From NCBI RefSeq assembly GCF_019263705.2, contig NZ_JADQDK010000001.1, positions 3,720,001 through 3,784,000 on the forward strand: DNA of 64,000 nucleotides, read 5' to 3'. This document shows positions 1 through 64,000 of this stretch, in pieces; position 1 is the stretch's first letter; each line of letters begins with the position of its first letter. The position numbers and the translations under genes are program-made. Origin of the DNA: Pseudonocardia abyssalis. GTDB lineage: Bacteria; Actinomycetota; Actinomycetes; Mycobacteriales; Pseudonocardiaceae. The notes under the pieces are model-generated. The model made no database searches and was not told the DNA's origin. It saw only the letters and a program-made list of their open reading frames with translations.

Positions 1-326
1 AGATCCGCGAGTTCGTCGACGAGTACAACGCGCGTGCCCTCGACCCGATCACCCGCCCGCCGGCGTCGGTCGTGTTCACGATGGTGCAGCTGCACGACGA
101 CCGGCCGATCGAGGCGCAGCGCGCGGTGATGAGCCGGATCGAGGCCGGGGGCGTCGCTCCGCTGACCACCACGATCCGCGACAGCAAGGCCGTCTACGGA
201 CCCGCGCCGGAGTACGGCGTGCCGGTCATCCTCGGCGGCACCGGCCGCGCGCTCACCCGTGAGCTGCGCGAGCTGGTCTCCGAGGTCGCGGCCCAGATCG
301 ACGGCACCGAGGGTATGGCGGCGTGA
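1..326 (+). CDS. ParA-like partition ATPase, C-terminal end only (partial)
   Basis: The gene runs off the left edge. The frame is open from base 3 to the TGA at 324-326 and gives 107 residues with no start needed inside the window. The tail looks like the last third of ParA/MinD-type P-loop ATPases: a hydrophobic strand (ASVVFTMVQL), a helix, a TTTIRD strand, a PAPEYGVPVI segment matching the usual small-residue/Pro loop, and a final REL-REL helix. The Walker motifs would lie outside the window, so the family call rests on the tail alone and is tentative. The stop overlaps the start of the next gene (GTGA), so the two are translationally coupled. Confidence 0.45.
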   Translation, partial: IREFVDEYNARALDPITRPPASVVFTMVQLHDDRPIEAQRAVMSRIEAGGVAPLTTTIRDSKAVYGPAPEYGVPVILGGTGRALTRELRELVSEVAAQIDGTEGMAA

Positions 327-703
327 GCGACCTCGCGAGCCTCGCGATCGCCCGGGCGCTCAACGACCTGTCCCCCGACCAGCTGCGCGACCTCGCCGAG
401 GGGCGTGGGCGACTCGTGTACACGCCGTGCGCGCCGCCGACGCGCACGCGCCGCCCCGCACCCGTCGTGGACCTCGGGTGCGACGTCGACGCGATCCGCG
501 GGATGCACTCCCGCACGGAGATCACCGAGCACCTGGCCGACCGGCGCTTCACGGTGCCGGTGCTGCGCGAACTGGCCCGCGCACTCGGCCCGACGGTGTC
601 GACCGCCGGGCGCAACCGGGCCGAGCTGGTGCACGGCATCGTCGAGGGCACGGTGGGCTTCCGGGCCCGTTCCGCGGCGCTGTCCGGCGGGGCCTGGGCC
701 TAG
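323..703 (+). CDS. Small hypothetical protein coupled to the ParA-like gene
   Basis: This 126-residue protein starts at a GTG that overlaps the TGA of the preceding gene, so the two form an operon. I do not recognise it. The central part (about residues 50-85) is predicted helical. The C-terminus (TAGRNRAELVHGIVEGTVGF) resembles the short SAP/Rho-N-like helix-turn-helix found in nucleic-acid-binding proteins. By analogy with parA operons, a small DNA-binding partner would be expected here, but this is inference. The TAG stop overlaps the TAG stop of the convergent DUF1684 gene in a shared CTAG at 700-703. Confidence 0.6.
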   Translation: MSDLASLAIARALNDLSPDQLRDLAEGRGRLVYTPCAPPTRTRRPAPVVDLGCDVDAIRGMHSRTEITEHLADRRFTVPVLRELARALGPTVSTAGRNRAELVHGIVEGTVGFRARSAALSGGAWA

Positions 704-1494
704 GGCCGCTTCTCCCCCGCCTCCACCGCCACCGGCAGCACGTTGCCGGCCGGCGGCAGCGGGCAGGTGGCGAAATCGGTGAACGCGCACGGCAGGTTCA
801 CCAGCCGGTTCAGGTCGACGCGCACGCGCCCGTCGACCGGGTCCGGCACCTGCACCGAACGCCCGCCCGGGTAGGTCGAGACGCCGTTCGTGGCGTCGCG
901 GAAGTGCAGCGACAACCCGCCCTGCTTGCCCGGCATCGCGACCAGGGTGTGCTCCTCCCCGCCGAGGACGAAGCGGACCACGCCGACAGCGGTGAGATGG
1001 TGCCGCAGCCCGTCCACCACCGCGTCGACGGTGATCGGCTCGGGCTCCGCGTAGGGCTCGTACGTGCCGTCGACGACCCAGCGCTCGTCGACGTCGAACG
1101 TCGGCACCCCGGTGAACCCGATGCGCGTCGACGCCTGCGGGTCGCGCACCCGCAGCGCGTGCTCGTCGGTGCGCCGCGCGATCTCGATCACCTTCTCCCC
1201 CACCTCCACGAGCGAGCCGGGCAGGCCGTCCACCGGGTGCAGCGTCACGGTCCCGTCGACCGGGCGCGCCCCCCGCACCCCGCGCACCGCGAGGCCGTCG
1301 GCGACGGCCGCGGTGATCACGACGCCGTCCGCAGTGGCGCTCCAGAGGCCGGGCAGGCCGTCGACCGTCGAGGGCTCGGCGGTGAGCCAGTGCAGCGCGG
1401 TCAGGCTGAGCCAGCCGTGCGGTTCGCGGAGTTGTTCCTCGCGCTCGGCGTGCCAGGCGTCCCACGCGGCGTGCAGGTCCAGGGTCGTGGTCAT
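700..1494 (-). CDS. DUF1684 domain protein
   Basis: The product has 264 residues and matches the DUF1684 family, whose members are of unproven function. The family pattern is visible: an N-terminal W-x-x-R segment (AWDAWHAEREEQL), then PHGWLSLTALHWL, a beta-rich core with RxxD-type turns, and a C-terminal NLPCAFTDFATCPLPPAGN block that carries two cysteines and the conserved Pro-rich end. I chose the ATG at 1494 because the family motif starts about 13 residues later. No Shine-Dalgarno sequence precedes it, so leaderless translation is possible. The gene is divergent from the sulfur module and converges on the gene to its left. Confidence 0.8.
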   Translation of the reverse strand: MTTTLDLHAAWDAWHAEREEQLREPHGWLSLTALHWLTAEPSTVDGLPGLWSATADGVVITAAVADGLAVRGVRGARPVDGTVTLHPVDGLPGSLVEVGEKVIEIARRTDEHALRVRDPQASTRIGFTGVPTFDVDERWVVDGTYEPYAEPEPITVDAVVDGLRHHLTAVGVVRFVLGGEEHTLVAMPGKQGGLSLHFRDATNGVSTYPGGRSVQVPDPVDGRVRVDLNRLVNLPCAFTDFATCPLPPAGNVLPVAVEAGEKRP

Positions 1495-1566
1495 GACCGG
1501 TGTAACGCGTCCGCGCGCGCGTTCATGCCGGATCGCGCCGAGAAATGTGGCCGATACCGCTCGGGG

Positions 1567-1595
1567 TTGACACCGTCGCGCGGACCACGCAGGGT
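1567..1595 (+). promoter_or_regulatory. Candidate promoter of the sulfur module
   Basis: A perfect -35 TTGACA lies at 1567-1572. Seventeen bases later is CAGGGT (1590-1595), a weak, GC-rich -10. Transcription would then begin close to the ATG of the leader peptide at 1603, so the leader could be read without a leader RNA. A GGTGGAA sequence (1594-1600) could instead act as a short-spaced Shine-Dalgarno. This is pattern recognition only. Confidence 0.35.
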
Positions 1596-1602
1596 GGAAA
1601 TC

Positions 1603-1674
1603 ATGTTTGCGCGCGAGTCCTGTTGTCGACGCCATGTCGACCTGCTCCGCGTCGCCTCTTCCGCCTGTCGCTGA
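1603..1674 (+). CDS. Cysteine-containing leader peptide upstream of sfnG
   Basis: This 23-residue ORF ends in RRHVDLLRVASSACR, the signature of the short leader peptides found upstream of sulfur-assimilation operons across Actinobacteria. It contains a Cys-Cys pair and a third Cys just before the stop. In mycobacteria, Cys-rich leader ORFs act as cysteine-responsive attenuators: when Cys-tRNA is scarce the ribosome stalls and downstream expression rises. That role fits the sulfur-scavenging genes that follow. The ORF ends 90 bases before the sfnG start. A second copy of the motif lies at 2898-2969. Confidence 0.8.
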   Translation: MFARESCCRRHVDLLRVASSACR

Positions 1675-1764
1675 CGGCGGATCGCTGCAGGTCATCGCGC
1701 TTCAGCGCATCCCGGCGCGTTTGTCCGATCATTTCCCGCCCCTTATCCCAGAAACGGCTCCCGT

Positions 1765-2892
1765 ATGTCCGAAGAATCGCTCCACACGCCCCTGAAATTC
1801 GCCTACTGGGTGCCGAACGTCAGCGGCGGTCTGGTCACCAGCACCATCGAGCAGCGCACCGACTGGGGCTACGACTACAACAAGAAGCTCGCCCGGACCG
1901 CCGAGAACAGCGGCTTCGAGTACGCGCTCTCGCAGGTCCGCTACATGGCCAGCTACGGGGCCGACCACCAGCACGAGTCGACGAGCTTCTCCCTCGCGCT
2001 GCTGCTCGCCACCGAGCGCCTCAAGGTCATCGCCGCGGTGCACCCGGGGCTCTGGCAGCCGGGTGTGCTCTCCAAGTGGGTCGCCACCGCCGACCACCTG
2101 TCGAAGGGGCGCATCGCGGTCAACGTCGTCAGCGGTTGGCTCAAGGCCGAGTTCACCGCGCTCGGCGAGCCGTGGCTCGAGCACGACGAGCGCTACCGCC
2201 GCACCGAGGAGTTCATCCGCGTCCTGCGCGAGATCTGGACCAGCGACAGCGCCGAGTTCCGCGGCGACTTCTACCGGATCCACGACTTCGACCTCAAGCC
2301 CAAGCCCTTCGACGTCCCGGGCCGCGCGCACCCGGAGATCTTCCAGGGCGGCAACTCCTCCGCCGCGCGGCGCAACGGCGGCCGGGTCTCCGACTGGTAC
2401 TTCTCCAACGGCAAGGACTACGAGGGCTTCACCGAGCAGGTCACCGAGGTCCTCGGGCACGCGACGGACGCGGGCCGCACCACGCCGCCGAAGTTCGGGC
2501 TCAACGGCTTCATGATCGCCCGCGACACCGAGAAGGAGGCCCGCGAGACGCTGCGCGAGATCATCGCGAAGGCCAACAAGCCGGCCGTCGAGGGCTTCCG
2601 CGACGCCGTGCAGCAGGCCGGGGCGTCCACCGGGAACAAGCAGGGCATGTGGGCGGACTCGTCGTTCGAGGACCTCGTCCAGTACAACGACGGCTTCCGC
2701 ACCCAGCTCATCGGCACCCCGGAGCAGATCGCCGACCGGATCGTCGAGTACAAGCGCCGCGGGGCGAACCTCATGCTGCTCGGCTACCTGCACTTCCAGG
2801 AGGAGGTCGAGCACTTCGGCACGCACGTGCTGCCGATCATCCGCGAGAAAGAGGCCGAGCTCGCCGAGCGCGGCACGCCCGCACTGGTCTGA
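1765..2892 (+). CDS. sfnG: Dimethylsulfone monooxygenase-like (SfnG family), FMNH2-dependent
   Basis: This 375-residue member of the bacterial luciferase-like TIM-barrel family most resembles SfnG. SfnG uses FMNH2 and O2 to cleave dimethyl sulfone to methanesulfinate, releasing sulfur for assimilation. Visible blocks are FAYWVPNVSGG at the N-terminus, the VIAAVHPGLWQP strand, GRIAVNVVSGW (flavin phosphate region), and HPEIFQGGNSSAARR. The length is normal for the family. No flavin reductase is adjacent, so FMNH2 must come from elsewhere in the genome. The leader ORF ahead of it and the DszC/SfnC-type gene behind it indicate a sulfur-starvation operon. The exact substrate (sulfone or other organosulfur) cannot be read from sequence. 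Confidence 0.82.
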   Translation: MSEESLHTPLKFAYWVPNVSGGLVTSTIEQRTDWGYDYNKKLARTAENSGFEYALSQVRYMASYGADHQHESTSFSLALLLATERLKVIAAVHPGLWQPGVLSKWVATADHLSKGRIAVNVVSGWLKAEFTALGEPWLEHDERYRRTEEFIRVLREIWTSDSAEFRGDFYRIHDFDLKPKPFDVPGRAHPEIFQGGNSSAARRNGGRVSDWYFSNGKDYEGFTEQVTEVLGHATDAGRTTPPKFGLNGFMIARDTEKEARETLREIIAKANKPAVEGFRDAVQQAGASTGNKQGMWADSSFEDLVQYNDGFRTQLIGTPEQIADRIVEYKRRGANLMLLGYLHFQEEVEHFGTHVLPIIREKEAELAERGTPALV

Positions 2893-2897
2893 CCTCC

Positions 2898-2969
2898 GTG
2901 TACCCCAAGCTCCTCACGCGCCGGCGGCACATCGATCTGCTCCGGTCGGTGTCCACCGCGTGTCGGTGA
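2898..2969 (+). CDS. Second sulfur leader peptide, between sfnG and the DszC-like gene
   Basis: The GTG at 2898, five bases after the sfnG stop, opens a 23-residue ORF ending in LLTRRRHIDLLRSVSTACR. It has the same R-R-H-x-D-L-L-R...S-x-x-C-R signature and the same total length as the leader at 1603-1674. A Cys codon again sits two codons before the stop. The start is inferred: GTG is the nearest in-frame start, and no strong Shine-Dalgarno sequence is visible. Its position inside the operon suggests that the following monooxygenase gene is controlled separately by cysteine supply. Confidence 0.7.
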   Translation: MYPKLLTRRRHIDLLRSVSTACR

Positions 2970-3014
2970 CCCCGTTCCGGTCCGTCGTTCCGACACCAGC
3001 GAGAGGTACACCCC

Positions 3015-4247
3015 ATGACCACGCTCGAGACCCGTCCCACCGCAGCGCCCGACTGGGCGTCGCAGCCGACCCCCGACTCCGCCGACGCCTGGCTCGCCCG
3101 CGCCCGTGAGGTGCGCGAGATCCTCGCGTCCGACGCCGCCGCCCGCGACCGGGCGGCCGAGACCCCGTACACCGAGGTCGCCCTGCTCAAGGCCTCCGGG
3201 CTCGTCACCCTCCTCGGCCCCGTCGCCGACGGCGGCGGCGGTCAGGAGTGGCCGCTGGCCTACCGGGTCGTCCGCGAGGTCGCGGCCGGCGACGGCTCCA
3301 TCGGCCAGCTGCTCGGCTACCACTACCTGTGGTTCTGGGCCGCGCGGCTCGTCGGCACGAGGGAGCAGATCGCCGCCGTCGAGTCCGACGCCACCCGCAA
3401 CAGGTGGTTCTTCGGCGGCGCGGTCAACCCGCGCGACTCCGACGTGCAGATCCGCGACGAGGGCACGCAGATCGTCTACAACGGACGGAAGACGTTCTCC
3501 ACCGGCAGCAGGGTTTCCGACGTCACCGTGCTCGAGGGCGTGCTGGAGGGCACCGACACCCACGTCTTCGCGATCGTGCCGAGCGACCAGCCGGGCATCG
3601 TCTTCCACGACGACTGGGACAACATCGGCCAGCGCCTCACCGAGAGCGGCAGCGTCACGATCACCGACGTCGCCGTGCCGTGGGAGGCGGCGGCCGGGTT
3701 CGTCGACAAGGCGTTCCAGCCACGGGTCTACAACACGCTCAACGTGCCGACCATCCAGTTGGTGTTCGTCAGCTTCTACCTGGGCATCGCCCGGGGCGCG
3801 CTGGAGTCCGGGCTGGAGTACACCCGCACGCAGACCCGCCCGTGGCTGCACGGCGGGCAGGAACGGGCCGTCGACGAGCCTTACCAGCTCGACCTCTACG
3901 GCGACTACGCCTCCAAGCTGTGGGCCGTCGAGGCGCTGGCCGACCAGGTGGCGCAGGAGGGCCTGGCGATCCACCACGACGCGTGGGAGGTCACCGAGCA
4001 GCAGCGCGGCGAGCACGAGGTTCGGGTTGCGGCGGTGAAGGCGCGGGCCACCGACGTCGCGCTGGAGATCACCAGCGGCATCTTCGAGGGGCTCGGGGCC
4101 CGGGCCACCGCGGCGGCGCTGGGCTTCGACCGGTTCTGGCGCGACGTGCGCACCCACTCCCTGCACGACCCGGTGGCGTACAAGCGCCGCGAGGTGGGGG
4201 CGTTCCTGCTGCGCGACGAGCTGCCCGAGCCCACCTGGTACTCCTGA
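3015..4247 (+). CDS. DszC/SfnC-like flavin monooxygenase (acyl-CoA dehydrogenase fold)
   Basis: The 410-residue product has the acyl-CoA dehydrogenase fold but aligns with the sulfur-acquisition branch (DszC/SoxC and SfnC). These enzymes use FMNH2 and O2 to oxidise organosulfur compounds rather than dehydrogenate acyl-CoA. Key blocks are LLKASGLVTLLGP, EVAAGDGSIGQLLGYHY, IGQRLTESGSVTITDV, EYTRTQTRPW and the C-terminal GFDRFWRDVRTHSLHDPV, which is nearly identical to DszC as I remember it. A GAGAGG ribosome site precedes the ATG at 3015. It lies downstream of sfnG and its own leader peptide. The substrate is unknown; dibenzothiophene use should not be assumed. Confidence 0.8.
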   Translation: MTTLETRPTAAPDWASQPTPDSADAWLARAREVREILASDAAARDRAAETPYTEVALLKASGLVTLLGPVADGGGGQEWPLAYRVVREVAAGDGSIGQLLGYHYLWFWAARLVGTREQIAAVESDATRNRWFFGGAVNPRDSDVQIRDEGTQIVYNGRKTFSTGSRVSDVTVLEGVLEGTDTHVFAIVPSDQPGIVFHDDWDNIGQRLTESGSVTITDVAVPWEAAAGFVDKAFQPRVYNTLNVPTIQLVFVSFYLGIARGALESGLEYTRTQTRPWLHGGQERAVDEPYQLDLYGDYASKLWAVEALADQVAQEGLAIHHDAWEVTEQQRGEHEVRVAAVKARATDVALEITSGIFEGLGARATAAALGFDRFWRDVRTHSLHDPVAYKRREVGAFLLRDELPEPTWYS

Positions 4248-4252
4248 CCCCC

Positions 4253-4292
4253 GTGCGCGGAAACGCCTGCCGGAGCGAGCGTTTCCGCGCAC
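4253..4292. terminator. Bidirectional hairpin terminator, family C stem
   Basis: A 14-bp perfect inverted repeat (4253-4266 with 4279-4292) and a 12-base loop fill the gap between two convergent genes. There is no T-run, as is common in high-GC actinomycetes. The first ten stem bases are the same as those in the hairpin at 39699-39738. Confidence 0.75.
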
Positions 4293-4295
4293 GAG

Positions 4296-5546
4296 CTAGC
4301 CCACCCGCATGTGCTCGCGGTGCGGCAGCCCCGGGTGCTCGACGGGGGTGACGCGCGGCAGGAACCGGCCGGTGCGGGCGGCGTAGTCGGTGTAGGTCTC
4401 GCCGTGCAGGCGGGCCAACGCCGGCTCCCGCACCGCCCGGACCTGCACCTGCACCGCGACGACGAGCAGCACCGCGGCCAGGACGCCCAGCACCGTCGGC
4501 ACCATCACGAGCGTGCCGGACATCGCGAGCACCGTCCCGGTCAGACCGGGGTGGCGCACCCAGCGGCGCAGGCCACCGGTGGCGAGCACCCGGTCGCCGC
4601 TCCGCGCGGCGGCGATCTGCGCCTGCACCACCTGGGCCTGTGCGGCCAGGAGCAGGGAGACCCCGAGGAGGGCCAGACCGGCCCCGATCACGACGAGCCC
4701 GGGGTCGTCGAACAGGGCGATCGGGTCGAGGACGTCGGTGCCGACGAGCAGCGGGGCGGCCAGCCCGAGCACCGTCGCCACGGCGAAGAGCCCGCGGGCC
4801 CAGCCGGCCGCCGCACCGGCCGAGGGCCGCCGCCCCGGCACCTGCGCGAGGTGGCGCCCCCACGCCCCGAGCAGCACCGCGGCCAGTCCGATCCCGAGCG
4901 CGATCCAGCCCGCGGCGTGGTGGTCGAGCACGGCGGCGACGGCACTCCAGACCGGCACCTGCGTGAGCTCCGCGACCGCCTCCGCGGCGAGCCCCAGCCC
5001 GAACACGACGAACAGGACCGCGGCCCCGATCGCGATGGTGCGCTCGGGAAGCCGCTTGCCCAGCTGGCGCCCGACGACGATCGCCAGCGCGTCGGCCGCC
5101 ACCATGCCGATCGTCGAACCCACCCACACCCCGGCCCAGCCGTACTGCGTGGCCAGCGTGATCGTGGCGAGCATCGTCTTGTCGCCCAGCTCGGCGAGGA
5201 AGAACGCGACGGTGACGGCGAGCAGCGCCGACCCCCCGACCCGTGCGGCCTTCGCCTGCTCGGAGTCGCTGAGCGAGTCGCCGCGCAGTGTCCACGCGCC
5301 GAACCCGAGGAACATGACCGCCGCGATCAGCGAGATCCAGCCCGTCGGCAGGGCGGCGCCGAGGCCGTGACCGACGGCGACGGAGAGCAGGTGCACCACC
5401 GAGGTGGCGACGGTGATACCGACGATCACCGTCCACGCGCGGTAGCGGGTGGCGAAGGCCAGAGCCATGAGCTGCGACTTGTCACCCAGCTCCGCGACGA
5501 ACACGACGGCGGCGCTGACGGCGCACGCGAGCAAGAACCCGTCCAC
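4296..5546 (-). CDS. GDT1/TMEM165 (UPF0016) cation transporter fused to an ICMT-like methyltransferase domain
   Basis: The first ~200 residues are a UPF0016/GDT1 protein with both signature motifs: AELGDKSQLM in the first half and AELGDKTMLA in the second. These bind Mn2+/Ca2+ in this family and here are embedded in about six membrane helices. The remaining ~200 residues add four or five more helices and end in a pattern of isoprenylcysteine/phospholipid methyltransferase-like membrane proteins (GGLRRWVRHPGLTGTVL, then HGETYTDYAARTGRFLP). GDT1 proteins export manganese in bacteria, and the upstream yybP-ykoY riboswitch supports this. GTG 5546 is preferred because GAGGG lies nine bases ahead; ATG 5555 in the same frame touches that GAGGG directly. 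Confidence 0.8.
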   Translation of the reverse strand: MDGFLLACAVSAAVVFVAELGDKSQLMALAFATRYRAWTVIVGITVATSVVHLLSVAVGHGLGAALPTGWISLIAAVMFLGFGAWTLRGDSLSDSEQAKAARVGGSALLAVTVAFFLAELGDKTMLATITLATQYGWAGVWVGSTIGMVAADALAIVVGRQLGKRLPERTIAIGAAVLFVVFGLGLAAEAVAELTQVPVWSAVAAVLDHHAAGWIALGIGLAAVLLGAWGRHLAQVPGRRPSAGAAAGWARGLFAVATVLGLAAPLLVGTDVLDPIALFDDPGLVVIGAGLALLGVSLLLAAQAQVVQAQIAAARSGDRVLATGGLRRWVRHPGLTGTVLAMSGTLVMVPTVLGVLAAVLLVVAVQVQVRAVREPALARLHGETYTDYAARTGRFLPRVTPVEHPGLPHREHMRVG

Positions 5547-5556
5547 GGGACACATC

Positions 5557-5580
5557 CCTCGATCTCGGACCGGATCGAGG
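5557..5580 (-). promoter_or_regulatory. Hairpin sequestering the ribosome-binding site of the GDT1 gene
   Basis: On the minus strand, CCTCGATC (5580-5573) pairs perfectly with GATCGAGG (5564-5557) around an 8-base loop. The right arm contains the GAGG ribosome site. The hairpin lies directly after the Mn riboswitch aptamer and would block translation when formed, so it is the likely expression platform. Confidence 0.6.
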
Positions 5581-5616
5581 TGGCGGACCACTCCGACCCG
5601 GATGACGTAACCGGAT

Positions 5617-5717
5617 CGAAGGTCTCGCTCGCCTGGTGGTGCAGGCCGTGCGGCCGGGAGCCCGCTGGAGGCGGAGCGCCAGTATGTCGACCGCGACGTT
5701 GGGAGCTACTCCCCTTC
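5617..5717 (-). promoter_or_regulatory. yybP-ykoY manganese riboswitch
   Basis: Reading the minus strand, the conserved segments of the yybP-ykoY aptamer appear in order: GGGGAGTAGC (5714-5705), TCGACATAC (5690-5682) and GCGAGACC (5628-5621), with a GC-rich stem between the last two. This aptamer binds Mn2+ and commonly controls Mn exporters of the GDT1/MntP type. The gene it leads into encodes a GDT1 protein, so function and control agree. A possible -10 (TATGCT, 5732-5727) lies just upstream. Confidence 0.85.
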
Positions 5718-5781
5718 GCGTCCGCCAGCATACGCTCCGGGTGTCCGGTCGTCCCGGTGGAAGACCCGTGGAGGAGATCAC

Positions 5782-6951
5782 ATGCCCGAAGCCGTCATCG
5801 TCGACGCGGTCCGCACCCCCATCGGCAGGCGGAAGGGCTCGCTCGCCGAGGTCCACCCGGTCGACCTGTCCGCGGTGGTGCTCCGCGCGCTCGCGCAGCG
5901 CACGGGCCTCGACCCGGAGGTCGTCGACGACGTCGTGTGGGGCTGTGTCAACCAGGTCGGCGACCAGGCGGCGCAGATCGGGCGCTACGGCGTGCTCGCG
6001 GCGGGCTGGCCGGAGTCCGTGCCGGGCGTCACGATCAACCGGGCGTGCGGGTCGAGCCAGTCGTCGTTCGACTTCGCGGCCGGGATGGTCATGGCCGGGC
6101 AGTACGACGTCGTGGTGGCCGGTGGCGTCGAGTCGATGACGCGGGTGCCGCTCGGATCGGGCCGCGACCTCGGCCGCCCCTACGGCCCGCTGGTCCGCGA
6201 GCGCTACGCCGCCGACCTCACCAGCGGCGAGTTCCCCGGCGAGGACTTCAACCAGGGCATCGGCGCGGAGCGCATCGCCGCCGCGTGGGGCTTCTCGCGC
6301 CGGCAGCTCGACGAGTACTCGGCGCGCTCGCACGAGCTCGCCGCCGCGGCGATCGACGCCGGGGCGTTCGACGGCCAGCTCGCCGCGGTCCCCGGCGCGC
6401 CCGACCTCGTCGCCGACGAGGGACTGCGCCGCGGCACCACGGCCGACACCCTCGCGAAGCTCAAGCCGGTCTTCCGCGAGGACGGTGTGATCCACGCGGG
6501 CAACAGCTCGCAGATCTCCGACGGCGCGTCGGCTGTGCTGATCATGTCCGCCGAGCGCGCGGCCGAGCTGGGGCTCACCCCGATCGCCCGCTACCACGGC
6601 GGCGCGGTCGCCGGGGCCGATCCGCTCAAGATGCTGACCGGTCCGATCCCGGCCACCGCGAAGGTCCTCAAGCGCACCGGGCTGTCGGTCTCCGACATCG
6701 GCGCGTTCGAGGTCAACGAGGCCTTCGCCCCGGTCCCGATGGCGTGGCAGGCCGAGTTCGACGCCGACCCCGACCGGCTCAACCCGCTCGGCGGCGCGAT
6801 CGCGGTCGGGCACCCGCTCGGGGCGTCCGGCACCGTCCTGATGACGCGGCTGGTGCACCACATGCGCGACAAGGACATCCGCTACGGCCTGCAGACGATG
6901 TGCGAGGGCGGCGGCACCGCCAACGCCACGATCGTCGAGCTGCTGCGCTGA
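5782..6951 (+). CDS. Acetyl-CoA acyltransferase (thiolase family)
   Basis: This 389-residue thiolase makes or cleaves the C-C bond of 3-oxoacyl-CoA with CoA. The nucleophile Cys89 sits in NRACGSSQ, His344 in GHPLGASG, and the general-base Cys374 in MCEGGGTANA, so the active site is complete. Other family marks are EVNEAFAP and GGVESMTRVPL. A strong GGAGGAG ribosome site precedes the ATG. The gene stands alone, divergent from the Mn-riboswitch gene, so the pathway (beta-oxidation or degradative) cannot be told from neighbours. Confidence 0.92.
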   Translation: MPEAVIVDAVRTPIGRRKGSLAEVHPVDLSAVVLRALAQRTGLDPEVVDDVVWGCVNQVGDQAAQIGRYGVLAAGWPESVPGVTINRACGSSQSSFDFAAGMVMAGQYDVVVAGGVESMTRVPLGSGRDLGRPYGPLVRERYAADLTSGEFPGEDFNQGIGAERIAAAWGFSRRQLDEYSARSHELAAAAIDAGAFDGQLAAVPGAPDLVADEGLRRGTTADTLAKLKPVFREDGVIHAGNSSQISDGASAVLIMSAERAAELGLTPIARYHGGAVAGADPLKMLTGPIPATAKVLKRTGLSVSDIGAFEVNEAFAPVPMAWQAEFDADPDRLNPLGGAIAVGHPLGASGTVLMTRLVHHMRDKDIRYGLQTMCEGGGTANATIVELLR

Positions 6952-6954
6952 CCG

Positions 6955-7323
6955 TCACCGGGGCTCGAGGATCTCCCGGACCGGGCCCGCCCACCGCTCG
7001 TGGGCGGCCTGGCGGGTGGTCCCGGCCGCGGTGGCGATCTCCTCCCAGGTGGCGCCGTGGCGCCGCAGGCCGAGCACCGTCGGCAGCGGGTCGAGGCCCG
7101 CGCCCAGTCCGATCCGCAGCTGCAGGAGCTGCCAGGCGCGCTCGCGCCGCCGCGGGGCGTCGGTGCCCTCCTCGGCGTGCCACTCGACGCTGCCCGGTGC
7201 GGGCCAGGCGCCGAGCAGGGCGTCGGCCTGGCGGCCCGCCTCCCCGACGGCGGCCACCTGCACCGCCGCCGCGGCCGCGGTGACGTCGATCTCCAGCGCG
7301 GTCCGGACCGGGTCGCCCTCCAT
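6955..7323 (-). CDS. Small helix-turn-helix protein
   Basis: The 122-residue product starts at ATG 7323 (MEGDPVRTALEIDV). The last 40 residues read as a helix-turn-helix: VLGLRRHGATWEEIATAAGT followed by a recognition-like helix TRQAAHERW. The N-terminal part is a long Ala-rich helix. I do not recognise a named family; it looks like the short DNA-binding proteins common in actinomycetes. It is divergent from the HtrA gene (93-bp gap) and its stop lies 3 bp after the thiolase stop. A role in regulating the protease gene is possible but not shown. Confidence 0.65.
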   Translation of the reverse strand: MEGDPVRTALEIDVTAAAAAVQVAAVGEAGRQADALLGAWPAPGSVEWHAEEGTDAPRRRERAWQLLQLRIGLGAGLDPLPTVLGLRRHGATWEEIATAAGTTRQAAHERWAGPVREILEPR

Positions 7324-7415
7324 GCGCGTCAAGGTAGCCCTGACAGCGGAGAACCGGTAGGAGATTCCCAGCGAGGTCTCAGGTCCCTCCCAGACTCGGG
7401 GTTCACCGTGGGCCC

Positions 7416-8807
7416 ATGACCGAGAACAGGGAGCAGGGACCGGACGCGAGCGCGCCCCAGGGCCCCCGCACCGACCAGCACCCCGTCCCCGCCTACGCGG
7501 GAGCCCCCGCACCCGACGGGCACGGCGGGTCCCAGCCCGCCTACGTCCCCCAGGGGTGGAACCAGCCGCCGTCCTACGGCGGCTACGGCGGTGGCCCGAC
7601 GGGACCGACCGGCCCCGGTGGCCCACCCACGGTCGCCGAGGAACGCCCGCGCCGGCCGCGCACGATGACCGGGATCGTCACCGCCGCCCTGATCGCGGGC
7701 CTGGTCGGCGGCGGGGCCGGCTTCGGCGGCGCGTACGCCGTGTTCGGTGACAACCCCTCGTCCTCGACGACCCTCACGTCCTCCGCCGCGTCGCCCGTCG
7801 CGAACGCCGAGCCGGGGACCGTCGCCGGGGCCGCGTCGATCGCGTCACCGAGCACCGTCGACATCCGCGTCACGCTCGCCCAGGGCACCGCGGAGGGCAG
7901 CGGCGTCGTCCTCACCGCCGAGGGCGACGTGCTCACGAACAACCACGTCGTCGCGGGCAGCACCGGAGCGATCACCGTGACGCTGGCCGACGGCTCCACG
8001 CACGCGGCGACCGTCGTCGGCACCTCCCCGAGCTACGACCTCGCCGTGCTCAGGCTCCAGGACGTCTCCGGGCTCACCCCCGCGACGCTGGGCAACAGCG
8101 CGGACCTGCAGGTCGGGCAGCAGGTCGTCGCGATCGGGTCGCCACAGGGCCTCACCGGGACCGTCACCACCGGCATCGTCAGCGCCTTCGACCGCACCGT
8201 GGCCGTGCAGGGCGAGGACGGCTCGGCCGTCGTCTACAACGGGCTGCAGACCGACGCCCCGATCAACCAGGGCAACTCCGGCGGCCCGCTGGTCGACCTG
8301 CAGGGCCGCGTCGTCGGGATCAACTCCGCGATCGCCACCGGCAGCAGCCAGAGCACCGGCAGCATCGGCCTCGGCTTCGCGATCCCCGTCGACCAGGCCA
8401 AGCGCGTGGCCCAGGAGATCCTCGACTCCGGCACGGCCACCAAGCCGGTGCTCGGCGTGCAGGGCAACGCGGCGACGACCGACGGCGGCGGCGCCCAGAT
8501 CGCGGCCGTCGAACCGGGGTCGGCGGCGGCGCAGGCCGGGCTCGCGGCCGGGGACGTCGTGACGAAGGTCCAGGACGCCCGCGTCGAGGACTTCGCCGAC
8601 CTGGTCGCCCGCGTCGGCGCCCGGTCCCCCGGCGAGCAGGTGACGCTGACGGTGACGAACGGCGGGGCCGAGCGCACCGTCGAGGTCACCCTGGGCAGCA
8701 CCCCGGACCAGGCCGCGTCGACCAGCAGCGGCGGTCAGACGCAGAGCAGCCCGCAGAGCCCGTTCGGCCAGAGCCCGTTCGGCCAGAGCCCCTTCGGCGG
8801 CAACTGA
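7416..8807 (+). CDS. HtrA/DegP-type membrane-anchored serine protease with PDZ domain
   Basis: The 463-residue product has a cytoplasmic Pro/Gly/Gln-rich N-terminus (1-80), one membrane helix (about 84-110), a trypsin-like protease domain and one PDZ domain (about 345-430). The catalytic triad is intact: His177 (TNNHVV), Asp208 (SYDLAV) and Ser288 (NQGNSGGPL). This is the layout of mycobacterial PepD/HtrA proteins, which degrade misfolded envelope proteins outside the membrane. The extreme C-terminus carries a short repeat (SPFGQ twice, then SPFGGN). No two-component system is adjacent, although such proteases are often controlled by envelope-stress regulators. Confidence 0.9.
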   Translation: MTENREQGPDASAPQGPRTDQHPVPAYAGAPAPDGHGGSQPAYVPQGWNQPPSYGGYGGGPTGPTGPGGPPTVAEERPRRPRTMTGIVTAALIAGLVGGGAGFGGAYAVFGDNPSSSTTLTSSAASPVANAEPGTVAGAASIASPSTVDIRVTLAQGTAEGSGVVLTAEGDVLTNNHVVAGSTGAITVTLADGSTHAATVVGTSPSYDLAVLRLQDVSGLTPATLGNSADLQVGQQVVAIGSPQGLTGTVTTGIVSAFDRTVAVQGEDGSAVVYNGLQTDAPINQGNSGGPLVDLQGRVVGINSAIATGSSQSTGSIGLGFAIPVDQAKRVAQEILDSGTATKPVLGVQGNAATTDGGGAQIAAVEPGSAAAQAGLAAGDVVTKVQDARVEDFADLVARVGARSPGEQVTLTVTNGGAERTVEVTLGSTPDQAASTSSGGQTQSSPQSPFGQSPFGQSPFGGN

Positions 8808-8820
8808 CCCGGGCCCGGGG

Positions 8821-8984
8821 ACAGCGACTCAGGGGCGGAAGAACAGCGACTCGCGGACATCCCCGCGAGTCGCTGATTCTCCGCCCGCGAGTCGCTGTTT
8901 CTCCGCCCGCGAGTCGCTGATTCTCCGCCCGCGAGTCGCTGATTCTCCGCCCGCGGGTCGCTGCTGCGCGCCCCTGAGTCGCTG
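8821..8984. repeat. 22-bp-period opposed array A1
   Basis: Two reverse cores CAGCGACTC (8822, 8844) are followed by forward cores GAGTCGCTG at 8867, 8889, 8911, 8933, 8955 (one change) and 8976. Spacing is exactly 22 bp except for the last step (21). CAGCGACTCGCGG (8844-8856) pairs perfectly with its complement at 8863-8875 around a 6-base loop, which gives a strong hairpin. The array fills the gap between two convergent genes (HtrA and CoA transferase) and may serve as terminator. The same core recurs at 21276-21460. Confidence 0.9.
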
Positions 8985-8985
8985 C

Positions 8986-10128
8986 TCAGTCGGCCAGCCA
9001 GGCCCGGACCTCGGCGTCGTCGGCGCCCAGGGCCGGGGGCGGGCGGCGGTAGGTCGGGGGTGTCGCGGAGTACGTCACGGGGTTGCGGACGCTCGGGACA
9101 CCGCCCGGGCGCACCACCGGGTCGAGGCCGAGGCGGTCGGCGAGGGCGAGTCCCTCGTCGACGGTCTGGATCGGGCCGCACGGCACCCCGACGGCGGACA
9201 GGACGTCGAACCACTCCTGCGCGGACCGGGTGGCCAGGCGCTCCAGCAGCAGTGGCCGCAGCTCCTCGCGGTGGGCGTTGCGGTCGCCCATCGAGCCGAA
9301 GCGCGGGTCGTCGAGCAGTTCGGGCGCTCCGATCGCCTCCGCCAGCTTGCGGAACTGCCCGTCGTTGGCCGCGATGACGATCAGCTCGCCGTCGCCGGTG
9401 GGCAGCGGCTCGTAGGGGAACAGGCTCAGGTGGGCGTTGCCCAGCCGGCGCGGCGTCGCACCGGCGGCGAGCACCGCCGAGGTGTGGTTGACCAGCCCGG
9501 ACAGCGCTGCGGACAGCAGGTTCGTCTGCACGAGCTGGCCCACGCCGGTGGCGTCGCGGTGGCGCAGCGCGGCGAGGATCGCGACGGCCGCGTGCAGCCC
9601 GGTCATGACGTCGAGCGCGGCGACCCCGGCCCGCAGCGGCGGCCCGTCGGCCTCGCCGGTGACGCTCATCAACCCGGAGACGGCCTGGGCGAGCAGGTCG
9701 TAGCCGGGCAGCCCGGAGTCGGGGCCGAACCCGCTGATCGAGGCGTAGACGACGCCGGGGTTCGCGGCGGAGACGGTCGGGTGGTCGAGCCCGAAGCGGG
9801 CCAGCCCGCCGGGCTTGAAGTTCTCGACGAGCACGTCGGCGCGGCCCGCGAGGCGCCGGGCGAGCGCGAGGTCGTCGGCGTCGCGCAGGTCGAGGACGAT
9901 CGAGCGCTTGTTGCGGTTGATCGAGAGGTAGTAGGTGGCCGTGCCGTCGTCGGCGACGGGCGGGGTCCACGTGCGGGTGTCGTCACCCAGCGGCGGGCCC
10001 TCCACCTTGATCACCGTGGCGCCGAGGTCGGCGAGCAGCATCGTGGCGTAGGGCCCGGCGAGGATGCGGGAGAAGTCGGCCACGACCACCCCCGCCAGTG
10101 GTCCGGTGGGGGCGTCGTCGGCGATCAC
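8986..10128 (-). CDS. CaiB/BaiF family III CoA transferase
   Basis: The 380-residue protein carries the family III pattern: VADFSRILAGPYATMLLADLGATVIKVE, then DDTRTW, RNKRSIVLDL, ADVLVENFKPG, and GYDLLAQAVSGLMSVTG. The catalytic Asp expected in family III enzymes fits the A-LDVMTGLHA segment. These enzymes move CoA between carboxylic acids, but the substrate cannot be read here. The GTG start at 10128 overlaps the stop of the ECF sigma-factor gene by 4 bp, so it is the last gene of the DUF998-DGPF-ECF42 operon, an unusual companion. Confidence 0.88.
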   Translation of the reverse strand: MIADDAPTGPLAGVVVADFSRILAGPYATMLLADLGATVIKVEGPPLGDDTRTWTPPVADDGTATYYLSINRNKRSIVLDLRDADDLALARRLAGRADVLVENFKPGGLARFGLDHPTVSAANPGVVYASISGFGPDSGLPGYDLLAQAVSGLMSVTGEADGPPLRAGVAALDVMTGLHAAVAILAALRHRDATGVGQLVQTNLLSAALSGLVNHTSAVLAAGATPRRLGNAHLSLFPYEPLPTGDGELIVIAANDGQFRKLAEAIGAPELLDDPRFGSMGDRNAHREELRPLLLERLATRSAQEWFDVLSAVGVPCGPIQTVDEGLALADRLGLDPVVRPGGVPSVRNPVTYSATPPTYRRPPPALGADDAEVRAWLAD

Positions 10129-11399
10129 CGGCCCATTGGATCAGCCGCGGCGCGCGCCTGCTCGGCCCGCTCGGCGAACAGCGCGCGCTCCGGCCCGTTC
10201 CGGGTCAGCGCCGCCGCCTCGTCGAAGCTCAGCGCCGCCACCGCGTGCCGCCCGGCCATCGCCAGCAGCTCGCCCCGGACGGCCGGGAGCTGCGGGTAGC
10301 CGGCCAGCGCCACCGCGTCGACCGCGTCGAGCAGGGCGAGCCCGGTCCCGGGGCCGACGGCGTGCCCGTGCGCCATCGCCCGGTTGAGCGCGACGACCGG
10401 TGACGGCCACGCCGTGGCGAGCACGTCGTAGAGACCGGCGATCCGCGCCCAGTCGGTGTCGGCGGCGGTCGGCGCGGTCGCGTGGCAGGCCGCGATCGCC
10501 GCCTGCAGCGTGTACGGGCCGACCGTGCCACCGCCCGCGTCCCGGGCCCGGACGAGCGCGGCGAGGCCGCGCCGGACCAGCAGCCGGTCCCAGCGGCGCC
10601 GGTCCTGGTGCTGCAGCAGGACCGGGCGCCCGGTCGCGTCGTGACGGGCCGCAGCGCGGGACTGGGTGAGCTCCAGCAGCGCCGCCAGCCCGTGCGCCTC
10701 GGGGTGGTCCGGCACCGACGCCGCCGTCAGCCGGGCCAGCCGCAGCGCCTCCGCGCTGAGCTCGGGGCGCATCCAGTCGTCGCCCGCGGTGGCGCTGTAG
10801 CCGTCGTTGAACACCAGGTAGATCACCTCGAGGACGCTCGCGAGCCGCTCGGCGACGTCGGCGGGCCCCGGCATCTCGAAACGGATCCCCTTGTCCCGCA
10901 ACGCCTTCTTCGCCCGGGAGATCCGCTGACCGGCCACCGGCTCCGGGACGAGGAACGCCCGGGCGATCTCGTCGGTGCGCAGGCCGGTCAGGCAGCGCAG
11001 CGTGAGCGCGACGCGGTACTCGCGGTTGAGGGCGGGGTGGCAGGCGGTGAACAGCAGCCGCAGCAGGTCGTCGCCCACCGGGTCGTCGAGTGCGTCGTCG
11101 ACGGCGTCGCGCTCGTCGAGCGAGGCCGGGGTGGCGCGGCCGATCGTCTCGACGGCCCGGCGGTGCACCGCGGCGCGGCGGAAGCCGTCGACGGCCCGGT
11201 GCTTCGCGGTGGTCATCAGCCAGCCGCCCGGGTTGGGCGGGACGCCGGTGACCGGCCACTGCTCCAGTGCCGCGACCAGCGCGTCCTGGGCGAGCTCCTC
11301 GGCGGTGCCGGCGTCGCCGGTGAGGCGGGCGAGCCCGGCCACGAGACGACCGGACTCGATCCGCCACACCGCCTCGACGGCGGCCCTCCCGGTGCTCAC
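10125..11399 (-). CDS. ECF42-type RNA polymerase sigma factor with C-terminal helical extension
   Basis: The 424-residue protein has sigma region 2 near the N-terminus (GDAGTAEELAQDALVAALEQW) and region 4 in the middle (LRCLTGLRTDEIARAFLVPE), followed by about 220 extra residues of TPR-like helices (VYLVFNDGYSAT, LNRAMAHGHAVGPG). This size and extension mark the ECF42 group, which has no anti-sigma factor and is linked to DGPF/YCII proteins. Such a protein is encoded 3 bp upstream. In this group the C-terminal extension is reported to be needed for activity. Its signal and regulon are not visible here. Confidence 0.88.
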   Translation of the reverse strand: MSTGRAAVEAVWRIESGRLVAGLARLTGDAGTAEELAQDALVAALEQWPVTGVPPNPGGWLMTTAKHRAVDGFRRAAVHRRAVETIGRATPASLDERDAVDDALDDPVGDDLLRLLFTACHPALNREYRVALTLRCLTGLRTDEIARAFLVPEPVAGQRISRAKKALRDKGIRFEMPGPADVAERLASVLEVIYLVFNDGYSATAGDDWMRPELSAEALRLARLTAASVPDHPEAHGLAALLELTQSRAAARHDATGRPVLLQHQDRRRWDRLLVRRGLAALVRARDAGGGTVGPYTLQAAIAACHATAPTAADTDWARIAGLYDVLATAWPSPVVALNRAMAHGHAVGPGTGLALLDAVDAVALAGYPQLPAVRGELLAMAGRHAVAALSFDEAAALTRNGPERALFAERAEQARAAADPMGR

Positions 11400-11402
11400 G
11401 CG

Positions 11403-11765
11403 TCAGTAGTCCTCCGGGCCCATCACCTTCAGCACCCGCGCCTCGCCCTCCCAGCCGGGCCAGAGGTCGTGGTGCAGGGCCATGAACCGGCTGGTCCACT
11501 CCACCGCCTCCGCCTTGGTGCGGGTGTCGTAGACGGCGTAGCTGATCATCTCCTTGGACTCCGCGAACGGGCCGTCGGTGACCTGCAGCCCGGCTCCGGC
11601 GCCGACGGAGACCTTGGCCCCGGCGAGGCTGGGGGCGAGGCCGGCGTTGTCGATCAGGGCACCGGCACGGGTGGCCGCCTCCCCCAGCGCCATGATCCCG
11701 GCCATGAGCTCGGCGGGCGGCGGGGTGGCGGGCTGGACGGCTTCGAGGACGACGAGGTAGCGCAT
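11403..11765 (-). CDS. DGPF/YCII-domain protein, partner of the ECF42 sigma factor
   Basis: This 120-residue YCII-related protein contains the diagnostic TDGPFAESKE segment. The fold begins MRYLVVLEA and ends in a VLKVMG-like strand. DGPF proteins are the conserved genetic partners of ECF42 sigma factors, and here the stop lies 3 bp before the sigma-factor start. Their biochemical role is unsettled. The ATG at 11765 is preceded by GAGGGAA-like sequence. The gene upstream (DUF998) ends 23 bp away on the same strand. Confidence 0.88.
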   Translation of the reverse strand: MRYLVVLEAVQPATPPPAELMAGIMALGEAATRAGALIDNAGLAPSLAGAKVSVGAGAGLQVTDGPFAESKEMISYAVYDTRTKAEAVEWTSRFMALHHDLWPGWEGEARVLKVMGPEDY

Positions 11766-11788
11766 CGGGGTTCCCTCCCGGGGTCGGG

Positions 11789-12490
11789 TCAGCGGCCGTC
11801 GGTGTTCGGCATGACGCGGTAGCGGTGCACGAACACCGCACTGAGCAGGGCGAACACACAGACCACCGCGGCCACGAACACCGGCACGCCCGCGGCTCCG
11901 AGCAGGCCCGACGCCATCCCGAGGAAGCCGACGAGGAACGCCGGGCCGACGGCGCGGCACGCGAGAGCGAGGCGGCGGAAGCCCTCACCGGCGAGCCGGC
12001 GGGCCAGCACGATCACCGCTGCGGCCAGGCACCCGAACCCGATCGCCCCGGCGAGCAGGTGCACCAGCGCGGGCCCGCTGATCCCGGTGGCCTGCGGGAG
12101 GTCGGCCGGGAAGCCGCCCGCCGGGTCGACGCGGAACGCCCCCGCGACGACCAGGCCCACCCCGAACGCCGCGAGCAGACGCGGCGACCAGGTGGCCGCG
12201 GGACCGGAGCCCAGCGCGCGGCGCAGGCCGACCGCGGCCGCGACCACCATCAGGCCGGTGACCACGAAGTTCGTGACCTGGATCCAGCCGGGGCCGCCGA
12301 GGGCGAGCTGGCTCCAGGCGTGCCGGGAGAGGTCGAAGCCCTCCCGGAGCAGCCCCTGGGTCACCGACGCGAGCACGAAGACCGGGCCGGCGATGACGCC
12401 GTAGCCCAGCAGGGACTTGGTGACGCGGTCGGCCGTCAGCTCGTCGGCGGCGGAGGTGGTGCCGCTGCGGGTGGGGATGGTGGCGTTCAT
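11789..12490 (-). CDS. DUF998 family membrane protein
   Basis: The 233-residue protein has six predicted membrane helices after a ~28-residue polar N-terminus (GYGVIAGPVFVLASVTQGL, then a WSQLALGGPGWIQ loop, FVVTGLMVVAAAVGL and so on). The SQLALG-GPGW loop and the RVDPAGGFP loop are typical of DUF998 proteins, whose function is unknown. It is the first gene of the probable operon DUF998, DGPF, ECF42, CoA transferase. DUF998 proteins often accompany DGPF/ECF42 pairs, so it may be a target or sensor. A GGAG ribosome site lies ahead of the ATG. Confidence 0.85.
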   Translation of the reverse strand: MNATIPTRSGTTSAADELTADRVTKSLLGYGVIAGPVFVLASVTQGLLREGFDLSRHAWSQLALGGPGWIQVTNFVVTGLMVVAAAVGLRRALGSGPAATWSPRLLAAFGVGLVVAGAFRVDPAGGFPADLPQATGISGPALVHLLAGAIGFGCLAAAVIVLARRLAGEGFRRLALACRAVGPAFLVGFLGMASGLLGAAGVPVFVAAVVCVFALLSAVFVHRYRVMPNTDGR

Positions 12491-12560
12491 GTCGGTCTCC
12501 GTCCGTCGGGTGCGTGTACCGACTCCACGAACGACGCCCCTCCGCTTTGCAGTCGCCGGA

Positions 12561-14909
12561 TCAGCGTTTCGCGCGGACCGGGTCGAGGCGGCGCAGCAGC
12601 ACCGACGTGAGCACCACCAGCACCACCATGATCGCGACGAGCGCGCCCGCCGCGAGCAGCCACTGCTGCGACGTGTGCTCCCACAACGGGTCGGGATCGG
12701 CGAGCAGCGCGTTCATGTCGACGGTGGACGAGCCCATCGCGAACGCCCACCGCGACGGCACCAGCCAGGCCAGCTGCTCCAGCACCGGACGGTCGTGCAC
12801 CGGGAAGATCCCGCCGCTGACGACGAGCTCCAGCATCAGCACGAGCACCAGCAGCGGCATGCCGCGGTCGGCGTTGTCGATCCACGCGGAGATCGCCAGG
12901 CCCAGCGCCATCGTCACCACCGTGACCCCGACGACCGCGAGCAGCACCTCCGCGATCGGCGACCCGAGCAGCACGGCCTCGTCGGGCAGGTCGCGCCCGA
13001 TCAGTGCGAGCAGCGTGAACACCACGGCCTGCAGCCCGGTGATGACGCCGAGCACCAGCAGCTTCGACGTCAGGTAGGCGCCGAGCGACAACCCGATCGC
13101 CCGCTCCCGGATGAACACCGGTCTCTCCTTGACCAGCTCCCGGATGGCCGCGGCCAACCCGACCAGCGCCCCGCCGACGACCAGCACGAGCAGCAGCTGC
13201 AGCGGTTGGAGGTCGCGGGCGGCGAACGCGGCCGCGACCGACAGCCCCGAGTCGCCGGGGACCAGACGCGCGATCAGCGCGAGGAACAACGGCAGCACGG
13301 CCAGCGAGATCGCGTACTGCTTGTCGGAGGCGATGACGGACAGGTAGCGGCGGCACAGCACGGAGAGCTGCGTGCCGAACCGCTGCTGCGGCGGCGCGAC
13401 CGACGGCGCCGAGCGCGACTCGACCCGCGGCGTGTGCCCGGTGGCCCCGGCGACGTAGCGACGGTGCTGCATCGACTGCCGGAAGCGCATCCCCAGCTGG
13501 TCGCCCGGCACGCGTCCGAGCAGCAGGAACATCTCCGCGAAGTCGGGCTGGCCGAAGTACTCCAGGGCCTCCTGCGGCGGGCCGAAGTAGGCGACGTGGC
13601 CGCCGGGGGCGAGCACGAGCAGGCGGTCGCACTGGTCGAGGTTGGCGACGCTGTGGGTGACGACGACGACCGTGCGCCCGTCGTCGGCGAGCCCGCGCAG
13701 CGTCTGCATCACCGACTTGTCGAGGCCCGGGTCGAGCCCGGACGTCGGCTCGTCGAGGAACAGCAGCGTGGGCTTGGTGAGCAGCTCCAGCGCCACCGAC
13801 GTGCGCTTGCGCTGCCCGCCCGACAGCGTGTCGATCCGCTGCTTCGCCTGGTTGGTCAGCCCCAGCTCGTGCAGCACCTCGGTGATCCGCCGCTCGCGGT
13901 CGGCCCTGGGCACGTCGGCGGGGAAGCGCAGCCGGGCGGCGTAGCGCAGCGCGCGGATCACCGTGAGCTGCGGGTGCAGCACGTCGTCCTGGGGGACGAG
14001 GCCGATGCGGTGGCGCAGCTCGTCGTACTCGGCGTAGAGGTCACGGCCCGCGTAGCGGACCTCGCCGACGTCGGCGGGGCGGCTGCCGGTGAGCGCGCGC
14101 AGCAGCGTCGACTTGCCGGCGCCGCTGGGGCCCACGACGGCGAGCAGGCTCTTGCCGGCCAGCCCGAACCCGACGTTGCTCAGCAGCGTCTTGCCCTTGT
14201 CGGTGACGACGGAGATGTCGCGGACCTCGAACGCGACGTCGCCGGTGTCGACGGCCGCGACGAGTTCGTCGCCCTGCATCTGCAGCAGCGCGTGCCCGAT
14301 GCCGATGACGTCACGCGGCCCGACCTGGGCCCGCTGCACCCGCATGCCGTTGACGAACGTGCCGTTGCCGGTGCCGAGGTCGGTGATCAGCCAGCCCGGG
14401 CCGACGCGACGCAGCTCGGCGTGGTGGCGGGAGACGAGCAGGTCGTCGAGGACGACGTCGTTGTCGGGCAGGCGGCCCACGGTGATCCGCGCGGCCGGGG
14501 CGCCCGCCACGCTGTAGCTCATGGTGGCCCCACCGCCCTGCCGGGCGAGCACGCCGCCCGCCGGGACCGGCGCCGGACCGGGGAGGCGGGTCGGCTCCGG
14601 CGCCCGACGCGCGGGCGCCCCGACCGGCCGGAACTCCAGCGCCGTGACCGTCGGCGGCGACCCGAGGTGCACCACGGTCGGACCGTTGAGCGCCAACGTC
14701 GTGACGCGCCTGCCCTCGGAGTAGGTGCCGTAGCGGGAGTGGTCGGTGAGCGTCCAGCGCCCGTCGGTCAGCTCGACGACGAGGTGCGTGCGCGAGACGT
14801 GCTCGCCGGGCAGGTCGAGGTCGGCCGTGGGCCCCCGCCCGATGACGAACGGCCTCCCGGCCGGCACCTGCACCCGGCGACCCTCCGCCACCAGTTCCAG
14901 TGACTGCAT
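12561..14909 (-). CDS. FHA-domain ABC exporter (Rv1747-like)
   Basis: The single 782-residue chain contains two FHA domains (about 20-75 with VIGRGPTAD and SRTH; about 140-195 with VGRLPDNDV, SRHHAE and GNGTFVNG), an ABC ATPase (Walker A GPSGAGKST, signature LSGGQRKR, Walker B LLFLDEPTSGLD) and a C-terminal ABC-2 permease with six helices. This is the layout of Mycobacterium tuberculosis Rv1747, an exporter linked to cell-envelope lipids and regulated by Ser/Thr kinases through FHA binding. No kinase gene is adjacent. Regulation by phosphorylation is therefore inferred from the family. Confidence 0.92.
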   Translation of the reverse strand: MQSLELVAEGRRVQVPAGRPFVIGRGPTADLDLPGEHVSRTHLVVELTDGRWTLTDHSRYGTYSEGRRVTTLALNGPTVVHLGSPPTVTALEFRPVGAPARRAPEPTRLPGPAPVPAGGVLARQGGGATMSYSVAGAPAARITVGRLPDNDVVLDDLLVSRHHAELRRVGPGWLITDLGTGNGTFVNGMRVQRAQVGPRDVIGIGHALLQMQGDELVAAVDTGDVAFEVRDISVVTDKGKTLLSNVGFGLAGKSLLAVVGPSGAGKSTLLRALTGSRPADVGEVRYAGRDLYAEYDELRHRIGLVPQDDVLHPQLTVIRALRYAARLRFPADVPRADRERRITEVLHELGLTNQAKQRIDTLSGGQRKRTSVALELLTKPTLLFLDEPTSGLDPGLDKSVMQTLRGLADDGRTVVVVTHSVANLDQCDRLLVLAPGGHVAYFGPPQEALEYFGQPDFAEMFLLLGRVPGDQLGMRFRQSMQHRRYVAGATGHTPRVESRSAPSVAPPQQRFGTQLSVLCRRYLSVIASDKQYAISLAVLPLFLALIARLVPGDSGLSVAAAFAARDLQPLQLLLVLVVGGALVGLAAAIRELVKERPVFIRERAIGLSLGAYLTSKLLVLGVITGLQAVVFTLLALIGRDLPDEAVLLGSPIAEVLLAVVGVTVVTMALGLAISAWIDNADRGMPLLVLVLMLELVVSGGIFPVHDRPVLEQLAWLVPSRWAFAMGSSTVDMNALLADPDPLWEHTSQQWLLAAGALVAIMVVLVVLTSVLLRRLDPVRAKR

Positions 14910-14938
14910 CGGTCCCCCTGCGTGTCGTGGGCCGCAGA

Positions 14939-15655
14939 TTAACGCGAACCGGCGACAGGCGGACGCGTCAGTTCGGCCACGGTCCCGGTGGGGTCGCTGA
15001 TCATGGCGTCGTGGCCCGTCGCGAGCTCGCGCCACTCCCATCCCTCGCGCCGCGCGACGGTGTGCGCAGAGGAGATCGCCGGGTAGGGCGGATCGGTGCA
15101 GCAGACGTAGGTGACGGGCAGGCCGGCGCCGAGCGGGGTACCCAGCGGGAACGGCTCGGTGTAGGTGCGCAGCGGGTGCGGGGTGAGGCGGCGGGCCACC
15201 CACGCCTCGTCGTCGGGGTCGCCCAGCCCGAACACCGACGCGGGCGGCGGCGGGTACGCGAGCCCGCCGGCCGCCGCCGCGGTGCGCTGGGCGACCGCCT
15301 CGGGCGGCAGGCCGTCGAAGCCGGGGTGGCCCGGGTCGACGAGCACGCCGTCGAGGATCACCAGGCGCCGCAACCGCTGCCGGGCGCGATCCGCCACCGC
15401 GAGGACCACGAGCGCCCCGAAGCTGTGCCCGACCAGCACGACGTCGCTCAGCTCCTCGCACTCCAGCACGCCGACGACGTCGCGGACCAGCGTCTCCGGA
15501 CCGGTGTCGGCGCTGAGCAGGTGCGCGCGCTCGCCGAAGCCGGTGAGCGTCGGCGTGAACACCTCGTGCCCCTGCTCCCGCAGCAGCCGCGCGACCCGCG
15601 ACCAGCACCACCCGCCGTGACATGCCCCGTGCACGAGGACGAACGTGTCTCCCAC
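14939..15655 (-). CDS. Alpha/beta hydrolase (small esterase type)
   Basis: The 238-residue hydrolase starts GDTFVLVHGACHGGWCW, with the oxyanion HG, and has the nucleophile elbow GHSFGA, a probable acid in the ILDGV/DPGHP region and the base His in ATGHDAMI. The compact size and the HGxxHGGWCW start are those of the plant methylesterase/hydroxynitrile-lyase-like branch and of bacterial salicylate-esterase-like proteins. GTG 15655 is chosen because the fold begins at once; farther upstream starts would add a non-homologous tail. It is divergent from the fused acyl-CoA dehydrogenase with a 30-bp shared promoter gap. Confidence 0.88.
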   Translation of the reverse strand: MGDTFVLVHGACHGGWCWSRVARLLREQGHEVFTPTLTGFGERAHLLSADTGPETLVRDVVGVLECEELSDVVLVGHSFGALVVLAVADRARQRLRRLVILDGVLVDPGHPGFDGLPPEAVAQRTAAAAGGLAYPPPPASVFGLGDPDDEAWVARRLTPHPLRTYTEPFPLGTPLGAGLPVTYVCCTDPPYPAISSAHTVARREGWEWRELATGHDAMISDPTGTVAELTRPPVAGSR

Positions 15656-15685
15656 GGGGCGAGTCTGACGGCTACCGTCGAGTAC

Positions 15686-17818
15686 ATGGCACTGGCGATC
15701 ACCGACGACCACCGGACGCTGGCCGAGGTGGCCCGCTCCGCCCTCTCGGGGCAGCGGGCGGCGGCCCGTGCCCTGCTCGACTCCCCCGACGAGGCACTCC
15801 CCGCGATCTGGAAGGAGCTGGCCGCGCTCGGCTGGCTCGGGCTCGCCGTGCCCGAGGAGTACGGGGGCGAGGGTGCGGGGCTGCCGGAACTGGCCGTCGT
15901 GCTCGAGGAACTGGGGCGGGTCGTCGCGCCCGGGCCGTTCCTGCCGACGGTGCTCGCGTCGGCCGTGCTCGCCGAGGCGGGCACGCCGGAGTTGCGCGCG
16001 TCGCTGCTCCCGGGGCTCGCCGACGGGTCACGGATCGGCGCGGTCGGTCTCGGCGGGTCGGTCACGCACGACGGCACCACGGCCTCCGGCGACGCCGGGC
16101 TGGTGCTGGGCGGCGGGCTCGCCGAGATGTTCCTGCTGGTCGCGGGCGACGACGTCGTGGTCGTCGACGCCGTGACGAGGTCCGTGCCGGACGCCCTGCT
16201 CGACCGCACCCGGCGCGGCGCACTGATCACCCTGGAGAACTCCCCCGTACTCGGCGTGCTCCCCGGTGGCGCCGCGGTGACCCGACGGCTCACCCGGGTC
16301 CTCGCCGCCGCCGAGGCCGCGGGGATCGCCACCGCCTGCCTGGAGACCTCGGTCGCCTACGTCAAGGAGCGCAAGCAGTTCGGGCGCACCGTCGGCACGT
16401 TCCAGGCCGTCAAGCACAAGGCCGCCGACCTCCTCGTCGACGCCGAGATCGCCGTCGCCGCCGCGTGGGACGCCTCGCGCGCCCCCGCCGGCACCCCCGA
16501 CGCCGAGCTCGCCGCCGCGGTGGCCGCCGCCCGCTCGGTGCCCGGTGCCGTCCGCGCCGCGGAGACGATGATCCAGCTGCACGGCGGGGTCGGCTTCACC
16601 TGGGAGCACGACGCCCACCTCTACCTGCGCCGCGCGATCACCCTCGCCGCCGTCGTCGCGCAGACCGGGGACGCGGAGCGCGACGTGGCCGCCCTCGTCC
16701 GCGAGCGCGTCACCCGTGCCCCGGACCTGGACCTCCCGCCCGAGGCCGAGTCCCATCGCGCGGCCGCGCGCGAGTTCGTCGCGTCGATCGAGGGGAAGGA
16801 CGCCGCGGCCCGCCGCGCCGCGCTGGTCCAGGCCGGCTACCTGGTGCCGCACTGGCCGGCTCCGTGGGGCCGCGACGCCTCGGCCACCGAGCAGCTGGTG
16901 ATCGAGCAGGAGTTCCGCGGCGTCGACCTGCCGAGCCTCGGCATCACCGCCTGGAACATCCAGACGATCATGCAGCACGGCACGCCCGAGCAGCACGAAC
17001 GCTGGATCCGCGACGCCCTGCTCGGCGTCACCGAGTGGTGCCAGCTGTTCTCCGAGCCCGGTGCCGGGTCGGACGCCGCGGCGATCTCCACCCGTGGCGT
17101 GCGCGTCGACGGCGGCTGGCGGGTCACCGGGCAGAAGGTGTGGACGACCCGGGCCCACGAGTCCGACTGGGGATTCGCGACCGTGCGCACCGACTCGTCG
17201 GGGGCCAAGCACGCGGGCATCACGATGATGGCGATCGACCTGCGCGCGGAGGGCGTCGACGTCCGGCCGCTGCGCGAGCTGACCGGTGACGCCCTGTTCA
17301 ACGAGGTGTTCCTCGACGACGTGTTCGTCCCGGACGCCGACGTGGTCGGCGAGGTGGGCCAGGGCTGGCGGGTGGCGCGGGCGACGCTGGGCAACGAGCG
17401 TGTCTCGATCGGCGGGGGCGGGGCGGGGACGCTCCCGTTCCGGGCCAAGGACCTGCTGCCGCTGGCCGCCGCGTCGCCCGACCCGCACGTCGCGGAGAAG
17501 GAGGTCGGGGCGCTGATCGCCGAGGACCTCGCGAAGCGCCTGCTCCTGCTGCGTCAGGCGGCGCGGGCGGTCGGCGGGACGGAGCCGGGACCGGAGGGCA
17601 ACCTCAACAAGCTGTTCTCCTCCGAGCACTCCCAGCGCGTCACGAGCCTGGCGGTCCGCCTGGCCGGCACCGCGGCGGTGGCGGGCGGCAACGAGCTGGT
17701 GATGCGGTGCTACCTCTGGGCCCGCTGCATCACGATCGCGGGAGGTACGTCGGAGATCGCGCGCAACCAGGTCGCGGAGCGGCTGCTCGGCCTGCCCCGC
17801 GACCCGCTGGTCAGCTGA
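15686..17818 (+). CDS. Fused double acyl-CoA dehydrogenase, FadE34/ChsE3-like
   Basis: The 710-residue protein contains two acyl-CoA dehydrogenase modules in tandem. The first (1-340) has EEYGGEGAGLPELAVV, VKERKQFGRTVGTFQAVKH and LHGGVGFTWEHD. The second (345-710) has SEPGAGSDAA, VTGQKVWTT and IAGGTSEIARNQVAERLLG. The length equals that of mycobacterial FadE34 (ChsE3), where the fused halves replace an alpha2beta2 pair and act on steroid side-chain CoA thioesters. Only one half is expected to hold a complete FAD and catalytic site. No other sterol genes are visible nearby, so the steroid role is inferred from family only. Confidence 0.88.
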   Translation: MALAITDDHRTLAEVARSALSGQRAAARALLDSPDEALPAIWKELAALGWLGLAVPEEYGGEGAGLPELAVVLEELGRVVAPGPFLPTVLASAVLAEAGTPELRASLLPGLADGSRIGAVGLGGSVTHDGTTASGDAGLVLGGGLAEMFLLVAGDDVVVVDAVTRSVPDALLDRTRRGALITLENSPVLGVLPGGAAVTRRLTRVLAAAEAAGIATACLETSVAYVKERKQFGRTVGTFQAVKHKAADLLVDAEIAVAAAWDASRAPAGTPDAELAAAVAAARSVPGAVRAAETMIQLHGGVGFTWEHDAHLYLRRAITLAAVVAQTGDAERDVAALVRERVTRAPDLDLPPEAESHRAAAREFVASIEGKDAAARRAALVQAGYLVPHWPAPWGRDASATEQLVIEQEFRGVDLPSLGITAWNIQTIMQHGTPEQHERWIRDALLGVTEWCQLFSEPGAGSDAAAISTRGVRVDGGWRVTGQKVWTTRAHESDWGFATVRTDSSGAKHAGITMMAIDLRAEGVDVRPLRELTGDALFNEVFLDDVFVPDADVVGEVGQGWRVARATLGNERVSIGGGGAGTLPFRAKDLLPLAAASPDPHVAEKEVGALIAEDLAKRLLLLRQAARAVGGTEPGPEGNLNKLFSSEHSQRVTSLAVRLAGTAAVAGGNELVMRCYLWARCITIAGGTSEIARNQVAERLLGLPRDPLVS

Positions 17819-17834
17819 CCCGTGCGCGGATGCG

Positions 17835-19007
17835 TCAGCGCAGTGCGTGTTCCTGGTGGGCCTTCTCGATGAGCTCGCGCAGTCCGGTGTCCTCGCGGAC
17901 CTCCTGGCCGTGCTTGTCGTCGGGCAGGTCCTTGATCCGCTGCTCGTCGACGGCGAGCAACTCGTAGTTCTTGGCGCGGGTATCGGCGTCGAGCTCGGCG
18001 TCGACGGCCTCCCTGGCGTGCTTGCGGGCCGCGGAGGACACGCTCTTGGCCTTGCCCGACGCGCTGAACAGCGACGCGACGACGGTGACGGCCAGTACTC
18101 CGATGATGACGACCAGCGAGAGCCCGGTGCTGATCTCGAAGACCGGCAGCGGCTGTCCACCGTTGAGGAACGGCAGGTTGTTCTCGTGCAGCGCGTGCAG
18201 GATCAGCTTCACACCGATGAAGCCGAGGATGATCGCGAGGCCGTAGGACAGGTAGACGAGCCGGTCGAGCAGGCCGTCGATCAGGAAGAACAGCTGGCGC
18301 AGCCCCATCAGCGAGAACGCGGTGGCCGTGAACACGATGTAGGTGTTCTGGGTCAGGCCGAAGATCGCGGGGATGGAGTCGAGCGCGAACAGCAGGTCGG
18401 TGGCGCCGATGGCGACCATCACCAGGAGCATCGGCGTCAGCATGCGCTTGCCGTTCTCGTAGGTGAACATCTTGTCGCCGTCGTAGTGCTCGCTGGTGTG
18501 GAAGAACCGCTTGGCCAGCTTCACCATGAAGTTGTCGGTCTGCTCCTCGTCCTCGTCCTCACGGAGCAGGTTCACCGCGGTGACGATGAGGATCGCGCCG
18601 AAGATGTAGAACACCCAGGCGAAGGAGTTGATCAGCGCCGCGCCCAGGAAGATGAAGCCGGTACGGGCGAGCAGCGAGAACACGATGCCGAACAGCAGCA
18701 CCTTCTGCTGGTCGGCGCGCGGCACCGCGAAGCTCGCCATGATGATCAGGAAGACGAAGAGGTTGTCGACGGACAGCGCCTTCTCGGTCACGTAGCCCGC
18801 GAAGTACTCGGTGCCCATCGTGGCGCCGCCGAACCACCAGACACCGATCCCGAACAGGATCGCGATCCCCACGTAGATCGACGACCAGATCGCGGCCTCG
18901 CGCAGGGTGGGGATGTGCGCCTTGCGCACGTGGAAGACGAAGTCGAACAGCAGCAGGCCGACGATGCCGACGATCGTCAACCCCCACACGAGGGCCGGTA
19001 CGTCCAT
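17835..19007 (-). CDS. TerC family integral membrane protein
   Basis: The 390-residue protein has about nine membrane helices and the TerC pattern: SVDNLFVFLIIMASFAVP, LLFGIVFSLLARTGFIF, GATDLLFALDSIPAIFGLT and FSLMGLRQLFFLIDGLL. The acidic residues within helices (VDN, ALDSIP) are the family's likely metal-binding positions; TerC proteins are tied to tellurite resistance and to metal (Mn) loading of exported proteins. A cytoplasmic, charged ~70-residue tail follows. ATG 19007 has AAGGAAC ahead of it. I looked for a Mn riboswitch in the 5' region and found none. It is divergent from a TetR gene. Confidence 0.9.
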   Translation of the reverse strand: MDVPALVWGLTIVGIVGLLLFDFVFHVRKAHIPTLREAAIWSSIYVGIAILFGIGVWWFGGATMGTEYFAGYVTEKALSVDNLFVFLIIMASFAVPRADQQKVLLFGIVFSLLARTGFIFLGAALINSFAWVFYIFGAILIVTAVNLLREDEDEEQTDNFMVKLAKRFFHTSEHYDGDKMFTYENGKRMLTPMLLVMVAIGATDLLFALDSIPAIFGLTQNTYIVFTATAFSLMGLRQLFFLIDGLLDRLVYLSYGLAIILGFIGVKLILHALHENNLPFLNGGQPLPVFEISTGLSLVVIIGVLAVTVVASLFSASGKAKSVSSAARKHAREAVDAELDADTRAKNYELLAVDEQRIKDLPDDKHGQEVREDTGLRELIEKAHQEHALR

Positions 19008-19104
19008 GGGTGTTCCTTCACGAGATCGGGTCAAGATAGGAAAGGGCAGTGTGTCGTTTCTCTGTAGTCTGACGCACGTGCCCGCCCCGGTGTTCCCCGA
19101 GCGT

Positions 19105-19118
19105 GGAAGATTCCTTCC
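19105..19118. promoter_or_regulatory. Inverted repeat abutting the TetR start codon
   Basis: GGAAG-ATTC-CTTCC is a perfect 5-bp inverted repeat ending one base before the TetR ATG, in the divergent terC/tetR gap. It could be an autoregulatory operator. It also overlaps the ribosome site, so a translational effect is possible. Confidence 0.4.
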
Positions 19119-19736
19119 ATGAGGTCGACCACACGGGCCCCCGGACGCCCCCCGGACCCGGAGCGCGAGGAGGCGATCCTCGATGCCGCGCTGGAGGTAC
19201 TGGCCGAGGTCGGCTACGACCGACTGACGGTCTCGGCCGTGCACAAACGCGCCCACGCCAGCGCGAAGACGGTGTATCGGCGCTGGTCGGGCAAGGAGGA
19301 GCTGATGACGGCGGCGCTGCAGCACGCCGTCACCCGCGCCGGTCACACCCCGGACGAGGTGCCCGACACCGGCACGCTGCGTGGCGACCTGGTCGCCACC
19401 CTGCACCGGCCCAGTGCCGCCCCCACCCGCAACCTCGCCCACGGACTGCTCGCCGTCGCGGCCACCAGTGGGGAGCTCGGTGCGCTCGCCCTGGAACTCC
19501 TGCGTTCCCAGGAGGCCCGCCTGATGAAGGTGATCCTGGCGCGGGCCCGCGAGCGGGGGGAGACCGGTGACGGCCTCGATCCGATGCTCGTCGCCGACGT
19601 CACCCGCGGGATGACCCTGCAGCACCTGCTGCTCACCGACGAGCCGGCCGACGCGGAGTTCGTCGAGACACTGGTCGACCGCGTACTGCTTCCCGTCATC
19701 CGGGCGGAATCTGCCCAGGACACCCCAGGCGGTTAG
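19119..19736 (+). CDS. TetR family regulator
   Basis: The 205-residue protein has the TetR DNA-binding domain at residues 13-60 ([26 protein letters not shown], then [17 protein letters not shown]) and a C-terminal ligand domain like that of AcrR-type regulators (TetR_C_11-like, with the conserved [10 protein letters not shown] segment). It is followed by an acyl-CoA ligase gene after only 11 bp, which suggests co-transcription, and is divergent from terC. The likely targets are its own operon and perhaps terC; the effector may be an acyl-CoA or lipid, by inference from the ligase. Confidence 0.9.
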
Positions 19737-19747
19737 GGTCCCGGACC

Positions 19748-21253
19748 ATGACGAACCTCGCAGCCAACCTGGTGCAGACGGCGGCCGATCACGGCGACCG
19801 CCCGGCAGTGCGCCTGGACGACGCCGTCCTGACCTACTCCGACCTGTACTCGGCGGCCGCCGGAGTCGCGGGCATGCTCACGGGGCGCGGAATCAACCCG
19901 GGTGACCGCGTCGGCCTGGTCTTCCCCAACGTCCCGGCCTACCCGATCGTGTTCTACGGGGCGCTGCTCGCCGGAGCCACGGTCGTCCCGATGAACCCAC
20001 TGCTCAAGGCGCGCGAGGTCGAGTACTACCTCACCGACTCCGGCATGTCGCTGGTGTTCGGCTGGGACGGCGGCGGTGACGCGGTCGCCGAGGCCGCGAA
20101 GTCCGTCGGCATCGACTCGGTGATCGTCGGCGCGATGGGGCCCTCCGCCGAGCAGATCGGCGACGCGGAGCCCGCCCCCGACGTCGTCGACCGCGCCGAC
20201 GACGACACCGCGGTGATCCTCTACACCTCGGGCACCACCGGCCAGCCCAAGGGCGCGGAGCTGACCCACCACAACCTCGACACGAACTGCCGCACCACCG
20301 TCGACGCGCTGATCCAGATCACGCCGGACGACGTGATCATGGGCTGTCTGCCGCTGTTCCACGTGTTCGGCCTGACCTGCGGGCTCAATGCGTCGGTCGT
20401 CACGGGGTCCTGCCTGACCCTGATCCCGCGCTTCGACGCGGGCAAGGCGCTGGAGGTCATCGAGCGCGACAAGGTCACCGTGTTCGAGGGCGTGCCCACG
20501 ATGTACGCCGGGATCCTGCACCACGAGAACGCGGACTCGGCCGACGTCTCGTCCCTGCGCACCTGCATCTCCGGCGGGTCCGCGATGCCCGTGGAGATCA
20601 TGAAGTCGTTCGAGGAGAAGCTCGGCTGCGTCATCCTGGAGGGCTACGGCCTGTCCGAGACCTCGCCGGTGGCCTCGTTCAACCAGCCCGGCAAGGAGCG
20701 CAAGCCCGGATCCATCGGCTTCGAGGTGCCCGGCTGCGAGATGAAGGTCGTCGACGACGACGGCAACGAGGTCGCCGAGGGTGAGCCCGGCGAGATCGCG
20801 ATCCGCGGCGAGAACGTCATGAAGGGCTACTGGGGCCGCCCCGAGGCCACGGCCGAGTCGATCCCGGACGGCTGGTTCCGCACCGGCGACGTCGCCACGA
20901 AGGACGCCGACGGCTACTACACGATCGTCGACCGCAAGAAGGACCTCATCATCCGCGGCGGGTACAACGTCTACCCGCGCGAGATCGAGGAGGCCCTCTA
21001 CGAGCACCCGGCTGTCGCCGAGGCCGCCGTCATCGGGATCAAGCATTCCGACCTGGGCGAGGAGGTCGGCGCGGCCGTCTCGTTCAAGTCCGGGGAGTCG
21101 GCCGAGCCCGACGAGCTGAAGGCGTTCGTGAAGGAGCGGGTGGCGGCGTACAAGTACCCGCGGCACGTGTGGGTCGTCGAGGAGCTGCCGAAGGGCCCGA
21201 CCGGCAAGATCCTGCGGCGCGAGGTCGAGGCGCCGGAGGGCACCGGCAGCTGA
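19748..21253 (+). CDS. AMP-binding acyl-CoA synthetase (FadD-like)
   Basis: The 501-residue enzyme carries the ANL-superfamily motifs: A3 [17 protein letters not shown]5 [11 protein letters not shown]7/A8 [27 protein letters not shown], hinge [16 protein letters not shown], and the catalytic lysine in [10 protein letters not shown]. It activates a carboxylic acid to acyl-AMP and then acyl-CoA. The chain length is on the short side of long-chain FadD enzymes, and the substrate is not evident. It probably forms an operon with the TetR gene 11 bp upstream. It converges with the F420/hemerythrin gene across array A2. Confidence 0.92.
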
Positions 21254-21275
21254 CGCACCGGCTCCTCCACCCCGC

Positions 21276-21460
21276 GAGTCGCTGTTTCCCCGCCTGCGAG
21301 TCGCTGTTTCCCCGCCTGCGAGTCGCTGTATCCCCGCCCGCGAGTCGCTGTATCCCCGCCTGCGAGTCGCTGCGTACCGGCACGACTCGCAGGCCGAGCT
21401 ACCGCGACCTGCGGGCGGAGTTCTCGCGACTCGCGGGCGGGAATCCCGCGACTCGCGGGG
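21276..21460. repeat. 22-bp-period opposed array A2
   Basis: Five forward cores GAGTCGCTG start at 21276, 21298, 21320, 21342 and 21364. Four reverse cores of the (C/A)G(A)CTCGCRGG kind then start at about 21382, 21404 (degenerate), 21426 and 21448. Each arm keeps an exact 22-bp step. Linkers in the forward arm read TTTCCCCGCCTGC or close variants. The array fills the gap between two convergent genes and can fold into a long imperfect hairpin. It is the same class as array A1 but with the arms in the other order. Confidence 0.9.
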
Positions 21461-21465
21461 TGGGG

Positions 21466-22302
21466 TCAGCGGGCCGCGGCTCCGTCGAGGACGGGGATCA
21501 GCTGCTCCTCCTCGTAGGCGAGGTGGCGTTCCAGGTCGGTCGCGAGCCGGTCGACCTCCTCGGTCACCCCGGCGCCACCGGCTGCGATCGCCTCCTGCAA
21601 CCGCGCCACGAGCACTGCGATCTGCTCGTGCTCGTACCGCAGCCGGTCGACGACGGGGGCGAGGTCGGGGCGGGTCAGGTCCAGGAACGGGAACATCGCC
21701 GCGTCCTCCCCTCCGTGGTGGTTGCGCAGGCCGGCGCACAGGGTCAGGCAGTTGACGCGGAGCTGCGCCCCCAGCGCCGGGCCCGCGGTGGCCACCTCGC
21801 TGCGGATCAGCGCGAGCTCGCGGCGGAACGCGTCGTGGATCAGCCGTAGGGCCGCGCCGGGCGAGTCGGCGGCCACGTTCGGCGGGCCGGTCCGGACGTT
21901 GCTCAGCGCGACGACGGGCAACACCCGCGTCGTCGCATCCTGGTAGGCGGCCCATCCGGGGTCGGCCCCGGCCGCGCGGGCGAACACGGAGTCGCGCTCG
22001 GCACCGTCGAGGATGGTGGCCTCGGCGGCGTAGGTGAAGACCCCGTCCTCGACGGTGGCGCGGGGGTCGGCACGCAGGTTGTGGAACCACGCCGGGTGGT
22101 GCGGCCCTCCCCCTGCCGACCCGATGACGAGCACGCGCTCGCCGCCGTCGGGGAGGTAGCCGAGCGGGACGGTGTGCAGGGCGCCCGTGCGGGCACCGGT
22201 GGTGGTGAGCAGGAGCAGGCGGGCTCCCTCGAACCCACCGCCGACCTGTCCGCGGTTCGCGCGGAACTCCTCGATGATCGGCGTATTGAAGGCGTTCGAC
22301 AC
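21466..22302 (-). CDS. Deazaflavin (F420)-dependent reductase domain fused to a hemerythrin domain
   Basis: Residues 1-135 match the Ddn-type F420H2-dependent reductase family (ARLLLLTTTGARTGALHTVPLGYL, then HPAWFHNLRADPRATVEDG). Residues 140-278 are a hemerythrin-like four-helix bundle with the His/Glu set for a di-iron site (LIHDAFRREL, NHHGGEDAAMFPFL, RLRYEHEQI, HLAYEEEQLIPVL). F420 enzymes of this family reduce quinones, nitro compounds or oxidised lipids; hemerythrins bind O2 or NO. The fusion suggests O2- or redox-coupled F420H2 oxidation, which is inference. The start is GTG 22302. Confidence 0.88.
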   Translation of the reverse strand: MSNAFNTPIIEEFRANRGQVGGGFEGARLLLLTTTGARTGALHTVPLGYLPDGGERVLVIGSAGGGPHHPAWFHNLRADPRATVEDGVFTYAAEATILDGAERDSVFARAAGADPGWAAYQDATTRVLPVVALSNVRTGPPNVAADSPGAALRLIHDAFRRELALIRSEVATAGPALGAQLRVNCLTLCAGLRNHHGGEDAAMFPFLDLTRPDLAPVVDRLRYEHEQIAVLVARLQEAIAAGGAGVTEEVDRLATDLERHLAYEEEQLIPVLDGAAAR

Positions 22303-22606
22303 ACATTCTCGATTCTGTTTCGGGCATGGCGGGATGCCACCGGATCAGCAGGGATACCGCGGCGGTGAAAGGGCGTGGGGGTACGCACGGGAAAGACCCG
22401 CGATCAGCGGGGCCGAGTGGGGAAACCACAGCGCGGGTGGCAGGGCCGCAGGTCGGAGCCAGAGGTGGCGCCAGAGGGGTGGAGATTCCGGTGGGCGGGC
22501 CACGGGCCCGCCGGGCATTCACGCCCTGGCCGGGTACCCATCTCGTGAACGGCGCAAGGCCGACCCGGCAGTCATGGGGCGACGATAGCAACCCGCCCGC
22601 AGCGGA
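22303..22606. other. 304-bp intergenic stretch, no gene
   Basis: It lies upstream of the F420/hemerythrin gene and downstream of the phosphodiesterase gene. Possible frames here show no family resemblance and poor codon use. The 40 bases just before the GTG at 22302 are relatively AT-rich and probably hold the promoter. I see no repeat, hairpin or RNA element that I can name. Confidence 0.6.
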
Positions 22607-24718
22607 TCAACGATTCTGCGGCGATTCCGAATGCAGTTCCGGCCGGCCGCCCTCGGGAACGGGATGCCCGAGATGGGAGAGCCAGCCGCGCAGCACGCGG
22701 TGCAGCTCCCCCGCCCCGACGATCTCCCCGTCCGGCGACGGCAGCGCGGCCGGGTGCAGCAGGAACCCGCGCGACTGCGCGCCGCCGAGTCCCCCGTGGC
22801 TGCCGACGTGCGGCTCGAACGGCGGCGCGTCCTCCGTAGCCGGGTCGTACCGACTGTTGATCATGATGTCCGCGCAGTTGCCGAACCCGTCGACGCGCCG
22901 GACGAGGTCGGCGGCGTGCGGGCCGTAGCCGGCGAGCGGGTCGTCACCGAGCACGACGCCGGTGGCGAGGCGGTGCAGCCCGTCGCGCCCGAGCACGACC
23001 GGGCCGTACTCGGCGCTGCGGACCAGCACGAACCCGATCCCGGGATGGTCGACGAGTCCGGGCAGCAGGTCGGGAAACTCGCGCTCGATCGTCTCCAGCT
23101 CGACGCGCCCGACGTGCTCGGTGAACGACACCATCGCCATGTGCCCCGACGCCACCGCGACGACGCCCGGCGCGACCCGCGGCACCCGGGCGGCGTCCTC
23201 GGCGATGTGCGGCGCGTGTTCCTCGGCGCGTACGCGCTCGACCCGCTCGCGCAGCCGGTTGGCGACGAACCCGCGCCCGGACGCCTCGGCCAGCACGGTG
23301 CCGGCCTGCCAGCCCTTCTCCGAGCGTCCCGACGCCGCACGGGTGATGTCCGGCGCTCCGCACAGGCGCCCGACCAGCTCCTCCACCGACTCGTCGAACC
23401 GGTCGGCGAACGCCCAGCCCTGGGTCTGGCCGTGATCGGAGAGGCACACCACGTGGTAGCGGCGCGGGGCGAGCTGGGTGGCGCGGTGGATGCGGCCGAT
23501 GTGCTGGTCGATGTCGCGCAGCACGGCGAGGGAGTCCCAGCGCTCGACACCCGAGTAGTGCGAGACCTCGTCGTAGCCGAGGAAGTCGGCGTAGACGGCG
23601 GCCCGGCCGGCGAACATGTCCTCGATGATCGCGGACACGACCACGTCGCGGGCGATGACGTTCGTGCCCGCCCGGACGAACGGGAACCACAGCCCGCGGT
23701 GCACCCGCGGGAACACGTTGCGCTGCCGCTGCGTGATCGACGCCCGCAGCTCCCGGACGATCTCCGCCACCGCCCCGCCGAGCGTGCGCAGGGCGTTGAC
23801 GGGGCTCGCGAAGTAGGCGAAGTAGCCGTAGCCGGAGGCGACGTGCTGGCGCCCGCGCCGGCCGCGGCCGCTGAGCACCGGCACCGCGCTCATGGTCAGC
23901 GAGACGTACGGCGCGTCGCCGGTGAACAGGTTGCCGTGGCCCGCCCCGTCGACGGCGAGCAGCCCCCGCCCGTCGGACGCGCGCCGCTCGATCTCGGCGG
24001 CGTCCTCGGGGTTGGAGCACGCCATCACGTGGTCGCGGTCCTTCTCGTACCAGCGGAAGCCGAGGATGTCGGAGCTGTCGCCGTGCAGGATCCCGCAGAC
24101 GCTCGCGCCGGTCTGGGAGCTCCAGTCGGTGTTCCAGTGCGTCAGGCGGTGGCTGCCCTCGGCGAGCCAGCGGGAGAACACCGGCATCTCGCCACTGCGC
24201 AGGGCGCGGCGCAGCGTGTCGTGGCCCAGGCCGTCGACCTGCAGGAACACCACACCGGGCGGCCGGTCGTCGGTGTCGTCGGTGGCGCCGGAGCGCCGCG
24301 CGGTGCGGCGGAAGAAGATCTCGTCCTCGTCGAGCCCGAACAGCCAGGACACCAGCGCCCCGACCACCGACATGACGATCGCGACGACCACCGCCGTCGA
24401 CAGGTCGACGATCGTGACGCCCGGGATCGCGAACGACACCAGCAGCAGCGCGGCGCCCAGCACCAGGTAGGACGCGACGCCGAGGGTGAACACCGCGACC
24501 GGCAGCGCGACCCGCAGGATCAGCGGCCACACCACGGCGCTGAGCAGGCCGAGCGCGAGCGCGAGGACCGTCGGCTGCCACCAGCTCGTCATCTCGAAGC
24601 CGACGAGCAGTTCGTCGAGGAGGTTGAGCGCGCCCGTCGTCAGCAGCCAGATCGCGAGCACGCGGACGACGACGCGCCCGCCGCGGACCATCCGGCCGGC
24701 ACCCTGCGGCGGTGTCAT
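22607..24718 (-). CDS. Holin-like membrane domain fused to an alkaline-phosphatase-superfamily phosphodiesterase
   Basis: The 703-residue protein begins with four membrane helices of the phage holin family IV/YvlD type (residues 15-130, e.g. LLSAVVWPLILRVALPVAVF). It continues with an alkaline-phosphatase/nucleotide-pyrophosphatase-like domain from about 160. Metal and nucleophile positions are visible as VFLQVDGLGHDTL, NTDWSSQTGAS (Thr/Ser nucleophile region), YADFLGYDEVSHYSG and CLSDHGQTQG, with VGSHGGLGG near the end. It is likely a membrane-anchored phosphodiesterase or phosphoglycerol-type hydrolase. Its ATG overlaps the DedA stop by 4 bp, which places it last in a three-gene operon. Confidence 0.85.
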   Translation of the reverse strand: MTPPQGAGRMVRGGRVVVRVLAIWLLTTGALNLLDELLVGFEMTSWWQPTVLALALGLLSAVVWPLILRVALPVAVFTLGVASYLVLGAALLLVSFAIPGVTIVDLSTAVVVAIVMSVVGALVSWLFGLDEDEIFFRRTARRSGATDDTDDRPPGVVFLQVDGLGHDTLRRALRSGEMPVFSRWLAEGSHRLTHWNTDWSSQTGASVCGILHGDSSDILGFRWYEKDRDHVMACSNPEDAAEIERRASDGRGLLAVDGAGHGNLFTGDAPYVSLTMSAVPVLSGRGRRGRQHVASGYGYFAYFASPVNALRTLGGAVAEIVRELRASITQRQRNVFPRVHRGLWFPFVRAGTNVIARDVVVSAIIEDMFAGRAAVYADFLGYDEVSHYSGVERWDSLAVLRDIDQHIGRIHRATQLAPRRYHVVCLSDHGQTQGWAFADRFDESVEELVGRLCGAPDITRAASGRSEKGWQAGTVLAEASGRGFVANRLRERVERVRAEEHAPHIAEDAARVPRVAPGVVAVASGHMAMVSFTEHVGRVELETIEREFPDLLPGLVDHPGIGFVLVRSAEYGPVVLGRDGLHRLATGVVLGDDPLAGYGPHAADLVRRVDGFGNCADIMINSRYDPATEDAPPFEPHVGSHGGLGGAQSRGFLLHPAALPSPDGEIVGAGELHRVLRGWLSHLGHPVPEGGRPELHSESPQNR

Positions 24719-25302
24719 GTGCGCGCCTTCCTGCTCCGGGACACGAGAGCGCCGATCCCCGCCACCGCGAAGACCAGCCCGGTGGCGACGAGCGTGGCCA
24801 CGACCGGTGAGTCGAACAGCCCGCCGCTGACGACGCCGAGCACCGCGTACGCGACCGCCCACAGCACGCACGCCGCGAGGGCAGCGGGGACGAGCCGCCG
24901 CCACGGGTAGTCGAGCGCGCCCGCGGCGAGCAGCACCGGGATCCGGCCCGCGGGGAGCAGCCGCCCGACGACGACGAGCAGGGCGCCGCGCGTCGCGAAC
25001 TGCCCGCGCACCTCGTCGAGCCGGTCGCGGGACTGCCCGCGCGCCACCCAGCGCTGCGCCGCGGCGCTGCCGGCCTTGGCGACGGCGAACGTGACGAGGT
25101 CGCCGATCAGCGCGGCGGCGACGGAGAGCAGCAGCACCACGACGAGCGAGAGACGGCCGGTGCTGGTGGCGATCGCGGCGGCCGCGCCGACCACGGCCCC
25201 GGTCGGCACGACGGGCACGATCGAGCCGAGCAGCACGCCGCCGAACACGACGGGGTAGCCGATCGACGTGGGATCGGACAGGTCGATGCCGAGGACGCTC
25301 AC
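24715..25302 (-). CDS. DedA/SNARE-associated family membrane protein
   Basis: The 195-residue product has about five membrane segments and the DedA core: IVPVVPTGAVVGAAAAIA near the start, then a re-entrant region and VGRLLPAGRIPVLLAAGALDYPWRRLV, where the Arg and the G-x-x-x-G-x-P are family hallmarks. DedA proteins include flippases for undecaprenyl phosphate and phosphatidylethanolamine. The GTG at 25302 overlaps the MBL-hydrolase stop by 4 bp. Co-expression with a metallohydrolase and a membrane phosphodiesterase suggests a joint role in lipid or lipid-carrier turnover, by inference. Confidence 0.85.
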   Translation of the reverse strand: MSVLGIDLSDPTSIGYPVVFGGVLLGSIVPVVPTGAVVGAAAAIATSTGRLSLVVVLLLSVAAALIGDLVTFAVAKAGSAAAQRWVARGQSRDRLDEVRGQFATRGALLVVVGRLLPAGRIPVLLAAGALDYPWRRLVPAALAACVLWAVAYAVLGVVSGGLFDSPVVATLVATGLVFAVAGIGALVSRSRKART

Positions 25303-26078
25303 GGGTGCACCGGCAGCGCGACCCGGTCGCCCGGCTCGGTCAGCGCGACGTGGGTCTCGACGCCGGACGCGGCCACGGCGGCGGCGAACGTCCGCGGCGG
25401 CTCGATCAGCAGCCGCCGCATGTTCTCGCCGCGGGCGCCGGGGGCGCGCGTCAGGCCGGGGACGGCGAGCGTGCCCCAGTGCACCGGCACGACGATCCGC
25501 GGCCGCAGCAGCGCGACGGCCTCCGCGGCGCGGGCGGGATCGAGGTGGCCGGGGCCCAGTGACGGGCCCCAGCCCCAGACCGGCAGCAGCGCGACGTCGG
25601 GCTGCGGGATGTCGGCCATCCCGTCGAACAGGTCGGTGTCGCCGGAGACGTAGACGCTGACCTCCCCCGCCCGGACCAGGTGCCCCATCGCACGGGCCTG
25701 CGGGCCGCGGGTCGATCGCGGGCCCCAGCGGTGTCCGCTGTGCGCGGCCTCCACGCCGGTGACGTGCAGGTCGCCGTCGGTCAGCTCCTCGCCGATGCCC
25801 AGCTCCTCGACGTCGCGGACGCCCTTGCCGCGCAACCACTCCCCCGCCCCGCGGGGCACCACGATCCGCGCGCCGATGAGGCGGCGCAGCGACGGCAGGT
25901 GCAGGTGGTCGGCGTGCAGGTGGGAGAGCAGGACGAGGTCGACGCCCGCGTGGTCGCCGGGTTCGACCGGCGCCACCATGCGGCGCAGCGGGCCGACCCG
26001 CCCGGTGAGCACGGGGTCGGTCAGCACGACCCGCCCGGCCAGCTCCAGCCGGACGGTGGAGTGGCCGAGGAAACGCAT
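25299..26078 (-). CDS. Metallo-beta-lactamase-fold hydrolase (UlaG/NAPE-PLD-like)
   Basis: The 259-residue hydrolase shows MRFLGHSTVRLEL, LLSHLHADHLH (the HxHxDH metal motif), AAHSGHRWG, SGDTDLFDGM and VPVHWGTL. These are the metal-binding and core strands of the UlaG/NAPE-PLD-like branch, which hydrolyses phosphodiester or lactone bonds. ATG 26078 fits the family start and has GGGGC ahead. It is the first gene of the operon MBL, DedA, phosphodiesterase (all overlapping by 4 bp). The repeat array B1 occupies the DNA upstream. Confidence 0.88.
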   Translation of the reverse strand: MRFLGHSTVRLELAGRVVLTDPVLTGRVGPLRRMVAPVEPGDHAGVDLVLLSHLHADHLHLPSLRRLIGARIVVPRGAGEWLRGKGVRDVEELGIGEELTDGDLHVTGVEAAHSGHRWGPRSTRGPQARAMGHLVRAGEVSVYVSGDTDLFDGMADIPQPDVALLPVWGWGPSLGPGHLDPARAAEAVALLRPRIVVPVHWGTLAVPGLTRAPGARGENMRRLLIEPPRTFAAAVAASGVETHVALTEPGDRVALPVHP

Positions 26079-26186
26079 CGCGAGCCCCTGCACGTGATCA
26101 GTATTCCTGCCGCCCGGCACCACGGCCGTGAAACCCCGCCGTCGGAGACACCCCGACACCGGCGGGAGTGCCACCGCGCCCCGGCG

Positions 26187-26490
26187 GGTCCGCCGCCCCC
26201 ACCCCGGCGAGTTTGCCGCTCCCACCCCGCGAGTTTGCCGCTCCCGCCCGGCGAGTTTGCCGATCCTGCCCGGCGAGTTTGCCGCTCCTGCCCGGCGAGT
26301 TTGCCGCTCCTGCCCGGCGGGTTGTCCGATGGCGTTCGGCGAGTGCCCGACGCCGCCCGGTTGGCGGTGTACGCGAGTGCCCGACGCCACCCGGTTGGCG
26401 GTGTACGCGGATGGCCACGACAACGGGCGCGATCGGCCAACTCGCGAGGCGTGAGCGGCAAACTCGCGAGGCGTGAGCGGCAAACTCGCG
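26187..26490. repeat. 22-bp-period opposed array B1
   Basis: The 442-bp gap 26079-26520 holds this array and no gene. Forward cores GAGTTTGCCG start at 26209, 26231, 26253, 26275 and 26297, with degenerate cores at 26187 and 26319 in step. A separate ~34-bp direct repeat (GCGAGTGCCCGACGCC...) follows near 26335 and 26373. Reverse cores CGGCCAACTC (26434) and CGGCAAACTC (26456, 26478) again step by 22 bp. The array lies after the phosphofructokinase gene and before the MBL operon. Confidence 0.9.
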
Positions 26491-26520
26491 GGGGGGAGGG
26501 GGCGGGGCGGGCGGGGTGCG

Positions 26521-27879
26521 TCAGGTGAAGTGGACCGGTTGGCCCGTGGACTCCAGCACCGCCATCCACAGGTCCCCGTGCGGGTCGACCTGGTTGCGCC
26601 TGCTCACCGCCGCCGCCATCGGGACGTGCACGAACCGCCGCCGGTACCTGCCGACCACCATCTCCGTCCGCCCGCTCATCGCCGCGTGCACCGCGGCCTG
26701 CGCCAGCCGTACGCAGTACACCGAGTCGTAGGGGTTGGCGGGGACGCTGCGGATCGCGTAGCTGGGGTCGATGTAGCGGATGGAGGTCTCGATGCCGGCG
26801 TCGGAGAAGTGGTCGCCGATCCGGCGCCGCAGGTAGGGGCCGATGTCGCCGAGCTTCGCGTTGCCCGACGCGTCGACGTCGCCCTCGTGACCGAGCAGTT
26901 CCTGGCCCGCCCCCTCCGCCACCACGACGACGGCGTGCCCCCGCTCCAGGACGCGGCGGCGCAGATGGGCCAGCAGCCCGCCCTCGCCGTCGAGCCCGAA
27001 GGGCACCTCGGGGATGAGTACGACGTCGGCGCCGCTGCGGGCGAGTGCGGCGTAGCAGGCGATGAAGCCGGAGTGCCGTCCCATGAGCTTGACCAGCCCG
27101 ATGCCGTTGGCCGTGGACGTCGCCTCGACCCGCGCCGCCCGGATCGCGTCGCTGGCGTGGGAGAACGCGGTCTGGAAGCCGAAACTCTGGTCGATGTAGG
27201 GGATGTCGTTGTCGATCGTCTTCGGGATGCCGACGACCGCGATCATCAGCCCGCGCTCGGCCACGGTCGCGGCGATCCGCATCGCGCCGCGCATCGACCC
27301 GTCACCGCCGACGACGAACAGGACGTTGACGTGGAGGCGCTCCAGGCAGTCGACGATCTCGTCGGGGTCCTGGTGCCCGCGCGAGGTGCCGAGCACGGTG
27401 CCGCCGTCGGTGGCGATGTCGCGCACCGACTCCGGCGTCAGGTCGACGACGTCGTGGCCGTAGGAGGGGACGAAGCCCTGGTAGCCGTTGCGGATGCCGA
27501 TCACGCGACGGACCTTGTAGTGGTAGGTCAGCGTGCGGACGAGCCCGGCGATCACGTCGTTGAGCCCGGGGCACAGCCCGCCGCAGGTGACGACGGCGGC
27601 GCGGGTCTTGGCCGGGTCGAAGAAGATCTTGCGACGCGGTCCGCAGGGCTCCATGCCGGGCAGCTCGGCCGCCGGGACGCCACGGGCGGTGATGCCGGCG
27701 AGGGTGTCGTCGAGGAGGACCTTGTCGTTCTCGTCGACGTAGTGCTCGCTGGTCCGGCTGTTGTCGAGCAGCTCCGCGAGCGGCGACTCGATGCGGCCCG
27801 GCCCGAGGGTGGAGATCGCCAGGTCCGGCGGCGCGGGTGGGGTGCGCGGGAGGTTCACCACGCGGGCGGGCTCGCTCAC
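26521..27879 (-). CDS. 6-phosphofructokinase, plant/trypanosome-like group
   Basis: The 452-residue enzyme phosphorylates fructose 6-phosphate in glycolysis. The core shows VVTCGGLCPGLNDVI, RNGYQGFV, FVVGGDGSMRGA, PKTIDNDI (catalytic Asp in TIDND) and KLMGRHSGFIA. GGDG rather than GGDD argues for ATP as donor, while Lys in PKTIDND is shared with PPi enzymes; this mix is typical of the long-type (plant, trypanosomatid and actinobacterial) group. About 100 N-terminal residues precede the core, as is usual for this group. An AGGAG ribosome site precedes GTG 27879. Confidence 0.9.
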   Translation of the reverse strand: MSEPARVVNLPRTPPAPPDLAISTLGPGRIESPLAELLDNSRTSEHYVDENDKVLLDDTLAGITARGVPAAELPGMEPCGPRRKIFFDPAKTRAAVVTCGGLCPGLNDVIAGLVRTLTYHYKVRRVIGIRNGYQGFVPSYGHDVVDLTPESVRDIATDGGTVLGTSRGHQDPDEIVDCLERLHVNVLFVVGGDGSMRGAMRIAATVAERGLMIAVVGIPKTIDNDIPYIDQSFGFQTAFSHASDAIRAARVEATSTANGIGLVKLMGRHSGFIACYAALARSGADVVLIPEVPFGLDGEGGLLAHLRRRVLERGHAVVVVAEGAGQELLGHEGDVDASGNAKLGDIGPYLRRRIGDHFSDAGIETSIRYIDPSYAIRSVPANPYDSVYCVRLAQAAVHAAMSGRTEMVVGRYRRRFVHVPMAAAVSRRNQVDPHGDLWMAVLESTGQPVHFT

Positions 27880-27959
27880 GGCGCTCCTAGCGGAGATGCA
27901 GGGTCCGGCGCCGCGTCGAGCCGGGACTTGACCGGTTCAGTGTGCCGTGCGGCACCCCG

Positions 27960-28346
27960 TCAGCTCAAGCCCATCACCCGGCGGATCGCGATCTCGATGA
28001 CGACCCGCTCCGGGTTCTCCTTCGGCACGCGGTACCGCTGCGCGTAGCGCCGCTCCGCCTCGCCGACGGCGTCACGGTCCGTCCGCACGACGGCGGTGCC
28101 CTCCAGCGTCGACCAGCGCCCGCCGTCGACCTGCGAGACGACCGCCGTCCCGCGCTCCGCGGCGTTGCGTGCCTTCGTCGACCCGCCCCGGCAGATCACC
28201 CGCGCCAGCCCGGCCTCGACGTCGATCGTGACCCCCACCGGCACGACGTGCGGGCTCCCGTCGGCGCGCAGCGTGACCAGCGTGCAGAGGTGCCGCTCGG
28301 TCCAGAACTCGCGGAACTCGGCGGAGCCGTCGATGAGCGTGCGCAC
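27960..28346 (-). CDS. PPOX-class F420-dependent oxidoreductase
   Basis: The 128-residue split-barrel protein belongs to the pyridoxamine-phosphate-oxidase-like family. The pattern FWTERHLCTLVTLRADGSPHVVPVGVTID, STKARNAAERG (cofactor phosphate contact) and VVSQVDGGRWSTLEGTAVV matches the small F420-binding members of actinomycetes. The substrate is unknown. It is divergent from an MFS exporter gene, with a 52-bp gap that holds a perfect palindrome, so the two are probably controlled together. Confidence 0.85.
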   Translation of the reverse strand: MRTLIDGSAEFREFWTERHLCTLVTLRADGSPHVVPVGVTIDVEAGLARVICRGGSTKARNAAERGTAVVSQVDGGRWSTLEGTAVVRTDRDAVGEAERRYAQRYRVPKENPERVVIEIAIRRVMGLS

Positions 28347-28363
28347 GCCGGAACGCTATCAAC

Positions 28364-28376
28364 TTGCCAATGGCAA
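28364..28376. promoter_or_regulatory. Palindromic operator TTGCCAATGGCAA
   Basis: A 13-bp perfect palindrome (6-bp arms, one central base) sits midway between the divergent PPOX and MFS genes. It is a likely regulator binding site. No regulator gene is adjacent, so the cognate factor must lie elsewhere. Confidence 0.6.
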
Positions 28377-28398
28377 CCTTCTCTGGTCACCTGATCGG

Positions 28399-29826
28399 GT
28401 GCCCGAACCCCGTCCCGCCGCCAGACCGGCTCTCGTCATCGGGGTGCTCGCCTCGTGCGGTCTCGCCGTGTCGCTCATGCAGACCCTCGTCGTGCCGCTG
28501 CTGCCGCAGTTCCCGCGGCTGCTGAACGCCTCGACGTCGACGGTCACGTGGCTGGTCACGGCCACCCTCGTCGCGGGGGCGGTCTGCGCGCCGGTGCTCG
28601 GCCGCCTCGGCGACATGTACGGCAAGCGCCGGATGCTGCTCGTCGCGCTCGGACTGGTGACGGTCGGCTCCGCGCTGGGGGCCCTCGCACCGGGCGTCGA
28701 GATGCTGCTCGTGGCGCGGGTGCTGCAGGGTGCGTCGCTCGGGGTCGTGCCGCTGGGGATCAGCATCATGCGCGACGTCCTGCCGCCCGAGCGTGTGGGC
28801 AGCGGGATCGCGCTGATGAGCTCGTCGCTGGGGATCGGCGGGGCGGTCGGGCTGCCGATCACCGGGCTCGTCGCGCAGCAGACGAGCTGGCGCTGGCTCT
28901 TCGTCGGCGCCGCGGCCCTCGGGGCGCTCCTGCTCCTGCTGGTCGGGCGCATGGTCGCGGAGTCGCCGTCGCGGTCGGGCGGGCGCTTCGACGTGCCCGG
29001 CGCCATCGGCCTGTCCGCCGCGCTGGTCTGCCTGCTCCTCGCCATCTCCAAGGGCAGCGACTGGGGCTGGGCGAGCCCCGCGGTGATCATCCTGCTGGTG
29101 GCGGCCGTCGTGCTGTTCGCCTCGTGGGGGCGGATGGAACTGCGGACGGCCTCGCCGCTGGTCGATCTGCGGACCTCCGCACGCCCGGCCGTGCTGTGGA
29201 CGAACATCGGCTCGATCCTCATCGGGTTCTCGATGTTCGCCCAGTTCCTCATGACGACGCAGGTGCTGCAGGCGCCGCTGGAGTCCGGGTACGGCTTCGG
29301 GCTGTCGCTCGTGGCCGCCGGCGTCGTGCTGCTGCCGATCGGCGGGGCGATGGCCCTGTTCTCCCCGGTCTCGGCACGGCTCTCGGCCCGTTTCGGCGCC
29401 CGCCTGACCCTCGTGTCCGGCACGATCGTGCTCGCGGTCGGCAACCTGTCGATGGCCGTGCTGCCCGGATCGATCCTGCTGGTGATGGCGGCCGCCACCG
29501 TCACCGCGATCGGTGCCGCCCTCGCCTACTCCGCGCTGCCGCTGCTCATCATGGACGCCGTTCCGCCGACGGAGACGGCCGCGGCCAACAGCCTCAACAC
29601 GCTCATGCGGATGCTCGGGACGTCGTCGTGCAGCGCGGTCGTCGCGGCCGTCGCGAGCGGGCTGACGATCACGGTCGGCGGGGCGACGCTGCCCGCCGCC
29701 ACGGCGTACACGGTGGTGTTCCTGGCCGCCGCCGGAGCCGCCGCGGTGGCCGCGGTGATCTCGGCCCTCACCCCGGGCGCGACGCCCGCCGCGACGACGG
29801 CGACACCGGTCCCGGCCGCCGCCTGA
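28399..29826 (+). CDS. MFS multidrug exporter
   Basis: The 475-residue transporter has about 14 membrane helices. The MFS motif A loop reads GRLGDMYGKRRML between helices 2 and 3, and motif C-like Gly/Pro patterns (SSSLGIGGAVGLPITGLV) lie in helix 5, as expected for drug:H+ antiporters of the DHA2 type. GTG 28399 is the best start; upstream frame is non-coding promoter. It is divergent from the PPOX gene and ends in a convergent terminator region. The substrate is unknown. Confidence 0.88.
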   Translation: MPEPRPAARPALVIGVLASCGLAVSLMQTLVVPLLPQFPRLLNASTSTVTWLVTATLVAGAVCAPVLGRLGDMYGKRRMLLVALGLVTVGSALGALAPGVEMLLVARVLQGASLGVVPLGISIMRDVLPPERVGSGIALMSSSLGIGGAVGLPITGLVAQQTSWRWLFVGAAALGALLLLLVGRMVAESPSRSGGRFDVPGAIGLSAALVCLLLAISKGSDWGWASPAVIILLVAAVVLFASWGRMELRTASPLVDLRTSARPAVLWTNIGSILIGFSMFAQFLMTTQVLQAPLESGYGFGLSLVAAGVVLLPIGGAMALFSPVSARLSARFGARLTLVSGTIVLAVGNLSMAVLPGSILLVMAAATVTAIGAALAYSALPLLIMDAVPPTETAAANSLNTLMRMLGTSSCSAVVAAVASGLTITVGGATLPAATAYTVVFLAAAGAAAVAAVISALTPGATPAATTATPVPAAA

Positions 29827-29929
29827 CCTGGGCAGCCCCGCCCGCTCGACCGACCCTGCGCGCACCGAACCGCGCCGCGCGCACCGTCGAGGGTGCGCGT
29901 CGGAGTGCGACGTGCGCGCGGGCCCCTCA

Positions 29930-29947
29930 GTGCGCCCCCCGGCGCAC
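29930..29947. terminator. Convergent hairpin terminator
   Basis: GTGCGCC (29930-29936) pairs with GGCGCAC (29941-29947) around CCCC, between the convergent MFS and thioesterase genes. A second imperfect hairpin made of TGCGCGC-type arms lies just to its left (about 29875-29900). Confidence 0.65.
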
Positions 29948-29953
29948 GGGGCC

Positions 29954-30466
29954 TCAGGCCGCCGCCGGCCGGAAGATCATGCAGCTGCTCGTGGCGTGTG
30001 CGCAGAGCCGACCCTGGCCGTCGTAGAGGCGGGCCTCGGCGAGCGCGGTGCGTCCGCCCATGTGCACGACCAGCCCCTCGCAGCGCACGGGCCCCGAGTC
30101 CGCACCCAACCCGCGCAGGAACTTCACGCTCAGGTCCAGGCTCGTGTAGCCGACGCCGACCGGCAGGGCGGAGTGGACGGCGCAGCCCGCCGCGGAGTCG
30201 AGCAGCGTCGCGAACACCCCGCCGTGCACCGAGCCGATCGGGTTGAAGTGGTACTCGTGGGGCTCCAGCCCGAACACCACCCGCCCGGACTCGACCTCCA
30301 GCAGCGTGAAGCCCAGCGTCGTGGCGATCGGCGCGGGTGGGACCTCTCCCGCGGCCAGTGCGCGCAGGAACGTCAGCCCGTCGACGCCCTGCGCGGCGGC
30401 CGCGGTGAGCCGCGGGTCCTCCCAGGTGTGGGAGCGCTCGCGGACGTCGGGAACGGTGTCGGTCAT
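29954..30466 (-). CDS. PaaI-type hotdog thioesterase
   Basis: The 170-residue protein has the hotdog thioesterase signature FNPIGSVHGGVFATLLDSAAGCAVHSAL, with the HGG helix start and the catalytic Asp, then a TSLDLSVKFLRG strand. Such enzymes hydrolyse aryl- or acyl-CoA thioesters. The ATG at 30466 overlaps the MFS stop (ATGA), so it is co-transcribed with the exporter upstream and shares its HxlR-side promoter. The substrate is unknown. Confidence 0.88.
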   Translation of the reverse strand: MTDTVPDVRERSHTWEDPRLTAAAAQGVDGLTFLRALAAGEVPPAPIATTLGFTLLEVESGRVVFGLEPHEYHFNPIGSVHGGVFATLLDSAAGCAVHSALPVGVGYTSLDLSVKFLRGLGADSGPVRCEGLVVHMGGRTALAEARLYDGQGRLCAHATSSCMIFRPAAA

Positions 30467-31857
30467 GCGGATTCCTCCTGGGAGACGGGGACCGGCGCGG
30501 GGACGGGACGGGCGCGGACCGCACCGACGACGAGGCCGCACGCGACCGTGGCGGCCCCGCCCGCGGCCATCAGCAGCCAGCCGGTGCGGAACGCCTCGAA
30601 CGAGGAGCCCGCGGCGGCGAGCCCGGACAGCAGGAGCGCGATGCCCAGCACCGCCCCGATCTGGCGCGCGCACGTGCCGACGGCACTGCCGGTGGCGAAC
30701 CGCGCGGGGGGCAGCTCGGACACCGCCGCCGTGCCGAGACCGGCGTAGACGGCACCCACCCCGGTGCCGGTGAGCAACGTCGCGGGCAGGAACGCGGTGA
30801 GCCAGGCCGGGTCGGGGCCGATGCCCGTCACGAACACCATGCACCCCGCGGTGAACAGCAGTCCGCCCGCGACCACCGCGACCCCCGCCCCGAACCGGTC
30901 GGCAACGCGCCCGGCCACCGGCGACGCGACGGCGGCCATCAGCGGGCCCGGCGTGACGGCGAGTCCGGCGGCGAGCACGTCGTAGCGCCATACCGCCGTC
31001 AGGAACAGGATGTTGGCGAGCAGCAGCGCGTAGAAGGCGGCGGAGAACGCGAGGTAGCCGGCGACCGACCCGGCGAAGCTGCGCAGCCGGAACAGCGCGG
31101 GCTCCACGAGCGGCCGCGCCACACGGGCGCTGCGCAGACCGAACGCCACCAGCAGCCCGACGCCCGCCACGAGCGGCCACACCGCGTCCGACCAGCCGCC
31201 GTCCTCGCCGCGGACGATGCCCAGCGACACCGCGGCGACGCCCGCCCCGAGCAGCAGCGCGGAGAGCAGGTCGGGCAACCGGGCGTCGGGGTCGCGGGAC
31301 TCGACCAGCACGAACCGGCCGACGACGAGCGTGAGCAGCACGACCGGCAGGTTGACGAGGAACACCGCGCGCCAGCCGAACGCGTCGACCAGCACGCCGC
31401 CCAGGGCCGGGCCGGTGGCGGCGGCGATCCCGCCGGTGGCCCCCCACAGCCCGACGGCCGCACCGCGGCGCTCGGGCGGGAACGCCGGCAGCAGCAGCGC
31501 GAGCGACGCCGGGGCGAGCAGCGCGGCGGCGACGGCCTGGACCGCGCGGGCCGCGACGAGCACCCCGGCGGTGGGGGCGAGCGCGCAGGCCAGCGACGCG
31601 AGCCCGAACAGCACCAGGCCGATCCCGAAGACCCGCCTGCGGCCTCGGGCGTCGGCCAGACGACCCGCGGGGATGAGCAGCGCGGCGAACACGACGTTGT
31701 AGGCGGTGAAGATCCACGACAGGTCGGCGAGCGACACGTCCGGGTAGGTCGCGCGCACGTCCGGGAAGGCGATGTTGACGATCGTGACGTCGAGGAAGAC
31801 GAGGAACGCCGCCAGCGACGTCACCGCGAGCACGAGGCCCGATCGCTGAGTTGTCAT
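30463..31857 (-). CDS. MFS drug exporter, EmrB/QacA type
   Basis: The 464-residue transporter has about 14 helices, the motif A loop GRLADARGRRRVF, a conserved FLDVTIVNIAFPDVRATYP helix 1 (D-x-T-I-V-N-x-A-x-P, a DHA2 hallmark) and GATGGIAAATGPALGGVLVDAFGWRAVFLVNLP (motif C and B2). It exports a hydrophobic drug-like compound by proton antiport, by family inference. It is divergent from the HxlR regulator gene with a 65-bp gap and is followed by an overlapping thioesterase gene. Confidence 0.9.
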   Translation of the reverse strand: MTTQRSGLVLAVTSLAAFLVFLDVTIVNIAFPDVRATYPDVSLADLSWIFTAYNVVFAALLIPAGRLADARGRRRVFGIGLVLFGLASLACALAPTAGVLVAARAVQAVAAALLAPASLALLLPAFPPERRGAAVGLWGATGGIAAATGPALGGVLVDAFGWRAVFLVNLPVVLLTLVVGRFVLVESRDPDARLPDLLSALLLGAGVAAVSLGIVRGEDGGWSDAVWPLVAGVGLLVAFGLRSARVARPLVEPALFRLRSFAGSVAGYLAFSAAFYALLLANILFLTAVWRYDVLAAGLAVTPGPLMAAVASPVAGRVADRFGAGVAVVAGGLLFTAGCMVFVTGIGPDPAWLTAFLPATLLTGTGVGAVYAGLGTAAVSELPPARFATGSAVGTCARQIGAVLGIALLLSGLAAAGSSFEAFRTGWLLMAAGGAATVACGLVVGAVRARPVPAPVPVSQEESA

Positions 31858-31894
31858 GGTGGATGCAGACTAGGCACCCTGCGTTCTCGCCCGC

Positions 31895-31910
31895 AACCCA
31901 TCCGCGGGTT
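31895..31910. promoter_or_regulatory. Inverted repeat in the HxlR/MFS promoter gap
   Basis: AACCC-N6-GGGTT lies 12 bases before the HxlR ATG and between the divergent promoters. It is a candidate HxlR operator, by position and symmetry only. Confidence 0.4.
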
Positions 31911-31922
31911 AGGCTGGGCCGC

Positions 31923-32390
31923 ATGGACTTCCGGGAGCTCGACAGCACCCGCTGCTCCGTGGCCCGCACCGCGGCGCTGGTGGGCGACGCGTGGACCGTC
32001 CTCGTCCTGCGCGACCTGTTCAACGGCATCCGCCGCTTCGACGACCTCGCCGCCCACCTCGGCATCGCCCGCAACGTGCTGACGCGGCGGCTGACGCACC
32101 TCACCGACGCCGGCCTCGTCGACCGCGTGCCCTACCGCGAGCCGGGCCGCCGCGAGCGCCACGAGTACCGACTCACCCCCGCCGGCCGCGACCTGCGGCC
32201 CGTCATCCTCGCCATGCTGGAGTACGGCGACCGACACCTCGCCGGGTCCGACGGTCCGCCCATGCGCGTGGAGCACGCGGGGTGCGGCGAGCCGGTGCAC
32301 GTGGAGATCCGCTGCGCCGAGGGGCACCTCGTCGAGCCGCAGACCCGCCTGCGCACGGTGCCGCTGGACGCGGCCCTGCGCGCGGGCTGA
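31923..32390 (+). CDS. HxlR family winged-helix regulator
   Basis: The 155-residue protein fits HxlR regulators: the CSVARTAALVGDAWTVLVLRDLFNGIRRFDDL start with the conserved Cys10-region, IARNVLTRRLTHLTDAGLVDR as recognition helix and wing, and YRLTPAGRDL. HxlR proteins sense electrophiles or oxidants through the N-terminal Cys in several members. A C-terminal extra ~45 residues carry two more Cys (HAGCGEPVHVEIRCAEG), which look zinc-ribbon-like. Divergence from the MFS-thioesterase operon suggests it controls export. Confidence 0.9.
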   Translation: MDFRELDSTRCSVARTAALVGDAWTVLVLRDLFNGIRRFDDLAAHLGIARNVLTRRLTHLTDAGLVDRVPYREPGRRERHEYRLTPAGRDLRPVILAMLEYGDRHLAGSDGPPMRVEHAGCGEPVHVEIRCAEGHLVEPQTRLRTVPLDAALRAG

Positions 32391-32397
32391 GCGCAGG

Positions 32398-32781
32398 TTG
32401 AGCCGCACCGGGCCCGGGTACGCCCGGCGCACGGGTGACCACGAGCGCAGCGCGACCGTCGATGCCGAACCCGGCATCCTGTTCGACCACCTCTCCGACG
32501 TGCAGAAGCTGCCGCACTACTTCGCGGCCATGCGCTCGGCCGCTCCCGCGGGCGGGGACGAGATCCACACCGTCGCCGACGTCGAGGGCACGAAGCGCGA
32601 GGGCGACGCCTGGTTCACCGCCGAGGAGAGCGCCCGGACGATCCGCTGTGCGGGCTCGCAGGGGACGGTGCGGCTGCACACCTCGCACACCGACGGCCCC
32701 GACATCGACGGCGGCCCGGACGAGACGCCGGCGACGATCAGGCGCAACGTCGAGCAGGTGGTGGACCCGGCGGCCCCGTAG
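32398..32781 (+). CDS. SRPBCC (polyketide-cyclase-like) protein, shortened and possibly decayed
   Basis: Residues 20-75 (SATVDAEPGILFDHLSDVQKLPHYFAAM, then EIHTVADVEGTKREGDAWF) match the START/SRPBCC fold. Intact relatives have about 140 residues. Here the middle strands appear lost: ARTIRCAGSQGTVRLHTSH jumps straight to the C-terminal helix (DETPATIRRNVEQ). The only in-frame start is TTG 32398, seven bases after the HxlR stop, with no clear ribosome site. Either an internal deletion has made a minimal version, or this is a pseudogene. Confidence 0.5.
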   Translation: MSRTGPGYARRTGDHERSATVDAEPGILFDHLSDVQKLPHYFAAMRSAAPAGGDEIHTVADVEGTKREGDAWFTAEESARTIRCAGSQGTVRLHTSHTDGPDIDGGPDETPATIRRNVEQVVDPAAP

Positions 32782-32792
32782 CGGCGCGCCTC

Positions 32793-33161
32793 TCAGGACC
32801 GGGTGTCACGGCGGATCGGGTGCTCCGGCGGCACCTGCACCAGGACGATCCGGGTGCCGTCGGGGTCGGTGATCCACATCTCGCGCAGCCCCCACGGCTC
32901 GTCGCGCGGCCCGCGCACCACGTGGTCGGCGAGTTCCCGGTGCGCGGCATCGACGTCGCGGACCTGCAGCCACAGCACGACCCCGTCGCGCGCGCCACCG
33001 TCCGACCCGCCCGACACCTCCACGAACCCGTTGCCCGCGAAGAACACCGTGCCGCCGGGGAACTCGCGGGCGATCGCGAGACCGAGCACGTCGCGGTAGA
33101 ACGCGACGCTGCGCCCGGCGTCCGTCGGTCGGAGGATGACGCGGGACGAGAGGATCTCCAC
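32793..33161 (-). CDS. VOC (glyoxalase/bleomycin-resistance) family protein
   Basis: The 122-residue protein contains one VOC unit: SRVILRPTDAGRSVAFYRDVLGLAI, ...FFAGNGFVEVSGG, LWLQVRDVDAAHRELADH and the end WGLREMWITDPDGTRIVLVQVP. The metal-ligand positions are partly replaced, as in many uncharacterised members. The start is GTG 33161. Its start lies 4 bp after the stop of the alpha/beta hydrolase gene upstream, so the two are probably co-transcribed. No function can be assigned from sequence. Confidence 0.85.
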   Translation of the reverse strand: MEILSSRVILRPTDAGRSVAFYRDVLGLAIAREFPGGTVFFAGNGFVEVSGGSDGGARDGVVLWLQVRDVDAAHRELADHVVRGPRDEPWGLREMWITDPDGTRIVLVQVPPEHPIRRDTRS

Positions 33162-33165
33162 CGCG

Positions 33166-34008
33166 TCAGCCCGGGTACGCGGCGAGGTGGGCCAGGAGCA
33201 GCTCGGCGAACTGCTCCGGCGCCTCCTCCGGGACCCAGTGGCTCACGCCGTGCAGTTCCGCGTAGGAGTACGGCCCCGTGACGTACCGGTGGGCCAGCTC
33301 GGTGCTCTGCCGGGTCAGTGCGGTGTCGCCGTCGCTCCAGACGAACAGCGTCGGCACCGTGACGGCGGGGTCGGCGTCGCGGGCGCCGGAGGCGAGGATG
33401 CCGCGGTACCAGCCCAGGGCGGCGGTCAGCGCGGCCGGATCGGCGAGGCGGGCGGCGTCACGGCGGGCGCGCTCGCGGGTCTGACCGGTCCGGCGCAGGG
33501 CCGCGGACAGGCGCGGGGAGTACCCGCGGTCGTCGGGGCGCAGCAGTCGCTCCGGCAGCCACGGGATCTGGAACGCCCCCATGTACCAGGACGCGAGCAC
33601 CTGGCGCGACGTCACGAGCGAGCGCGCGAACGCGGCGGTGGGCGGCACCGACACCGCCGTCAGCGACCGGACCGCGTCCGGGTACCGCGCCGCGAGCCGC
33701 CACGCGACGGCCGCTCCCCAGTCGTGCCCGACGATGTGCGCGCGGCCCCCGGCGCGGTCGGCGATCACCGCGAGCGCGTCGGACGTCAGCTCCGGGAGCC
33801 GGTAGGCCGCCCGTCCGGTGGGGCGGGCGCCGGGTGAGTACCCGCGCTGATCGGGGGCGATCGTGCGGTAGCCGGCGTCGTGCAGTGCGGGGAGCACGGC
33901 GTCCCAGGAGTCGGCGCCCTGCGGGAAGCCGTGCAGCAGGAGCACCGGCGGCCCCTCGGACGGGCCGGACACGTGGACGTCGAGAACTCCCGCGGCGATG
34001 GTCGTCAC
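33166..34008 (-). CDS. Alpha/beta hydrolase, epoxide-hydrolase-like
   Basis: The 280-residue hydrolase has VLLLHGFPQGADSWDAVLPAL (oxyanion HGFP), APDQRGYSPGARP, the nucleophile elbow GHDWGAAVAW with Asp, an acid in FVWSDGDTAL and the base His in HGVSHWVPEEAP. An Asp nucleophile with HGFP is the pattern of soluble epoxide hydrolases and haloalkane dehalogenases; the lid sequence does not decide between them. GTG 34008 begins the fold at once. The frame continues open far upstream antisense to the carboxylase gene, but that part is not coding. Confidence 0.88.
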   Translation of the reverse strand: MTTIAAGVLDVHVSGPSEGPPVLLLHGFPQGADSWDAVLPALHDAGYRTIAPDQRGYSPGARPTGRAAYRLPELTSDALAVIADRAGGRAHIVGHDWGAAVAWRLAARYPDAVRSLTAVSVPPTAAFARSLVTSRQVLASWYMGAFQIPWLPERLLRPDDRGYSPRLSAALRRTGQTRERARRDAARLADPAALTAALGWYRGILASGARDADPAVTVPTLFVWSDGDTALTRQSTELAHRYVTGPYSYAELHGVSHWVPEEAPEQFAELLLAHLAAYPG

Positions 34009-34128
34009 GCGGTCATCATCGCCGATCCACCAGTGTTCCCCCGGCCGCAGGTTGTGCCGCCCCCGCCGGGTCGGCTTGGGTGGGGCGTCGGCCGGTCGAT
34101 CCCGGCGGCATCGGACGAGGGGAGCACG

Positions 34129-39693
<5,565 letters not shown>

Positions 39694-39698
39694 CCCTC

Positions 39699-39738
39699 GT
39701 GCGCGGAAGCCGTGGTCCCGGCCACGGTTTCCGCGCAC
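39699..39738. terminator. Bidirectional hairpin terminator, family C stem
   Basis: GTGCGCGGAA (39699-39708) pairs with TTCCGCGCAC (39729-39738), and CCGTGG with CCACGG inside, to give about 17 bp with one G-T and a 6-base loop. It separates the convergent carboxylase and hexosaminidase genes. The outer ten base pairs are identical to those at 4253-4292. Confidence 0.75.
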
Positions 39739-39746
39739 GGGCGGCG

Positions 39747-40970
39747 TCAGCCGCAGGCGCTCTTCGCCCGCAGGATCCGGGTGACGGCGGCGGTGTTCTC
39801 GGCCGCGTCGAGGGTGCCGTCGGCCAGAGCCGGCTCCAGCGCGTCCAGGATCGGGCCCGGGTCGCCGCCCGCCGACCACAGCGCCACGTCGGACCCCGCG
39901 TCCAGCGCGGCGAGCACGGCCTCGGGCAGGTCGTACTCCCCCGTGATCGCCTTCATCGCGCCCAGGTCGTCGGTGTAGACGACACCGGTGAAGCCGTACT
40001 CGTCGCGCAGCAGCGCGTAGACGGCCGGGGTGAGCGAGCTGGGCAGGCCGTCGGTGAGCCCGGGGACGTCGAGGTGCCCGACCATCACCGAAGCCGGCAG
40101 CGCACCGGTCGTCAGCGGGGCGCCGGGGCCGACGAGATCGGCGTACGGGCGCAGGTCGGCGGTGCGCAGGTCCTCGAGCGGCGGGGAGGTGACGCGGCCC
40201 GCGTGCGAGTCACCGTCGGCACGGCCGTGCCCCGGGAAATGCTTGACGACCGGCGCGATCCCGGCCTCCTGCAGCCCCTGCGCGAACGCGAGCGCATAGC
40301 GGGTGACGTCGTCGGGGTCGGTGCCGAACGAGCGGTCGCCGATCACCTCGCGGTCGCTCTGCCCCCCGAGGTCGACGACCGGGGCGATGTCCATCGTGAC
40401 ACCGCGGGCCACGAGCTGCCGCCCGCGCTCCTCCGCGAGGTCGCGCACCTCGTCCGGCGTCAGCGCGCTCATCTCCCGCGCGCTGGGCAGGTCGCCGTCG
40501 AGCTCGTCGATGCGCTGGACCCGGCCGCCCTCGTCGTCGACGGCCACCGTGACCGGTATCCGGGCCCCGGCCTGCAGCGCGCGCAGCGACTGGTCCTGCA
40601 GCAGCGCGGTGGCGTTGCCGGGCAGGAAGATCCCGCCGACCTGGCTCTCGCGCACGGTCTCCGCCGCGGCCTCCGGGTCGTCGACGTCCACGCCGACCAT
40701 CAGCCGCTGCGCGAGAACGGCGCGCGGCGTCATCTCCCCCAGCACCGCGGCGCACTCCGGGAGTCGGTCGTCGGGTACGGGGAGGACCGCGGGGGCCGCC
40801 AGCACCTGGACGGGGACCGCCGCCGCCGGCGCCAGGAACACCGCCGTGCTCGCCAGCACGCCCGCGGCGAGCCCCACGAGCCACGGTCCGGCCGGGCGTC
40901 GCCGGGCCGGGTGGGCGCGCGAGCGCAGGCGTACGGACGCGTGATGGGCGGGGGTCGACGGTCGGGTCAT
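39747..40970 (-). CDS. GH3 beta-N-acetylhexosaminidase (NagZ/LpqI-like), exported
   Basis: The 407-residue enzyme has an N-terminal signal or anchor segment (about 30-55, GPWLVGLAAGVLASTAVFLAPAA) after an Arg-rich head. The GH3 domain follows. The NagZ signature KHFPGHGRADGDSHAG carries the His/Asp dyad, VAVDDEGGRVQRI is the substrate strand, and the nucleophile Asp lies in VYTDDLGAM. It removes beta-linked N-acetylglucosamine from cell-wall fragments outside the cell, as does mycobacterial LpqI. No lipobox Cys is clear, so it is secreted or membrane-anchored. Confidence 0.9.
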   Translation of the reverse strand: MTRPSTPAHHASVRLRSRAHPARRRPAGPWLVGLAAGVLASTAVFLAPAAAVPVQVLAAPAVLPVPDDRLPECAAVLGEMTPRAVLAQRLMVGVDVDDPEAAAETVRESQVGGIFLPGNATALLQDQSLRALQAGARIPVTVAVDDEGGRVQRIDELDGDLPSAREMSALTPDEVRDLAEERGRQLVARGVTMDIAPVVDLGGQSDREVIGDRSFGTDPDDVTRYALAFAQGLQEAGIAPVVKHFPGHGRADGDSHAGRVTSPPLEDLRTADLRPYADLVGPGAPLTTGALPASVMVGHLDVPGLTDGLPSSLTPAVYALLRDEYGFTGVVYTDDLGAMKAITGEYDLPEAVLAALDAGSDVALWSAGGDPGPILDALEPALADGTLDAAENTAAVTRILRAKSACG

Positions 40971-41003
40971 CGCCGACCATCATCCACCTCGCGTCCAGGT
41001 GAT

Positions 41004-41058
41004 CCGTTCGACCATCCGTGGCGTGTCGGAGTGAGCCGGGACAAGATCCTTCGAACGG
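41004..41058. promoter_or_regulatory. Divergent promoter gap with spaced inverted repeat
   Basis: CCGTTCGA (41004-41011) and TCGAACGG (41051-41058) form an 8-bp inverted repeat 39 bases apart, in the 128-bp gap between the GH3 gene and the KAS-III-like gene. The spacing allows two operator half-sites on the same DNA face, but no regulator is known. Confidence 0.3.
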
Positions 41059-41098
41059 AGCTTGTGCGATCCGGGTCACATCACGTTCAGTGGGATCC

Positions 41099-43045
41099 GT
41101 GAAGCCGTTTGTGATCAACAGCCACGGCAAGCTCGTCTTCCCTGCAACCGTCCTCGGAGAGCTCGACTTCTCGGTGCTCGACACCCTCGACCAGTTCACG
41201 GCCGTGATCGGCCGTGACTTCGAGGCCAAGGCCCCCACCGGGACCGACCTGCTGGAGCGGGTCGAAGCAGGCGCCTACGACAGCCGCTTCCCGCTCCTGC
41301 GCGACCTCGCCCAGAACCTGTTCTGGGTCAACCGCTATTCCATGACGATGTTCGACAAGAGACCGACCCGCTTCCGCGACCTCCCCCGCGGCCGCAGCGA
41401 CGTCTTCCTGCCCGTCCTCACCCCGTGGGAGGACGGGGAGCGCAAGGTCAGCGCGGTCGAGAACGCCTACCGGTCGCTGCCCGCCACCTACGACGCCGAC
41501 GCCGAGGACCGCGCGTTCGCGCTGCTCTTCGACGTGTTCCGGCACAAGCGCCACCACGCCACGGAGCTCCCGGCGATGAAGCCGACCGTGGCGGAGCTGC
41601 TCGCGCAGCCCGAGGCGCTGACCTGGGTGCTGCCCGCCCACGACCCCGACTTCCCGACGTTCTCGCTCACCGACATCCTCGACGCGGACGAGTCGGTGCC
41701 GGAGCTGGAGGCTCTCTCCCGCTGGGCGATGGTCCTGCACAACCAGTACCCGTGGGAGCGCGCCGACACCACGCTGCGCCGGGTCGACGAGATCGGCGAC
41801 GACGACATCGTCATCGCGCTGCACCCACGCAACCGCGACGTCACCGCGTTCATCGACCGCGTGCGCTCCGGAGCCGCCCCGACCGCCACCCTCCCGGCCG
41901 CGCTGCCGCCCGTCGAACCGGTCACGCCGTACCCACCGACGCGGGTGCGCGAGGCCTTCGCGGTCAAGCCGGTGCTGGAGGCGCTGTCGGTGGTGCGCGG
42001 AGAGCTCGTGTGCAGCAACGACGACGTCATCCGCAACGCCAGCTTCTCCTGGTCGCCGATGAGCGCGGCGGAGATCAGCAAGAAGACCGGGATCGACGAG
42101 CGGCGCTACTCCGAGCGCCCGCTGGAGCAGCTCGCCCTCGACGCGGCCCTCGCCGCTCTCGAGCACTCGGGCCGCTCCCCCGCCGAGATCGGGGCGGTCC
42201 TCGTCGCCACCTGCACCAGCGAGCGGCTCATCCCGTCGGTGGCGTGCTGGCTGTCGGGGCAGCTCGGGATCCTGCAGACCCACGCGTCGGCCGACATCGT
42301 CGCGGCGTGCGCCGGCCTGCCCTACGGGCTCTCGGAGGCCGTGCGGCTGCTGCAGGAGGTGCGGCGGCCGGTGCTGCTGGTCTGCGTCGAGAAGTTCTCC
42401 GACAAGATCGGCGCGGTCCGCACCTCGCGCATGATCTTCGGTGACGGCGCGGCCGCGATCGTGGTGGCCCCGGGCGAGACCAGCGACATCGAGCTGCTGC
42501 AGACCTACGCCAGCGGGCCGGTCAGCGAGGTCAACTCGATCATCTGGCCGAACCCGGAGTTCGACAACGACATCACCGTGTACGGGCCCGAGGTGAAGTC
42601 GCTGGTGCAGCGCTACCTCGACCAGATGCTCGGCGAGCTGGCCGACGAGCCCGACCCCGACCGGCCCGACCGGCCGATGATCGACTCGATCGACCTGATC
42701 GTGCCGCACCAGGCCAACAAGACCATGATCCTCGGTCTCGCCGACAAGGCCGGCCTGCGCCACGACCAGCTCTACTTCGACATCGAGACGATGGGCAACG
42801 TCTCGGCGGCGTCGATCCCGATCGCGATCGCCGACGCCGTGCGCGACGGGGCGATCACCGAGCCCGTCCGGGTGTTCGCGCCCGGGTTCGGGGCGGGCGC
42901 GGTCGGGGGTTACGCCGTGCTGCGCGTCGACCCGTCGATCGTCGCCCCGGAGCGGGCCGCCGCCCCGGCGACCACGGCGGACACGCCGCGCACGACCGAC
43001 CGACCCACCACCACAGACGACGTCCGCGAGGCGTTCGGGGAATGA
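41099..43045 (+). CDS. KAS III (FabH)-like synthase with a ~285-residue unknown N-terminal domain
   Basis: The C-terminal part (about 290-630 of 648) is a beta-ketoacyl-ACP synthase III fold with a complete catalytic triad: Cys404 (VAACAGLPYG), His537 (VPHQANKTMI) and Asn567 (GNVSAAS). The first 285 residues (from VKPFVINSHGKLVFPA) match no domain I can name; they contain FRHKRHHATELPAMKPTVAELL and PWEDGERKVSAVENAYRSLP and look globular and mixed alpha/beta. The last 30 residues are a disordered Thr/Pro/Ala tail. GTG 41099 is preferred over 41090 in the same frame. A PhaB-like reductase follows after 11 bp. Confidence 0.82.
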   Translation: MKPFVINSHGKLVFPATVLGELDFSVLDTLDQFTAVIGRDFEAKAPTGTDLLERVEAGAYDSRFPLLRDLAQNLFWVNRYSMTMFDKRPTRFRDLPRGRSDVFLPVLTPWEDGERKVSAVENAYRSLPATYDADAEDRAFALLFDVFRHKRHHATELPAMKPTVAELLAQPEALTWVLPAHDPDFPTFSLTDILDADESVPELEALSRWAMVLHNQYPWERADTTLRRVDEIGDDDIVIALHPRNRDVTAFIDRVRSGAAPTATLPAALPPVEPVTPYPPTRVREAFAVKPVLEALSVVRGELVCSNDDVIRNASFSWSPMSAAEISKKTGIDERRYSERPLEQLALDAALAALEHSGRSPAEIGAVLVATCTSERLIPSVACWLSGQLGILQTHASADIVAACAGLPYGLSEAVRLLQEVRRPVLLVCVEKFSDKIGAVRTSRMIFGDGAAAIVVAPGETSDIELLQTYASGPVSEVNSIIWPNPEFDNDITVYGPEVKSLVQRYLDQMLGELADEPDPDRPDRPMIDSIDLIVPHQANKTMILGLADKAGLRHDQLYFDIETMGNVSAASIPIAIADAVRDGAITEPVRVFAPGFGAGAVGGYAVLRVDPSIVAPERAAAPATTADTPRTTDRPTTTDDVREAFGE

Positions 43046-43056
43046 GGGGGAACCAC

Positions 43057-43797
43057 ATGACCGACAGGCGAGTGGCCATCGTGACCGGCGGAGCCCGGGG
43101 CATCGGGGCCGCGATCACGACCGCACTGGCGAAGTCCGGCGTGCACGTCGCGGCCGGGTACTCCGCCAACAGCAAGGCGGCGGAGGAGCTCGCGGAGAAG
43201 CTCGGTGCCGACGGCGGGTCGGTGTCGGTCCACCAGGGCAACGTCGGCGTGGTCGAGGACTGCCAGCGCGTCGTGGCCGAGGTGCTGGAGGCCCAGGGCC
43301 GGATCGACTATCTGATCAACAACGCCGGCGTCACCGTCGACAAGACGATGCGCAAGATGTCGGTGGAGGACTGGCACGCGGTGCTGCGCGTCAACCTCTC
43401 CGGCGCGTTCTACATGACCAAGCCGGTGCTCGACCACATGCTGGAGCGCAAGTTCGGCCGGATCGTCAACATCTCGTCGGTGATCGGGCAGATGGGCAAC
43501 ATCGGACAGGTCAACTACGCCGCGTCGAAGGCGGGCTTGTTCGGTCTCACGCAGAGCCTGGCGCGCGAGACCGCCAACAAGGGGATCACGGTCAACAGCG
43601 TGGCGCCGGGCTACATCGAGACGGAGATGGTCGCCGCCATCCCGCAGGAGGCCTACGACAAGATCGTCGCCCGGGTGCCGGTCGGGCGGCTGGGCCAGGC
43701 CTCGGAGATCGCGCGCGCGGTGCAGTTCCTCGTCGACGACGACGCGGGCTACATCACCGGCAGCGTCATCTCGGTCAACGGCGGGATGGACATGTAG
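43057..43797 (+). CDS. Acetoacetyl-CoA/3-oxoacyl reductase, PhaB/FabG type
   Basis: The 246-residue SDR has the Rossmann TGGARGIG, NNAG, the catalytic Ser in NISSVIGQMG and YAASK. The segment GNIGQVNYAASKAGLFGLTQSLA is typical of PhaB-type NADPH acetoacetyl-CoA reductases. The start is ATG 43057, with a strong GAGGGGG ribosome site; an upstream ATG that overlaps the previous stop is rejected. It is co-transcribed with the KAS-III-like gene, so the pair should condense and then reduce a 3-oxoacyl thioester. No PHA synthase is in the window. Confidence 0.9.
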   Translation: MTDRRVAIVTGGARGIGAAITTALAKSGVHVAAGYSANSKAAEELAEKLGADGGSVSVHQGNVGVVEDCQRVVAEVLEAQGRIDYLINNAGVTVDKTMRKMSVEDWHAVLRVNLSGAFYMTKPVLDHMLERKFGRIVNISSVIGQMGNIGQVNYAASKAGLFGLTQSLARETANKGITVNSVAPGYIETEMVAAIPQEAYDKIVARVPVGRLGQASEIARAVQFLVDDDAGYITGSVISVNGGMDM

Positions 43798-43803
43798 GCC
43801 CGC

Positions 43804-44793
43804 TCAGGCGAGGGACGGCACCCGCTCGGACCCGGCCACCGGGCCGGGCGGGGTGCCGTCGCCGAAGGGGCGGCCACCGAGCTCCGCGCGGCCGTGCGGG
43901 GTGAGGAAGCCGCTGACGTCCGGGCCCAGCGGCACGATCCCGCTCGGGTTGATCGAGTCGTGCACGCCGTAGTAGTGCTGCTTGATCTGCTCGACGTCGG
44001 TCGTGTCGCCGAAGCCCGGGGTCTGGAACAGGTCCCGGGTGTAGGCCCACAGCACCGGCATCTCGGTGAGCTTGTGCCGGTTGCACTTGAAGTGGCCGTG
44101 GTAGGCCGCGTCGAAGCGCACGAGCGTGACCCACAGCCGCACGTCGGCCTCGGTGATCGAGTCGCCCACCAGGTAGCGGCGCCCGGCCAGGTGCTCGGAC
44201 AGGGCGTCGAGCCGGTCGAACAGCTCGCCGTAGGCCTGCGCGTAGGCGTCCTGGGTGCTCGCGAACCCGCACCGGTACACGCCGTTGTTCACCGAGTCGT
44301 AGAACGAGGCGATCACCTCGTCGATCTCGGCGCGGTGCTCCTCCGGGTAGAGGTCGGGGGCCCCGTCGCGGTGGTGCGCGGTCCACTGGGTCGAGAAGTC
44401 CAGCGTGAGGTCCTGGAAGCCGTTGGTGGCCACCTTCCCGCTCGCGACGTCCACCAGCGCGGGCACCGTGATCCCGGCGTCGAAGTCGGGGTCGGCGGCG
44501 TGGTAGGCCTCGCCGAGGTACTCGATGCCGAGCACCGGGTCGCGGTCGCCGGGGTCGAGGTGGAACCGCCAGCTGCGCTCGTCGTGCAGCGGGCCGGCGA
44601 TGCCGAGCGAGATCGCGGACTCCAGGCCGAGCAGCCGCCGGACGATCACCGACCGGTGCGCCCACGGGCACGCCCGCGCCGCGATGAGCCGGTAGCGGCC
44701 CGCCTCCACGGGCCAGCGGGACGAGCCGTCGGCCAGGATCCGCTCGTCCATACCGACGGGCTCGCGTTCGAAGGACCCGGCTGTGCTCGACAT
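43804..44793 (-). CDS. Glutathionyl-hydroquinone reductase (GST Xi class, YqjG/Ecm4-like)
   Basis: The 329-residue protein has the Xi-class active site ARACPWAHRSVIVRRLLGLE with the catalytic Cys, and a C-terminal GST helical domain (EEHRAEIDEVIASFYDSVNNGVYRCGFA, YLVGDSITEADVRLW, NRHKLTEMPVLWAY). These enzymes reduce S-thiol conjugates of hydroquinones. Actinomycetes generally use mycothiol rather than glutathione, so the natural thiol may differ. ATG 44793 (MSSTAG) is chosen among nearby starts. Its stop is 7 bp from the convergent reductase gene. Confidence 0.9.
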   Translation of the reverse strand: MSSTAGSFEREPVGMDERILADGSSRWPVEAGRYRLIAARACPWAHRSVIVRRLLGLESAISLGIAGPLHDERSWRFHLDPGDRDPVLGIEYLGEAYHAADPDFDAGITVPALVDVASGKVATNGFQDLTLDFSTQWTAHHRDGAPDLYPEEHRAEIDEVIASFYDSVNNGVYRCGFASTQDAYAQAYGELFDRLDALSEHLAGRRYLVGDSITEADVRLWVTLVRFDAAYHGHFKCNRHKLTEMPVLWAYTRDLFQTPGFGDTTDVEQIKQHYYGVHDSINPSGIVPLGPDVSGFLTPHGRAELGGRPFGDGTPPGPVAGSERVPSLA

Positions 44794-44826
44794 GATCACA
44801 GCGTAGGGCGGCCGGCGCCCACGCGC

Positions 44827-45146
44827 TCACGACGAGGTGGCAGCCCGCGTCGAACTCCGTCGCACCGCGAGGGCGACGTCGACGGACGCGTCGCCCAGCG
44901 GCACCCGTTCGGCCTCGCCGCGCACACCGGGGGCGCCGCCGCCGGGTGGGCGCTGCGCGATCGTCACCGGGGTCGGCTCGACAGCCGGCACCACAGGCAG
45001 GCCCTGCTCGTGGGACCCCGTTCCCGCACCGACGTCGACGACCGTGCGCGCGGCGCCCGCCGCGGCCCGCACCGCGGTCGCCCACCGGGGGTCCGGTCGG
45101 CGACCCGCGCGTACCCGCGGCCGATGCCGTCGTCGAGCGTCAGCGA
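44827..45146 (-). pseudogene. Decayed class I SAM methyltransferase, N-terminal remnant
   Basis: On the minus strand the region first reads TLDDGIGRGYARVADRTP (about 45130-45080). After a frame change it reads DPRWATAVRAA, TVVDVGAGTGS, VEPTPVTIAQRPP and RVPLGDASVDVALAV. These are the opening and the AdoMet-binding motifs of methyltransferases of the type-11 group, in the right order but in two frames. The last two thirds of the gene are missing. It is therefore a frameshifted and truncated relic between the reductase and DUF4242 genes. Confidence 0.65.
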
Positions 45147-45412
45147 CCGCCGGTCGTCGGGTCGATGGTGCGCCGCACCTCGCTGACGGAGTTGGCGGGG
45201 AACCCGCCGGCGTCGGCGTGGGCACGGATCTTGTCGGCGTCGGGGGCGACGTAGACGCAGTAGATCTTGTCGTCGGTGACGTAACTGTGGTCCCACTGGA
45301 CGTCGGGCATGCCGTCGAGGACCTGGTTGCTGGTACGGCTGATGTCGTTGATCTGGTCGTCGGTGAGGTCGCCCGCTCCGGGCAGTTCGCGTTCGATCAC
45401 GTACTTGGGCAT
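45140..45412 (-). CDS. DUF4242 (SCO4226-like, nickel-binding family) protein
   Basis: The 90-residue protein MPKYVIERELPGAGDLTDD...HSYVTDDKIYCVYVAPDADKIRAHADAGGFP belongs to DUF4242. The Streptomyces member SCO4226 is a nickel-binding dimer with a ferredoxin-like fold. Conserved Tyr/His/Glu positions (YVIERE, DHSYV, IRAHA) are kept. Its role is unknown, but nickel is used elsewhere in this window (Ni dismutase and importer at 53848-60097). The ATG at 45412 starts the family sequence. Confidence 0.85.
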   Translation of the reverse strand: MPKYVIERELPGAGDLTDDQINDISRTSNQVLDGMPDVQWDHSYVTDDKIYCVYVAPDADKIRAHADAGGFPANSVSEVRRTIDPTTGGR

Positions 45413-45470
45413 GCCTCGACGCTATCCACGGTTCCGGCCGCGGTGCCCCCTCCGAACGGATGGTCCTCGT

Positions 45471-45644
45471 TCAGTCGTCATCACCCTCGCCGGCGTCGTC
45501 GTCACCGGCGTCGTCGTCACCCTCCTGCTGGTTCGACACGCCCGGGTTGTCGTCGTCGTCCTGAACGGGCGCCGGGCCGCAGGCGCCCGCCGAGGAGAGC
45601 AGGAGGGCGGCGCCCGCGAGGGCCGTCACGATGGTCCGCTTCAT
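45471..45644 (-). CDS. Small putative lipoprotein with acidic tail
   Basis: The 57-residue product has a signal peptide MKRTIVTALAGAALLLSSAGAC with a lipobox-like SAGAC, then a very acidic tail rich in Asp/Gly/Glu. An upstream in-frame ATG (45659) would add five residues. I know no family. Its signal-peptide sequence is strongly similar to the C-terminal tail of the neighbouring GtrA protein (ALLLSSAGACDP), which points to a local duplication. The acidic tail could bind cations. Confidence 0.6.
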   Translation of the reverse strand: MKRTIVTALAGAALLLSSAGACGPAPVQDDDDNPGVSNQQEGDDDAGDDDAGEGDDD

Positions 45645-45685
45645 GGTGGTGTGTCCCATGTGCGAAGCCTGCCACGGGTGGTCGG

Positions 45686-46303
45686 TCAGTACCCGCTCCG
45701 ACCCGTTCCCCACTCGGCGGGGTCGCACGCGCCCGCGGAGGAGAGCAGCAGGGCCGTGCCGGCGAGGACGGCGGCCCCGACCCGGACGATCGTGCGGCGG
45801 TGACCGTGCCAGTACGCCCGCACGCGGTCGCCGGGGCCCGGCCCGTCGGCGTCGTCGGCGGTGACCGCGTCGAAGACCCAGAACCGCAGGAGCAGGAACC
45901 GCGCCGCGCCGCCGAGGACGCTCGCCGCGGCGACCGTGACCGACTCGAGCAGCGGCGTCGGGGAGTCGACGGTGGCGTGCAGCGCGAGCAGCACCGCGGA
46001 GCTGTAGACGGCATAGAAGACGACCATGCCCGCGGTCTGCACGTGGGCCCGCCAGGCGTGGCCCTGCTCGCCGCTGAAGGTGAACCGCCGGTTGACCTCG
46101 GTGCTCACCAGCGTGCTCAGGACGAGCGCGGCGAGGTTGGCGGCGAGCAGGTCCCACCAGGTGCGCAGGAGCAGGAACAGCAGGGCGTTGACCAGCGTGC
46201 CGACGCCCCCGGCCACGACGTACCGGGACAGCTGGACGGCGAGCGGGTGCCGCTCGCGCAGCCGCGGACGCTCCGCCGCTGCCTGGTCCAGAACCGCGGT
46301 CAC
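45686..46303 (-). CDS. GtrA family membrane protein with an atypical C-terminal tail
   Basis: The 205-residue protein has four GtrA helices (LSRYVVAGGVGTLVNALLFLLL, LAALVLSTLVSTEVNRRFTF, and two more to LLRFWVF). GtrA proteins are thought to flip polyprenyl-linked sugars in cell-wall glycosylation. The family normally ends near residue 155. Here about 50 residues follow, ending RTIVRVGAAVLAGTALLLSSAGACDPAEWG, which copies the signal peptide of the small lipoprotein next door. A GAGGAGG site precedes GTG 46303. Confidence 0.85.
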   Translation of the reverse strand: MTAVLDQAAAERPRLRERHPLAVQLSRYVVAGGVGTLVNALLFLLLRTWWDLLAANLAALVLSTLVSTEVNRRFTFSGEQGHAWRAHVQTAGMVVFYAVYSSAVLLALHATVDSPTPLLESVTVAAASVLGGAARFLLLRFWVFDAVTADDADGPGPGDRVRAYWHGHRRTIVRVGAAVLAGTALLLSSAGACDPAEWGTGRSGY

Positions 46304-46435
46304 GCCGCCTCCTCACATCGATGTCCAGCTCATCACATCCACCGAGGTGGGCGCCGTCGCTCACCTGTGTGAACCCTGTGGTCCGGTGAACGCTGTGATC
46401 GACGGAAGATTTCCCCGCCGCGACCTGATCTACGC

Positions 46436-46449
46436 GTGAGGGCCCTCAC
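46436..46449. terminator. 14-bp perfect palindrome after pcaG
   Basis: GTGAGGGCCCTCAC is fully self-complementary and lies 7 bp beyond the pcaG stop. It could end transcription of pobA-pcaHG or cap the GtrA side. A perfect palindrome without a loop folds poorly as RNA, so an operator is the alternative. Confidence 0.35.
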
Positions 46450-46456
46450 CGGTTCG

Positions 46457-46969
46457 CTACAGGGTCAGGAACACGGTTTCCTGCTCGCCCTGCAGGTGGA
46501 TGTCGAAGCGCAGTTCCCCCTCCCCGGCGTCGGCGGCGACGAGAGTGGTCGCGCGGTCCGCGGGTATCCCGGCGAGCAGCGGGTCGGCGGCGTTGGCCGC
46601 GACCTCGTCGGGGAAGTAGATGCGGGTGACCACGCGATCGAGCAGGCCGCGGGCGAACAGCGACACGTCGACGTGCGGGGCCTGGCCGTCGCCGATCGCC
46701 CCGGGCTTGACGGTGACGATCTCGTAGCCGCCGTCGGATCGGGTGGCGGCCCGTCCGAAGCCGAACGCGGGGTCGTCCAGCCGGCCGTCGGCGTCGGCCT
46801 GCCAGGTCTCCACCAGGCCGTCGGACACCGGATCGCCCGCGCCGTCGTACACGGTGCCGGTGATGCGGACCGCGCCCGGTGACCCCTCGGGTACCACGAG
46901 GTACCCGGTCGGCCAGGTCAGGCCGATGCTGAGGAACGGGCCGACGGTCTGGGAGGGCGTCTCAGGCAT
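46457..46969 (-). CDS. pcaG: Protocatechuate 3,4-dioxygenase, alpha subunit
   Basis: The 170-residue subunit has the intradiol dioxygenase alpha pattern: TPSQTVGPFLSIGL, ITGTVYDGAGDPVSDGLVETWQAD, FGFGRAATRSDGGYEIVTVKPG and APHVDVSLFARGL. With PcaH it opens the ring of protocatechuate to 3-carboxy-cis,cis-muconate. The alpha chain lacks the iron ligands and helps to shape the active site. Its ATG overlaps the end of pcaH by 8 bp, with GAGGAG ahead. Confidence 0.95.
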   Translation of the reverse strand: MPETPSQTVGPFLSIGLTWPTGYLVVPEGSPGAVRITGTVYDGAGDPVSDGLVETWQADADGRLDDPAFGFGRAATRSDGGYEIVTVKPGAIGDGQAPHVDVSLFARGLLDRVVTRIYFPDEVAANAADPLLAGIPADRATTLVAADAGEGELRFDIHLQGEQETVFLTL

Positions 46970-47660
46970 GGGGCTCCTCGAACGGGGTCTGATCGCCGCC
47001 GCGCAGCACGATGTCGAACCGGTAGGCGAGGGCGAAGTCGGGGCGGGTGGCCTCGAGGTCGAAGGTCGACACCATCCGCCGGCGGGCCTTCTCGTCGGGC
47101 ACCGAGTTGAAGATCGGGTCCTGGGCGAACAGCGGGTCGTCCGGGAAGTACATCTGCGTCACCAGCCGCTGGGTGAACGCCCGCCCGAACAGGGAGAGGT
47201 GGATGTGGGCCGGGCGCCAGGCGTTGCGGTGGTTGCTCCACGGGTACGCACCGGGCTTGATCGTCGTGAAGCTGTAGGAGCCGTCGGACCCCGTCGTCAC
47301 CCGGCCGCCGCCGCTGAAGTTCGGGTCCAGCGGGGCGGGCCAGTCGTCGCGGGCGTGGAGGTAGCGACCGGCGGCGTTGGCCTGCCAGATCTCGACCAGG
47401 CTGTCGGGCACCGCGCGGCCGTCGGAGTCGAGGACCCGCCCGAACACGACGATGCGCTGCCCGATCGGCTCGCCTGCGTGCTGGGTGGTGAGGTCGTGGT
47501 CGGACGGGCCGACGGGTCCGGTGAGCGCCGGGCCGGTGACCTCGGTCAGGCGTTGCCGCAGCACCACCGGCGCGTGCTCCGGGGCGCGCAGCGCGGTGCT
47601 GCGGTACCCGGGCGACAGGAGCGGCGGGTGCGTGCCGTCGGCGGCAGGGCGGTAGGTCAT
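46962..47660 (-). CDS. pcaH: Protocatechuate 3,4-dioxygenase, beta subunit
   Basis: The 232-residue subunit carries the iron site: Tyr in GRYLHARDDWPAPLDPNF, Tyr in GAYPWSNHRNAWRPAHIHLSLFG and both His of the HIH. SLVEIWQANAAGRY and FGRAFTQRLVTQMYFPDDPLF are standard beta-subunit blocks. The Fe(III) enzyme cleaves protocatechuate between its hydroxyls. The start ATG overlaps the pobA stop (TGATG), so pobA, pcaH and pcaG form one coupled operon. Confidence 0.96.
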   Translation of the reverse strand: MTYRPAADGTHPPLLSPGYRSTALRAPEHAPVVLRQRLTEVTGPALTGPVGPSDHDLTTQHAGEPIGQRIVVFGRVLDSDGRAVPDSLVEIWQANAAGRYLHARDDWPAPLDPNFSGGGRVTTGSDGSYSFTTIKPGAYPWSNHRNAWRPAHIHLSLFGRAFTQRLVTQMYFPDDPLFAQDPIFNSVPDEKARRRMVSTFDLEATRPDFALAYRFDIVLRGGDQTPFEEPHA

Positions 47661-48802
47661 CAGACGCTCCCGTGGGGCAGGCCGACGTAGTTCTCGGCGA
47701 AGGTGGTGGCGGCGGCGCGTGAGCTGACGGTCTGGCGCAGCTGGGAGAGCTGCAGGCGTCGGTCGAATCCGTCGGCGTCGGGGTCCGTGTGGAGCATCGA
47801 GGTCATCCACCAGGAGAAGTGCTCCGCGCGCCAGACGCGGCGCAGGCAGGTGTCGGAGTAGGCGTCGATCCCGGCGTCGTCCCCGTCGCGCAGGTGGGAG
47901 CAGAGCGCCTCGGCCAGCACCCGGACGTCGGCGATCGCCAGGTTCATACCCTTCGCACCCGTCGGCGGGACGATGTGCGCGGCGTCGCCGGCGAGGAACA
48001 GCTTCCCGTGCCGCATCGGCTCGGAGACGAAGCTGCGCATGCCCGTGACGCTCTTCTCGATCAGCGGGCCCTCGTTGATCTCGGTGCCGAGGCGCACGTG
48101 CAGCTCGTCCCAGACCTGCGCCTCGGACCAGGAGTCGGCGTCGGTGTCCGGCGGCACCTGCAGGTACAGCCGCGTCACCTCCGGGCTGCGCATCGAGTAG
48201 AGCGCGAACCCGTTCACGTGGTTGGCGTAGACGAGCTCGTGGTGCGTCGGCGCGGCCTTGGCCAGGATCCCGAGCCACGCGAACGGGTACTGCCGGTCGT
48301 ACGCGGCGTGCGGCACGGCCGCGCGGCTGACGCCGTGGAACCCGTCGGCGCCGACGATCACGTCGCACCGGAGCTCACCCCCGTCGAACCGGATGACCGG
48401 GTCGTCGGTGAGACCGTCGAGCACCACGCCCGATACGTCGAACCGGACGTCCCCGCCGTCGGCCAGGCGCCGGGCGATGAGGTCCTTGACGACCTCCTGC
48501 TGCCCGTAGACGACGATCCCACGGCCGGTGAGGTCGGCGAAGTCGATGCGGTGCTGCTCGCCGGCGAAGCGCAGGGAGACGCCCTCGTGGGGCAGGCCCT
48601 CGCGGTCCATCCGTTCTCCGAGGCCGACCTCCCGAAGCAGCTCGACGGTCGGGTGTTCGAGCACCCCGGCCCGTACCCGCTTCTCGACGTACTCGCGGCT
48701 GCGCGCCTCCAGCACGACCGAGTCGATGCCCTGGAGCGCCAGCAGGTGCGACAGGAGCAGACCTGCCGGACCGGCGCCCACGATGCCCACCTGTGTCCGC
48801 AT
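47660..48802 (-). CDS. pobA: 4-hydroxybenzoate 3-monooxygenase
   Basis: The 380-residue flavoprotein hydroxylates 4-hydroxybenzoate to protocatechuate with NAD(P)H and O2. The FAD motifs are VGIVGAGPAGLLLSHLL, VGADGFHGVSR and LFLAGDAAHIVPPTGAKGMN. PobA-specific blocks include EKRVRAGVLEHPTVELL and AWLGILAKAAPTHHELVY. ATG 48802 is chosen over a GTG nine bases upstream. It is the first gene of pobA-pcaHG and is divergent from an IclR regulator; the product of one enzyme is the substrate of the next. Later beta-ketoadipate genes are not in the window. Confidence 0.95.
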   Translation of the reverse strand: MRTQVGIVGAGPAGLLLSHLLALQGIDSVVLEARSREYVEKRVRAGVLEHPTVELLREVGLGERMDREGLPHEGVSLRFAGEQHRIDFADLTGRGIVVYGQQEVVKDLIARRLADGGDVRFDVSGVVLDGLTDDPVIRFDGGELRCDVIVGADGFHGVSRAAVPHAAYDRQYPFAWLGILAKAAPTHHELVYANHVNGFALYSMRSPEVTRLYLQVPPDTDADSWSEAQVWDELHVRLGTEINEGPLIEKSVTGMRSFVSEPMRHGKLFLAGDAAHIVPPTGAKGMNLAIADVRVLAEALCSHLRDGDDAGIDAYSDTCLRRVWRAEHFSWWMTSMLHTDPDADGFDRRLQLSQLRQTVSSRAAATTFAENYVGLPHGSV

Positions 48803-48845
48803 GCCGACCACGGTGACGCACCGCGGCCCGCCCTCTCGACGGGCC

Positions 48846-48860
48846 TTCCGCTGGACGGAA
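48846..48860. promoter_or_regulatory. Candidate IclR-family operator TTCCG-N5-CGGAA
   Basis: A perfect inverted repeat with 5-bp arms and a 5-bp centre lies in the 68-bp pobA/IclR gap, ten bases before the regulator start. The symmetry and length fit IclR-family operators. It probably controls both pobA-pcaHG and the regulator. Confidence 0.6.
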
Positions 48861-48870
48861 GACTGGCCCG

Positions 48871-49608
48871 GTGACGGTCACGGAGCGGGCCCTCGGCGTG
48901 CTGGCGGCGTTCGACGCCTCGCACACCGTGCTCACCCTGACGGAGATCGGCAGGCGGGCCGGGCTGCCGCTGAGCACCGCGCACCGCCTCGTCGGCGAGC
49001 TGACGCAGTGGGGTGCACTGGAGCGCGGTGCCGACGGGCGGTACCGGATCGGGTTGCGGCTGTGGGAGGTCGGCGCGCTCGCGCCGCGGTCGGTGGGGCT
49101 CCGCGAGGCGGCGATGCCGTTCCTGGCCGACCTGCACGAGGTGACCGGCGAGAACGTCCAGCTCGCCGTACTCGACGGCACCGAGGTCGTCTACGTCGAC
49201 CGGATCTCCGGGCGCGCGGCCGTCAACGTGATCACCCGGGTGGGCGGGCGGCTGCCGCTGCACGCGACGGGGGTCGGGCTGGTGCTCCTCGCGCACGCCC
49301 CGCCCGAGCTGCAGGAACAGGTGCTCGCGGCTCCGCTGCGGCGCTACACCGACCGCACGATCTGCTCCCCCACCGAGCTGCGCCGGGTACTCGCCGACGT
49401 CCGGCGCACCGGGGTGGCGGTGAGCGACGGGCAGATCGAGCTCGTCGCGCTGTCGGTGGCGGCGCCGGTGCGCGGGCCACGCGACGACGTCGTCGCGGCG
49501 CTGTCGGTGGTGGTGCCCGCGGCGACGTCGGACGCCCGGTCCTACGTCCCGGTGGTCCGCGCGGCGGCCCGGGGCGCCTCGCGCTCCCTGGCCGCGTCCG
49601 CCCCCTGA
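48871..49608 (+). CDS. IclR family regulator of the 4-hydroxybenzoate operon
   Basis: The 245-residue regulator has an N-terminal winged helix (LTEIGRRAGLPLSTAHRLVGELTQWGALE) and the IclR effector domain from about 75 (ENVQLAVLDGTEVVYVDRI, RLPLHATGVGLVLLAHA, VSDGQIELVALSVAAPV). Its position divergent to pobA suggests a PobR/PcaU-like role, activating or repressing in response to 4-hydroxybenzoate or protocatechuate. The palindrome at 48846-48860 is the probable site. Array B2 begins 9 bp after its stop. Confidence 0.9.
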   Translation: MTVTERALGVLAAFDASHTVLTLTEIGRRAGLPLSTAHRLVGELTQWGALERGADGRYRIGLRLWEVGALAPRSVGLREAAMPFLADLHEVTGENVQLAVLDGTEVVYVDRISGRAAVNVITRVGGRLPLHATGVGLVLLAHAPPELQEQVLAAPLRRYTDRTICSPTELRRVLADVRRTGVAVSDGQIELVALSVAAPVRGPRDDVVAALSVVVPAATSDARSYVPVVRAAARGASRSLAASAP

Positions 49609-49616
49609 CCCCCGGC

Positions 49617-49717
49617 GAGTTTGCCGACCCCGCCCGGCGAGTTTGCCGACCCCGCCCGGGGTCTTGTCCGGAGGCGGTCCGCGAACGGACATCACACCGG
49701 GCGGCGACGGCAAACTC
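49617..49717. repeat. 22-bp-period opposed array B2
   Basis: Forward cores GAGTTTGCCG start at 49617 and 49639, with the variant GTCTTGTCCG in step at 49661. Reverse cores lie at 49686 (degenerate CGGACATCAC) and 49708 (CGGCAAACTC). Both arms step by exactly 22 bp. The array occupies the gap between the IclR gene and the amidase gene, which run in the same direction. Confidence 0.85.
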
Positions 49718-49763
49718 GCGCGGGGTGTTGCGGGGGACGCGTGATGCGGCAACGATCCCGCCG

Positions 49764-50750
49764 ATGGACGTCGTCGAGTTCCGCCCCACCCCCGAGCAGT
49801 ACGCGTGGACCTTCGGCGGCGTCGCGCCGAGCCACCGCATCCGGCCCGGCACCGTGCTCAAGCTGTGGACCGAGGACGCGTTCTCCGGGCGGCTGCAGCG
49901 CACCACGGACATGCCGAGCCAGGTGCTGGACATGACGCAGGTCAACCCGCAGACCGGACCGTTCTTCGTTGAGGGGGCGGAGCCGGGTGACACGCTCGCG
50001 ATCCACATCGTCGACCTGACGCCCGCGCGGGACTGGGCGGCGTCCACGACGATCCCGTTCTTCGGCGCGCTGACCCACCCGTACACGCTGCACGACCCGC
50101 TGCCCGAGCGGACGTGGATCTACCAGCTCGACCGGACCGCCGGGACGATCCGCTACGAGGCGGCGAACCTGCAGCTCGACCTGCCGCTGGAGCCGATGCT
50201 CGGCACCGTCGGGGTGGCGCCGCCCGGGCGCGAGGTGCGGTCGAGCCTGGTTCCCGACACGTTCGGCGGCAACATGGACACCCCGGAGATGAAGGCCGGC
50301 ACCACCTGCTACCTGGGGGTGAACGTCGAGGGCGCCCTGTTCTCCGTCGGTGACGGGCACTACCGCCAGGGCGAGGGCGAGAGCTGCGGCACCGCCGTCG
50401 AGGGCGCGATGGACGTGACCCTGATCGTCGAGCTGATCAAGGGCGGCGCACCGGCGTGGCCCCGCCTGGAGCACGACGACCACTACGCCGTCGTCGGCTC
50501 GGCCCGCCCACTGGAGGACGCGTGGCGCGCGTCGCAGGTCGGGATGGTCGCCTGGCTCGGTGAGCTGTACGGCCTCGACCGGCTCGACGCCTACCAACTC
50601 CTCACCCAGATCGCGCTGTCGCCGCTGGCGAACGTGTGCGACACCAACTACAGCGCGCTCACCAAGATCGAGAAGCGGCTGCTCCCCGCCGCCGCCGCGC
50701 ACGGCGGCATGCACGACCACCTGCGTTCGCTCTCGAGAGGACTGATCTGA
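49764..50750 (+). CDS. Acetamidase/formamidase family protein
   Basis: The 328-residue protein matches the FmdA/AmdA family (EPGDTLAIHIVDL, PFFGALTH, PPGREVRSSLVPDTFGGNMDTPEMKAGTTCYLGVNVEGALFSVGDGHYRQGEGE). The GNMD and DGHxxQGxGE motifs supply the metal and catalytic residues of this family. It hydrolyses short amides to acid and ammonia, but family members differ in substrate. The stop overlaps the next start (TGATG), so it begins the operon amidase, SDR, epoxide hydrolase. Confidence 0.9.
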   Translation: MDVVEFRPTPEQYAWTFGGVAPSHRIRPGTVLKLWTEDAFSGRLQRTTDMPSQVLDMTQVNPQTGPFFVEGAEPGDTLAIHIVDLTPARDWAASTTIPFFGALTHPYTLHDPLPERTWIYQLDRTAGTIRYEAANLQLDLPLEPMLGTVGVAPPGREVRSSLVPDTFGGNMDTPEMKAGTTCYLGVNVEGALFSVGDGHYRQGEGESCGTAVEGAMDVTLIVELIKGGAPAWPRLEHDDHYAVVGSARPLEDAWRASQVGMVAWLGELYGLDRLDAYQLLTQIALSPLANVCDTNYSALTKIEKRLLPAAAAHGGMHDHLRSLSRGLI

Positions 50751-51493
50751 TGGATCTCCAGCTGGCCGGCAAGGTCGCGCTCGTCACGGGCGGGACGAAG
50801 GGCATCGGACGGGCCGTCGTCGAGGCGCTGCTCGCCGAGGGCGCCCAGGTCGCGTTCTGCGCGCGCAACGCCGCCGAGGTCGAGACCGCGGGGGCCGAGC
50901 TCGGCGCCACCGGCACCGCCCTCGACGTCGCCGACGGCGACGCACTCGCCGCCTGGGTGGCCGCCACCGCCGAGCGGTTCGGACGCATCGACGTGGCCGT
51001 CGCGAACGTCAGCGCGCTCGCCATCGGCCCGGGCGAGGACAACTGGAAGGCATCGTTCGACGTCGACCTCATGCACACCGTGCGGCTGTCCGAGGCCGCG
51101 CTGCCGCATCTCACGGAGACGAAGGGGTCGATCGTCGCGATCTCCTCGGTGTCGGGCCGCGAGGTCGACTTCGCCAAGGACGCCTACGGCACCATGAAGG
51201 CCGCGGTGATCCACTACGTCGCCGGGCTGGCGTTCGAGCACGCCGCGGCGGGCGTGCGGGCCAACTGCGTCTCCCCCGGCAACACCTACTTCCCCGGCGG
51301 CGTGTGGGAGGGCATCGAGGGCGGCAACCCCGACCTGTTCGCCACCGCGATGGGCCTCAACCCGACCGGCCGCATGGCCACCGCCGAGGAGATCGCCTAC
51401 GCCGTCACGATGCTCGCGAGCCCGCGCGCGTCGTTCATCACCGGCACCAACCTCGTCGTCGACGGTGCCCTCACCCGCGGGGTCCAGTTCTAA
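50750..51493 (+). CDS. Short-chain dehydrogenase/reductase
   Basis: The 247-residue SDR has TGGTKGIG at the dinucleotide site, LDVADGD, the catalytic Ser in AISSVSGREVDF and Tyr/Lys in YGTMKAA (Y-x-x-x-K). The NAG motif is changed to VANVSALAIG, as in some SDR branches. It is translationally coupled to the amidase gene and lies 2 bp before the epoxide-hydrolase gene. The substrate is unknown; co-transcription suggests a shared catabolic route for a cyclic or aromatic compound. Confidence 0.9.
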   Translation: MDLQLAGKVALVTGGTKGIGRAVVEALLAEGAQVAFCARNAAEVETAGAELGATGTALDVADGDALAAWVAATAERFGRIDVAVANVSALAIGPGEDNWKASFDVDLMHTVRLSEAALPHLTETKGSIVAISSVSGREVDFAKDAYGTMKAAVIHYVAGLAFEHAAAGVRANCVSPGNTYFPGGVWEGIEGGNPDLFATAMGLNPTGRMATAEEIAYAVTMLASPRASFITGTNLVVDGALTRGVQF

Positions 51494-51495
51494 CC

Positions 51496-52629
51496 ATGCG
51501 CGAGTTCCACGTCGACATCCCCCAGGCCGACCTCGACGACCTGCGCGACCGCATCGCCCGCACCCGCTGGCCCGAGGCGTCCACGGTGGACGGGTGGACG
51601 CAGGGCGTGCCGCTGGACTACGCCCGCGAGCTCGTCGAGCACTGGGGCGGCGCCTACGACTGGCGCCGCTGCGAGGCCGAGCTCAACGCGCTGCCGCAGT
51701 TCCGCACGCCGCTCGACGGCGGGGGCGACGACTCCGTCCAGGTCCACTTCCTGCACGTGCGCAGCAGGCACCAGAACGCGATGCCGCTGCTGCTCACGCA
51801 CGGCTGGCCGGGCTCGGTGATCGAGTTCCTGGACGTGATCGACGACCTCGTGGACCCGCCGGACCCCCGCGACGCGTTCCACCTCGTCATCCCCTCGCTG
51901 CCCGGATACGGGTTCAGCGACAAGCCGTCGACGTCGGGGTGGGGCGTGGAGCGCATCGCCACGGCGTGGGCGCAGCTCATGGACCGCCTCGGCTACGACC
52001 GCTACGCGGCGCAGGGCGGCGACTGGGGCTCGATGATCACCTCGGCACTGGGCACCGGGATGCCGGAGTCCGTCATCGGCATCCACATCACGCTGCCGCT
52101 GGCCCAGCGCCCGCCCGACGGGGCGGTGCCGCCGCTGACGAAGGCCGAGGAGGCCGCGCTCACCGACCGGCGCTACTTCGAGACCCACCGCGCCGGCTAC
52201 TCCGCCATCCAGGCCACACGGCCGCAGACGCTGGGCTACGGCCTGCTCGACTCGCCGGTCGCCCAGTGCATGTGGATCGTGGAGAAGTTCTGGGACTGGA
52301 CCGACTCCGCCGGCCCCCCGGAGAACGTCATCCCGCGCGACCGGATGCTCGACGACGTGATGCTCTACTGGCTGACCGGCACCGCGGCGTCCTCGGCGCG
52401 GCTGTACTGGGAGAGCTACAAGCGCCGCAGGCTCGACCCGGTCGAGGTGCCCACCGGCATCACCCTGTTCCCCAAGGAGCTGTGGCGGCTGCCGCGGTCG
52501 TGGCTGGCCCGGCGCTACACCGACATCCGGCACTTCCACCAGCCCGACGTCGGCGGCCACTTCCCCTCGATGGAGCAGCCGGAGATCTTCGTCGACGAGC
52601 TGCGCGCGTTCTTCCGGACGCTGCGCTAG
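51496..52629 (+). CDS. Epoxide hydrolase (EHN-type)
   Basis: The 377-residue protein starts with the epoxide-hydrolase N-terminal domain (VDIPQADLDDLRDRIARTRWPE...DYARELVEHWGGAYDWR) and continues with the alpha/beta hydrolase core: LLLTHGWPGSVIEFL (HGWP oxyanion), GYGFSDKP, the nucleophile in AQGGDWGSMIT and the base His in DVGGHFPSMEQP. It opens epoxides to diols through an ester intermediate. Its stop overlaps the stop of the convergent FIST gene in a shared CTAG (52626-52629). Confidence 0.9.
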   Translation: MREFHVDIPQADLDDLRDRIARTRWPEASTVDGWTQGVPLDYARELVEHWGGAYDWRRCEAELNALPQFRTPLDGGGDDSVQVHFLHVRSRHQNAMPLLLTHGWPGSVIEFLDVIDDLVDPPDPRDAFHLVIPSLPGYGFSDKPSTSGWGVERIATAWAQLMDRLGYDRYAAQGGDWGSMITSALGTGMPESVIGIHITLPLAQRPPDGAVPPLTKAEEAALTDRRYFETHRAGYSAIQATRPQTLGYGLLDSPVAQCMWIVEKFWDWTDSAGPPENVIPRDRMLDDVMLYWLTGTAASSARLYWESYKRRRLDPVEVPTGITLFPKELWRLPRSWLARRYTDIRHFHQPDVGGHFPSMEQPEIFVDELRAFFRTLR

Positions 52630-53795
52630 CGAAAGGTCAGCACCGACGCCGTGAAGCCGTGCAGGTGGTTGCGGCCACCGACCGGCCCGATCTCCCCCGC
52701 GGCGAAGAACCCGGCGACTCCCGCGTCCCCCAGCACGCGACGCAGGAGCGCCGGGTCGTGATCCGCCGTCTCGAACATCGTCGTTCCGCGGCCGTTGCAG
52801 GAGAACAACAGCGCGCCCGCGGCCGGTTCGGTGCCGAGCAGCTCCGCGAGGTCCTCACCCGCACCGGCCGCGTCGCGTACCTGGAACCGCACGGTCTGCC
52901 CCACCTCGACGAGCTCGCCGACCGACACCGCGCCCGCCGTCTCGTCGACGCCGGTGACGCCGCGGATGAGGAAGTCGCCGCGGCCGTGGTCGTCGGCGTA
53001 CTCGTTGATCGCGACGCCCACGTGCAGCCCGCGTCCGACCAGCTCCTGCTCGGCCGGCGGCAGCGCCGACACGATCTCGGCGAGGCGCCGGTAGGCGGGT
53101 GACCCGGCCAGCTCGAGGAGCACGTTGCGATCGGCGCGCGTCACCACCATCGCGGGCCCGATCGGGCGGCACCCCTGGCTGACGACGGTGCGCACGCCCG
53201 CGTCGCCGCCGAGCACCACGCCGACGCCGCCGCGGTCGTGCACCTCGCCGTCGAGGAACATCCGGTTGGCCCCCGGCCCGCCCGGCGCACCGGTCAGCCC
53301 GCCGACGATCGGGAACCCGGGCAGCGCCGCGTTGCCGTGCTGCAGGAAGCCGCCGACCGGGAACGAGTACGGGTCGACGACGAGCGCCGCGACCTTGTCG
53401 TCGGACCGCGCGGTGGGCAGCCCGGCGATCCGCACCCCGCCCTCGGACTGCTCCGCGGTGAGGCGCACCGCACGGACCGTGGCCCCGGGCAGCACCGCCG
53501 CCCAGACCGCGACGGCGGGACCGTGTTCGACCCCACGGCCGTCGCCGATCACTCCGCCGGAGGTGCCTCCGACGCTGGTCCGGGCGCCGGCGAGGGTCAT
53601 CGCCCGCCGCCCGGCCGCCTCCGCGGCGTCACTGCCGAGGCGGCCCGGGGCGACGAAGATCCACACCAGGTCGGGGACGGCTCCGCCGAGCGGGGCGAGG
53701 GCCTGCGCGACGGCGACCTCGGCCGCGCCCTCCAGGTCCGGGCCGACCGCGAGACCGTCCCCGAACCGCCGAGCCGCCTGCGTCATGTCACCCAT
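52626..53795 (-). CDS. FIST domain sensory protein
   Basis: The 389-residue protein contains FIST-N (about 20-215; VPDLVWIFVAPGRLGSD, SVGGTSGGVIGDGRGVE, PIVGGLTGAPGG) and FIST-C (about 220-370; GEDLAELLGTEPAAGALLFSCNGRG, GVAGFFAAGEIGPVGGRNHLHGFTASVLTF). FIST proteins are small-ligand, possibly amino-acid, sensors, usually joined to signalling domains; here FIST stands alone. ATG 53795 is chosen, and a second ATG nine bases in is possible. It follows the ABC operon after a strong hairpin. Confidence 0.88.
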   Translation of the reverse strand: MGDMTQAARRFGDGLAVGPDLEGAAEVAVAQALAPLGGAVPDLVWIFVAPGRLGSDAAEAAGRRAMTLAGARTSVGGTSGGVIGDGRGVEHGPAVAVWAAVLPGATVRAVRLTAEQSEGGVRIAGLPTARSDDKVAALVVDPYSFPVGGFLQHGNAALPGFPIVGGLTGAPGGPGANRMFLDGEVHDRGGVGVVLGGDAGVRTVVSQGCRPIGPAMVVTRADRNVLLELAGSPAYRRLAEIVSALPPAEQELVGRGLHVGVAINEYADDHGRGDFLIRGVTGVDETAGAVSVGELVEVGQTVRFQVRDAAGAGEDLAELLGTEPAAGALLFSCNGRGTTMFETADHDPALLRRVLGDAGVAGFFAAGEIGPVGGRNHLHGFTASVLTFR

Positions 53796-53808
53796 GGTCA
53801 CAGAAGCA

Positions 53809-53843
53809 GGGCCCGTCCACCGTTCCGAGCGACGGACGGGCCC
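53809..53843 (-). terminator. Hairpin after the ABC importer operon
   Basis: GGGCCCGTCC (53809-53818) pairs with GGACGGGCCC (53834-53843) around a 15-base loop, 5 bp beyond the last ABC gene. It separates that operon from the FIST gene on the same strand. Confidence 0.75.
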
Positions 53844-53847
53844 CCGG

Positions 53848-54504
53848 TCACGGGGTCCAGGGTCGCTCCACGCGGTCCGCCCAGACGGCCAGCAGCTCCT
53901 CGTCGTGCGACACCGCCAGCACGCCCGTGCCCCGCTCCGCCTCCGCGGAGACGACGCCGACCAGCGCGGCCGTCGTCGACGCGTCGAGCATCGCGGTCAT
54001 CTCGTCGCACACCAGGTAGCGCGGGCGCAGCACCAGGGCCCGGGCCACGCAGGCCCGCTGCAGCTGCCCGTCGCTCACCTCGTGCGGCCGCCGCCCGCGC
54101 AGCTCCGCGGTGAGCCCGACGCGGCCGTGCAGCTCGGACTCCCACTCCGCGTCGCGCCCGCGGCCGGTGGCGAGCAGCGGCTCGGCGACGATCTCGTCCA
54201 GCGTCAGGCGGGGGTCGGCCGAGAGGCGCGGCTGCTGGAACACCACCCCGATCGCCGTCCGCAGCTCGCGCGGGGCCCGGTAGCGCACGCCGCGGGCCCG
54301 CTGCCCGTCGATCGTGACCGACCCGGCCCACGGGGCCATGAGCAGCGCGAGGACCCGCGCGAGCGTCGACTTCCCGCACCCGCTCGCGCCCGCCAGCCCG
54401 ACGACCTCCCCGGGGACGACGGCGATGTCGACGGAGTCGAGCACCCGCACGCCCCGCCGGTACCCCGCGACGACGCCCTCCGCCCGCAGCCCCGCACCCC
54501 CCAC
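53848..54504 (-). CDS. ABC transporter ATPase, second of the nickel/peptide importer (DppF/NikE-like)
   Basis: The 218-residue ATPase has Walker A GASGCGKST, the Q-loop in GVVFQQPRL, signature VSDGQLQRA (one change from LSGGQ), Walker B YLVCDEMTAMLD and a switch His in VSHDEELL. It is shorter than usual because it lacks the C-terminal oligopeptide-binding segment that its partner has. GTG 54504 opens the fold. A GTG at 54606 overlapping the previous stop is in frame, but the 34 added residues would be translated repeat (array B3), so it is less likely. Confidence 0.82.
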   Translation of the reverse strand: MGGAGLRAEGVVAGYRRGVRVLDSVDIAVVPGEVVGLAGASGCGKSTLARVLALLMAPWAGSVTIDGQRARGVRYRAPRELRTAIGVVFQQPRLSADPRLTLDEIVAEPLLATGRGRDAEWESELHGRVGLTAELRGRRPHEVSDGQLQRACVARALVLRPRYLVCDEMTAMLDASTTAALVGVVSAEAERGTGVLAVSHDEELLAVWADRVERPWTP

Positions 54505-54509
54505 CCTGC

Positions 54510-54591
54510 GAGTTTGCCGATCGCGCCCGCTGTCTTGGCCGATCGCGTCCGCGCCGCACCGGCCAACACTCTGGTCGGGATCGGCAAACTC
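54510..54591. repeat. 22-bp-period opposed array B3, inside the ABC operon
   Basis: Forward cores GAGTTTGCCG (54510) and GTCTTGGCCG (54532) face reverse cores CGGCCAACAC (54560) and CGGCAAACTC (54582). Both arms step by 22 bp, and outer and inner cores mirror each other. It fills the space between the two ATPase genes, so it can form a hairpin in the operon mRNA. Confidence 0.88.
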
Positions 54592-54602
54592 GGCGGAGGG
54601 GG

Positions 54603-55568
54603 TCACGCCGGCACCTCCGCGCACGCGACGGCGCGCTCGCCGCGCCAGATCAGAGTCGGGTCGGGGACGCAGGTGTGCAGGTCGGGGCGTCGGCGGTCGA
54701 AGCCGCAGCCGCCCGGCAGGTCGCTGAGCTCGGGCGGGTGGCCCGGAATCGCGGTGAACCCGCGGTCGGGCAGCGCGCCGAGCAGCCCGCGCGTGTACGG
54801 GTGCCAGGCGTCGGTGAACACGTCCGCGGCCGGCCCGATCTCCACGAGCCTGCTCGCGTACATCACGGCCACGTCGGTGGCGACGCGGCGGGCCGCGCGC
54901 AGGTCGTGGGTGATGAGCAGGACGGCGTGCCCGCGGGCGGCGAGGTCGGCGAGCAGGTCGACGGTGCGGTCGACGAGCGGGCGGTCCAGGCCCGCGGTCG
55001 GCTCGTCGGCGAGCAGGACGGGCGGGTCACCGGCCAGTGCCGCCGCGACTCCGACGCGCTGCGCGGTGCCCCCGGAGAGCTCGTGCGGGTAGCGGTCGAG
55101 CATCTCCCGCGGGAGGCCGACGTCGTCGGCGAGGCGGTGCACGGTGTCCATGCCCTCTCCGGGCTTGAGCGACCGCACGGTCTCCAGGAGCTGGGGGCCG
55201 ACCCGGCGCACGGGTGTCAGATGGGTGGCGGCGGACTGCGGGACGAGCCCGACGCGGCGGCCGCGGACGACGTCGCGCAGGTGGGGCTCGCGGGCGTCGA
55301 GCAGGTCAACACCGTCGAGCTCGACCCGGCCCGCGACCTCGGCGTTCGACGGCAGCAGCCCCATGATCGCGGCGGCGAGCACCGACTTCCCGCACCCGCT
55401 CTCCCCCACCAGTGCGAGCAACCGTCCGGGTCGCAGGTCGAACGTCGCGTCGCTCACCGCGTTCACGACGCTGCCACGCAGGCGGAACCGCACCGTGAGG
55501 GAGTCGAGCCGCAGCTGCGCTGCCGGTGCGCGGAGATCCTCGCCACCTTGTCCGCTCACGGCCCTCAC
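54603..55568 (-). CDS. ABC transporter ATPase, first of the nickel/peptide importer (DppD/NikD-like)
   Basis: The 321-residue ATPase shows Walker A GESGCGKSV, signature LSGGTAQRV, Walker B VLLADEPTAGLD and the switch LITHDLRAAR. The C-terminal segment (YTRGLLGALPDRG, then GCGFDRRRPDLHTCV) is the oligopeptide/nickel-transporter extension found in DppD/OppD proteins, with a Cys pair. GTG 55568 overlaps the permease stop by 4 bp, so the genes are coupled. It pairs with the shorter ATPase downstream. Confidence 0.9.
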   Translation of the reverse strand: MRAVSGQGGEDLRAPAAQLRLDSLTVRFRLRGSVVNAVSDATFDLRPGRLLALVGESGCGKSVLAAAIMGLLPSNAEVAGRVELDGVDLLDAREPHLRDVVRGRRVGLVPQSAATHLTPVRRVGPQLLETVRSLKPGEGMDTVHRLADDVGLPREMLDRYPHELSGGTAQRVGVAAALAGDPPVLLADEPTAGLDRPLVDRTVDLLADLAARGHAVLLITHDLRAARRVATDVAVMYASRLVEIGPAADVFTDAWHPYTRGLLGALPDRGFTAIPGHPPELSDLPGGCGFDRRRPDLHTCVPDPTLIWRGERAVACAEVPA

Positions 55569-56491
55569 AGCCCCAGCTCCGAGCGGCGGCGCGGCAGGGT
55601 GCGGTCGCGCCACCAGGCCGCGATCCCGGCCACCGCCAGCGCGGACGCCACCAGCAGCAGCGCCGGGAACGTCACGATCCACCAGCTCCCGAGCAGCACC
55701 GCGGCCCGTCCCTCCCCCAGGATGTTGCCGATGCTCGCCAGATGCGGGGGCAGCCCCAGACCCAGGAAGCTCAGCGCGGTCTCGTGCCACACCGCGTGCG
55801 GCAGCAGCAGCACCGTCGACAGGGCGGCCTGCGGCACGATCGCCGGCAACAGGTGCCGGTACAGCACACGCCGGCGCGAGGCACCGCCGGAGATCGCGGC
55901 GTCGACGAACGGCCGGTCGCGCAGCGACAGCACCTCCGAGCGCACGATCCGCGCCACGCTCGTCCAGTGCGTCAGGGCGATCGACAGGACGACGGCGAGC
56001 ACCGAACCGCGGTAGAGCGCGACGATGACGATGCCGAGCAGCAGGTGCGGCACGGCGTTGACGGTGTCGACCACGCGCATCAGCAGCCGGTCCGGCCAGC
56101 CGCCGAGCACTCCGGACACGGCCCCGAAGAGCGCACCGAGCACCGTCGACACGACGGCGCACACCGCCGCGACCAGCAACGACACCTGCAGCCCCGCGAA
56201 GCTGCGCAGCAGCAGGTCGCGGCCCTGGGAGTCGGTGCCGAACGGGTGGGTCCACGACGGCGGCAGCCGGATCGCGGTGTAGTCGACGGTCCGCTGGTCG
56301 AGCCCGCCCAGCCACGGGACGAGCACCGAGGCCAGCGCGAGTGCGACGAGCAACCCCACCCCCGCGACGAGCCGCGCCCGCGCCCGCGCACCCACCGCCC
56401 GCCCACGCGTCGTCCCGGCCCGGACGCGTGCGGCCGACCGCCATCGCGGTCCCGCGGTGTCGACCTTCTCCAGCAGCACCTCAGCGCTCAC
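55565..56491 (-). CDS. ABC transporter permease, DppC/NikC-like
   Basis: The 308-residue permease has an N-terminal helix after a polar head, HPFGTDSQGRDLLLRS (the DppC-type GTDxxGRD motif), five more helices and the cytoplasmic EAA loop (AAISGGASRRRVLYRHLLP). GTG 56491 has GGAGG five bases ahead and fits the family length. It forms the channel with the other permease. Array B4 lies between it and that permease gene. Confidence 0.92.
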   Translation of the reverse strand: MSAEVLLEKVDTAGPRWRSAARVRAGTTRGRAVGARARARLVAGVGLLVALALASVLVPWLGGLDQRTVDYTAIRLPPSWTHPFGTDSQGRDLLLRSFAGLQVSLLVAAVCAVVSTVLGALFGAVSGVLGGWPDRLLMRVVDTVNAVPHLLLGIVIVALYRGSVLAVVLSIALTHWTSVARIVRSEVLSLRDRPFVDAAISGGASRRRVLYRHLLPAIVPQAALSTVLLLPHAVWHETALSFLGLGLPPHLASIGNILGEGRAAVLLGSWWIVTFPALLLVASALAVAGIAAWWRDRTLPRRRSELGL

Positions 56492-56503
56492 ACCGACCTC
56501 CGC

Positions 56504-56615
56504 GAGTGTGCCGACGATGCACGTCGGCTCTGCCGTTCGTGCACGCTGCCCCGTACGCCGACGGCCAAGACGGCGTGCGCCTGCGGCAAACTCGCCGAGT
56601 GGCGGTGGCAAACTC
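56504..56615. repeat. 22-bp-period opposed array B4, inside the ABC operon
   Basis: Forward cores GAGTGTGCCG (56504) and a degenerate GGCTCTGCCG (56526) face reverse cores CGGCCAAGAC (56562), CGGCAAACTC (56584) and TGGCAAACTC (56606). All steps within an arm are 22 bp. It fills the 129-bp gap between the two permease genes and is the second such array in this operon. Confidence 0.8.
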
Positions 56616-56620
56616 GCGGG

Positions 56621-57604
56621 TCAGCCATCGGCCGTCACCCTCGGGTCGGCCAGCGCCACCGCGACGTCCGCCAGCAGGGAGCCCAGCAGCACCGCGGCCG
56701 TCGCGAGGACGGAGATCGCGGCCAGCATCGGGAAGTCGACGGCGAGCGCGGCCGTCACCACCGCCTCGGCGAGTCCCGGCCACGAGAACACCGTCTCGAC
56801 CAGGACCGCTCCCGTCACCAGCTCGGGGATGCGCGTGCCCAGCAGCGTGACGAACGGCAGCAGGGCCGTGGGCAGGGCGTGCCGCAGCACGACGGTCCGC
56901 TCCGGGAGCCCCCGCGCCCGCGCCCCCGACACGTGGTCCTCGCCGAGTGCACCGAGCAGCGAGCCGCGCACGTGCAGGACGAGCCACGGCGTCTGCGACA
57001 CCCCGAGCACCAGCGCGGGCAGCACGAGGTGCCGCGCCACCTGGTCGAACGTCGCGGGCGCTCCGGCGTCGGTGAGTCCCGCGACCGGCAGCCAGCCCAG
57101 CCCGAGGGAGAACACCGCGATCGCGACGAGGGCCAGTACGAAGGGCGGGATGCCCTCCATCGCGTGCCCGATCCCGGTGACGACCCGGTCGAACGCACCG
57201 CCCTGCCGCCACGCCGCGACCGTGCCGGCCACCAGCGCGAGCACCACCGCGACGAGCAGTCCGACGACGACGAGCAGCAACGTCCACGGCAGCCGCTCCG
57301 CGATCACCCGGCCCACCGGCTGCCGGAACGAGCGGCTGGTTCCGAGGTCCCCCGTCAGCACCCCGGACAGCCACCGCCCCAGCTGCTGGAACACGCCGTC
57401 GTCGAGCCCGAGACGGGCGCGGGTCGCGGCGAGGTCGGCCTCGGTCGCGGTGAACACGTCGACGCCGTAGTACTGGTAGACCGGGTCGAACGGCGACGCC
57501 GCGGCCAGCAGGAACACCCCGACGGCGACGACCACCACCACCGGGACGGCGAACGCGAGACGGCGGGCGACGAGCCACCCGATCTCGCGGGTCCGGGTCG
57601 TCAC
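56621..57604 (-). CDS. ABC transporter permease, DppB/NikB-like
   Basis: The 327-residue permease has six helices. The first follows WLVARRLAFAVPVVVVVAVGVFLL; then come RLGLDDGVFQQLGRWLSGVLTGDLGTSRSF (a DppB hallmark), and the EAA loop region SGARARGLPERTVVLRHALPTALLP. GTG 57604 overlaps the binding-protein stop (GTGA), so expression is coupled. It transports the ligand captured by the upstream lipoprotein. Confidence 0.92.
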   Translation of the reverse strand: MTTRTREIGWLVARRLAFAVPVVVVVAVGVFLLAAASPFDPVYQYYGVDVFTATEADLAATRARLGLDDGVFQQLGRWLSGVLTGDLGTSRSFRQPVGRVIAERLPWTLLLVVVGLLVAVVLALVAGTVAAWRQGGAFDRVVTGIGHAMEGIPPFVLALVAIAVFSLGLGWLPVAGLTDAGAPATFDQVARHLVLPALVLGVSQTPWLVLHVRGSLLGALGEDHVSGARARGLPERTVVLRHALPTALLPFVTLLGTRIPELVTGAVLVETVFSWPGLAEAVVTAALAVDFPMLAAISVLATAAVLLGSLLADVAVALADPRVTADG

Positions 57605-59187
57605 GCCCGCGGCGTCCAGTCCTCGACGTTCCACCACGGACCCCACGTCGTGCCGTGCGTGTGCGGGTCGACGACCTGCTCGTAGCCGTCCCACTCGTCG
57701 CGCGCCACGTAGGAGTGGTCGAGGAAGGTGAGGAACACGAAGCCGGGGGCGGCCGCGTAGTCGCGCTGCCACTGCTTCACCGCCGCGACGCGCTCGGCCG
57801 GGTCCAGCGCCCGGCGGGCCGCGTCCAGCCCGGCGTCGACCGCCGGGTTCACGTACGACGCCGGGTTGTTGAACCCGTCGCCGGCGTACGAGCTGTGCAG
57901 CAGCGGGTAGCTGACGAGGTCGGGGTCGAACGGCGAGCCGCCGCCGAGCACGAGCGCGTCGGCGCCCATCCGCGGCTCGATCGCCTCCCAGCCCAGTCCC
58001 TCCAGCGCCACGTCGATCCCGACGGCGCGGGCGTCGGAGGTGAAGCCCTGCGCGAGGTCGCGGCGGATCGTGTCGGTGGCCGGGTACATCAGCGTGAACC
58101 GGGCGGGCACCCCGTCGCGGACGCGGGTGCCGTCCGGACCGGCGACCCAGCCCGCCGCGTCGAGGATCTGCCCGGCCCTGGTGCGGTCGAAGGTGAACTG
58201 CGCGGCGGGCTCGCTGTACTCCGAGAGCACCTCGGGGATCGGGTTCGACGCGGGCGACCCGCGGCCGGCGAACAGCGCGTCGATCATGCCCTGGCGGTCG
58301 ACGGCGTGGTTGAGGGCCATCCGGATCGCCGGGTCGGCGGTGATCGGGTTCGCGGTCGGCAGGGTGACCGTGCGGTAGTCGGCCGACGGGTGGTCGCGGA
58401 CCGTGTACTCCGACCCCTCGAACGTCTGCGCCAGGGCCGGCGGCAGCACGGTGCCGTCGAACTCACCGGAGCGCAGCCGCTGCGCGCGGGTGTTGTCGTC
58501 GACCGCGAAGACGATCGTGATCCGCTCGACGGCGGGCGCCCCGCCCCAGTACGACGGGTTGGCCGTCAGCTCCATCGACTCGCCGCGCCGCCACTGCGCG
58601 AGCGTGTACGGCCCGGTGCCGACGGGTTGCGCCGAGAGCGGCGACTCCTCCGCGGGCGCCGGGGCGGTGACGGCCTCCGCGGGCACGATCCCCAGCGTCA
58701 GGCGGTGCGCGAACGCGGCGTCGGGACCGGCGAGGTCGAAGCGGACGGTCTGCGCGTCGAGCTTCTCGACGGCCGCGAGCGTCACCCAGTCCGAGCGGAC
58801 CGACGACGCGAACGCCGGGTCCAGCAGCGCGCGGTAGGTGGCGACGACGTCGTCGGCGTCGAACGCGGAGCCGTCGTGGAAGGTGACGCCGGCGCGCAGC
58901 GGGACGGTCACCGACAGGCCGTCGGCCGCGGTCGTCGGCAGCGCCGAGGCCAGCGCGGGCTGCAGTCGGCGGTCGGCGTCGTGCGCGAGCAGGCCGTCGT
59001 AGAACTTCGACGCGCCCTCCACCCCGTAGCCGAGCAGCGGGTGCAGGCTCTCGGGCTCGTAGCCGTCGGCCAGGACCATGGCGGTGCCGTCCGCACCGGC
59101 CGCACCCCCCGGCGCGGTCGGTGCGGCGCAGGCCGCCGAGAACCCGACGAGCAGGACACCGAGGACGGTCAGGACGCGTCTGATCAC
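57601..59187 (-). CDS. ABC importer substrate-binding lipoprotein (SBP_bac_5; nickel/peptide type)
   Basis: The 528-residue protein has a lipoprotein signal ending at Cys20 (VLLVGFSAAC) and the family 5 binding-protein fold: RAGVTFHDGSAFDADDVVATYR, VGTGPYTLAQW and MALNHAVDRQGMI. Family 5 members bind oligopeptides or nickel chelates (NikA). The adjacent sodX-sodN genes and two Nur-like boxes argue for nickel, which is inference. The C-terminus contains DPHTHGTTWGPWW, whose two His could contact a metal. GTG 59187 gives a proper signal peptide. Confidence 0.88.
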   Translation of the reverse strand: MIRRVLTVLGVLLVGFSAACAAPTAPGGAAGADGTAMVLADGYEPESLHPLLGYGVEGASKFYDGLLAHDADRRLQPALASALPTTAADGLSVTVPLRAGVTFHDGSAFDADDVVATYRALLDPAFASSVRSDWVTLAAVEKLDAQTVRFDLAGPDAAFAHRLTLGIVPAEAVTAPAPAEESPLSAQPVGTGPYTLAQWRRGESMELTANPSYWGGAPAVERITIVFAVDDNTRAQRLRSGEFDGTVLPPALAQTFEGSEYTVRDHPSADYRTVTLPTANPITADPAIRMALNHAVDRQGMIDALFAGRGSPASNPIPEVLSEYSEPAAQFTFDRTRAGQILDAAGWVAGPDGTRVRDGVPARFTLMYPATDTIRRDLAQGFTSDARAVGIDVALEGLGWEAIEPRMGADALVLGGGSPFDPDLVSYPLLHSSYAGDGFNNPASYVNPAVDAGLDAARRALDPAERVAAVKQWQRDYAAAPGFVFLTFLDHSYVARDEWDGYEQVVDPHTHGTTWGPWWNVEDWTPRA

Positions 59188-59206
59188 GGGCGGACGGTAG
59201 ACGCAT

Positions 59207-59223
59207 CTGCCACTGATAGGCAA
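59207..59223. promoter_or_regulatory. Nur-like box 1 before the ABC importer operon
   Basis: On the minus strand TTGCCT-ATCAG-TGGCAG matches the 6-5-6 layout of the Streptomyces Nur box (tTGCaa-N5-ttGCAA), with the TGC/GCA cores in place. It lies 20 bases upstream of the binding-protein start. Nur is a nickel-responsive Fur-family repressor of nik and sod genes. Confidence 0.5.
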
Positions 59224-59252
59224 GAAGCACCGCTGGGCTGAAGCAAGCCTTA

Positions 59253-59269
59253 ACGCCATACAATGGCAA
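59253..59269. promoter_or_regulatory. Nur-like box 2 before the ABC importer operon
   Basis: On the minus strand TTGCCA-TTGTA-TGGCGT has the same 6-5-6 form, with a perfect GCCAT...ATGGC core. It lies 30 bp from box 1, about three helical turns, between the importer operon and sodX. Confidence 0.45.
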
Positions 59270-59291
59270 TGAAGAAGGGGTGGCTGAAACG

Positions 59292-59606
59292 TCAGAGATG
59301 CGGTTTCCCGCGCAGCCGGCCGGGCCGCGGCCACATTCGCGCAGAAGCGATCCCGACCACGTCCGCGGGCCCCAGTGTGCGCGAATCCGTGGAGCCGTCG
59401 GGGTTGTCCCCGAGCACCCACCAGCCGTCGCCGTCGGGGCGCACCGCCCGCTTCACCGACAGCTGCTGCGGACGCGCTGACCAGCGCACCAGCACCACGT
59501 CACCCGGTGCAGGCGCCGCGCCGAACCGGACCAGCAGGACGTCGCCGTCGCGGACCGTCGGGGACATCGAGGGACCGCGGACCGCGACCCGTCGCCAACG
59601 GTCCAC
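59292..59606 (-). CDS. sodX: Nickel-type superoxide dismutase maturation protease
   Basis: The 104-residue protein is a small S26-type peptidase: GPSMSPTVRDGDVLLV holds the nucleophile Ser, PGDVVLVRW and SVKRAVRPDGDGWWVLGDNPDGSTDSR hold the Lys and the GDN box. SodX cleaves the leader of SodN to expose His1 so that nickel can bind. It is divergent from sodN, the normal pairing. Unlike other S26 signal peptidases, it lacks a membrane anchor. GTG 59606 has GAGGAGA ahead. Confidence 0.93.
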   Translation of the reverse strand: MDRWRRVAVRGPSMSPTVRDGDVLLVRFGAAPAPGDVVLVRWSARPQQLSVKRAVRPDGDGWWVLGDNPDGSTDSRTLGPADVVGIASARMWPRPGRLRGKPHL

Positions 59607-59692
59607 GCATATCTCCTCGCCGTTCCGGGAACGTCCCGGGAGTAGGGTGACAGAACGAGATCGATCATCGAACGAGGAAGGACCCCATACAG

Positions 59693-60097
59693 ATGCTGTC
59701 CCGTATTCTCCGTCCGCGGCTGGAAGCCACCGCGCACTGCGACCTCCCCTGTGGCGTGTACGACCCGGCCCAGGCGCGCATCGAGGCCGAGTCCGTCAAG
59801 GCCATCCAGGAGAAGTACCAGGGCAACGACGACCCCGCCTTCCGCGCGCGGGCCATCGACATCAAGGAGCAGCGCTCCGACCTGGTCAAGCACCACCTCT
59901 GGGTGCTGTGGACCGACTACTTCAAGCCGCCGCACTTCGAGAAGTACCCGGAGCTGCACGAGCTGTTCAACAAGGCCACCAAGGCCGCGGGTGCCTCGGG
60001 CACCAAGGCGTCGAACGACCCGGCCTCCGGCCAGGAGCTCCTCGACCTGATCGCCCAGATCGACAAGATCTTCTGGGAGACCAAGGCCGCCGCCTGA
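59693..60097 (+). CDS. sodN: Nickel superoxide dismutase
   Basis: The 134-residue precursor has a 14-residue leader (MLSRILRPRLEATA) followed by HCDLPCGVYDP, the nickel hook. After cleavage His1, Cys2 and Cys6 bind Ni, which disproportionates superoxide in a homohexamer of four-helix bundles. The rest (ARIEAESVKAIQEKY..., KHHLWVLWTDYFKPPHFEKYP) is typical. AGGAAGGA precedes the ATG. In Streptomyces nickel induces sodN through Nur, partly indirectly; no Nur-like box is evident at this promoter, while two lie beyond sodX. Confidence 0.97.
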   Translation: MLSRILRPRLEATAHCDLPCGVYDPAQARIEAESVKAIQEKYQGNDDPAFRARAIDIKEQRSDLVKHHLWVLWTDYFKPPHFEKYPELHELFNKATKAAGASGTKASNDPASGQELLDLIAQIDKIFWETKAAA

Positions 60098-60121
60098 TCC
60101 TCGGGCCCTCGACGGCGTCGA

Positions 60122-60142
60122 CCGGCGGACTCGTTCCGCCGG
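60122..60142. terminator. Hairpin terminator after sodN
   Basis: CCGGCGG (60122-60128) pairs with CCGCCGG (60136-60142) around a 7-base loop in the convergent gap between sodN and the hydrolase gene. No T-run follows. Confidence 0.6.
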
Positions 60143-60192
60143 GCGGCGCCGTTCGTCGTCCCCGGGTGGCCCGCGCCCGAGGACCCGGCGGC

Positions 60193-60951
60193 TCAGCCCG
60201 GCACGGGCAGGCACTCGGCGAGCAGCTCGACGACGTCGCGCCAGGCCCTCGCGGCCTGCCGAGCGTGATACCCGACGCCCGGCAGGACGGTCTGCCCGTA
60301 CGAGCCGTCGGCCCACAGCGAGCCGTCCGGGGCGGTGGGCGGGTGGTGGAAGGCGTGCTCGGCGCCGCCGTAGACCGTGACGCGCCAGTCGACCCCCGCG
60401 GCCTGCATCTCGGCCGCGAACGCGTCGCGCTGCGCGGGCGGCTGGATCGGGTCCTCCGACCCCACCCCGGCCCACACCGGGCACCCGATGCGCTCCGCCT
60501 CGCCGGGTCGGCCCGTGATCAGCCCGTTGACCGTCCCGATCGCCCGCAGCCCGACGCCGTCGCGCCCGAGTTCCAGTGCGATCGCGCCGCCCGTGCCGTA
60601 GCCGATGGCGGCGATCCGGTCGGGGTCGGTCCGGGGCTCGGCCAGCAGCACATCGAGGGCGGCGTGGCCGATGCCCCGCATCCGTTCGGGATCGGCGAGC
60701 AGCGGCAGGCACCGCGCGAGCATCTCCTCGGGGTCGGCGAACCACCGGCCGCCGTGGATGTCGAAGGCCAGCGCGACGTAGCCGAGCTCGGCGAGCGCAT
60801 CGGCCCGGCGGCGCTGGAAGTCGTTGAGCCCCGGGCCCTCCGGCCCGATCAGGACCGCGGGCCTGCGGTCGGCCCCGGAGGGCAGGGCGAGGTGCCCGAC
60901 CATCGTGAGCCCGTCGGCGGGATACTCGACCGTGCGCGTCGTGACCGTCAT
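60193..60951 (-). CDS. Dienelactone hydrolase family protein with replaced nucleophile
   Basis: The 252-residue protein has the dienelactone-hydrolase fold: RPAVLIGPEGPGLNDFQRRRADALAELGYVALAFDIHG, an acid in GSEDPI and a His in YGGAEHAFHHP. At the nucleophile elbow, family enzymes have G-x-C-x-G-G, but here it reads AIGYGTGGAIAL, so the Cys is Gly. Either another residue serves or the enzyme has lost hydrolase activity. ATG 60951 is the family start; the longer upstream frame is not coding. Confidence 0.85.
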   Translation of the reverse strand: MTVTTRTVEYPADGLTMVGHLALPSGADRRPAVLIGPEGPGLNDFQRRRADALAELGYVALAFDIHGGRWFADPEEMLARCLPLLADPERMRGIGHAALDVLLAEPRTDPDRIAAIGYGTGGAIALELGRDGVGLRAIGTVNGLITGRPGEAERIGCPVWAGVGSEDPIQPPAQRDAFAAEMQAAGVDWRVTVYGGAEHAFHHPPTAPDGSLWADGSYGQTVLPGVGYHARQAARAWRDVVELLAECLPVPG

Positions 60952-61036
60952 GGGATGCGACGGTAGGGGTCGTCGAGGGCCACCGAGCCGGTGTTCACCG
61001 CCGGCGGAACGCGGGACCGGGTGGGAGGAGACGCGG

Positions 61037-61516
61037 ATGGGCACGGCCGACGTGCGGCTGGACGACGAGCGCACGCAGCTCGACGCGTTCGTCGAGGAGT
61101 ACCGCAGCGCCGTCGAGGCGACCGTGGACGGGCTCACCGAGGAGCAGGCCCGCCGCCGCCTCGTCCCGTCGTCGACGACGCTGCTCGGCCTGCTCACGCA
61201 CCTCACGTGGATGCAGCGGGTGTGGTTCGAGGAGTGCGTCGGCGGCACGTCCCGCCGCGCCCTCGGCCTGGTGTCGAGCCCGGAGGAGTCCTTCCGGCTC
61301 ACCGACGACGACACGGTCGCCTCGGTGCTGGCCGCCCACCGGGCCGCGTGCGCGACGGCCCGGGCGGCGGTGGCCGACCTGGCCCTGGACGCCGTCGTGA
61401 CCGGGCACCGGTCCGGGCCGCGCACGCTGCGCTGGGTCTACCTGCAGGTGCTGCGCGAGCTGGCCCACCACTGCGGGCACGCCGACATCCTGCGCGAGCA
61501 GGTCCTCGCTCACTGA
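61037..61516 (+). CDS. DinB/DUF664 family protein
   Basis: The 159-residue protein is a DinB-like four-helix bundle (DERTQLDAFVEEYRSAVEATVDGLTEEQARRRLVPSSTTLLGLLTHLTWMQRVWFEE, ending VLRELAHHCGHADILREQ). His at LLTHLTW and HHCGHADI are the metal ligands of the fold. Members include mycothiol- and bacillithiol-linked transferases, but function is often unknown. GGAGGAG lies ahead of the ATG. Its stop overlaps the end of the convergent YjbR gene by 7 bp. Confidence 0.9.
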   Translation: MGTADVRLDDERTQLDAFVEEYRSAVEATVDGLTEEQARRRLVPSSTTLLGLLTHLTWMQRVWFEECVGGTSRRALGLVSSPEESFRLTDDDTVASVLAAHRAACATARAAVADLALDAVVTGHRSGPRTLRWVYLQVLRELAHHCGHADILREQVLAH

Positions 61517-61902
61517 GACCCGGCCCGCACCCGCTCGGCCAGGGTGCGCGGGGCGTGCACGCAGAAGCTCTCGGTCAGCAGCTCGGCCAGCTCGGCGTGG
61601 TCGACGTCCGGGGCCAGCACCATGGCGACGATCGCGGACCCCCACGGCGCGGCGAAGAACGGCGGGCCGACGTGGTGCAGGGCGGCGAGCTCGGGCCCGG
61701 AGGACGAGAACGTCAGCACGACCGCCGGGCCGTCGGTGCCGGCCGCGCGGGCGTAGGCAGGCGGGCGTCCTGCGTCGATCGGGAGCAGGTGGGCGAAGGT
61801 CTTCCTCCGGATCCGCCACCGGACGCCGTGCCACGCCGGTTCCTCGTAGGCCTCGGGCAGGCCCGCGCAGACCGCCCGCACCGGCCCGAGGTACTCCTCC
61901 AC
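61510..61902 (-). CDS. MmcQ/YjbR family protein
   Basis: The 130-residue protein begins EEYLGPVRAVCAGLPEAYEEPAWHGVRWRIRRKTFAHLL and ends in a VDHAELAELLTESFCVHAPRTLAERV helix, matching the MmcQ/YjbR (CyaY-like fold) family with unknown function. GTG 61902 lies 17 bp beyond the cinA stop, so it is probably co-transcribed with cinA. The tight convergent overlap with the DinB-like gene is shown by both stops. Confidence 0.85.
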   Translation of the reverse strand: MEEYLGPVRAVCAGLPEAYEEPAWHGVRWRIRRKTFAHLLPIDAGRPPAYARAAGTDGPAVVLTFSSSGPELAALHHVGPPFFAAPWGSAIVAMVLAPDVDHAELAELLTESFCVHAPRTLAERVRAGSQ

Positions 61903-61918
61903 GTCGGCCCCGGACCCG

Positions 61919-63178
61919 TCAGCCCCGCACGGCCCGCAGCAGCAGGTGCATCGCGGTGTCGGTGGACCGTTCGCGCACGTCGGAGCGGCTGCCGGGCAGG
62001 CGGGGGTCGCGGGCGAGCACCACGCCGTCGGCGGTGGTGACACAGAAGCAGACGTAGCCGACGGGCTTGGCGTCGGTACCGCCGCCGGGCCCCGCCACCC
62101 CGGTGATCCCGATGCCGATGTCGGCGTCGAACCGCTCGCGCGCACCGTCGGCCAGCGCCCTGGCGACCTCCGGCGACACCGCCCCGTGCTCCGCGATCAG
62201 CTCCGCGGGGACGCCGAGCAGCGCGGTCTTCGCCGCGTTGGAGTACGCGACGACGCCGCCGCCCACGTACGCGCTCGACCCGGCCCGGTCGATCAGCCGA
62301 GACGCCAGCATCCCGCCGGTGCACGACTCCCCCGTCGCCACGGTCCACCCCTTGTCGAGCAGGCCGGCGGCGACCAGCTCGTCGGTGCTCGTGCCGTCGG
62401 CGCTGACGAGGTGCCGCCCGTGCGCGGCGATCAGCGCGTCGGCGAGTGCGTCGGTCGACACACCCGGCTCCGGGCGCAGGTCGACCTCCAGCTCCGAGCG
62501 GCGCAGGCAGGTCGTGACCTCGACGCCGGTCGTGTCCAGCTCGCGCAGGGTGGCGGCGATCTCCGACTCGGGCAGCCCGAAGTAGCGCAGCGAGCGCGAC
62601 CGGGCGGCGGGCACGGTCGCCAGTAGGTCCGCGACGGGGGCGGACGCGAGCGCGGCGGGCCACATCCCCTGCAGCTCACGCGGCGGGCCCGGCAGCACGA
62701 CGACAACCGGCCCCTCCGGCACCGTCACGACCAGCCCGGGCGCGGTGCCGACGGGCGTGAGCGCGGTGGCCCCGCGCGGCACCATCGCCTGCTTGCGGTT
62801 GGCCTCCTCCAGCGCGGGACCGTCGAAGCCGGTGCGCCGCGCCCACGCCGCGAGGATCTCGGCGATGTGCGCGCGCATCGGCTCGTCGAGCTCCAGCGGG
62901 ACACCGGCGAACGACGCGACGACCTCGCCCGTCAGGTCGTCGGCGGTGGGGCCGAGCCCCCCGCTGGTGACGACGAGCGACGCGCCCCGGACGAACTCCA
63001 GCGCGTCGGCGAGGTCGGCGGGCCGGTCGCCCACGATCAGCACGTGCGACACCTCGAACCCCAGCTCGCCGAGGCGCTCGGCGACCCACGGCCCGTTCTT
63101 GTCGGAGATCGCCCCGGTGAGCAGCTCGCTCCCGGTGACGACGACCGCGGCGCGCGGCCGACCCACTGATCCACTCAT
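61919..63178 (-). CDS. cinA: CinA family nicotinamide-nucleotide amidase/pyrophosphatase
   Basis: The 419-residue protein has the MoCF-like N-terminal domain (VTGSELLTGAISDKNGPWVAERL, VTSGGLGPTADDLT) and the C-terminal CinA/PncC deamidase domain (VATGESCTGGMLASRLIDRAGSSAYVGGGVVAYSNAAK, GIGITGVAGPGGGTDAKPVG). CinA salvages NMN to nicotinate mononucleotide and hydrolyses ADP-ribose-type compounds. The ATG at 63178 overlaps the stop of the patatin gene by 4 bp (ATGA), so they form one operon. Confidence 0.93.
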   Translation of the reverse strand: MSGSVGRPRAAVVVTGSELLTGAISDKNGPWVAERLGELGFEVSHVLIVGDRPADLADALEFVRGASLVVTSGGLGPTADDLTGEVVASFAGVPLELDEPMRAHIAEILAAWARRTGFDGPALEEANRKQAMVPRGATALTPVGTAPGLVVTVPEGPVVVVLPGPPRELQGMWPAALASAPVADLLATVPAARSRSLRYFGLPESEIAATLRELDTTGVEVTTCLRRSELEVDLRPEPGVSTDALADALIAAHGRHLVSADGTSTDELVAAGLLDKGWTVATGESCTGGMLASRLIDRAGSSAYVGGGVVAYSNAAKTALLGVPAELIAEHGAVSPEVARALADGARERFDADIGIGITGVAGPGGGTDAKPVGYVCFCVTTADGVVLARDPRLPGSRSDVRERSTDTAMHLLLRAVRG

Positions 63179-64000
63179 GCCAGCGACGCTACCGCCGCCT
63201 GCGCCGACGCGTCGCCCACCTCGACCGCCTCGGCGACCCGGGAGGGGTCGGTGGACAGCGCGGCGATTCCCGCCGCCCGCGACGGGCCGAGCGCCAGCAG
63301 GTGCCCGGGGCCCCGGTCGGGGTGCGCGGCGTCGGTGACGAGGCGCAGGTCGTAGCGGCGGATGCCCTGCGCGAGGGTGCCGAGGCCGGGGACGAGGACG
63401 TCGAGGGTGCGGGCCCAGAGCGAGAGGTCGGACACGGCGTGGATCTCCGACTCCGGACGGCAGACCAGCACGAGCACGTGCGTCGCGCCGCCGCGCAGGG
63501 CCCGCGCCGTCGCCAGCGGCTCGCCGACCGAGCCGTCGACCCAGCGGCGCCCGCCGTGCTCCACCGGCGGCCCGGCGAGCAGCGGGATGGCCGCGGTGGC
63601 CCGCAGGGCCCGCTGCCAGTCCTCGACGGTCCTCAGGCCGGTGAGGACGTGCGGCTGCAGGTCGGCCGCGTCGGTCGCGACGACGTGCAGCGGTACCGGG
63701 CCGTCACGCAGCACCTCCCACGGCAGCGGCTTCGTGCCGCCGAGCACGGTGTCGATCAGGTGGTCGATCGACACCGCCGGTCGGCCGGTGGCGAGGCGGC
63801 GCAGGTCGATGAACGCGGAGGAAGCGAGGTCCTCGGGGAACGCGGCCGCCCCCGCGTCGGCGCGGCCGGTGAGGAACGACGCCGCCGACACCGCGCCTGA
63901 CGACGCCCCGTAGACCTCGTCGAACGCCTCGCGCAGGCCCGCACGGTCCAGGGCGTGCAGCATCCCGGCGACGTAGGCCCCGCGCATCCCGCCCCCGCCG
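63175..64000 (-). CDS. Patatin-like phospholipase (partial, N-terminus beyond the window)
   Basis: The gene runs off the right edge; the visible 274 or so residues begin GGGGMRGAYVAGML, the patatin oxyanion loop (GGGxRG), so only a short N-terminus is missing. The catalytic Ser is in YGASSGAV (GxSxG) and the Asp of the dyad is in WVDGSVGEPL. It should hydrolyse acyl ester bonds in lipids. It is co-transcribed with cinA and yjbR-like genes downstream. Confidence 0.9.
   Translation of the reverse strand, partial: GGGGMRGAYVAGMLHALDRAGLREAFDEVYGASSGAVSAASFLTGRADAGAAAFPEDLASSAFIDLRRLATGRPAVSIDHLIDTVLGGTKPLPWEVLRDGPVPLHVVATDAADLQPHVLTGLRTVEDWQRALRATAAIPLLAGPPVEHGGRRWVDGSVGEPLATARALRGGATHVLVLVCRPESEIHAVSDLSLWARTLDVLVPGLGTLAQGIRRYDLRLVTDAAHPDRGPGHLLALGPSRAAGIAALSTDPSRVAEAVEVGDASAQAAVASLA

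Follow-up and report, generated by a model that had tools for sequence, protein, structure and literature searches.

Fixed-step GAGT repeat arrays between genes of Pseudonocardia abyssalis and related actinobacteria, with a possible role at gene ends

Six arrays in the window and their genome-wide family

The window, a stretch of 64,000 nucleotides from the Pseudonocardia abyssalis genome, contains six arrays of short repeated units next to protein-coding genes (Table 1). All six had been reported in a preliminary description and were recovered in place. The layout proposed there, a forward arm facing a reverse arm, is found in five of them, but in array 1 the order is opposite, with two reverse units followed by five forward ones. 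Three of the arrays are short: array 4 has 3 GAGT/ACTC sites, array 5 has 3 and array 6 has 4. As a rule for the whole family, opposed arms had to be given up: many arrays are single-armed with the detectors used, which degenerate second-arm units can escape.

Table 1. Position, composition and gene context of the six arrays in the window
Array	Position	Strand	Type and units	Setting
1	8821..8985	.	Type A (GCGAGTCGCTG); reverse units, ACTC at 8827, 8849; forward units, GAGT at 8867, 8889, 8911, 8933, 8976; back-to-back order	Convergent; HtrA-like protease (7416-8807 +) / CoA-transferase III (8986-10128 -)
2	21274..21464	.	Type A; five forward units, then reverse arm	Convergent; AMP-binding enzyme (ends 21253 +) / F420H2_quin_red/hemerythrin protein (21466-22302 -)
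3	26196..26500	.	Type B (GGCGAGTTTGCCG); forward arm from 26207, reverse arm 26424-26489; interior 34-bp direct repeat at 26339-26406	3' of phosphofructokinase (PFK) stop (26521-27879 -)
4	49609..49741	.	Type B; two forward units, inner GTCTTGTCCG-like unit, one reverse unit	Directly 3' of IclR regulator stop (48871-49608 +)
5	54499..54602	.	Type B; one GAGTTTGCCG and inner GTCTTGGCCG opposite reverse units	Gap flanked by two minus-strand genes
6	56500..56617	.	Type B; forward GAGTGTGCCG opposite reverse units (ACTC at 56590, 56612)	Directly 3' of permease gene stop (56621-57637 -)

In the window, Rfam gave no match at the gathering score. A search for T-run terminators in 8600-27000 yielded two terminator-like sites, both away from arrays 1-3. 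The proteins of ten genes flanking arrays are all ordinary, and none of these ten is a Cas protein. The layout is not that of a CRISPR array: the units are contiguous, without unique spacers, and the same 16-bp tails come back both inside an array and in different arrays.

Of the 340 GCGAGT pairs that lie close together in the 6.3-Mb genome of P. abyssalis, 291 have a spacing of exactly 22 bp. In a 464-kb sample of this genome (the window plus 20 evenly spaced stretches), same-strand pairs amounted to 31 at 22 bp and 21 at 44 bp, with at most one pair at each other distance up to 60 bp. Array groups are located between called genes in 38 of 40 cases, the calls being those of a home-made caller. 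GAGT arrays were seen in numerous Pseudonocardiaceae and in a few Nocardioidaceae; the tails are usually particular to a species, and presence is patchy inside one genus. The checks suggested in the preliminary description, namely a genome-wide profile, intergenic bias and sister species, describe a family that extends over the whole genome, lies between genes and recurs in related species; neither arrays confined to the window nor a lack of 22-bp preference genome-wide was observed. Its overall interpretation is partly supported: the changing core with a kept step and the genome-wide spread stand, whereas a general 22-bp period and generally mirrored arms do not.

Unit, step and copying between arrays

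The unit is 20-22 bp long; its head reads GNGAGT, and its tail is different in most species. Positions 1 and 3-6 of the unit consensus are set in advance by the use of GNGAGT as seed, and the GAGT head as a search artefact is only partly excluded. No strict-step tandem array without GAGT was noticed by eye in the HtrA, PFK and IclR gaps fetched by gene, for which the array counter seeks GAGT only. Among ten genomes that were GAGT-array-poor or untested (40 kb each), G215 carries 22-bp GAGT arrays, and comparable 20-22 bp arrays were absent from the other nine. Within those nine, G169 and G155 gave small signals at 20 bp, and G050 has a repeat of 18 bp. Ten viral stretches match the GAGT head pattern.

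The step depends on the unit family: it is 22 bp in P. abyssalis and 21 or 20 bp in other families. One genome (G003) has one 21-bp and one 22-bp unit family, and in another (G192) 21 and 22 bp are mixed inside a single family. A universal 22-bp rule is therefore rejected. Between neighbouring units, 343 exact steps compare with 19 within 3 bp, despite 1,462 tail differences, in agreement with the earlier observation that the core varies while step and head are constant. The step is near-exact within a unit family, and unit length is kept by something.

With types A and B pooled, mean tail identity is 10.6/16 within arrays and 7.3/16 between them. The best tail match averages 13.7 among all other arrays, a far larger pool, and 12.9 in the same array. 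Different arrays share exact runs of up to 44 bp, i.e. one to two units. Units at different loci of a genome are thus similar, and for this reason an origin by tandem slippage at each locus in isolation was rejected.

The main rival to a functional explanation is that the arrays are passive or selfish REP-like dispersed repeats. They would have spread by copying and in-phase tandem duplication, tolerated at gene ends where promoters are unharmed, and the step would be a functionless inheritance from a founder unit. The shared runs, the link of the step to the unit family with two steps in one genome, and the patchy occurrence within one genus all favour this explanation, which we regard as a serious possibility. 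REP elements are placed at gene ends. In PMC3116915 and PMC3733652, REP, BIME and REPIN elements are described as short, abundant, extragenic, species-specific and clustered in two orientations, and the arrays resemble that description in each of these respects. In contrast to REP/BIME, single arms mostly lack a fold and the tandem step of 20-22 bp is strict. The arrays have a GAGT head instead of the GTAG or CGTC tags of REP, and no such end tag is common to the unit consensus of 40 species or families. The RAYT family (Y1_Tnp, PF01797) had no match in the P. abyssalis genome, which speaks against REP-like spread in general and led us to reject RAYT-driven REP; PF01797 is present in 4/20 array-rich genomes (absent from 16/20) and in 2/20 array-poor ones. 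A known insertion element, named earlier as a finding that would overturn the description, was looked for among plasmid and phage records: array 2 matched neither plasmid nor phage records and array 3 no plasmid record, which likewise does not favour REP-like spread.

Gene context, folding and turnover

Because most stretches from relatives were picked for holding arrays, rates are inflated and the contrasts alone count. Fifteen of 80 named loci, which lay outside the GAGT family or were odd repeats, had been taken out ahead of the counts of arms, gene context, unit consensus and register. Among gaps of 40-600 bp in seven sets, arrays occupy 58/154 convergent, 62/572 tandem and 6/295 divergent gaps; against divergent gaps, the excess has p 3e-24 for convergent and p 9e-7 for tandem ones. 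In a sample not chosen for arrays, they were present in 5/45 convergent, 8/205 tandem and 1/98 divergent gaps; convergent vs divergent gave p 0.012, and tandem vs divergent was not significant (p 0.28). Ordinary hairpins outside arrays (44/154, 71/572 and 6/295, respectively, in the seven sets) are distributed over these contexts in the same way as arrays, yet in convergent gaps arrays and hairpins tend not to occur together: an extra hairpin is found in 9/58 convergent gaps with an array vs 35/96 without (odds ratio 0.32, p 0.006). This avoidance is not significant in tandem gaps (p 0.68) or in the sample not chosen for arrays (0/5 convergent array gaps, p 0.57). In tandem gaps, arrays with a single orientation mostly point downstream of the gene (34 sense vs 12 antisense, p 0.0016), and 75 of 147 sense arms begin no more than 15 nt from the stop codon. 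REP-like spread predicts neither the 34:12 sense bias nor the stop-codon proximity nor the hairpin avoidance in convergent gaps.

Two-arm arrays fold strongly, z being below -3 in all nine of them (median -7.5). Gaps holding single-arm arrays, scored as gaps and not as isolated units, have median z of -1.8 (n 14) and -0.8 (n 9), with 6/23 below -3. Since convergent gaps without an array reach a median of -2.3, most single-arm arrays fold no better than other gaps. The mirrored cores on both arms described earlier were borne out in P. abyssalis (p 0.005, nine arrays, types A and B pooled) but not in three other genomes (5, 5 and 3 arrays, not significant). Compensatory arm pairing as a general rule is hence unsupported outside P. 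abyssalis.

These data bear on the proposal that the arrays are RNA hairpin terminators only, whose arms pair in the transcript and whose repeats make the pairing tolerant to slippage. Strong folding of two-arm arrays and the hairpins at the same sites in relatives are in its favour, but the mostly unfolded single arms, arm mirroring that is significant in P. abyssalis alone and the absence of a called T-run terminator at arrays 1-3 make it improbable. A Streptomyces clavuligerus Term-seq study (PMC8269248) describes GC-rich hairpin terminators of actinomycetes. Two-arm arrays, as long GC-rich hairpins with no T-run called at arrays 1-3, resemble these terminators, and arrays and hairpins share gap contexts here; fixed-step tandem repeats and one-arm arrays mostly without a hairpin set them apart from what it describes.

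Rho loading (rut) sites would be unstructured, C-rich repeats 3' of the stop codon, in which YC steps recur at even distances. In line with this are the C-richness of the P. abyssalis units on the sense strand (C/G 1.30 and 1.19), the lack of structure in most single arms and the preference for sense orientation. Among 40 species or unit families, however, C/G is above 1 in 14, with values between 0.36 and 2.12, which renders this explanation very improbable. The arrays fit neither a RAYT transposase system nor a CRISPR layout, and neither terminators with a U-tract nor C-rich rut sites.

Arrays turn over fast between sister genomes. In the comparison with the sister genome G122, 8/165 gaps were flagged, and two (3699544, 3716198) were dropped on inspection as non-arrays. 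Of the six remaining shared gaps, four have an array in P. abyssalis only and one in G122 only, as expected for REP-like spread; the HtrA site is the one array common to both, with different cores. One P. abyssalis array is matched by a hairpin at the same site in G122. The array 4 site (IclR) has no array in G122, and outgroup C-termini are too variable there to tell gain in P. abyssalis from loss in G122. In relatives, 30 of 40 loci each were returned and examined for HtrA and PFK, and 17 of 20 for IclR. The HtrA gap holds an array in 3 of 30 genomes, a hairpin only in 23 and neither in 4; neither is present in 21/30 PFK gaps and 14/17 IclR gaps. Since most convergent gaps lack an array, and both array and hairpin are often missing in relatives, the arrays are not essential.

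Register between facing arms and a possible gene-end role

For 48 facing arrays, the best period of the register between arms was 10.75 bp (scan 6-40, R 0.52, p 2.5e-6), while a period of 22 gave R 0.12. With one facing array for each of 19 species, mean R was 0.56 and median p 0.002. None of 2000 random sets equalled the result in a scan-wide test (p 0), and without genus g21 p was 0.001. Facing arrays fetched later (n 8; seven from G192 and one from G127, the L142 locus of the first set being left out) lie at the predicted phase with p 0.013; by itself this set gives p 0.057-0.081, and 16.75 bp fits equally well. Four 21-step arrays gave p 0.063, and back-to-back arrays with duplicates removed p 0.1 (n 25). 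The arms that face each other thus stay in an 11-bp register over the centre of the array, which suggests a DNA-level, helical constraint. The idea of two helical turns gains support from this register. Such a register is unexpected for hairpins alone, and REP-like spread does not predict it for arms that are mostly unmirrored. Iterons and other phased operator arrays consist of direct repeats at about two helical turns, a spacing comparable to that of the arrays; unlike them, the arrays are dispersed over many gene-end sites.

We tentatively propose, with a probability of roughly 0.4, that the arrays are lineage-specific 3'-end (gene-end) elements of a new type. A putative DNA-binding factor would read the GAGT head about once per two helical turns and, aligned along one face of the DNA, would halt or insulate transcription leaving the gene. 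With facing arms, the transcript may also fold into a long hairpin able to end it from both sides. New units would presumably spread by block copying between arrays; because of such copying, and with the step fixed by the reader, one core could replace another genome-wide while the step is kept. In favour of the gene-end reading are the gap contexts, the sense bias and stop-codon proximity, the sites held by hairpins in relatives, the step kept despite diverged tails and the register. Counted against it were weak single-arm folding, array-free gaps, the mixed step of G192, the non-significant tests in the sample not chosen for arrays and in tandem gaps, the weak later-fetched register set, the weaker register without genus g21 and the p values of the back-to-back and 21-step arrays.

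A phase-reading gene-end system appears rather unlikely. Here a conserved actinobacterial putative factor would read GAGT once per two turns on one face across both arms, tolerate nearly every tail and end or insulate transcription. Because almost any tail would be tolerated, sites of a whole genome could be rewritten species by species with a near-exact ruler (20, 21 or 22 bp per family).

Among the matches listed in a literature search (titles and beginnings of abstracts, outside subscription journals and preprints), no description of such arrays was found. If the gene-end reading is true, transcription units in a large group of GC-rich actinobacteria could be closed by arrays conserved in spacing, not in sequence. 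The arrays would also offer a test case of genome-wide core replacement, in which an orthologous array keeps place and polarity and its core is exchanged, as seen at one site so far.

Unit families and their step

All six arrays claimed for the window were found there. They are built of units of about 22 bp, with a GNGAGT head (ACTCNC when reversed) and a tail; the step is the distance from head to head. The proposed common plan of a forward arm facing a reverse arm holds for arrays 2–6, whereas array 1 is back-to-back (Table). Two unit types stand side by side in this genome: in type A the tail follows GCGAGTCGC, in type B GGCGAGTTTGCCG. The ten flanking genes examined have ordinary metabolic, regulatory, protease and transport functions, and neither an Rfam search nor an ARAGORN run on the window gave a match.

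Positions of the arrays and of further repeats
Feature	Position	Description
Array 1	window, from 8821	Back-to-back; behind HtrA-like protease gene
Array 2	window, from 21274	Facing
Array 3	window, from 26196	Facing; behind phosphofructokinase gene
Array 4	window, from 49609	Facing; behind IclR regulator gene
Array 5	window, from 54499	Facing
Array 6	window, from 56500	Facing
Direct repeat in array 3	window 26339-26406	34 bp, two copies 97% alike; interrupts 22-bp step
Repeats in HtrA-like gene	window 8754-8798	15 bp, three times, within coding end
Array with hairpin counterpart	own genome 3717736	Plain hairpin at same site of sister genome G122
Pseudonocardia kunmingensis arm (L172)	982 onward	22-unit reverse arm, longest among named loci
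G192 arm (L434)	G192:C9:161091-161492	Very long; mostly two 22-bp unit types in turn, forming a 44-bp super-repeat

The supposed preference for 22 bp extends beyond the window to the whole genome (6.306 Mb on two contigs, the window covering 3720001-3784000 of C1). GCGAGT recurs with 6–36 bases between copies 340 times, compared with 45 for the reversed control. Since 291 of these pairs lie at exactly 22 bp (control 3), nearly the whole excess falls on a single distance. In 464 kb of this genome 345 9-mer repeats were counted at 22 bp versus 77 at 21 and 11 at 23 bp; higher peaks at 15 bp (572) and 60 bp (429) stem from other repeats. Across the intergenic parts of 684 kb sampled, 22 is the top period (481; period 15, 256).

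As a general rule, however, the 22-bp step does not stand; the step is a property of the unit family. A step of 21 bp was read in sequences of five genomes (G130, G146, G054, G183 and G124), and one of 20 bp with a GNGAGT head in G210 (L235, L293), the sole 20-bp family among the sequences read. By pattern counts alone, further genera are rich at 19–21 bp. Genome G003 contains two families, one in which 57 of 61 steps are exactly 21 bp and one in which 17 of 21 are exactly 22 bp; its 64 listed triples, counted by hand from match lengths, comprise 45 of 21+21, nine of 22+22, seven with one of each and three others. G192, from the same genus as our genome, has one 22-step family and a second mixing 21 and 22. 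In ten sets together 343 steps are exact and 19 are off by at most 3 bp, G130 and G146 being looser than the others (17 exact, 6 off). Neighbouring units in these sets show 1,462 tail differences and about 0.01 length changes per substitution, a ratio biased low because exact-step patterns were used to choose most sets. Neutral change in bacteria would give a value several times higher.

Register and folding of the arms

In facing arrays the distances between the innermost heads of the two arms (GNGAGT on the forward arm, ACTCNC on the reverse arm) group near 34, 55, 68, 78 and 88 bp. A first set (n = 33) gave a best period of 10.75, and eight arrays fetched later (seven from G192, one from G127; a ninth was excluded as already in the first set) lay at the predicted phase (p = 0.013). 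By themselves these eight gave p = 0.057 at 11 bp, with 16.75 bp fitting equally, and four 21-step facing arrays gave p = 0.063. For all 48 facing arrays, pooled without duplicates, the register is the top period in a 6–40 scan (R = 0.52, p = 2.5e-6), a score equalled by 0 of 2000 random sets. Limiting each of the 19 species to one array leaves it in place (mean R 0.56, median p 0.002), as does removal of g21, a genus in which the centres seem to be related (p = 0.001). At a period of 22 the pooled arrays show no significant signal (R = 0.12); thus, the register is more than the repeat running on through the centre. Passive spread of units, the main rival explanation, does not account for it. 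Back-to-back arrays show no significant register with duplicates removed (n = 25, p = 0.1).

Compared with shuffles, the two-arm arrays of our genome have a median z of −7.5, and all nine fall below −3. Where a single arm was detected, the gaps have medians of −1.8 (n = 14) and −0.8 (n = 9), and convergent gaps without arrays lie in between (−2.3, n = 41). Only 6 of the 23 one-arm gaps, some with a degenerate second arm, fall below z −3. Since one-arm gaps mostly show no such strong folding, hairpins cannot account for most single arms. The arms had also been described as mirrored. This applies to our genome, where arm likeness is 0.64 within and 0.43 between arrays (nine arrays, both unit types taken together; p = 0.005), but the difference is not significant in G143 (p = 0.07), G159 and G172.

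Arrays at gene ends

The arrays are a phase-locked, fast-evolving family occupying the terminator niche. Among gaps of 40–600 bp from seven sets, arrays occur in 58 of 154 convergent, 62 of 572 tandem and 6 of 295 divergent ones; ordinary hairpins outside arrays occur in 44, 71 and 6 of the same gaps, respectively. An extra hairpin is present in 9 of 58 convergent gaps with an array versus 35 of 96 without (p = 0.006); tandem gaps show no such avoidance (p = 0.68). In the 684-kb sample, which was not selected for arrays and was searched with stricter array detection, 5 of 45 convergent, 8 of 205 tandem and 1 of 98 divergent gaps carry arrays (convergent versus divergent, p = 0.012; tandem versus divergent not significant, p = 0.28). 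A separate hairpin was found in 0 of these 14, numbers too small to test. Passive spread would account for this gap context, but neither for the sense orientation of the arrays (in tandem gaps 34 single-orientation arrays are sense and 12 antisense to the upstream gene) nor for their closeness to the stop codon. Of 147 sense arms in the seven sets, 75 start at most 15 nt past the stop, and in G003 the median distance is 8 nt (n = 24). On the preferred reading, a putative factor would read GAGT once per two turns and thereby close the gene.

Turnover and spread among relatives

Of 30 congeneric genomes, 3 have an array behind HtrA, 23 a hairpin without array and 4 neither; the corresponding numbers are 5, 4 and 21 behind phosphofructokinase and 1, 2 and 14 at 17 loci of relatives behind the IclR gene. 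Presence in a sister species, a point raised in the preliminary description, was found in G122 (mean protein identity 86% and 88% in two regions compared): its HtrA gap carries an array in the same back-to-back order with a different core (GCGAGTCCCCCGTTCC; ours GCGAGTCGCTGTTTC), besides a hairpin. The six arrays retained on inspection of 165 gaps common to both genomes comprise four found only in ours, one only in G122 and one in both. Passive spread accounts for such turnover. Different arrays of our genome share exact runs of up to 44 bp, i.e. two units, and the same unit variants reappear in them; no RAYT (REP transposase) was found in this genome.

At least one ladder of three GAGT at 22 bp occurs in 66 of 200 family genomes, chance matches counted, and only some are rich. 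Among the matches listed (at least 80 loci) are Pseudonocardia, Amycolatopsis, Actinophytocola, Herbihabitans and Lentzea, as well as Mumia, Nocardioides and scattered repeats of unrelated phyla. A sample of 394 genomes from the class gave seven matches: our genome, five in the family containing the Mumia sequence of L105 (f29) and a single one in another family. G192 (L436) and Pseudonocardia thermophila DSM 43832 (L142) agree in 204 of 204 sampled 60-mers, so that the genus shared by G192 and our genome is Pseudonocardia. In the 40 species or families compared at a 22-bp step, unit position 7 is always C or T, position 8 mainly G or C, and T carries 71% of the weight at position 14, positions 1 and 3–6 being set by the search pattern itself. 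Tails are mostly unlike from species to species and common to some near relatives.

In a number of relatives the gene ends discussed above also bear a second dispersed hairpin family with the core GCCAC(T/A/C)TTC, e.g. AGGAAGGCCACCTTCA...TGAAGGTGGCCTTCCT (HtrA, phosphofructokinase and IclR gaps; L255, L256, L261, L262, L269, L372, L381, L384), as does the G122 site matching our array at 3717736. Shortly after the phosphofructokinase stop, L228 and L248 carry single hairpins opening with GTGAGTGGATACG, which has the GNGAGT head of the arrays; these are a possible link between hairpins and array units.
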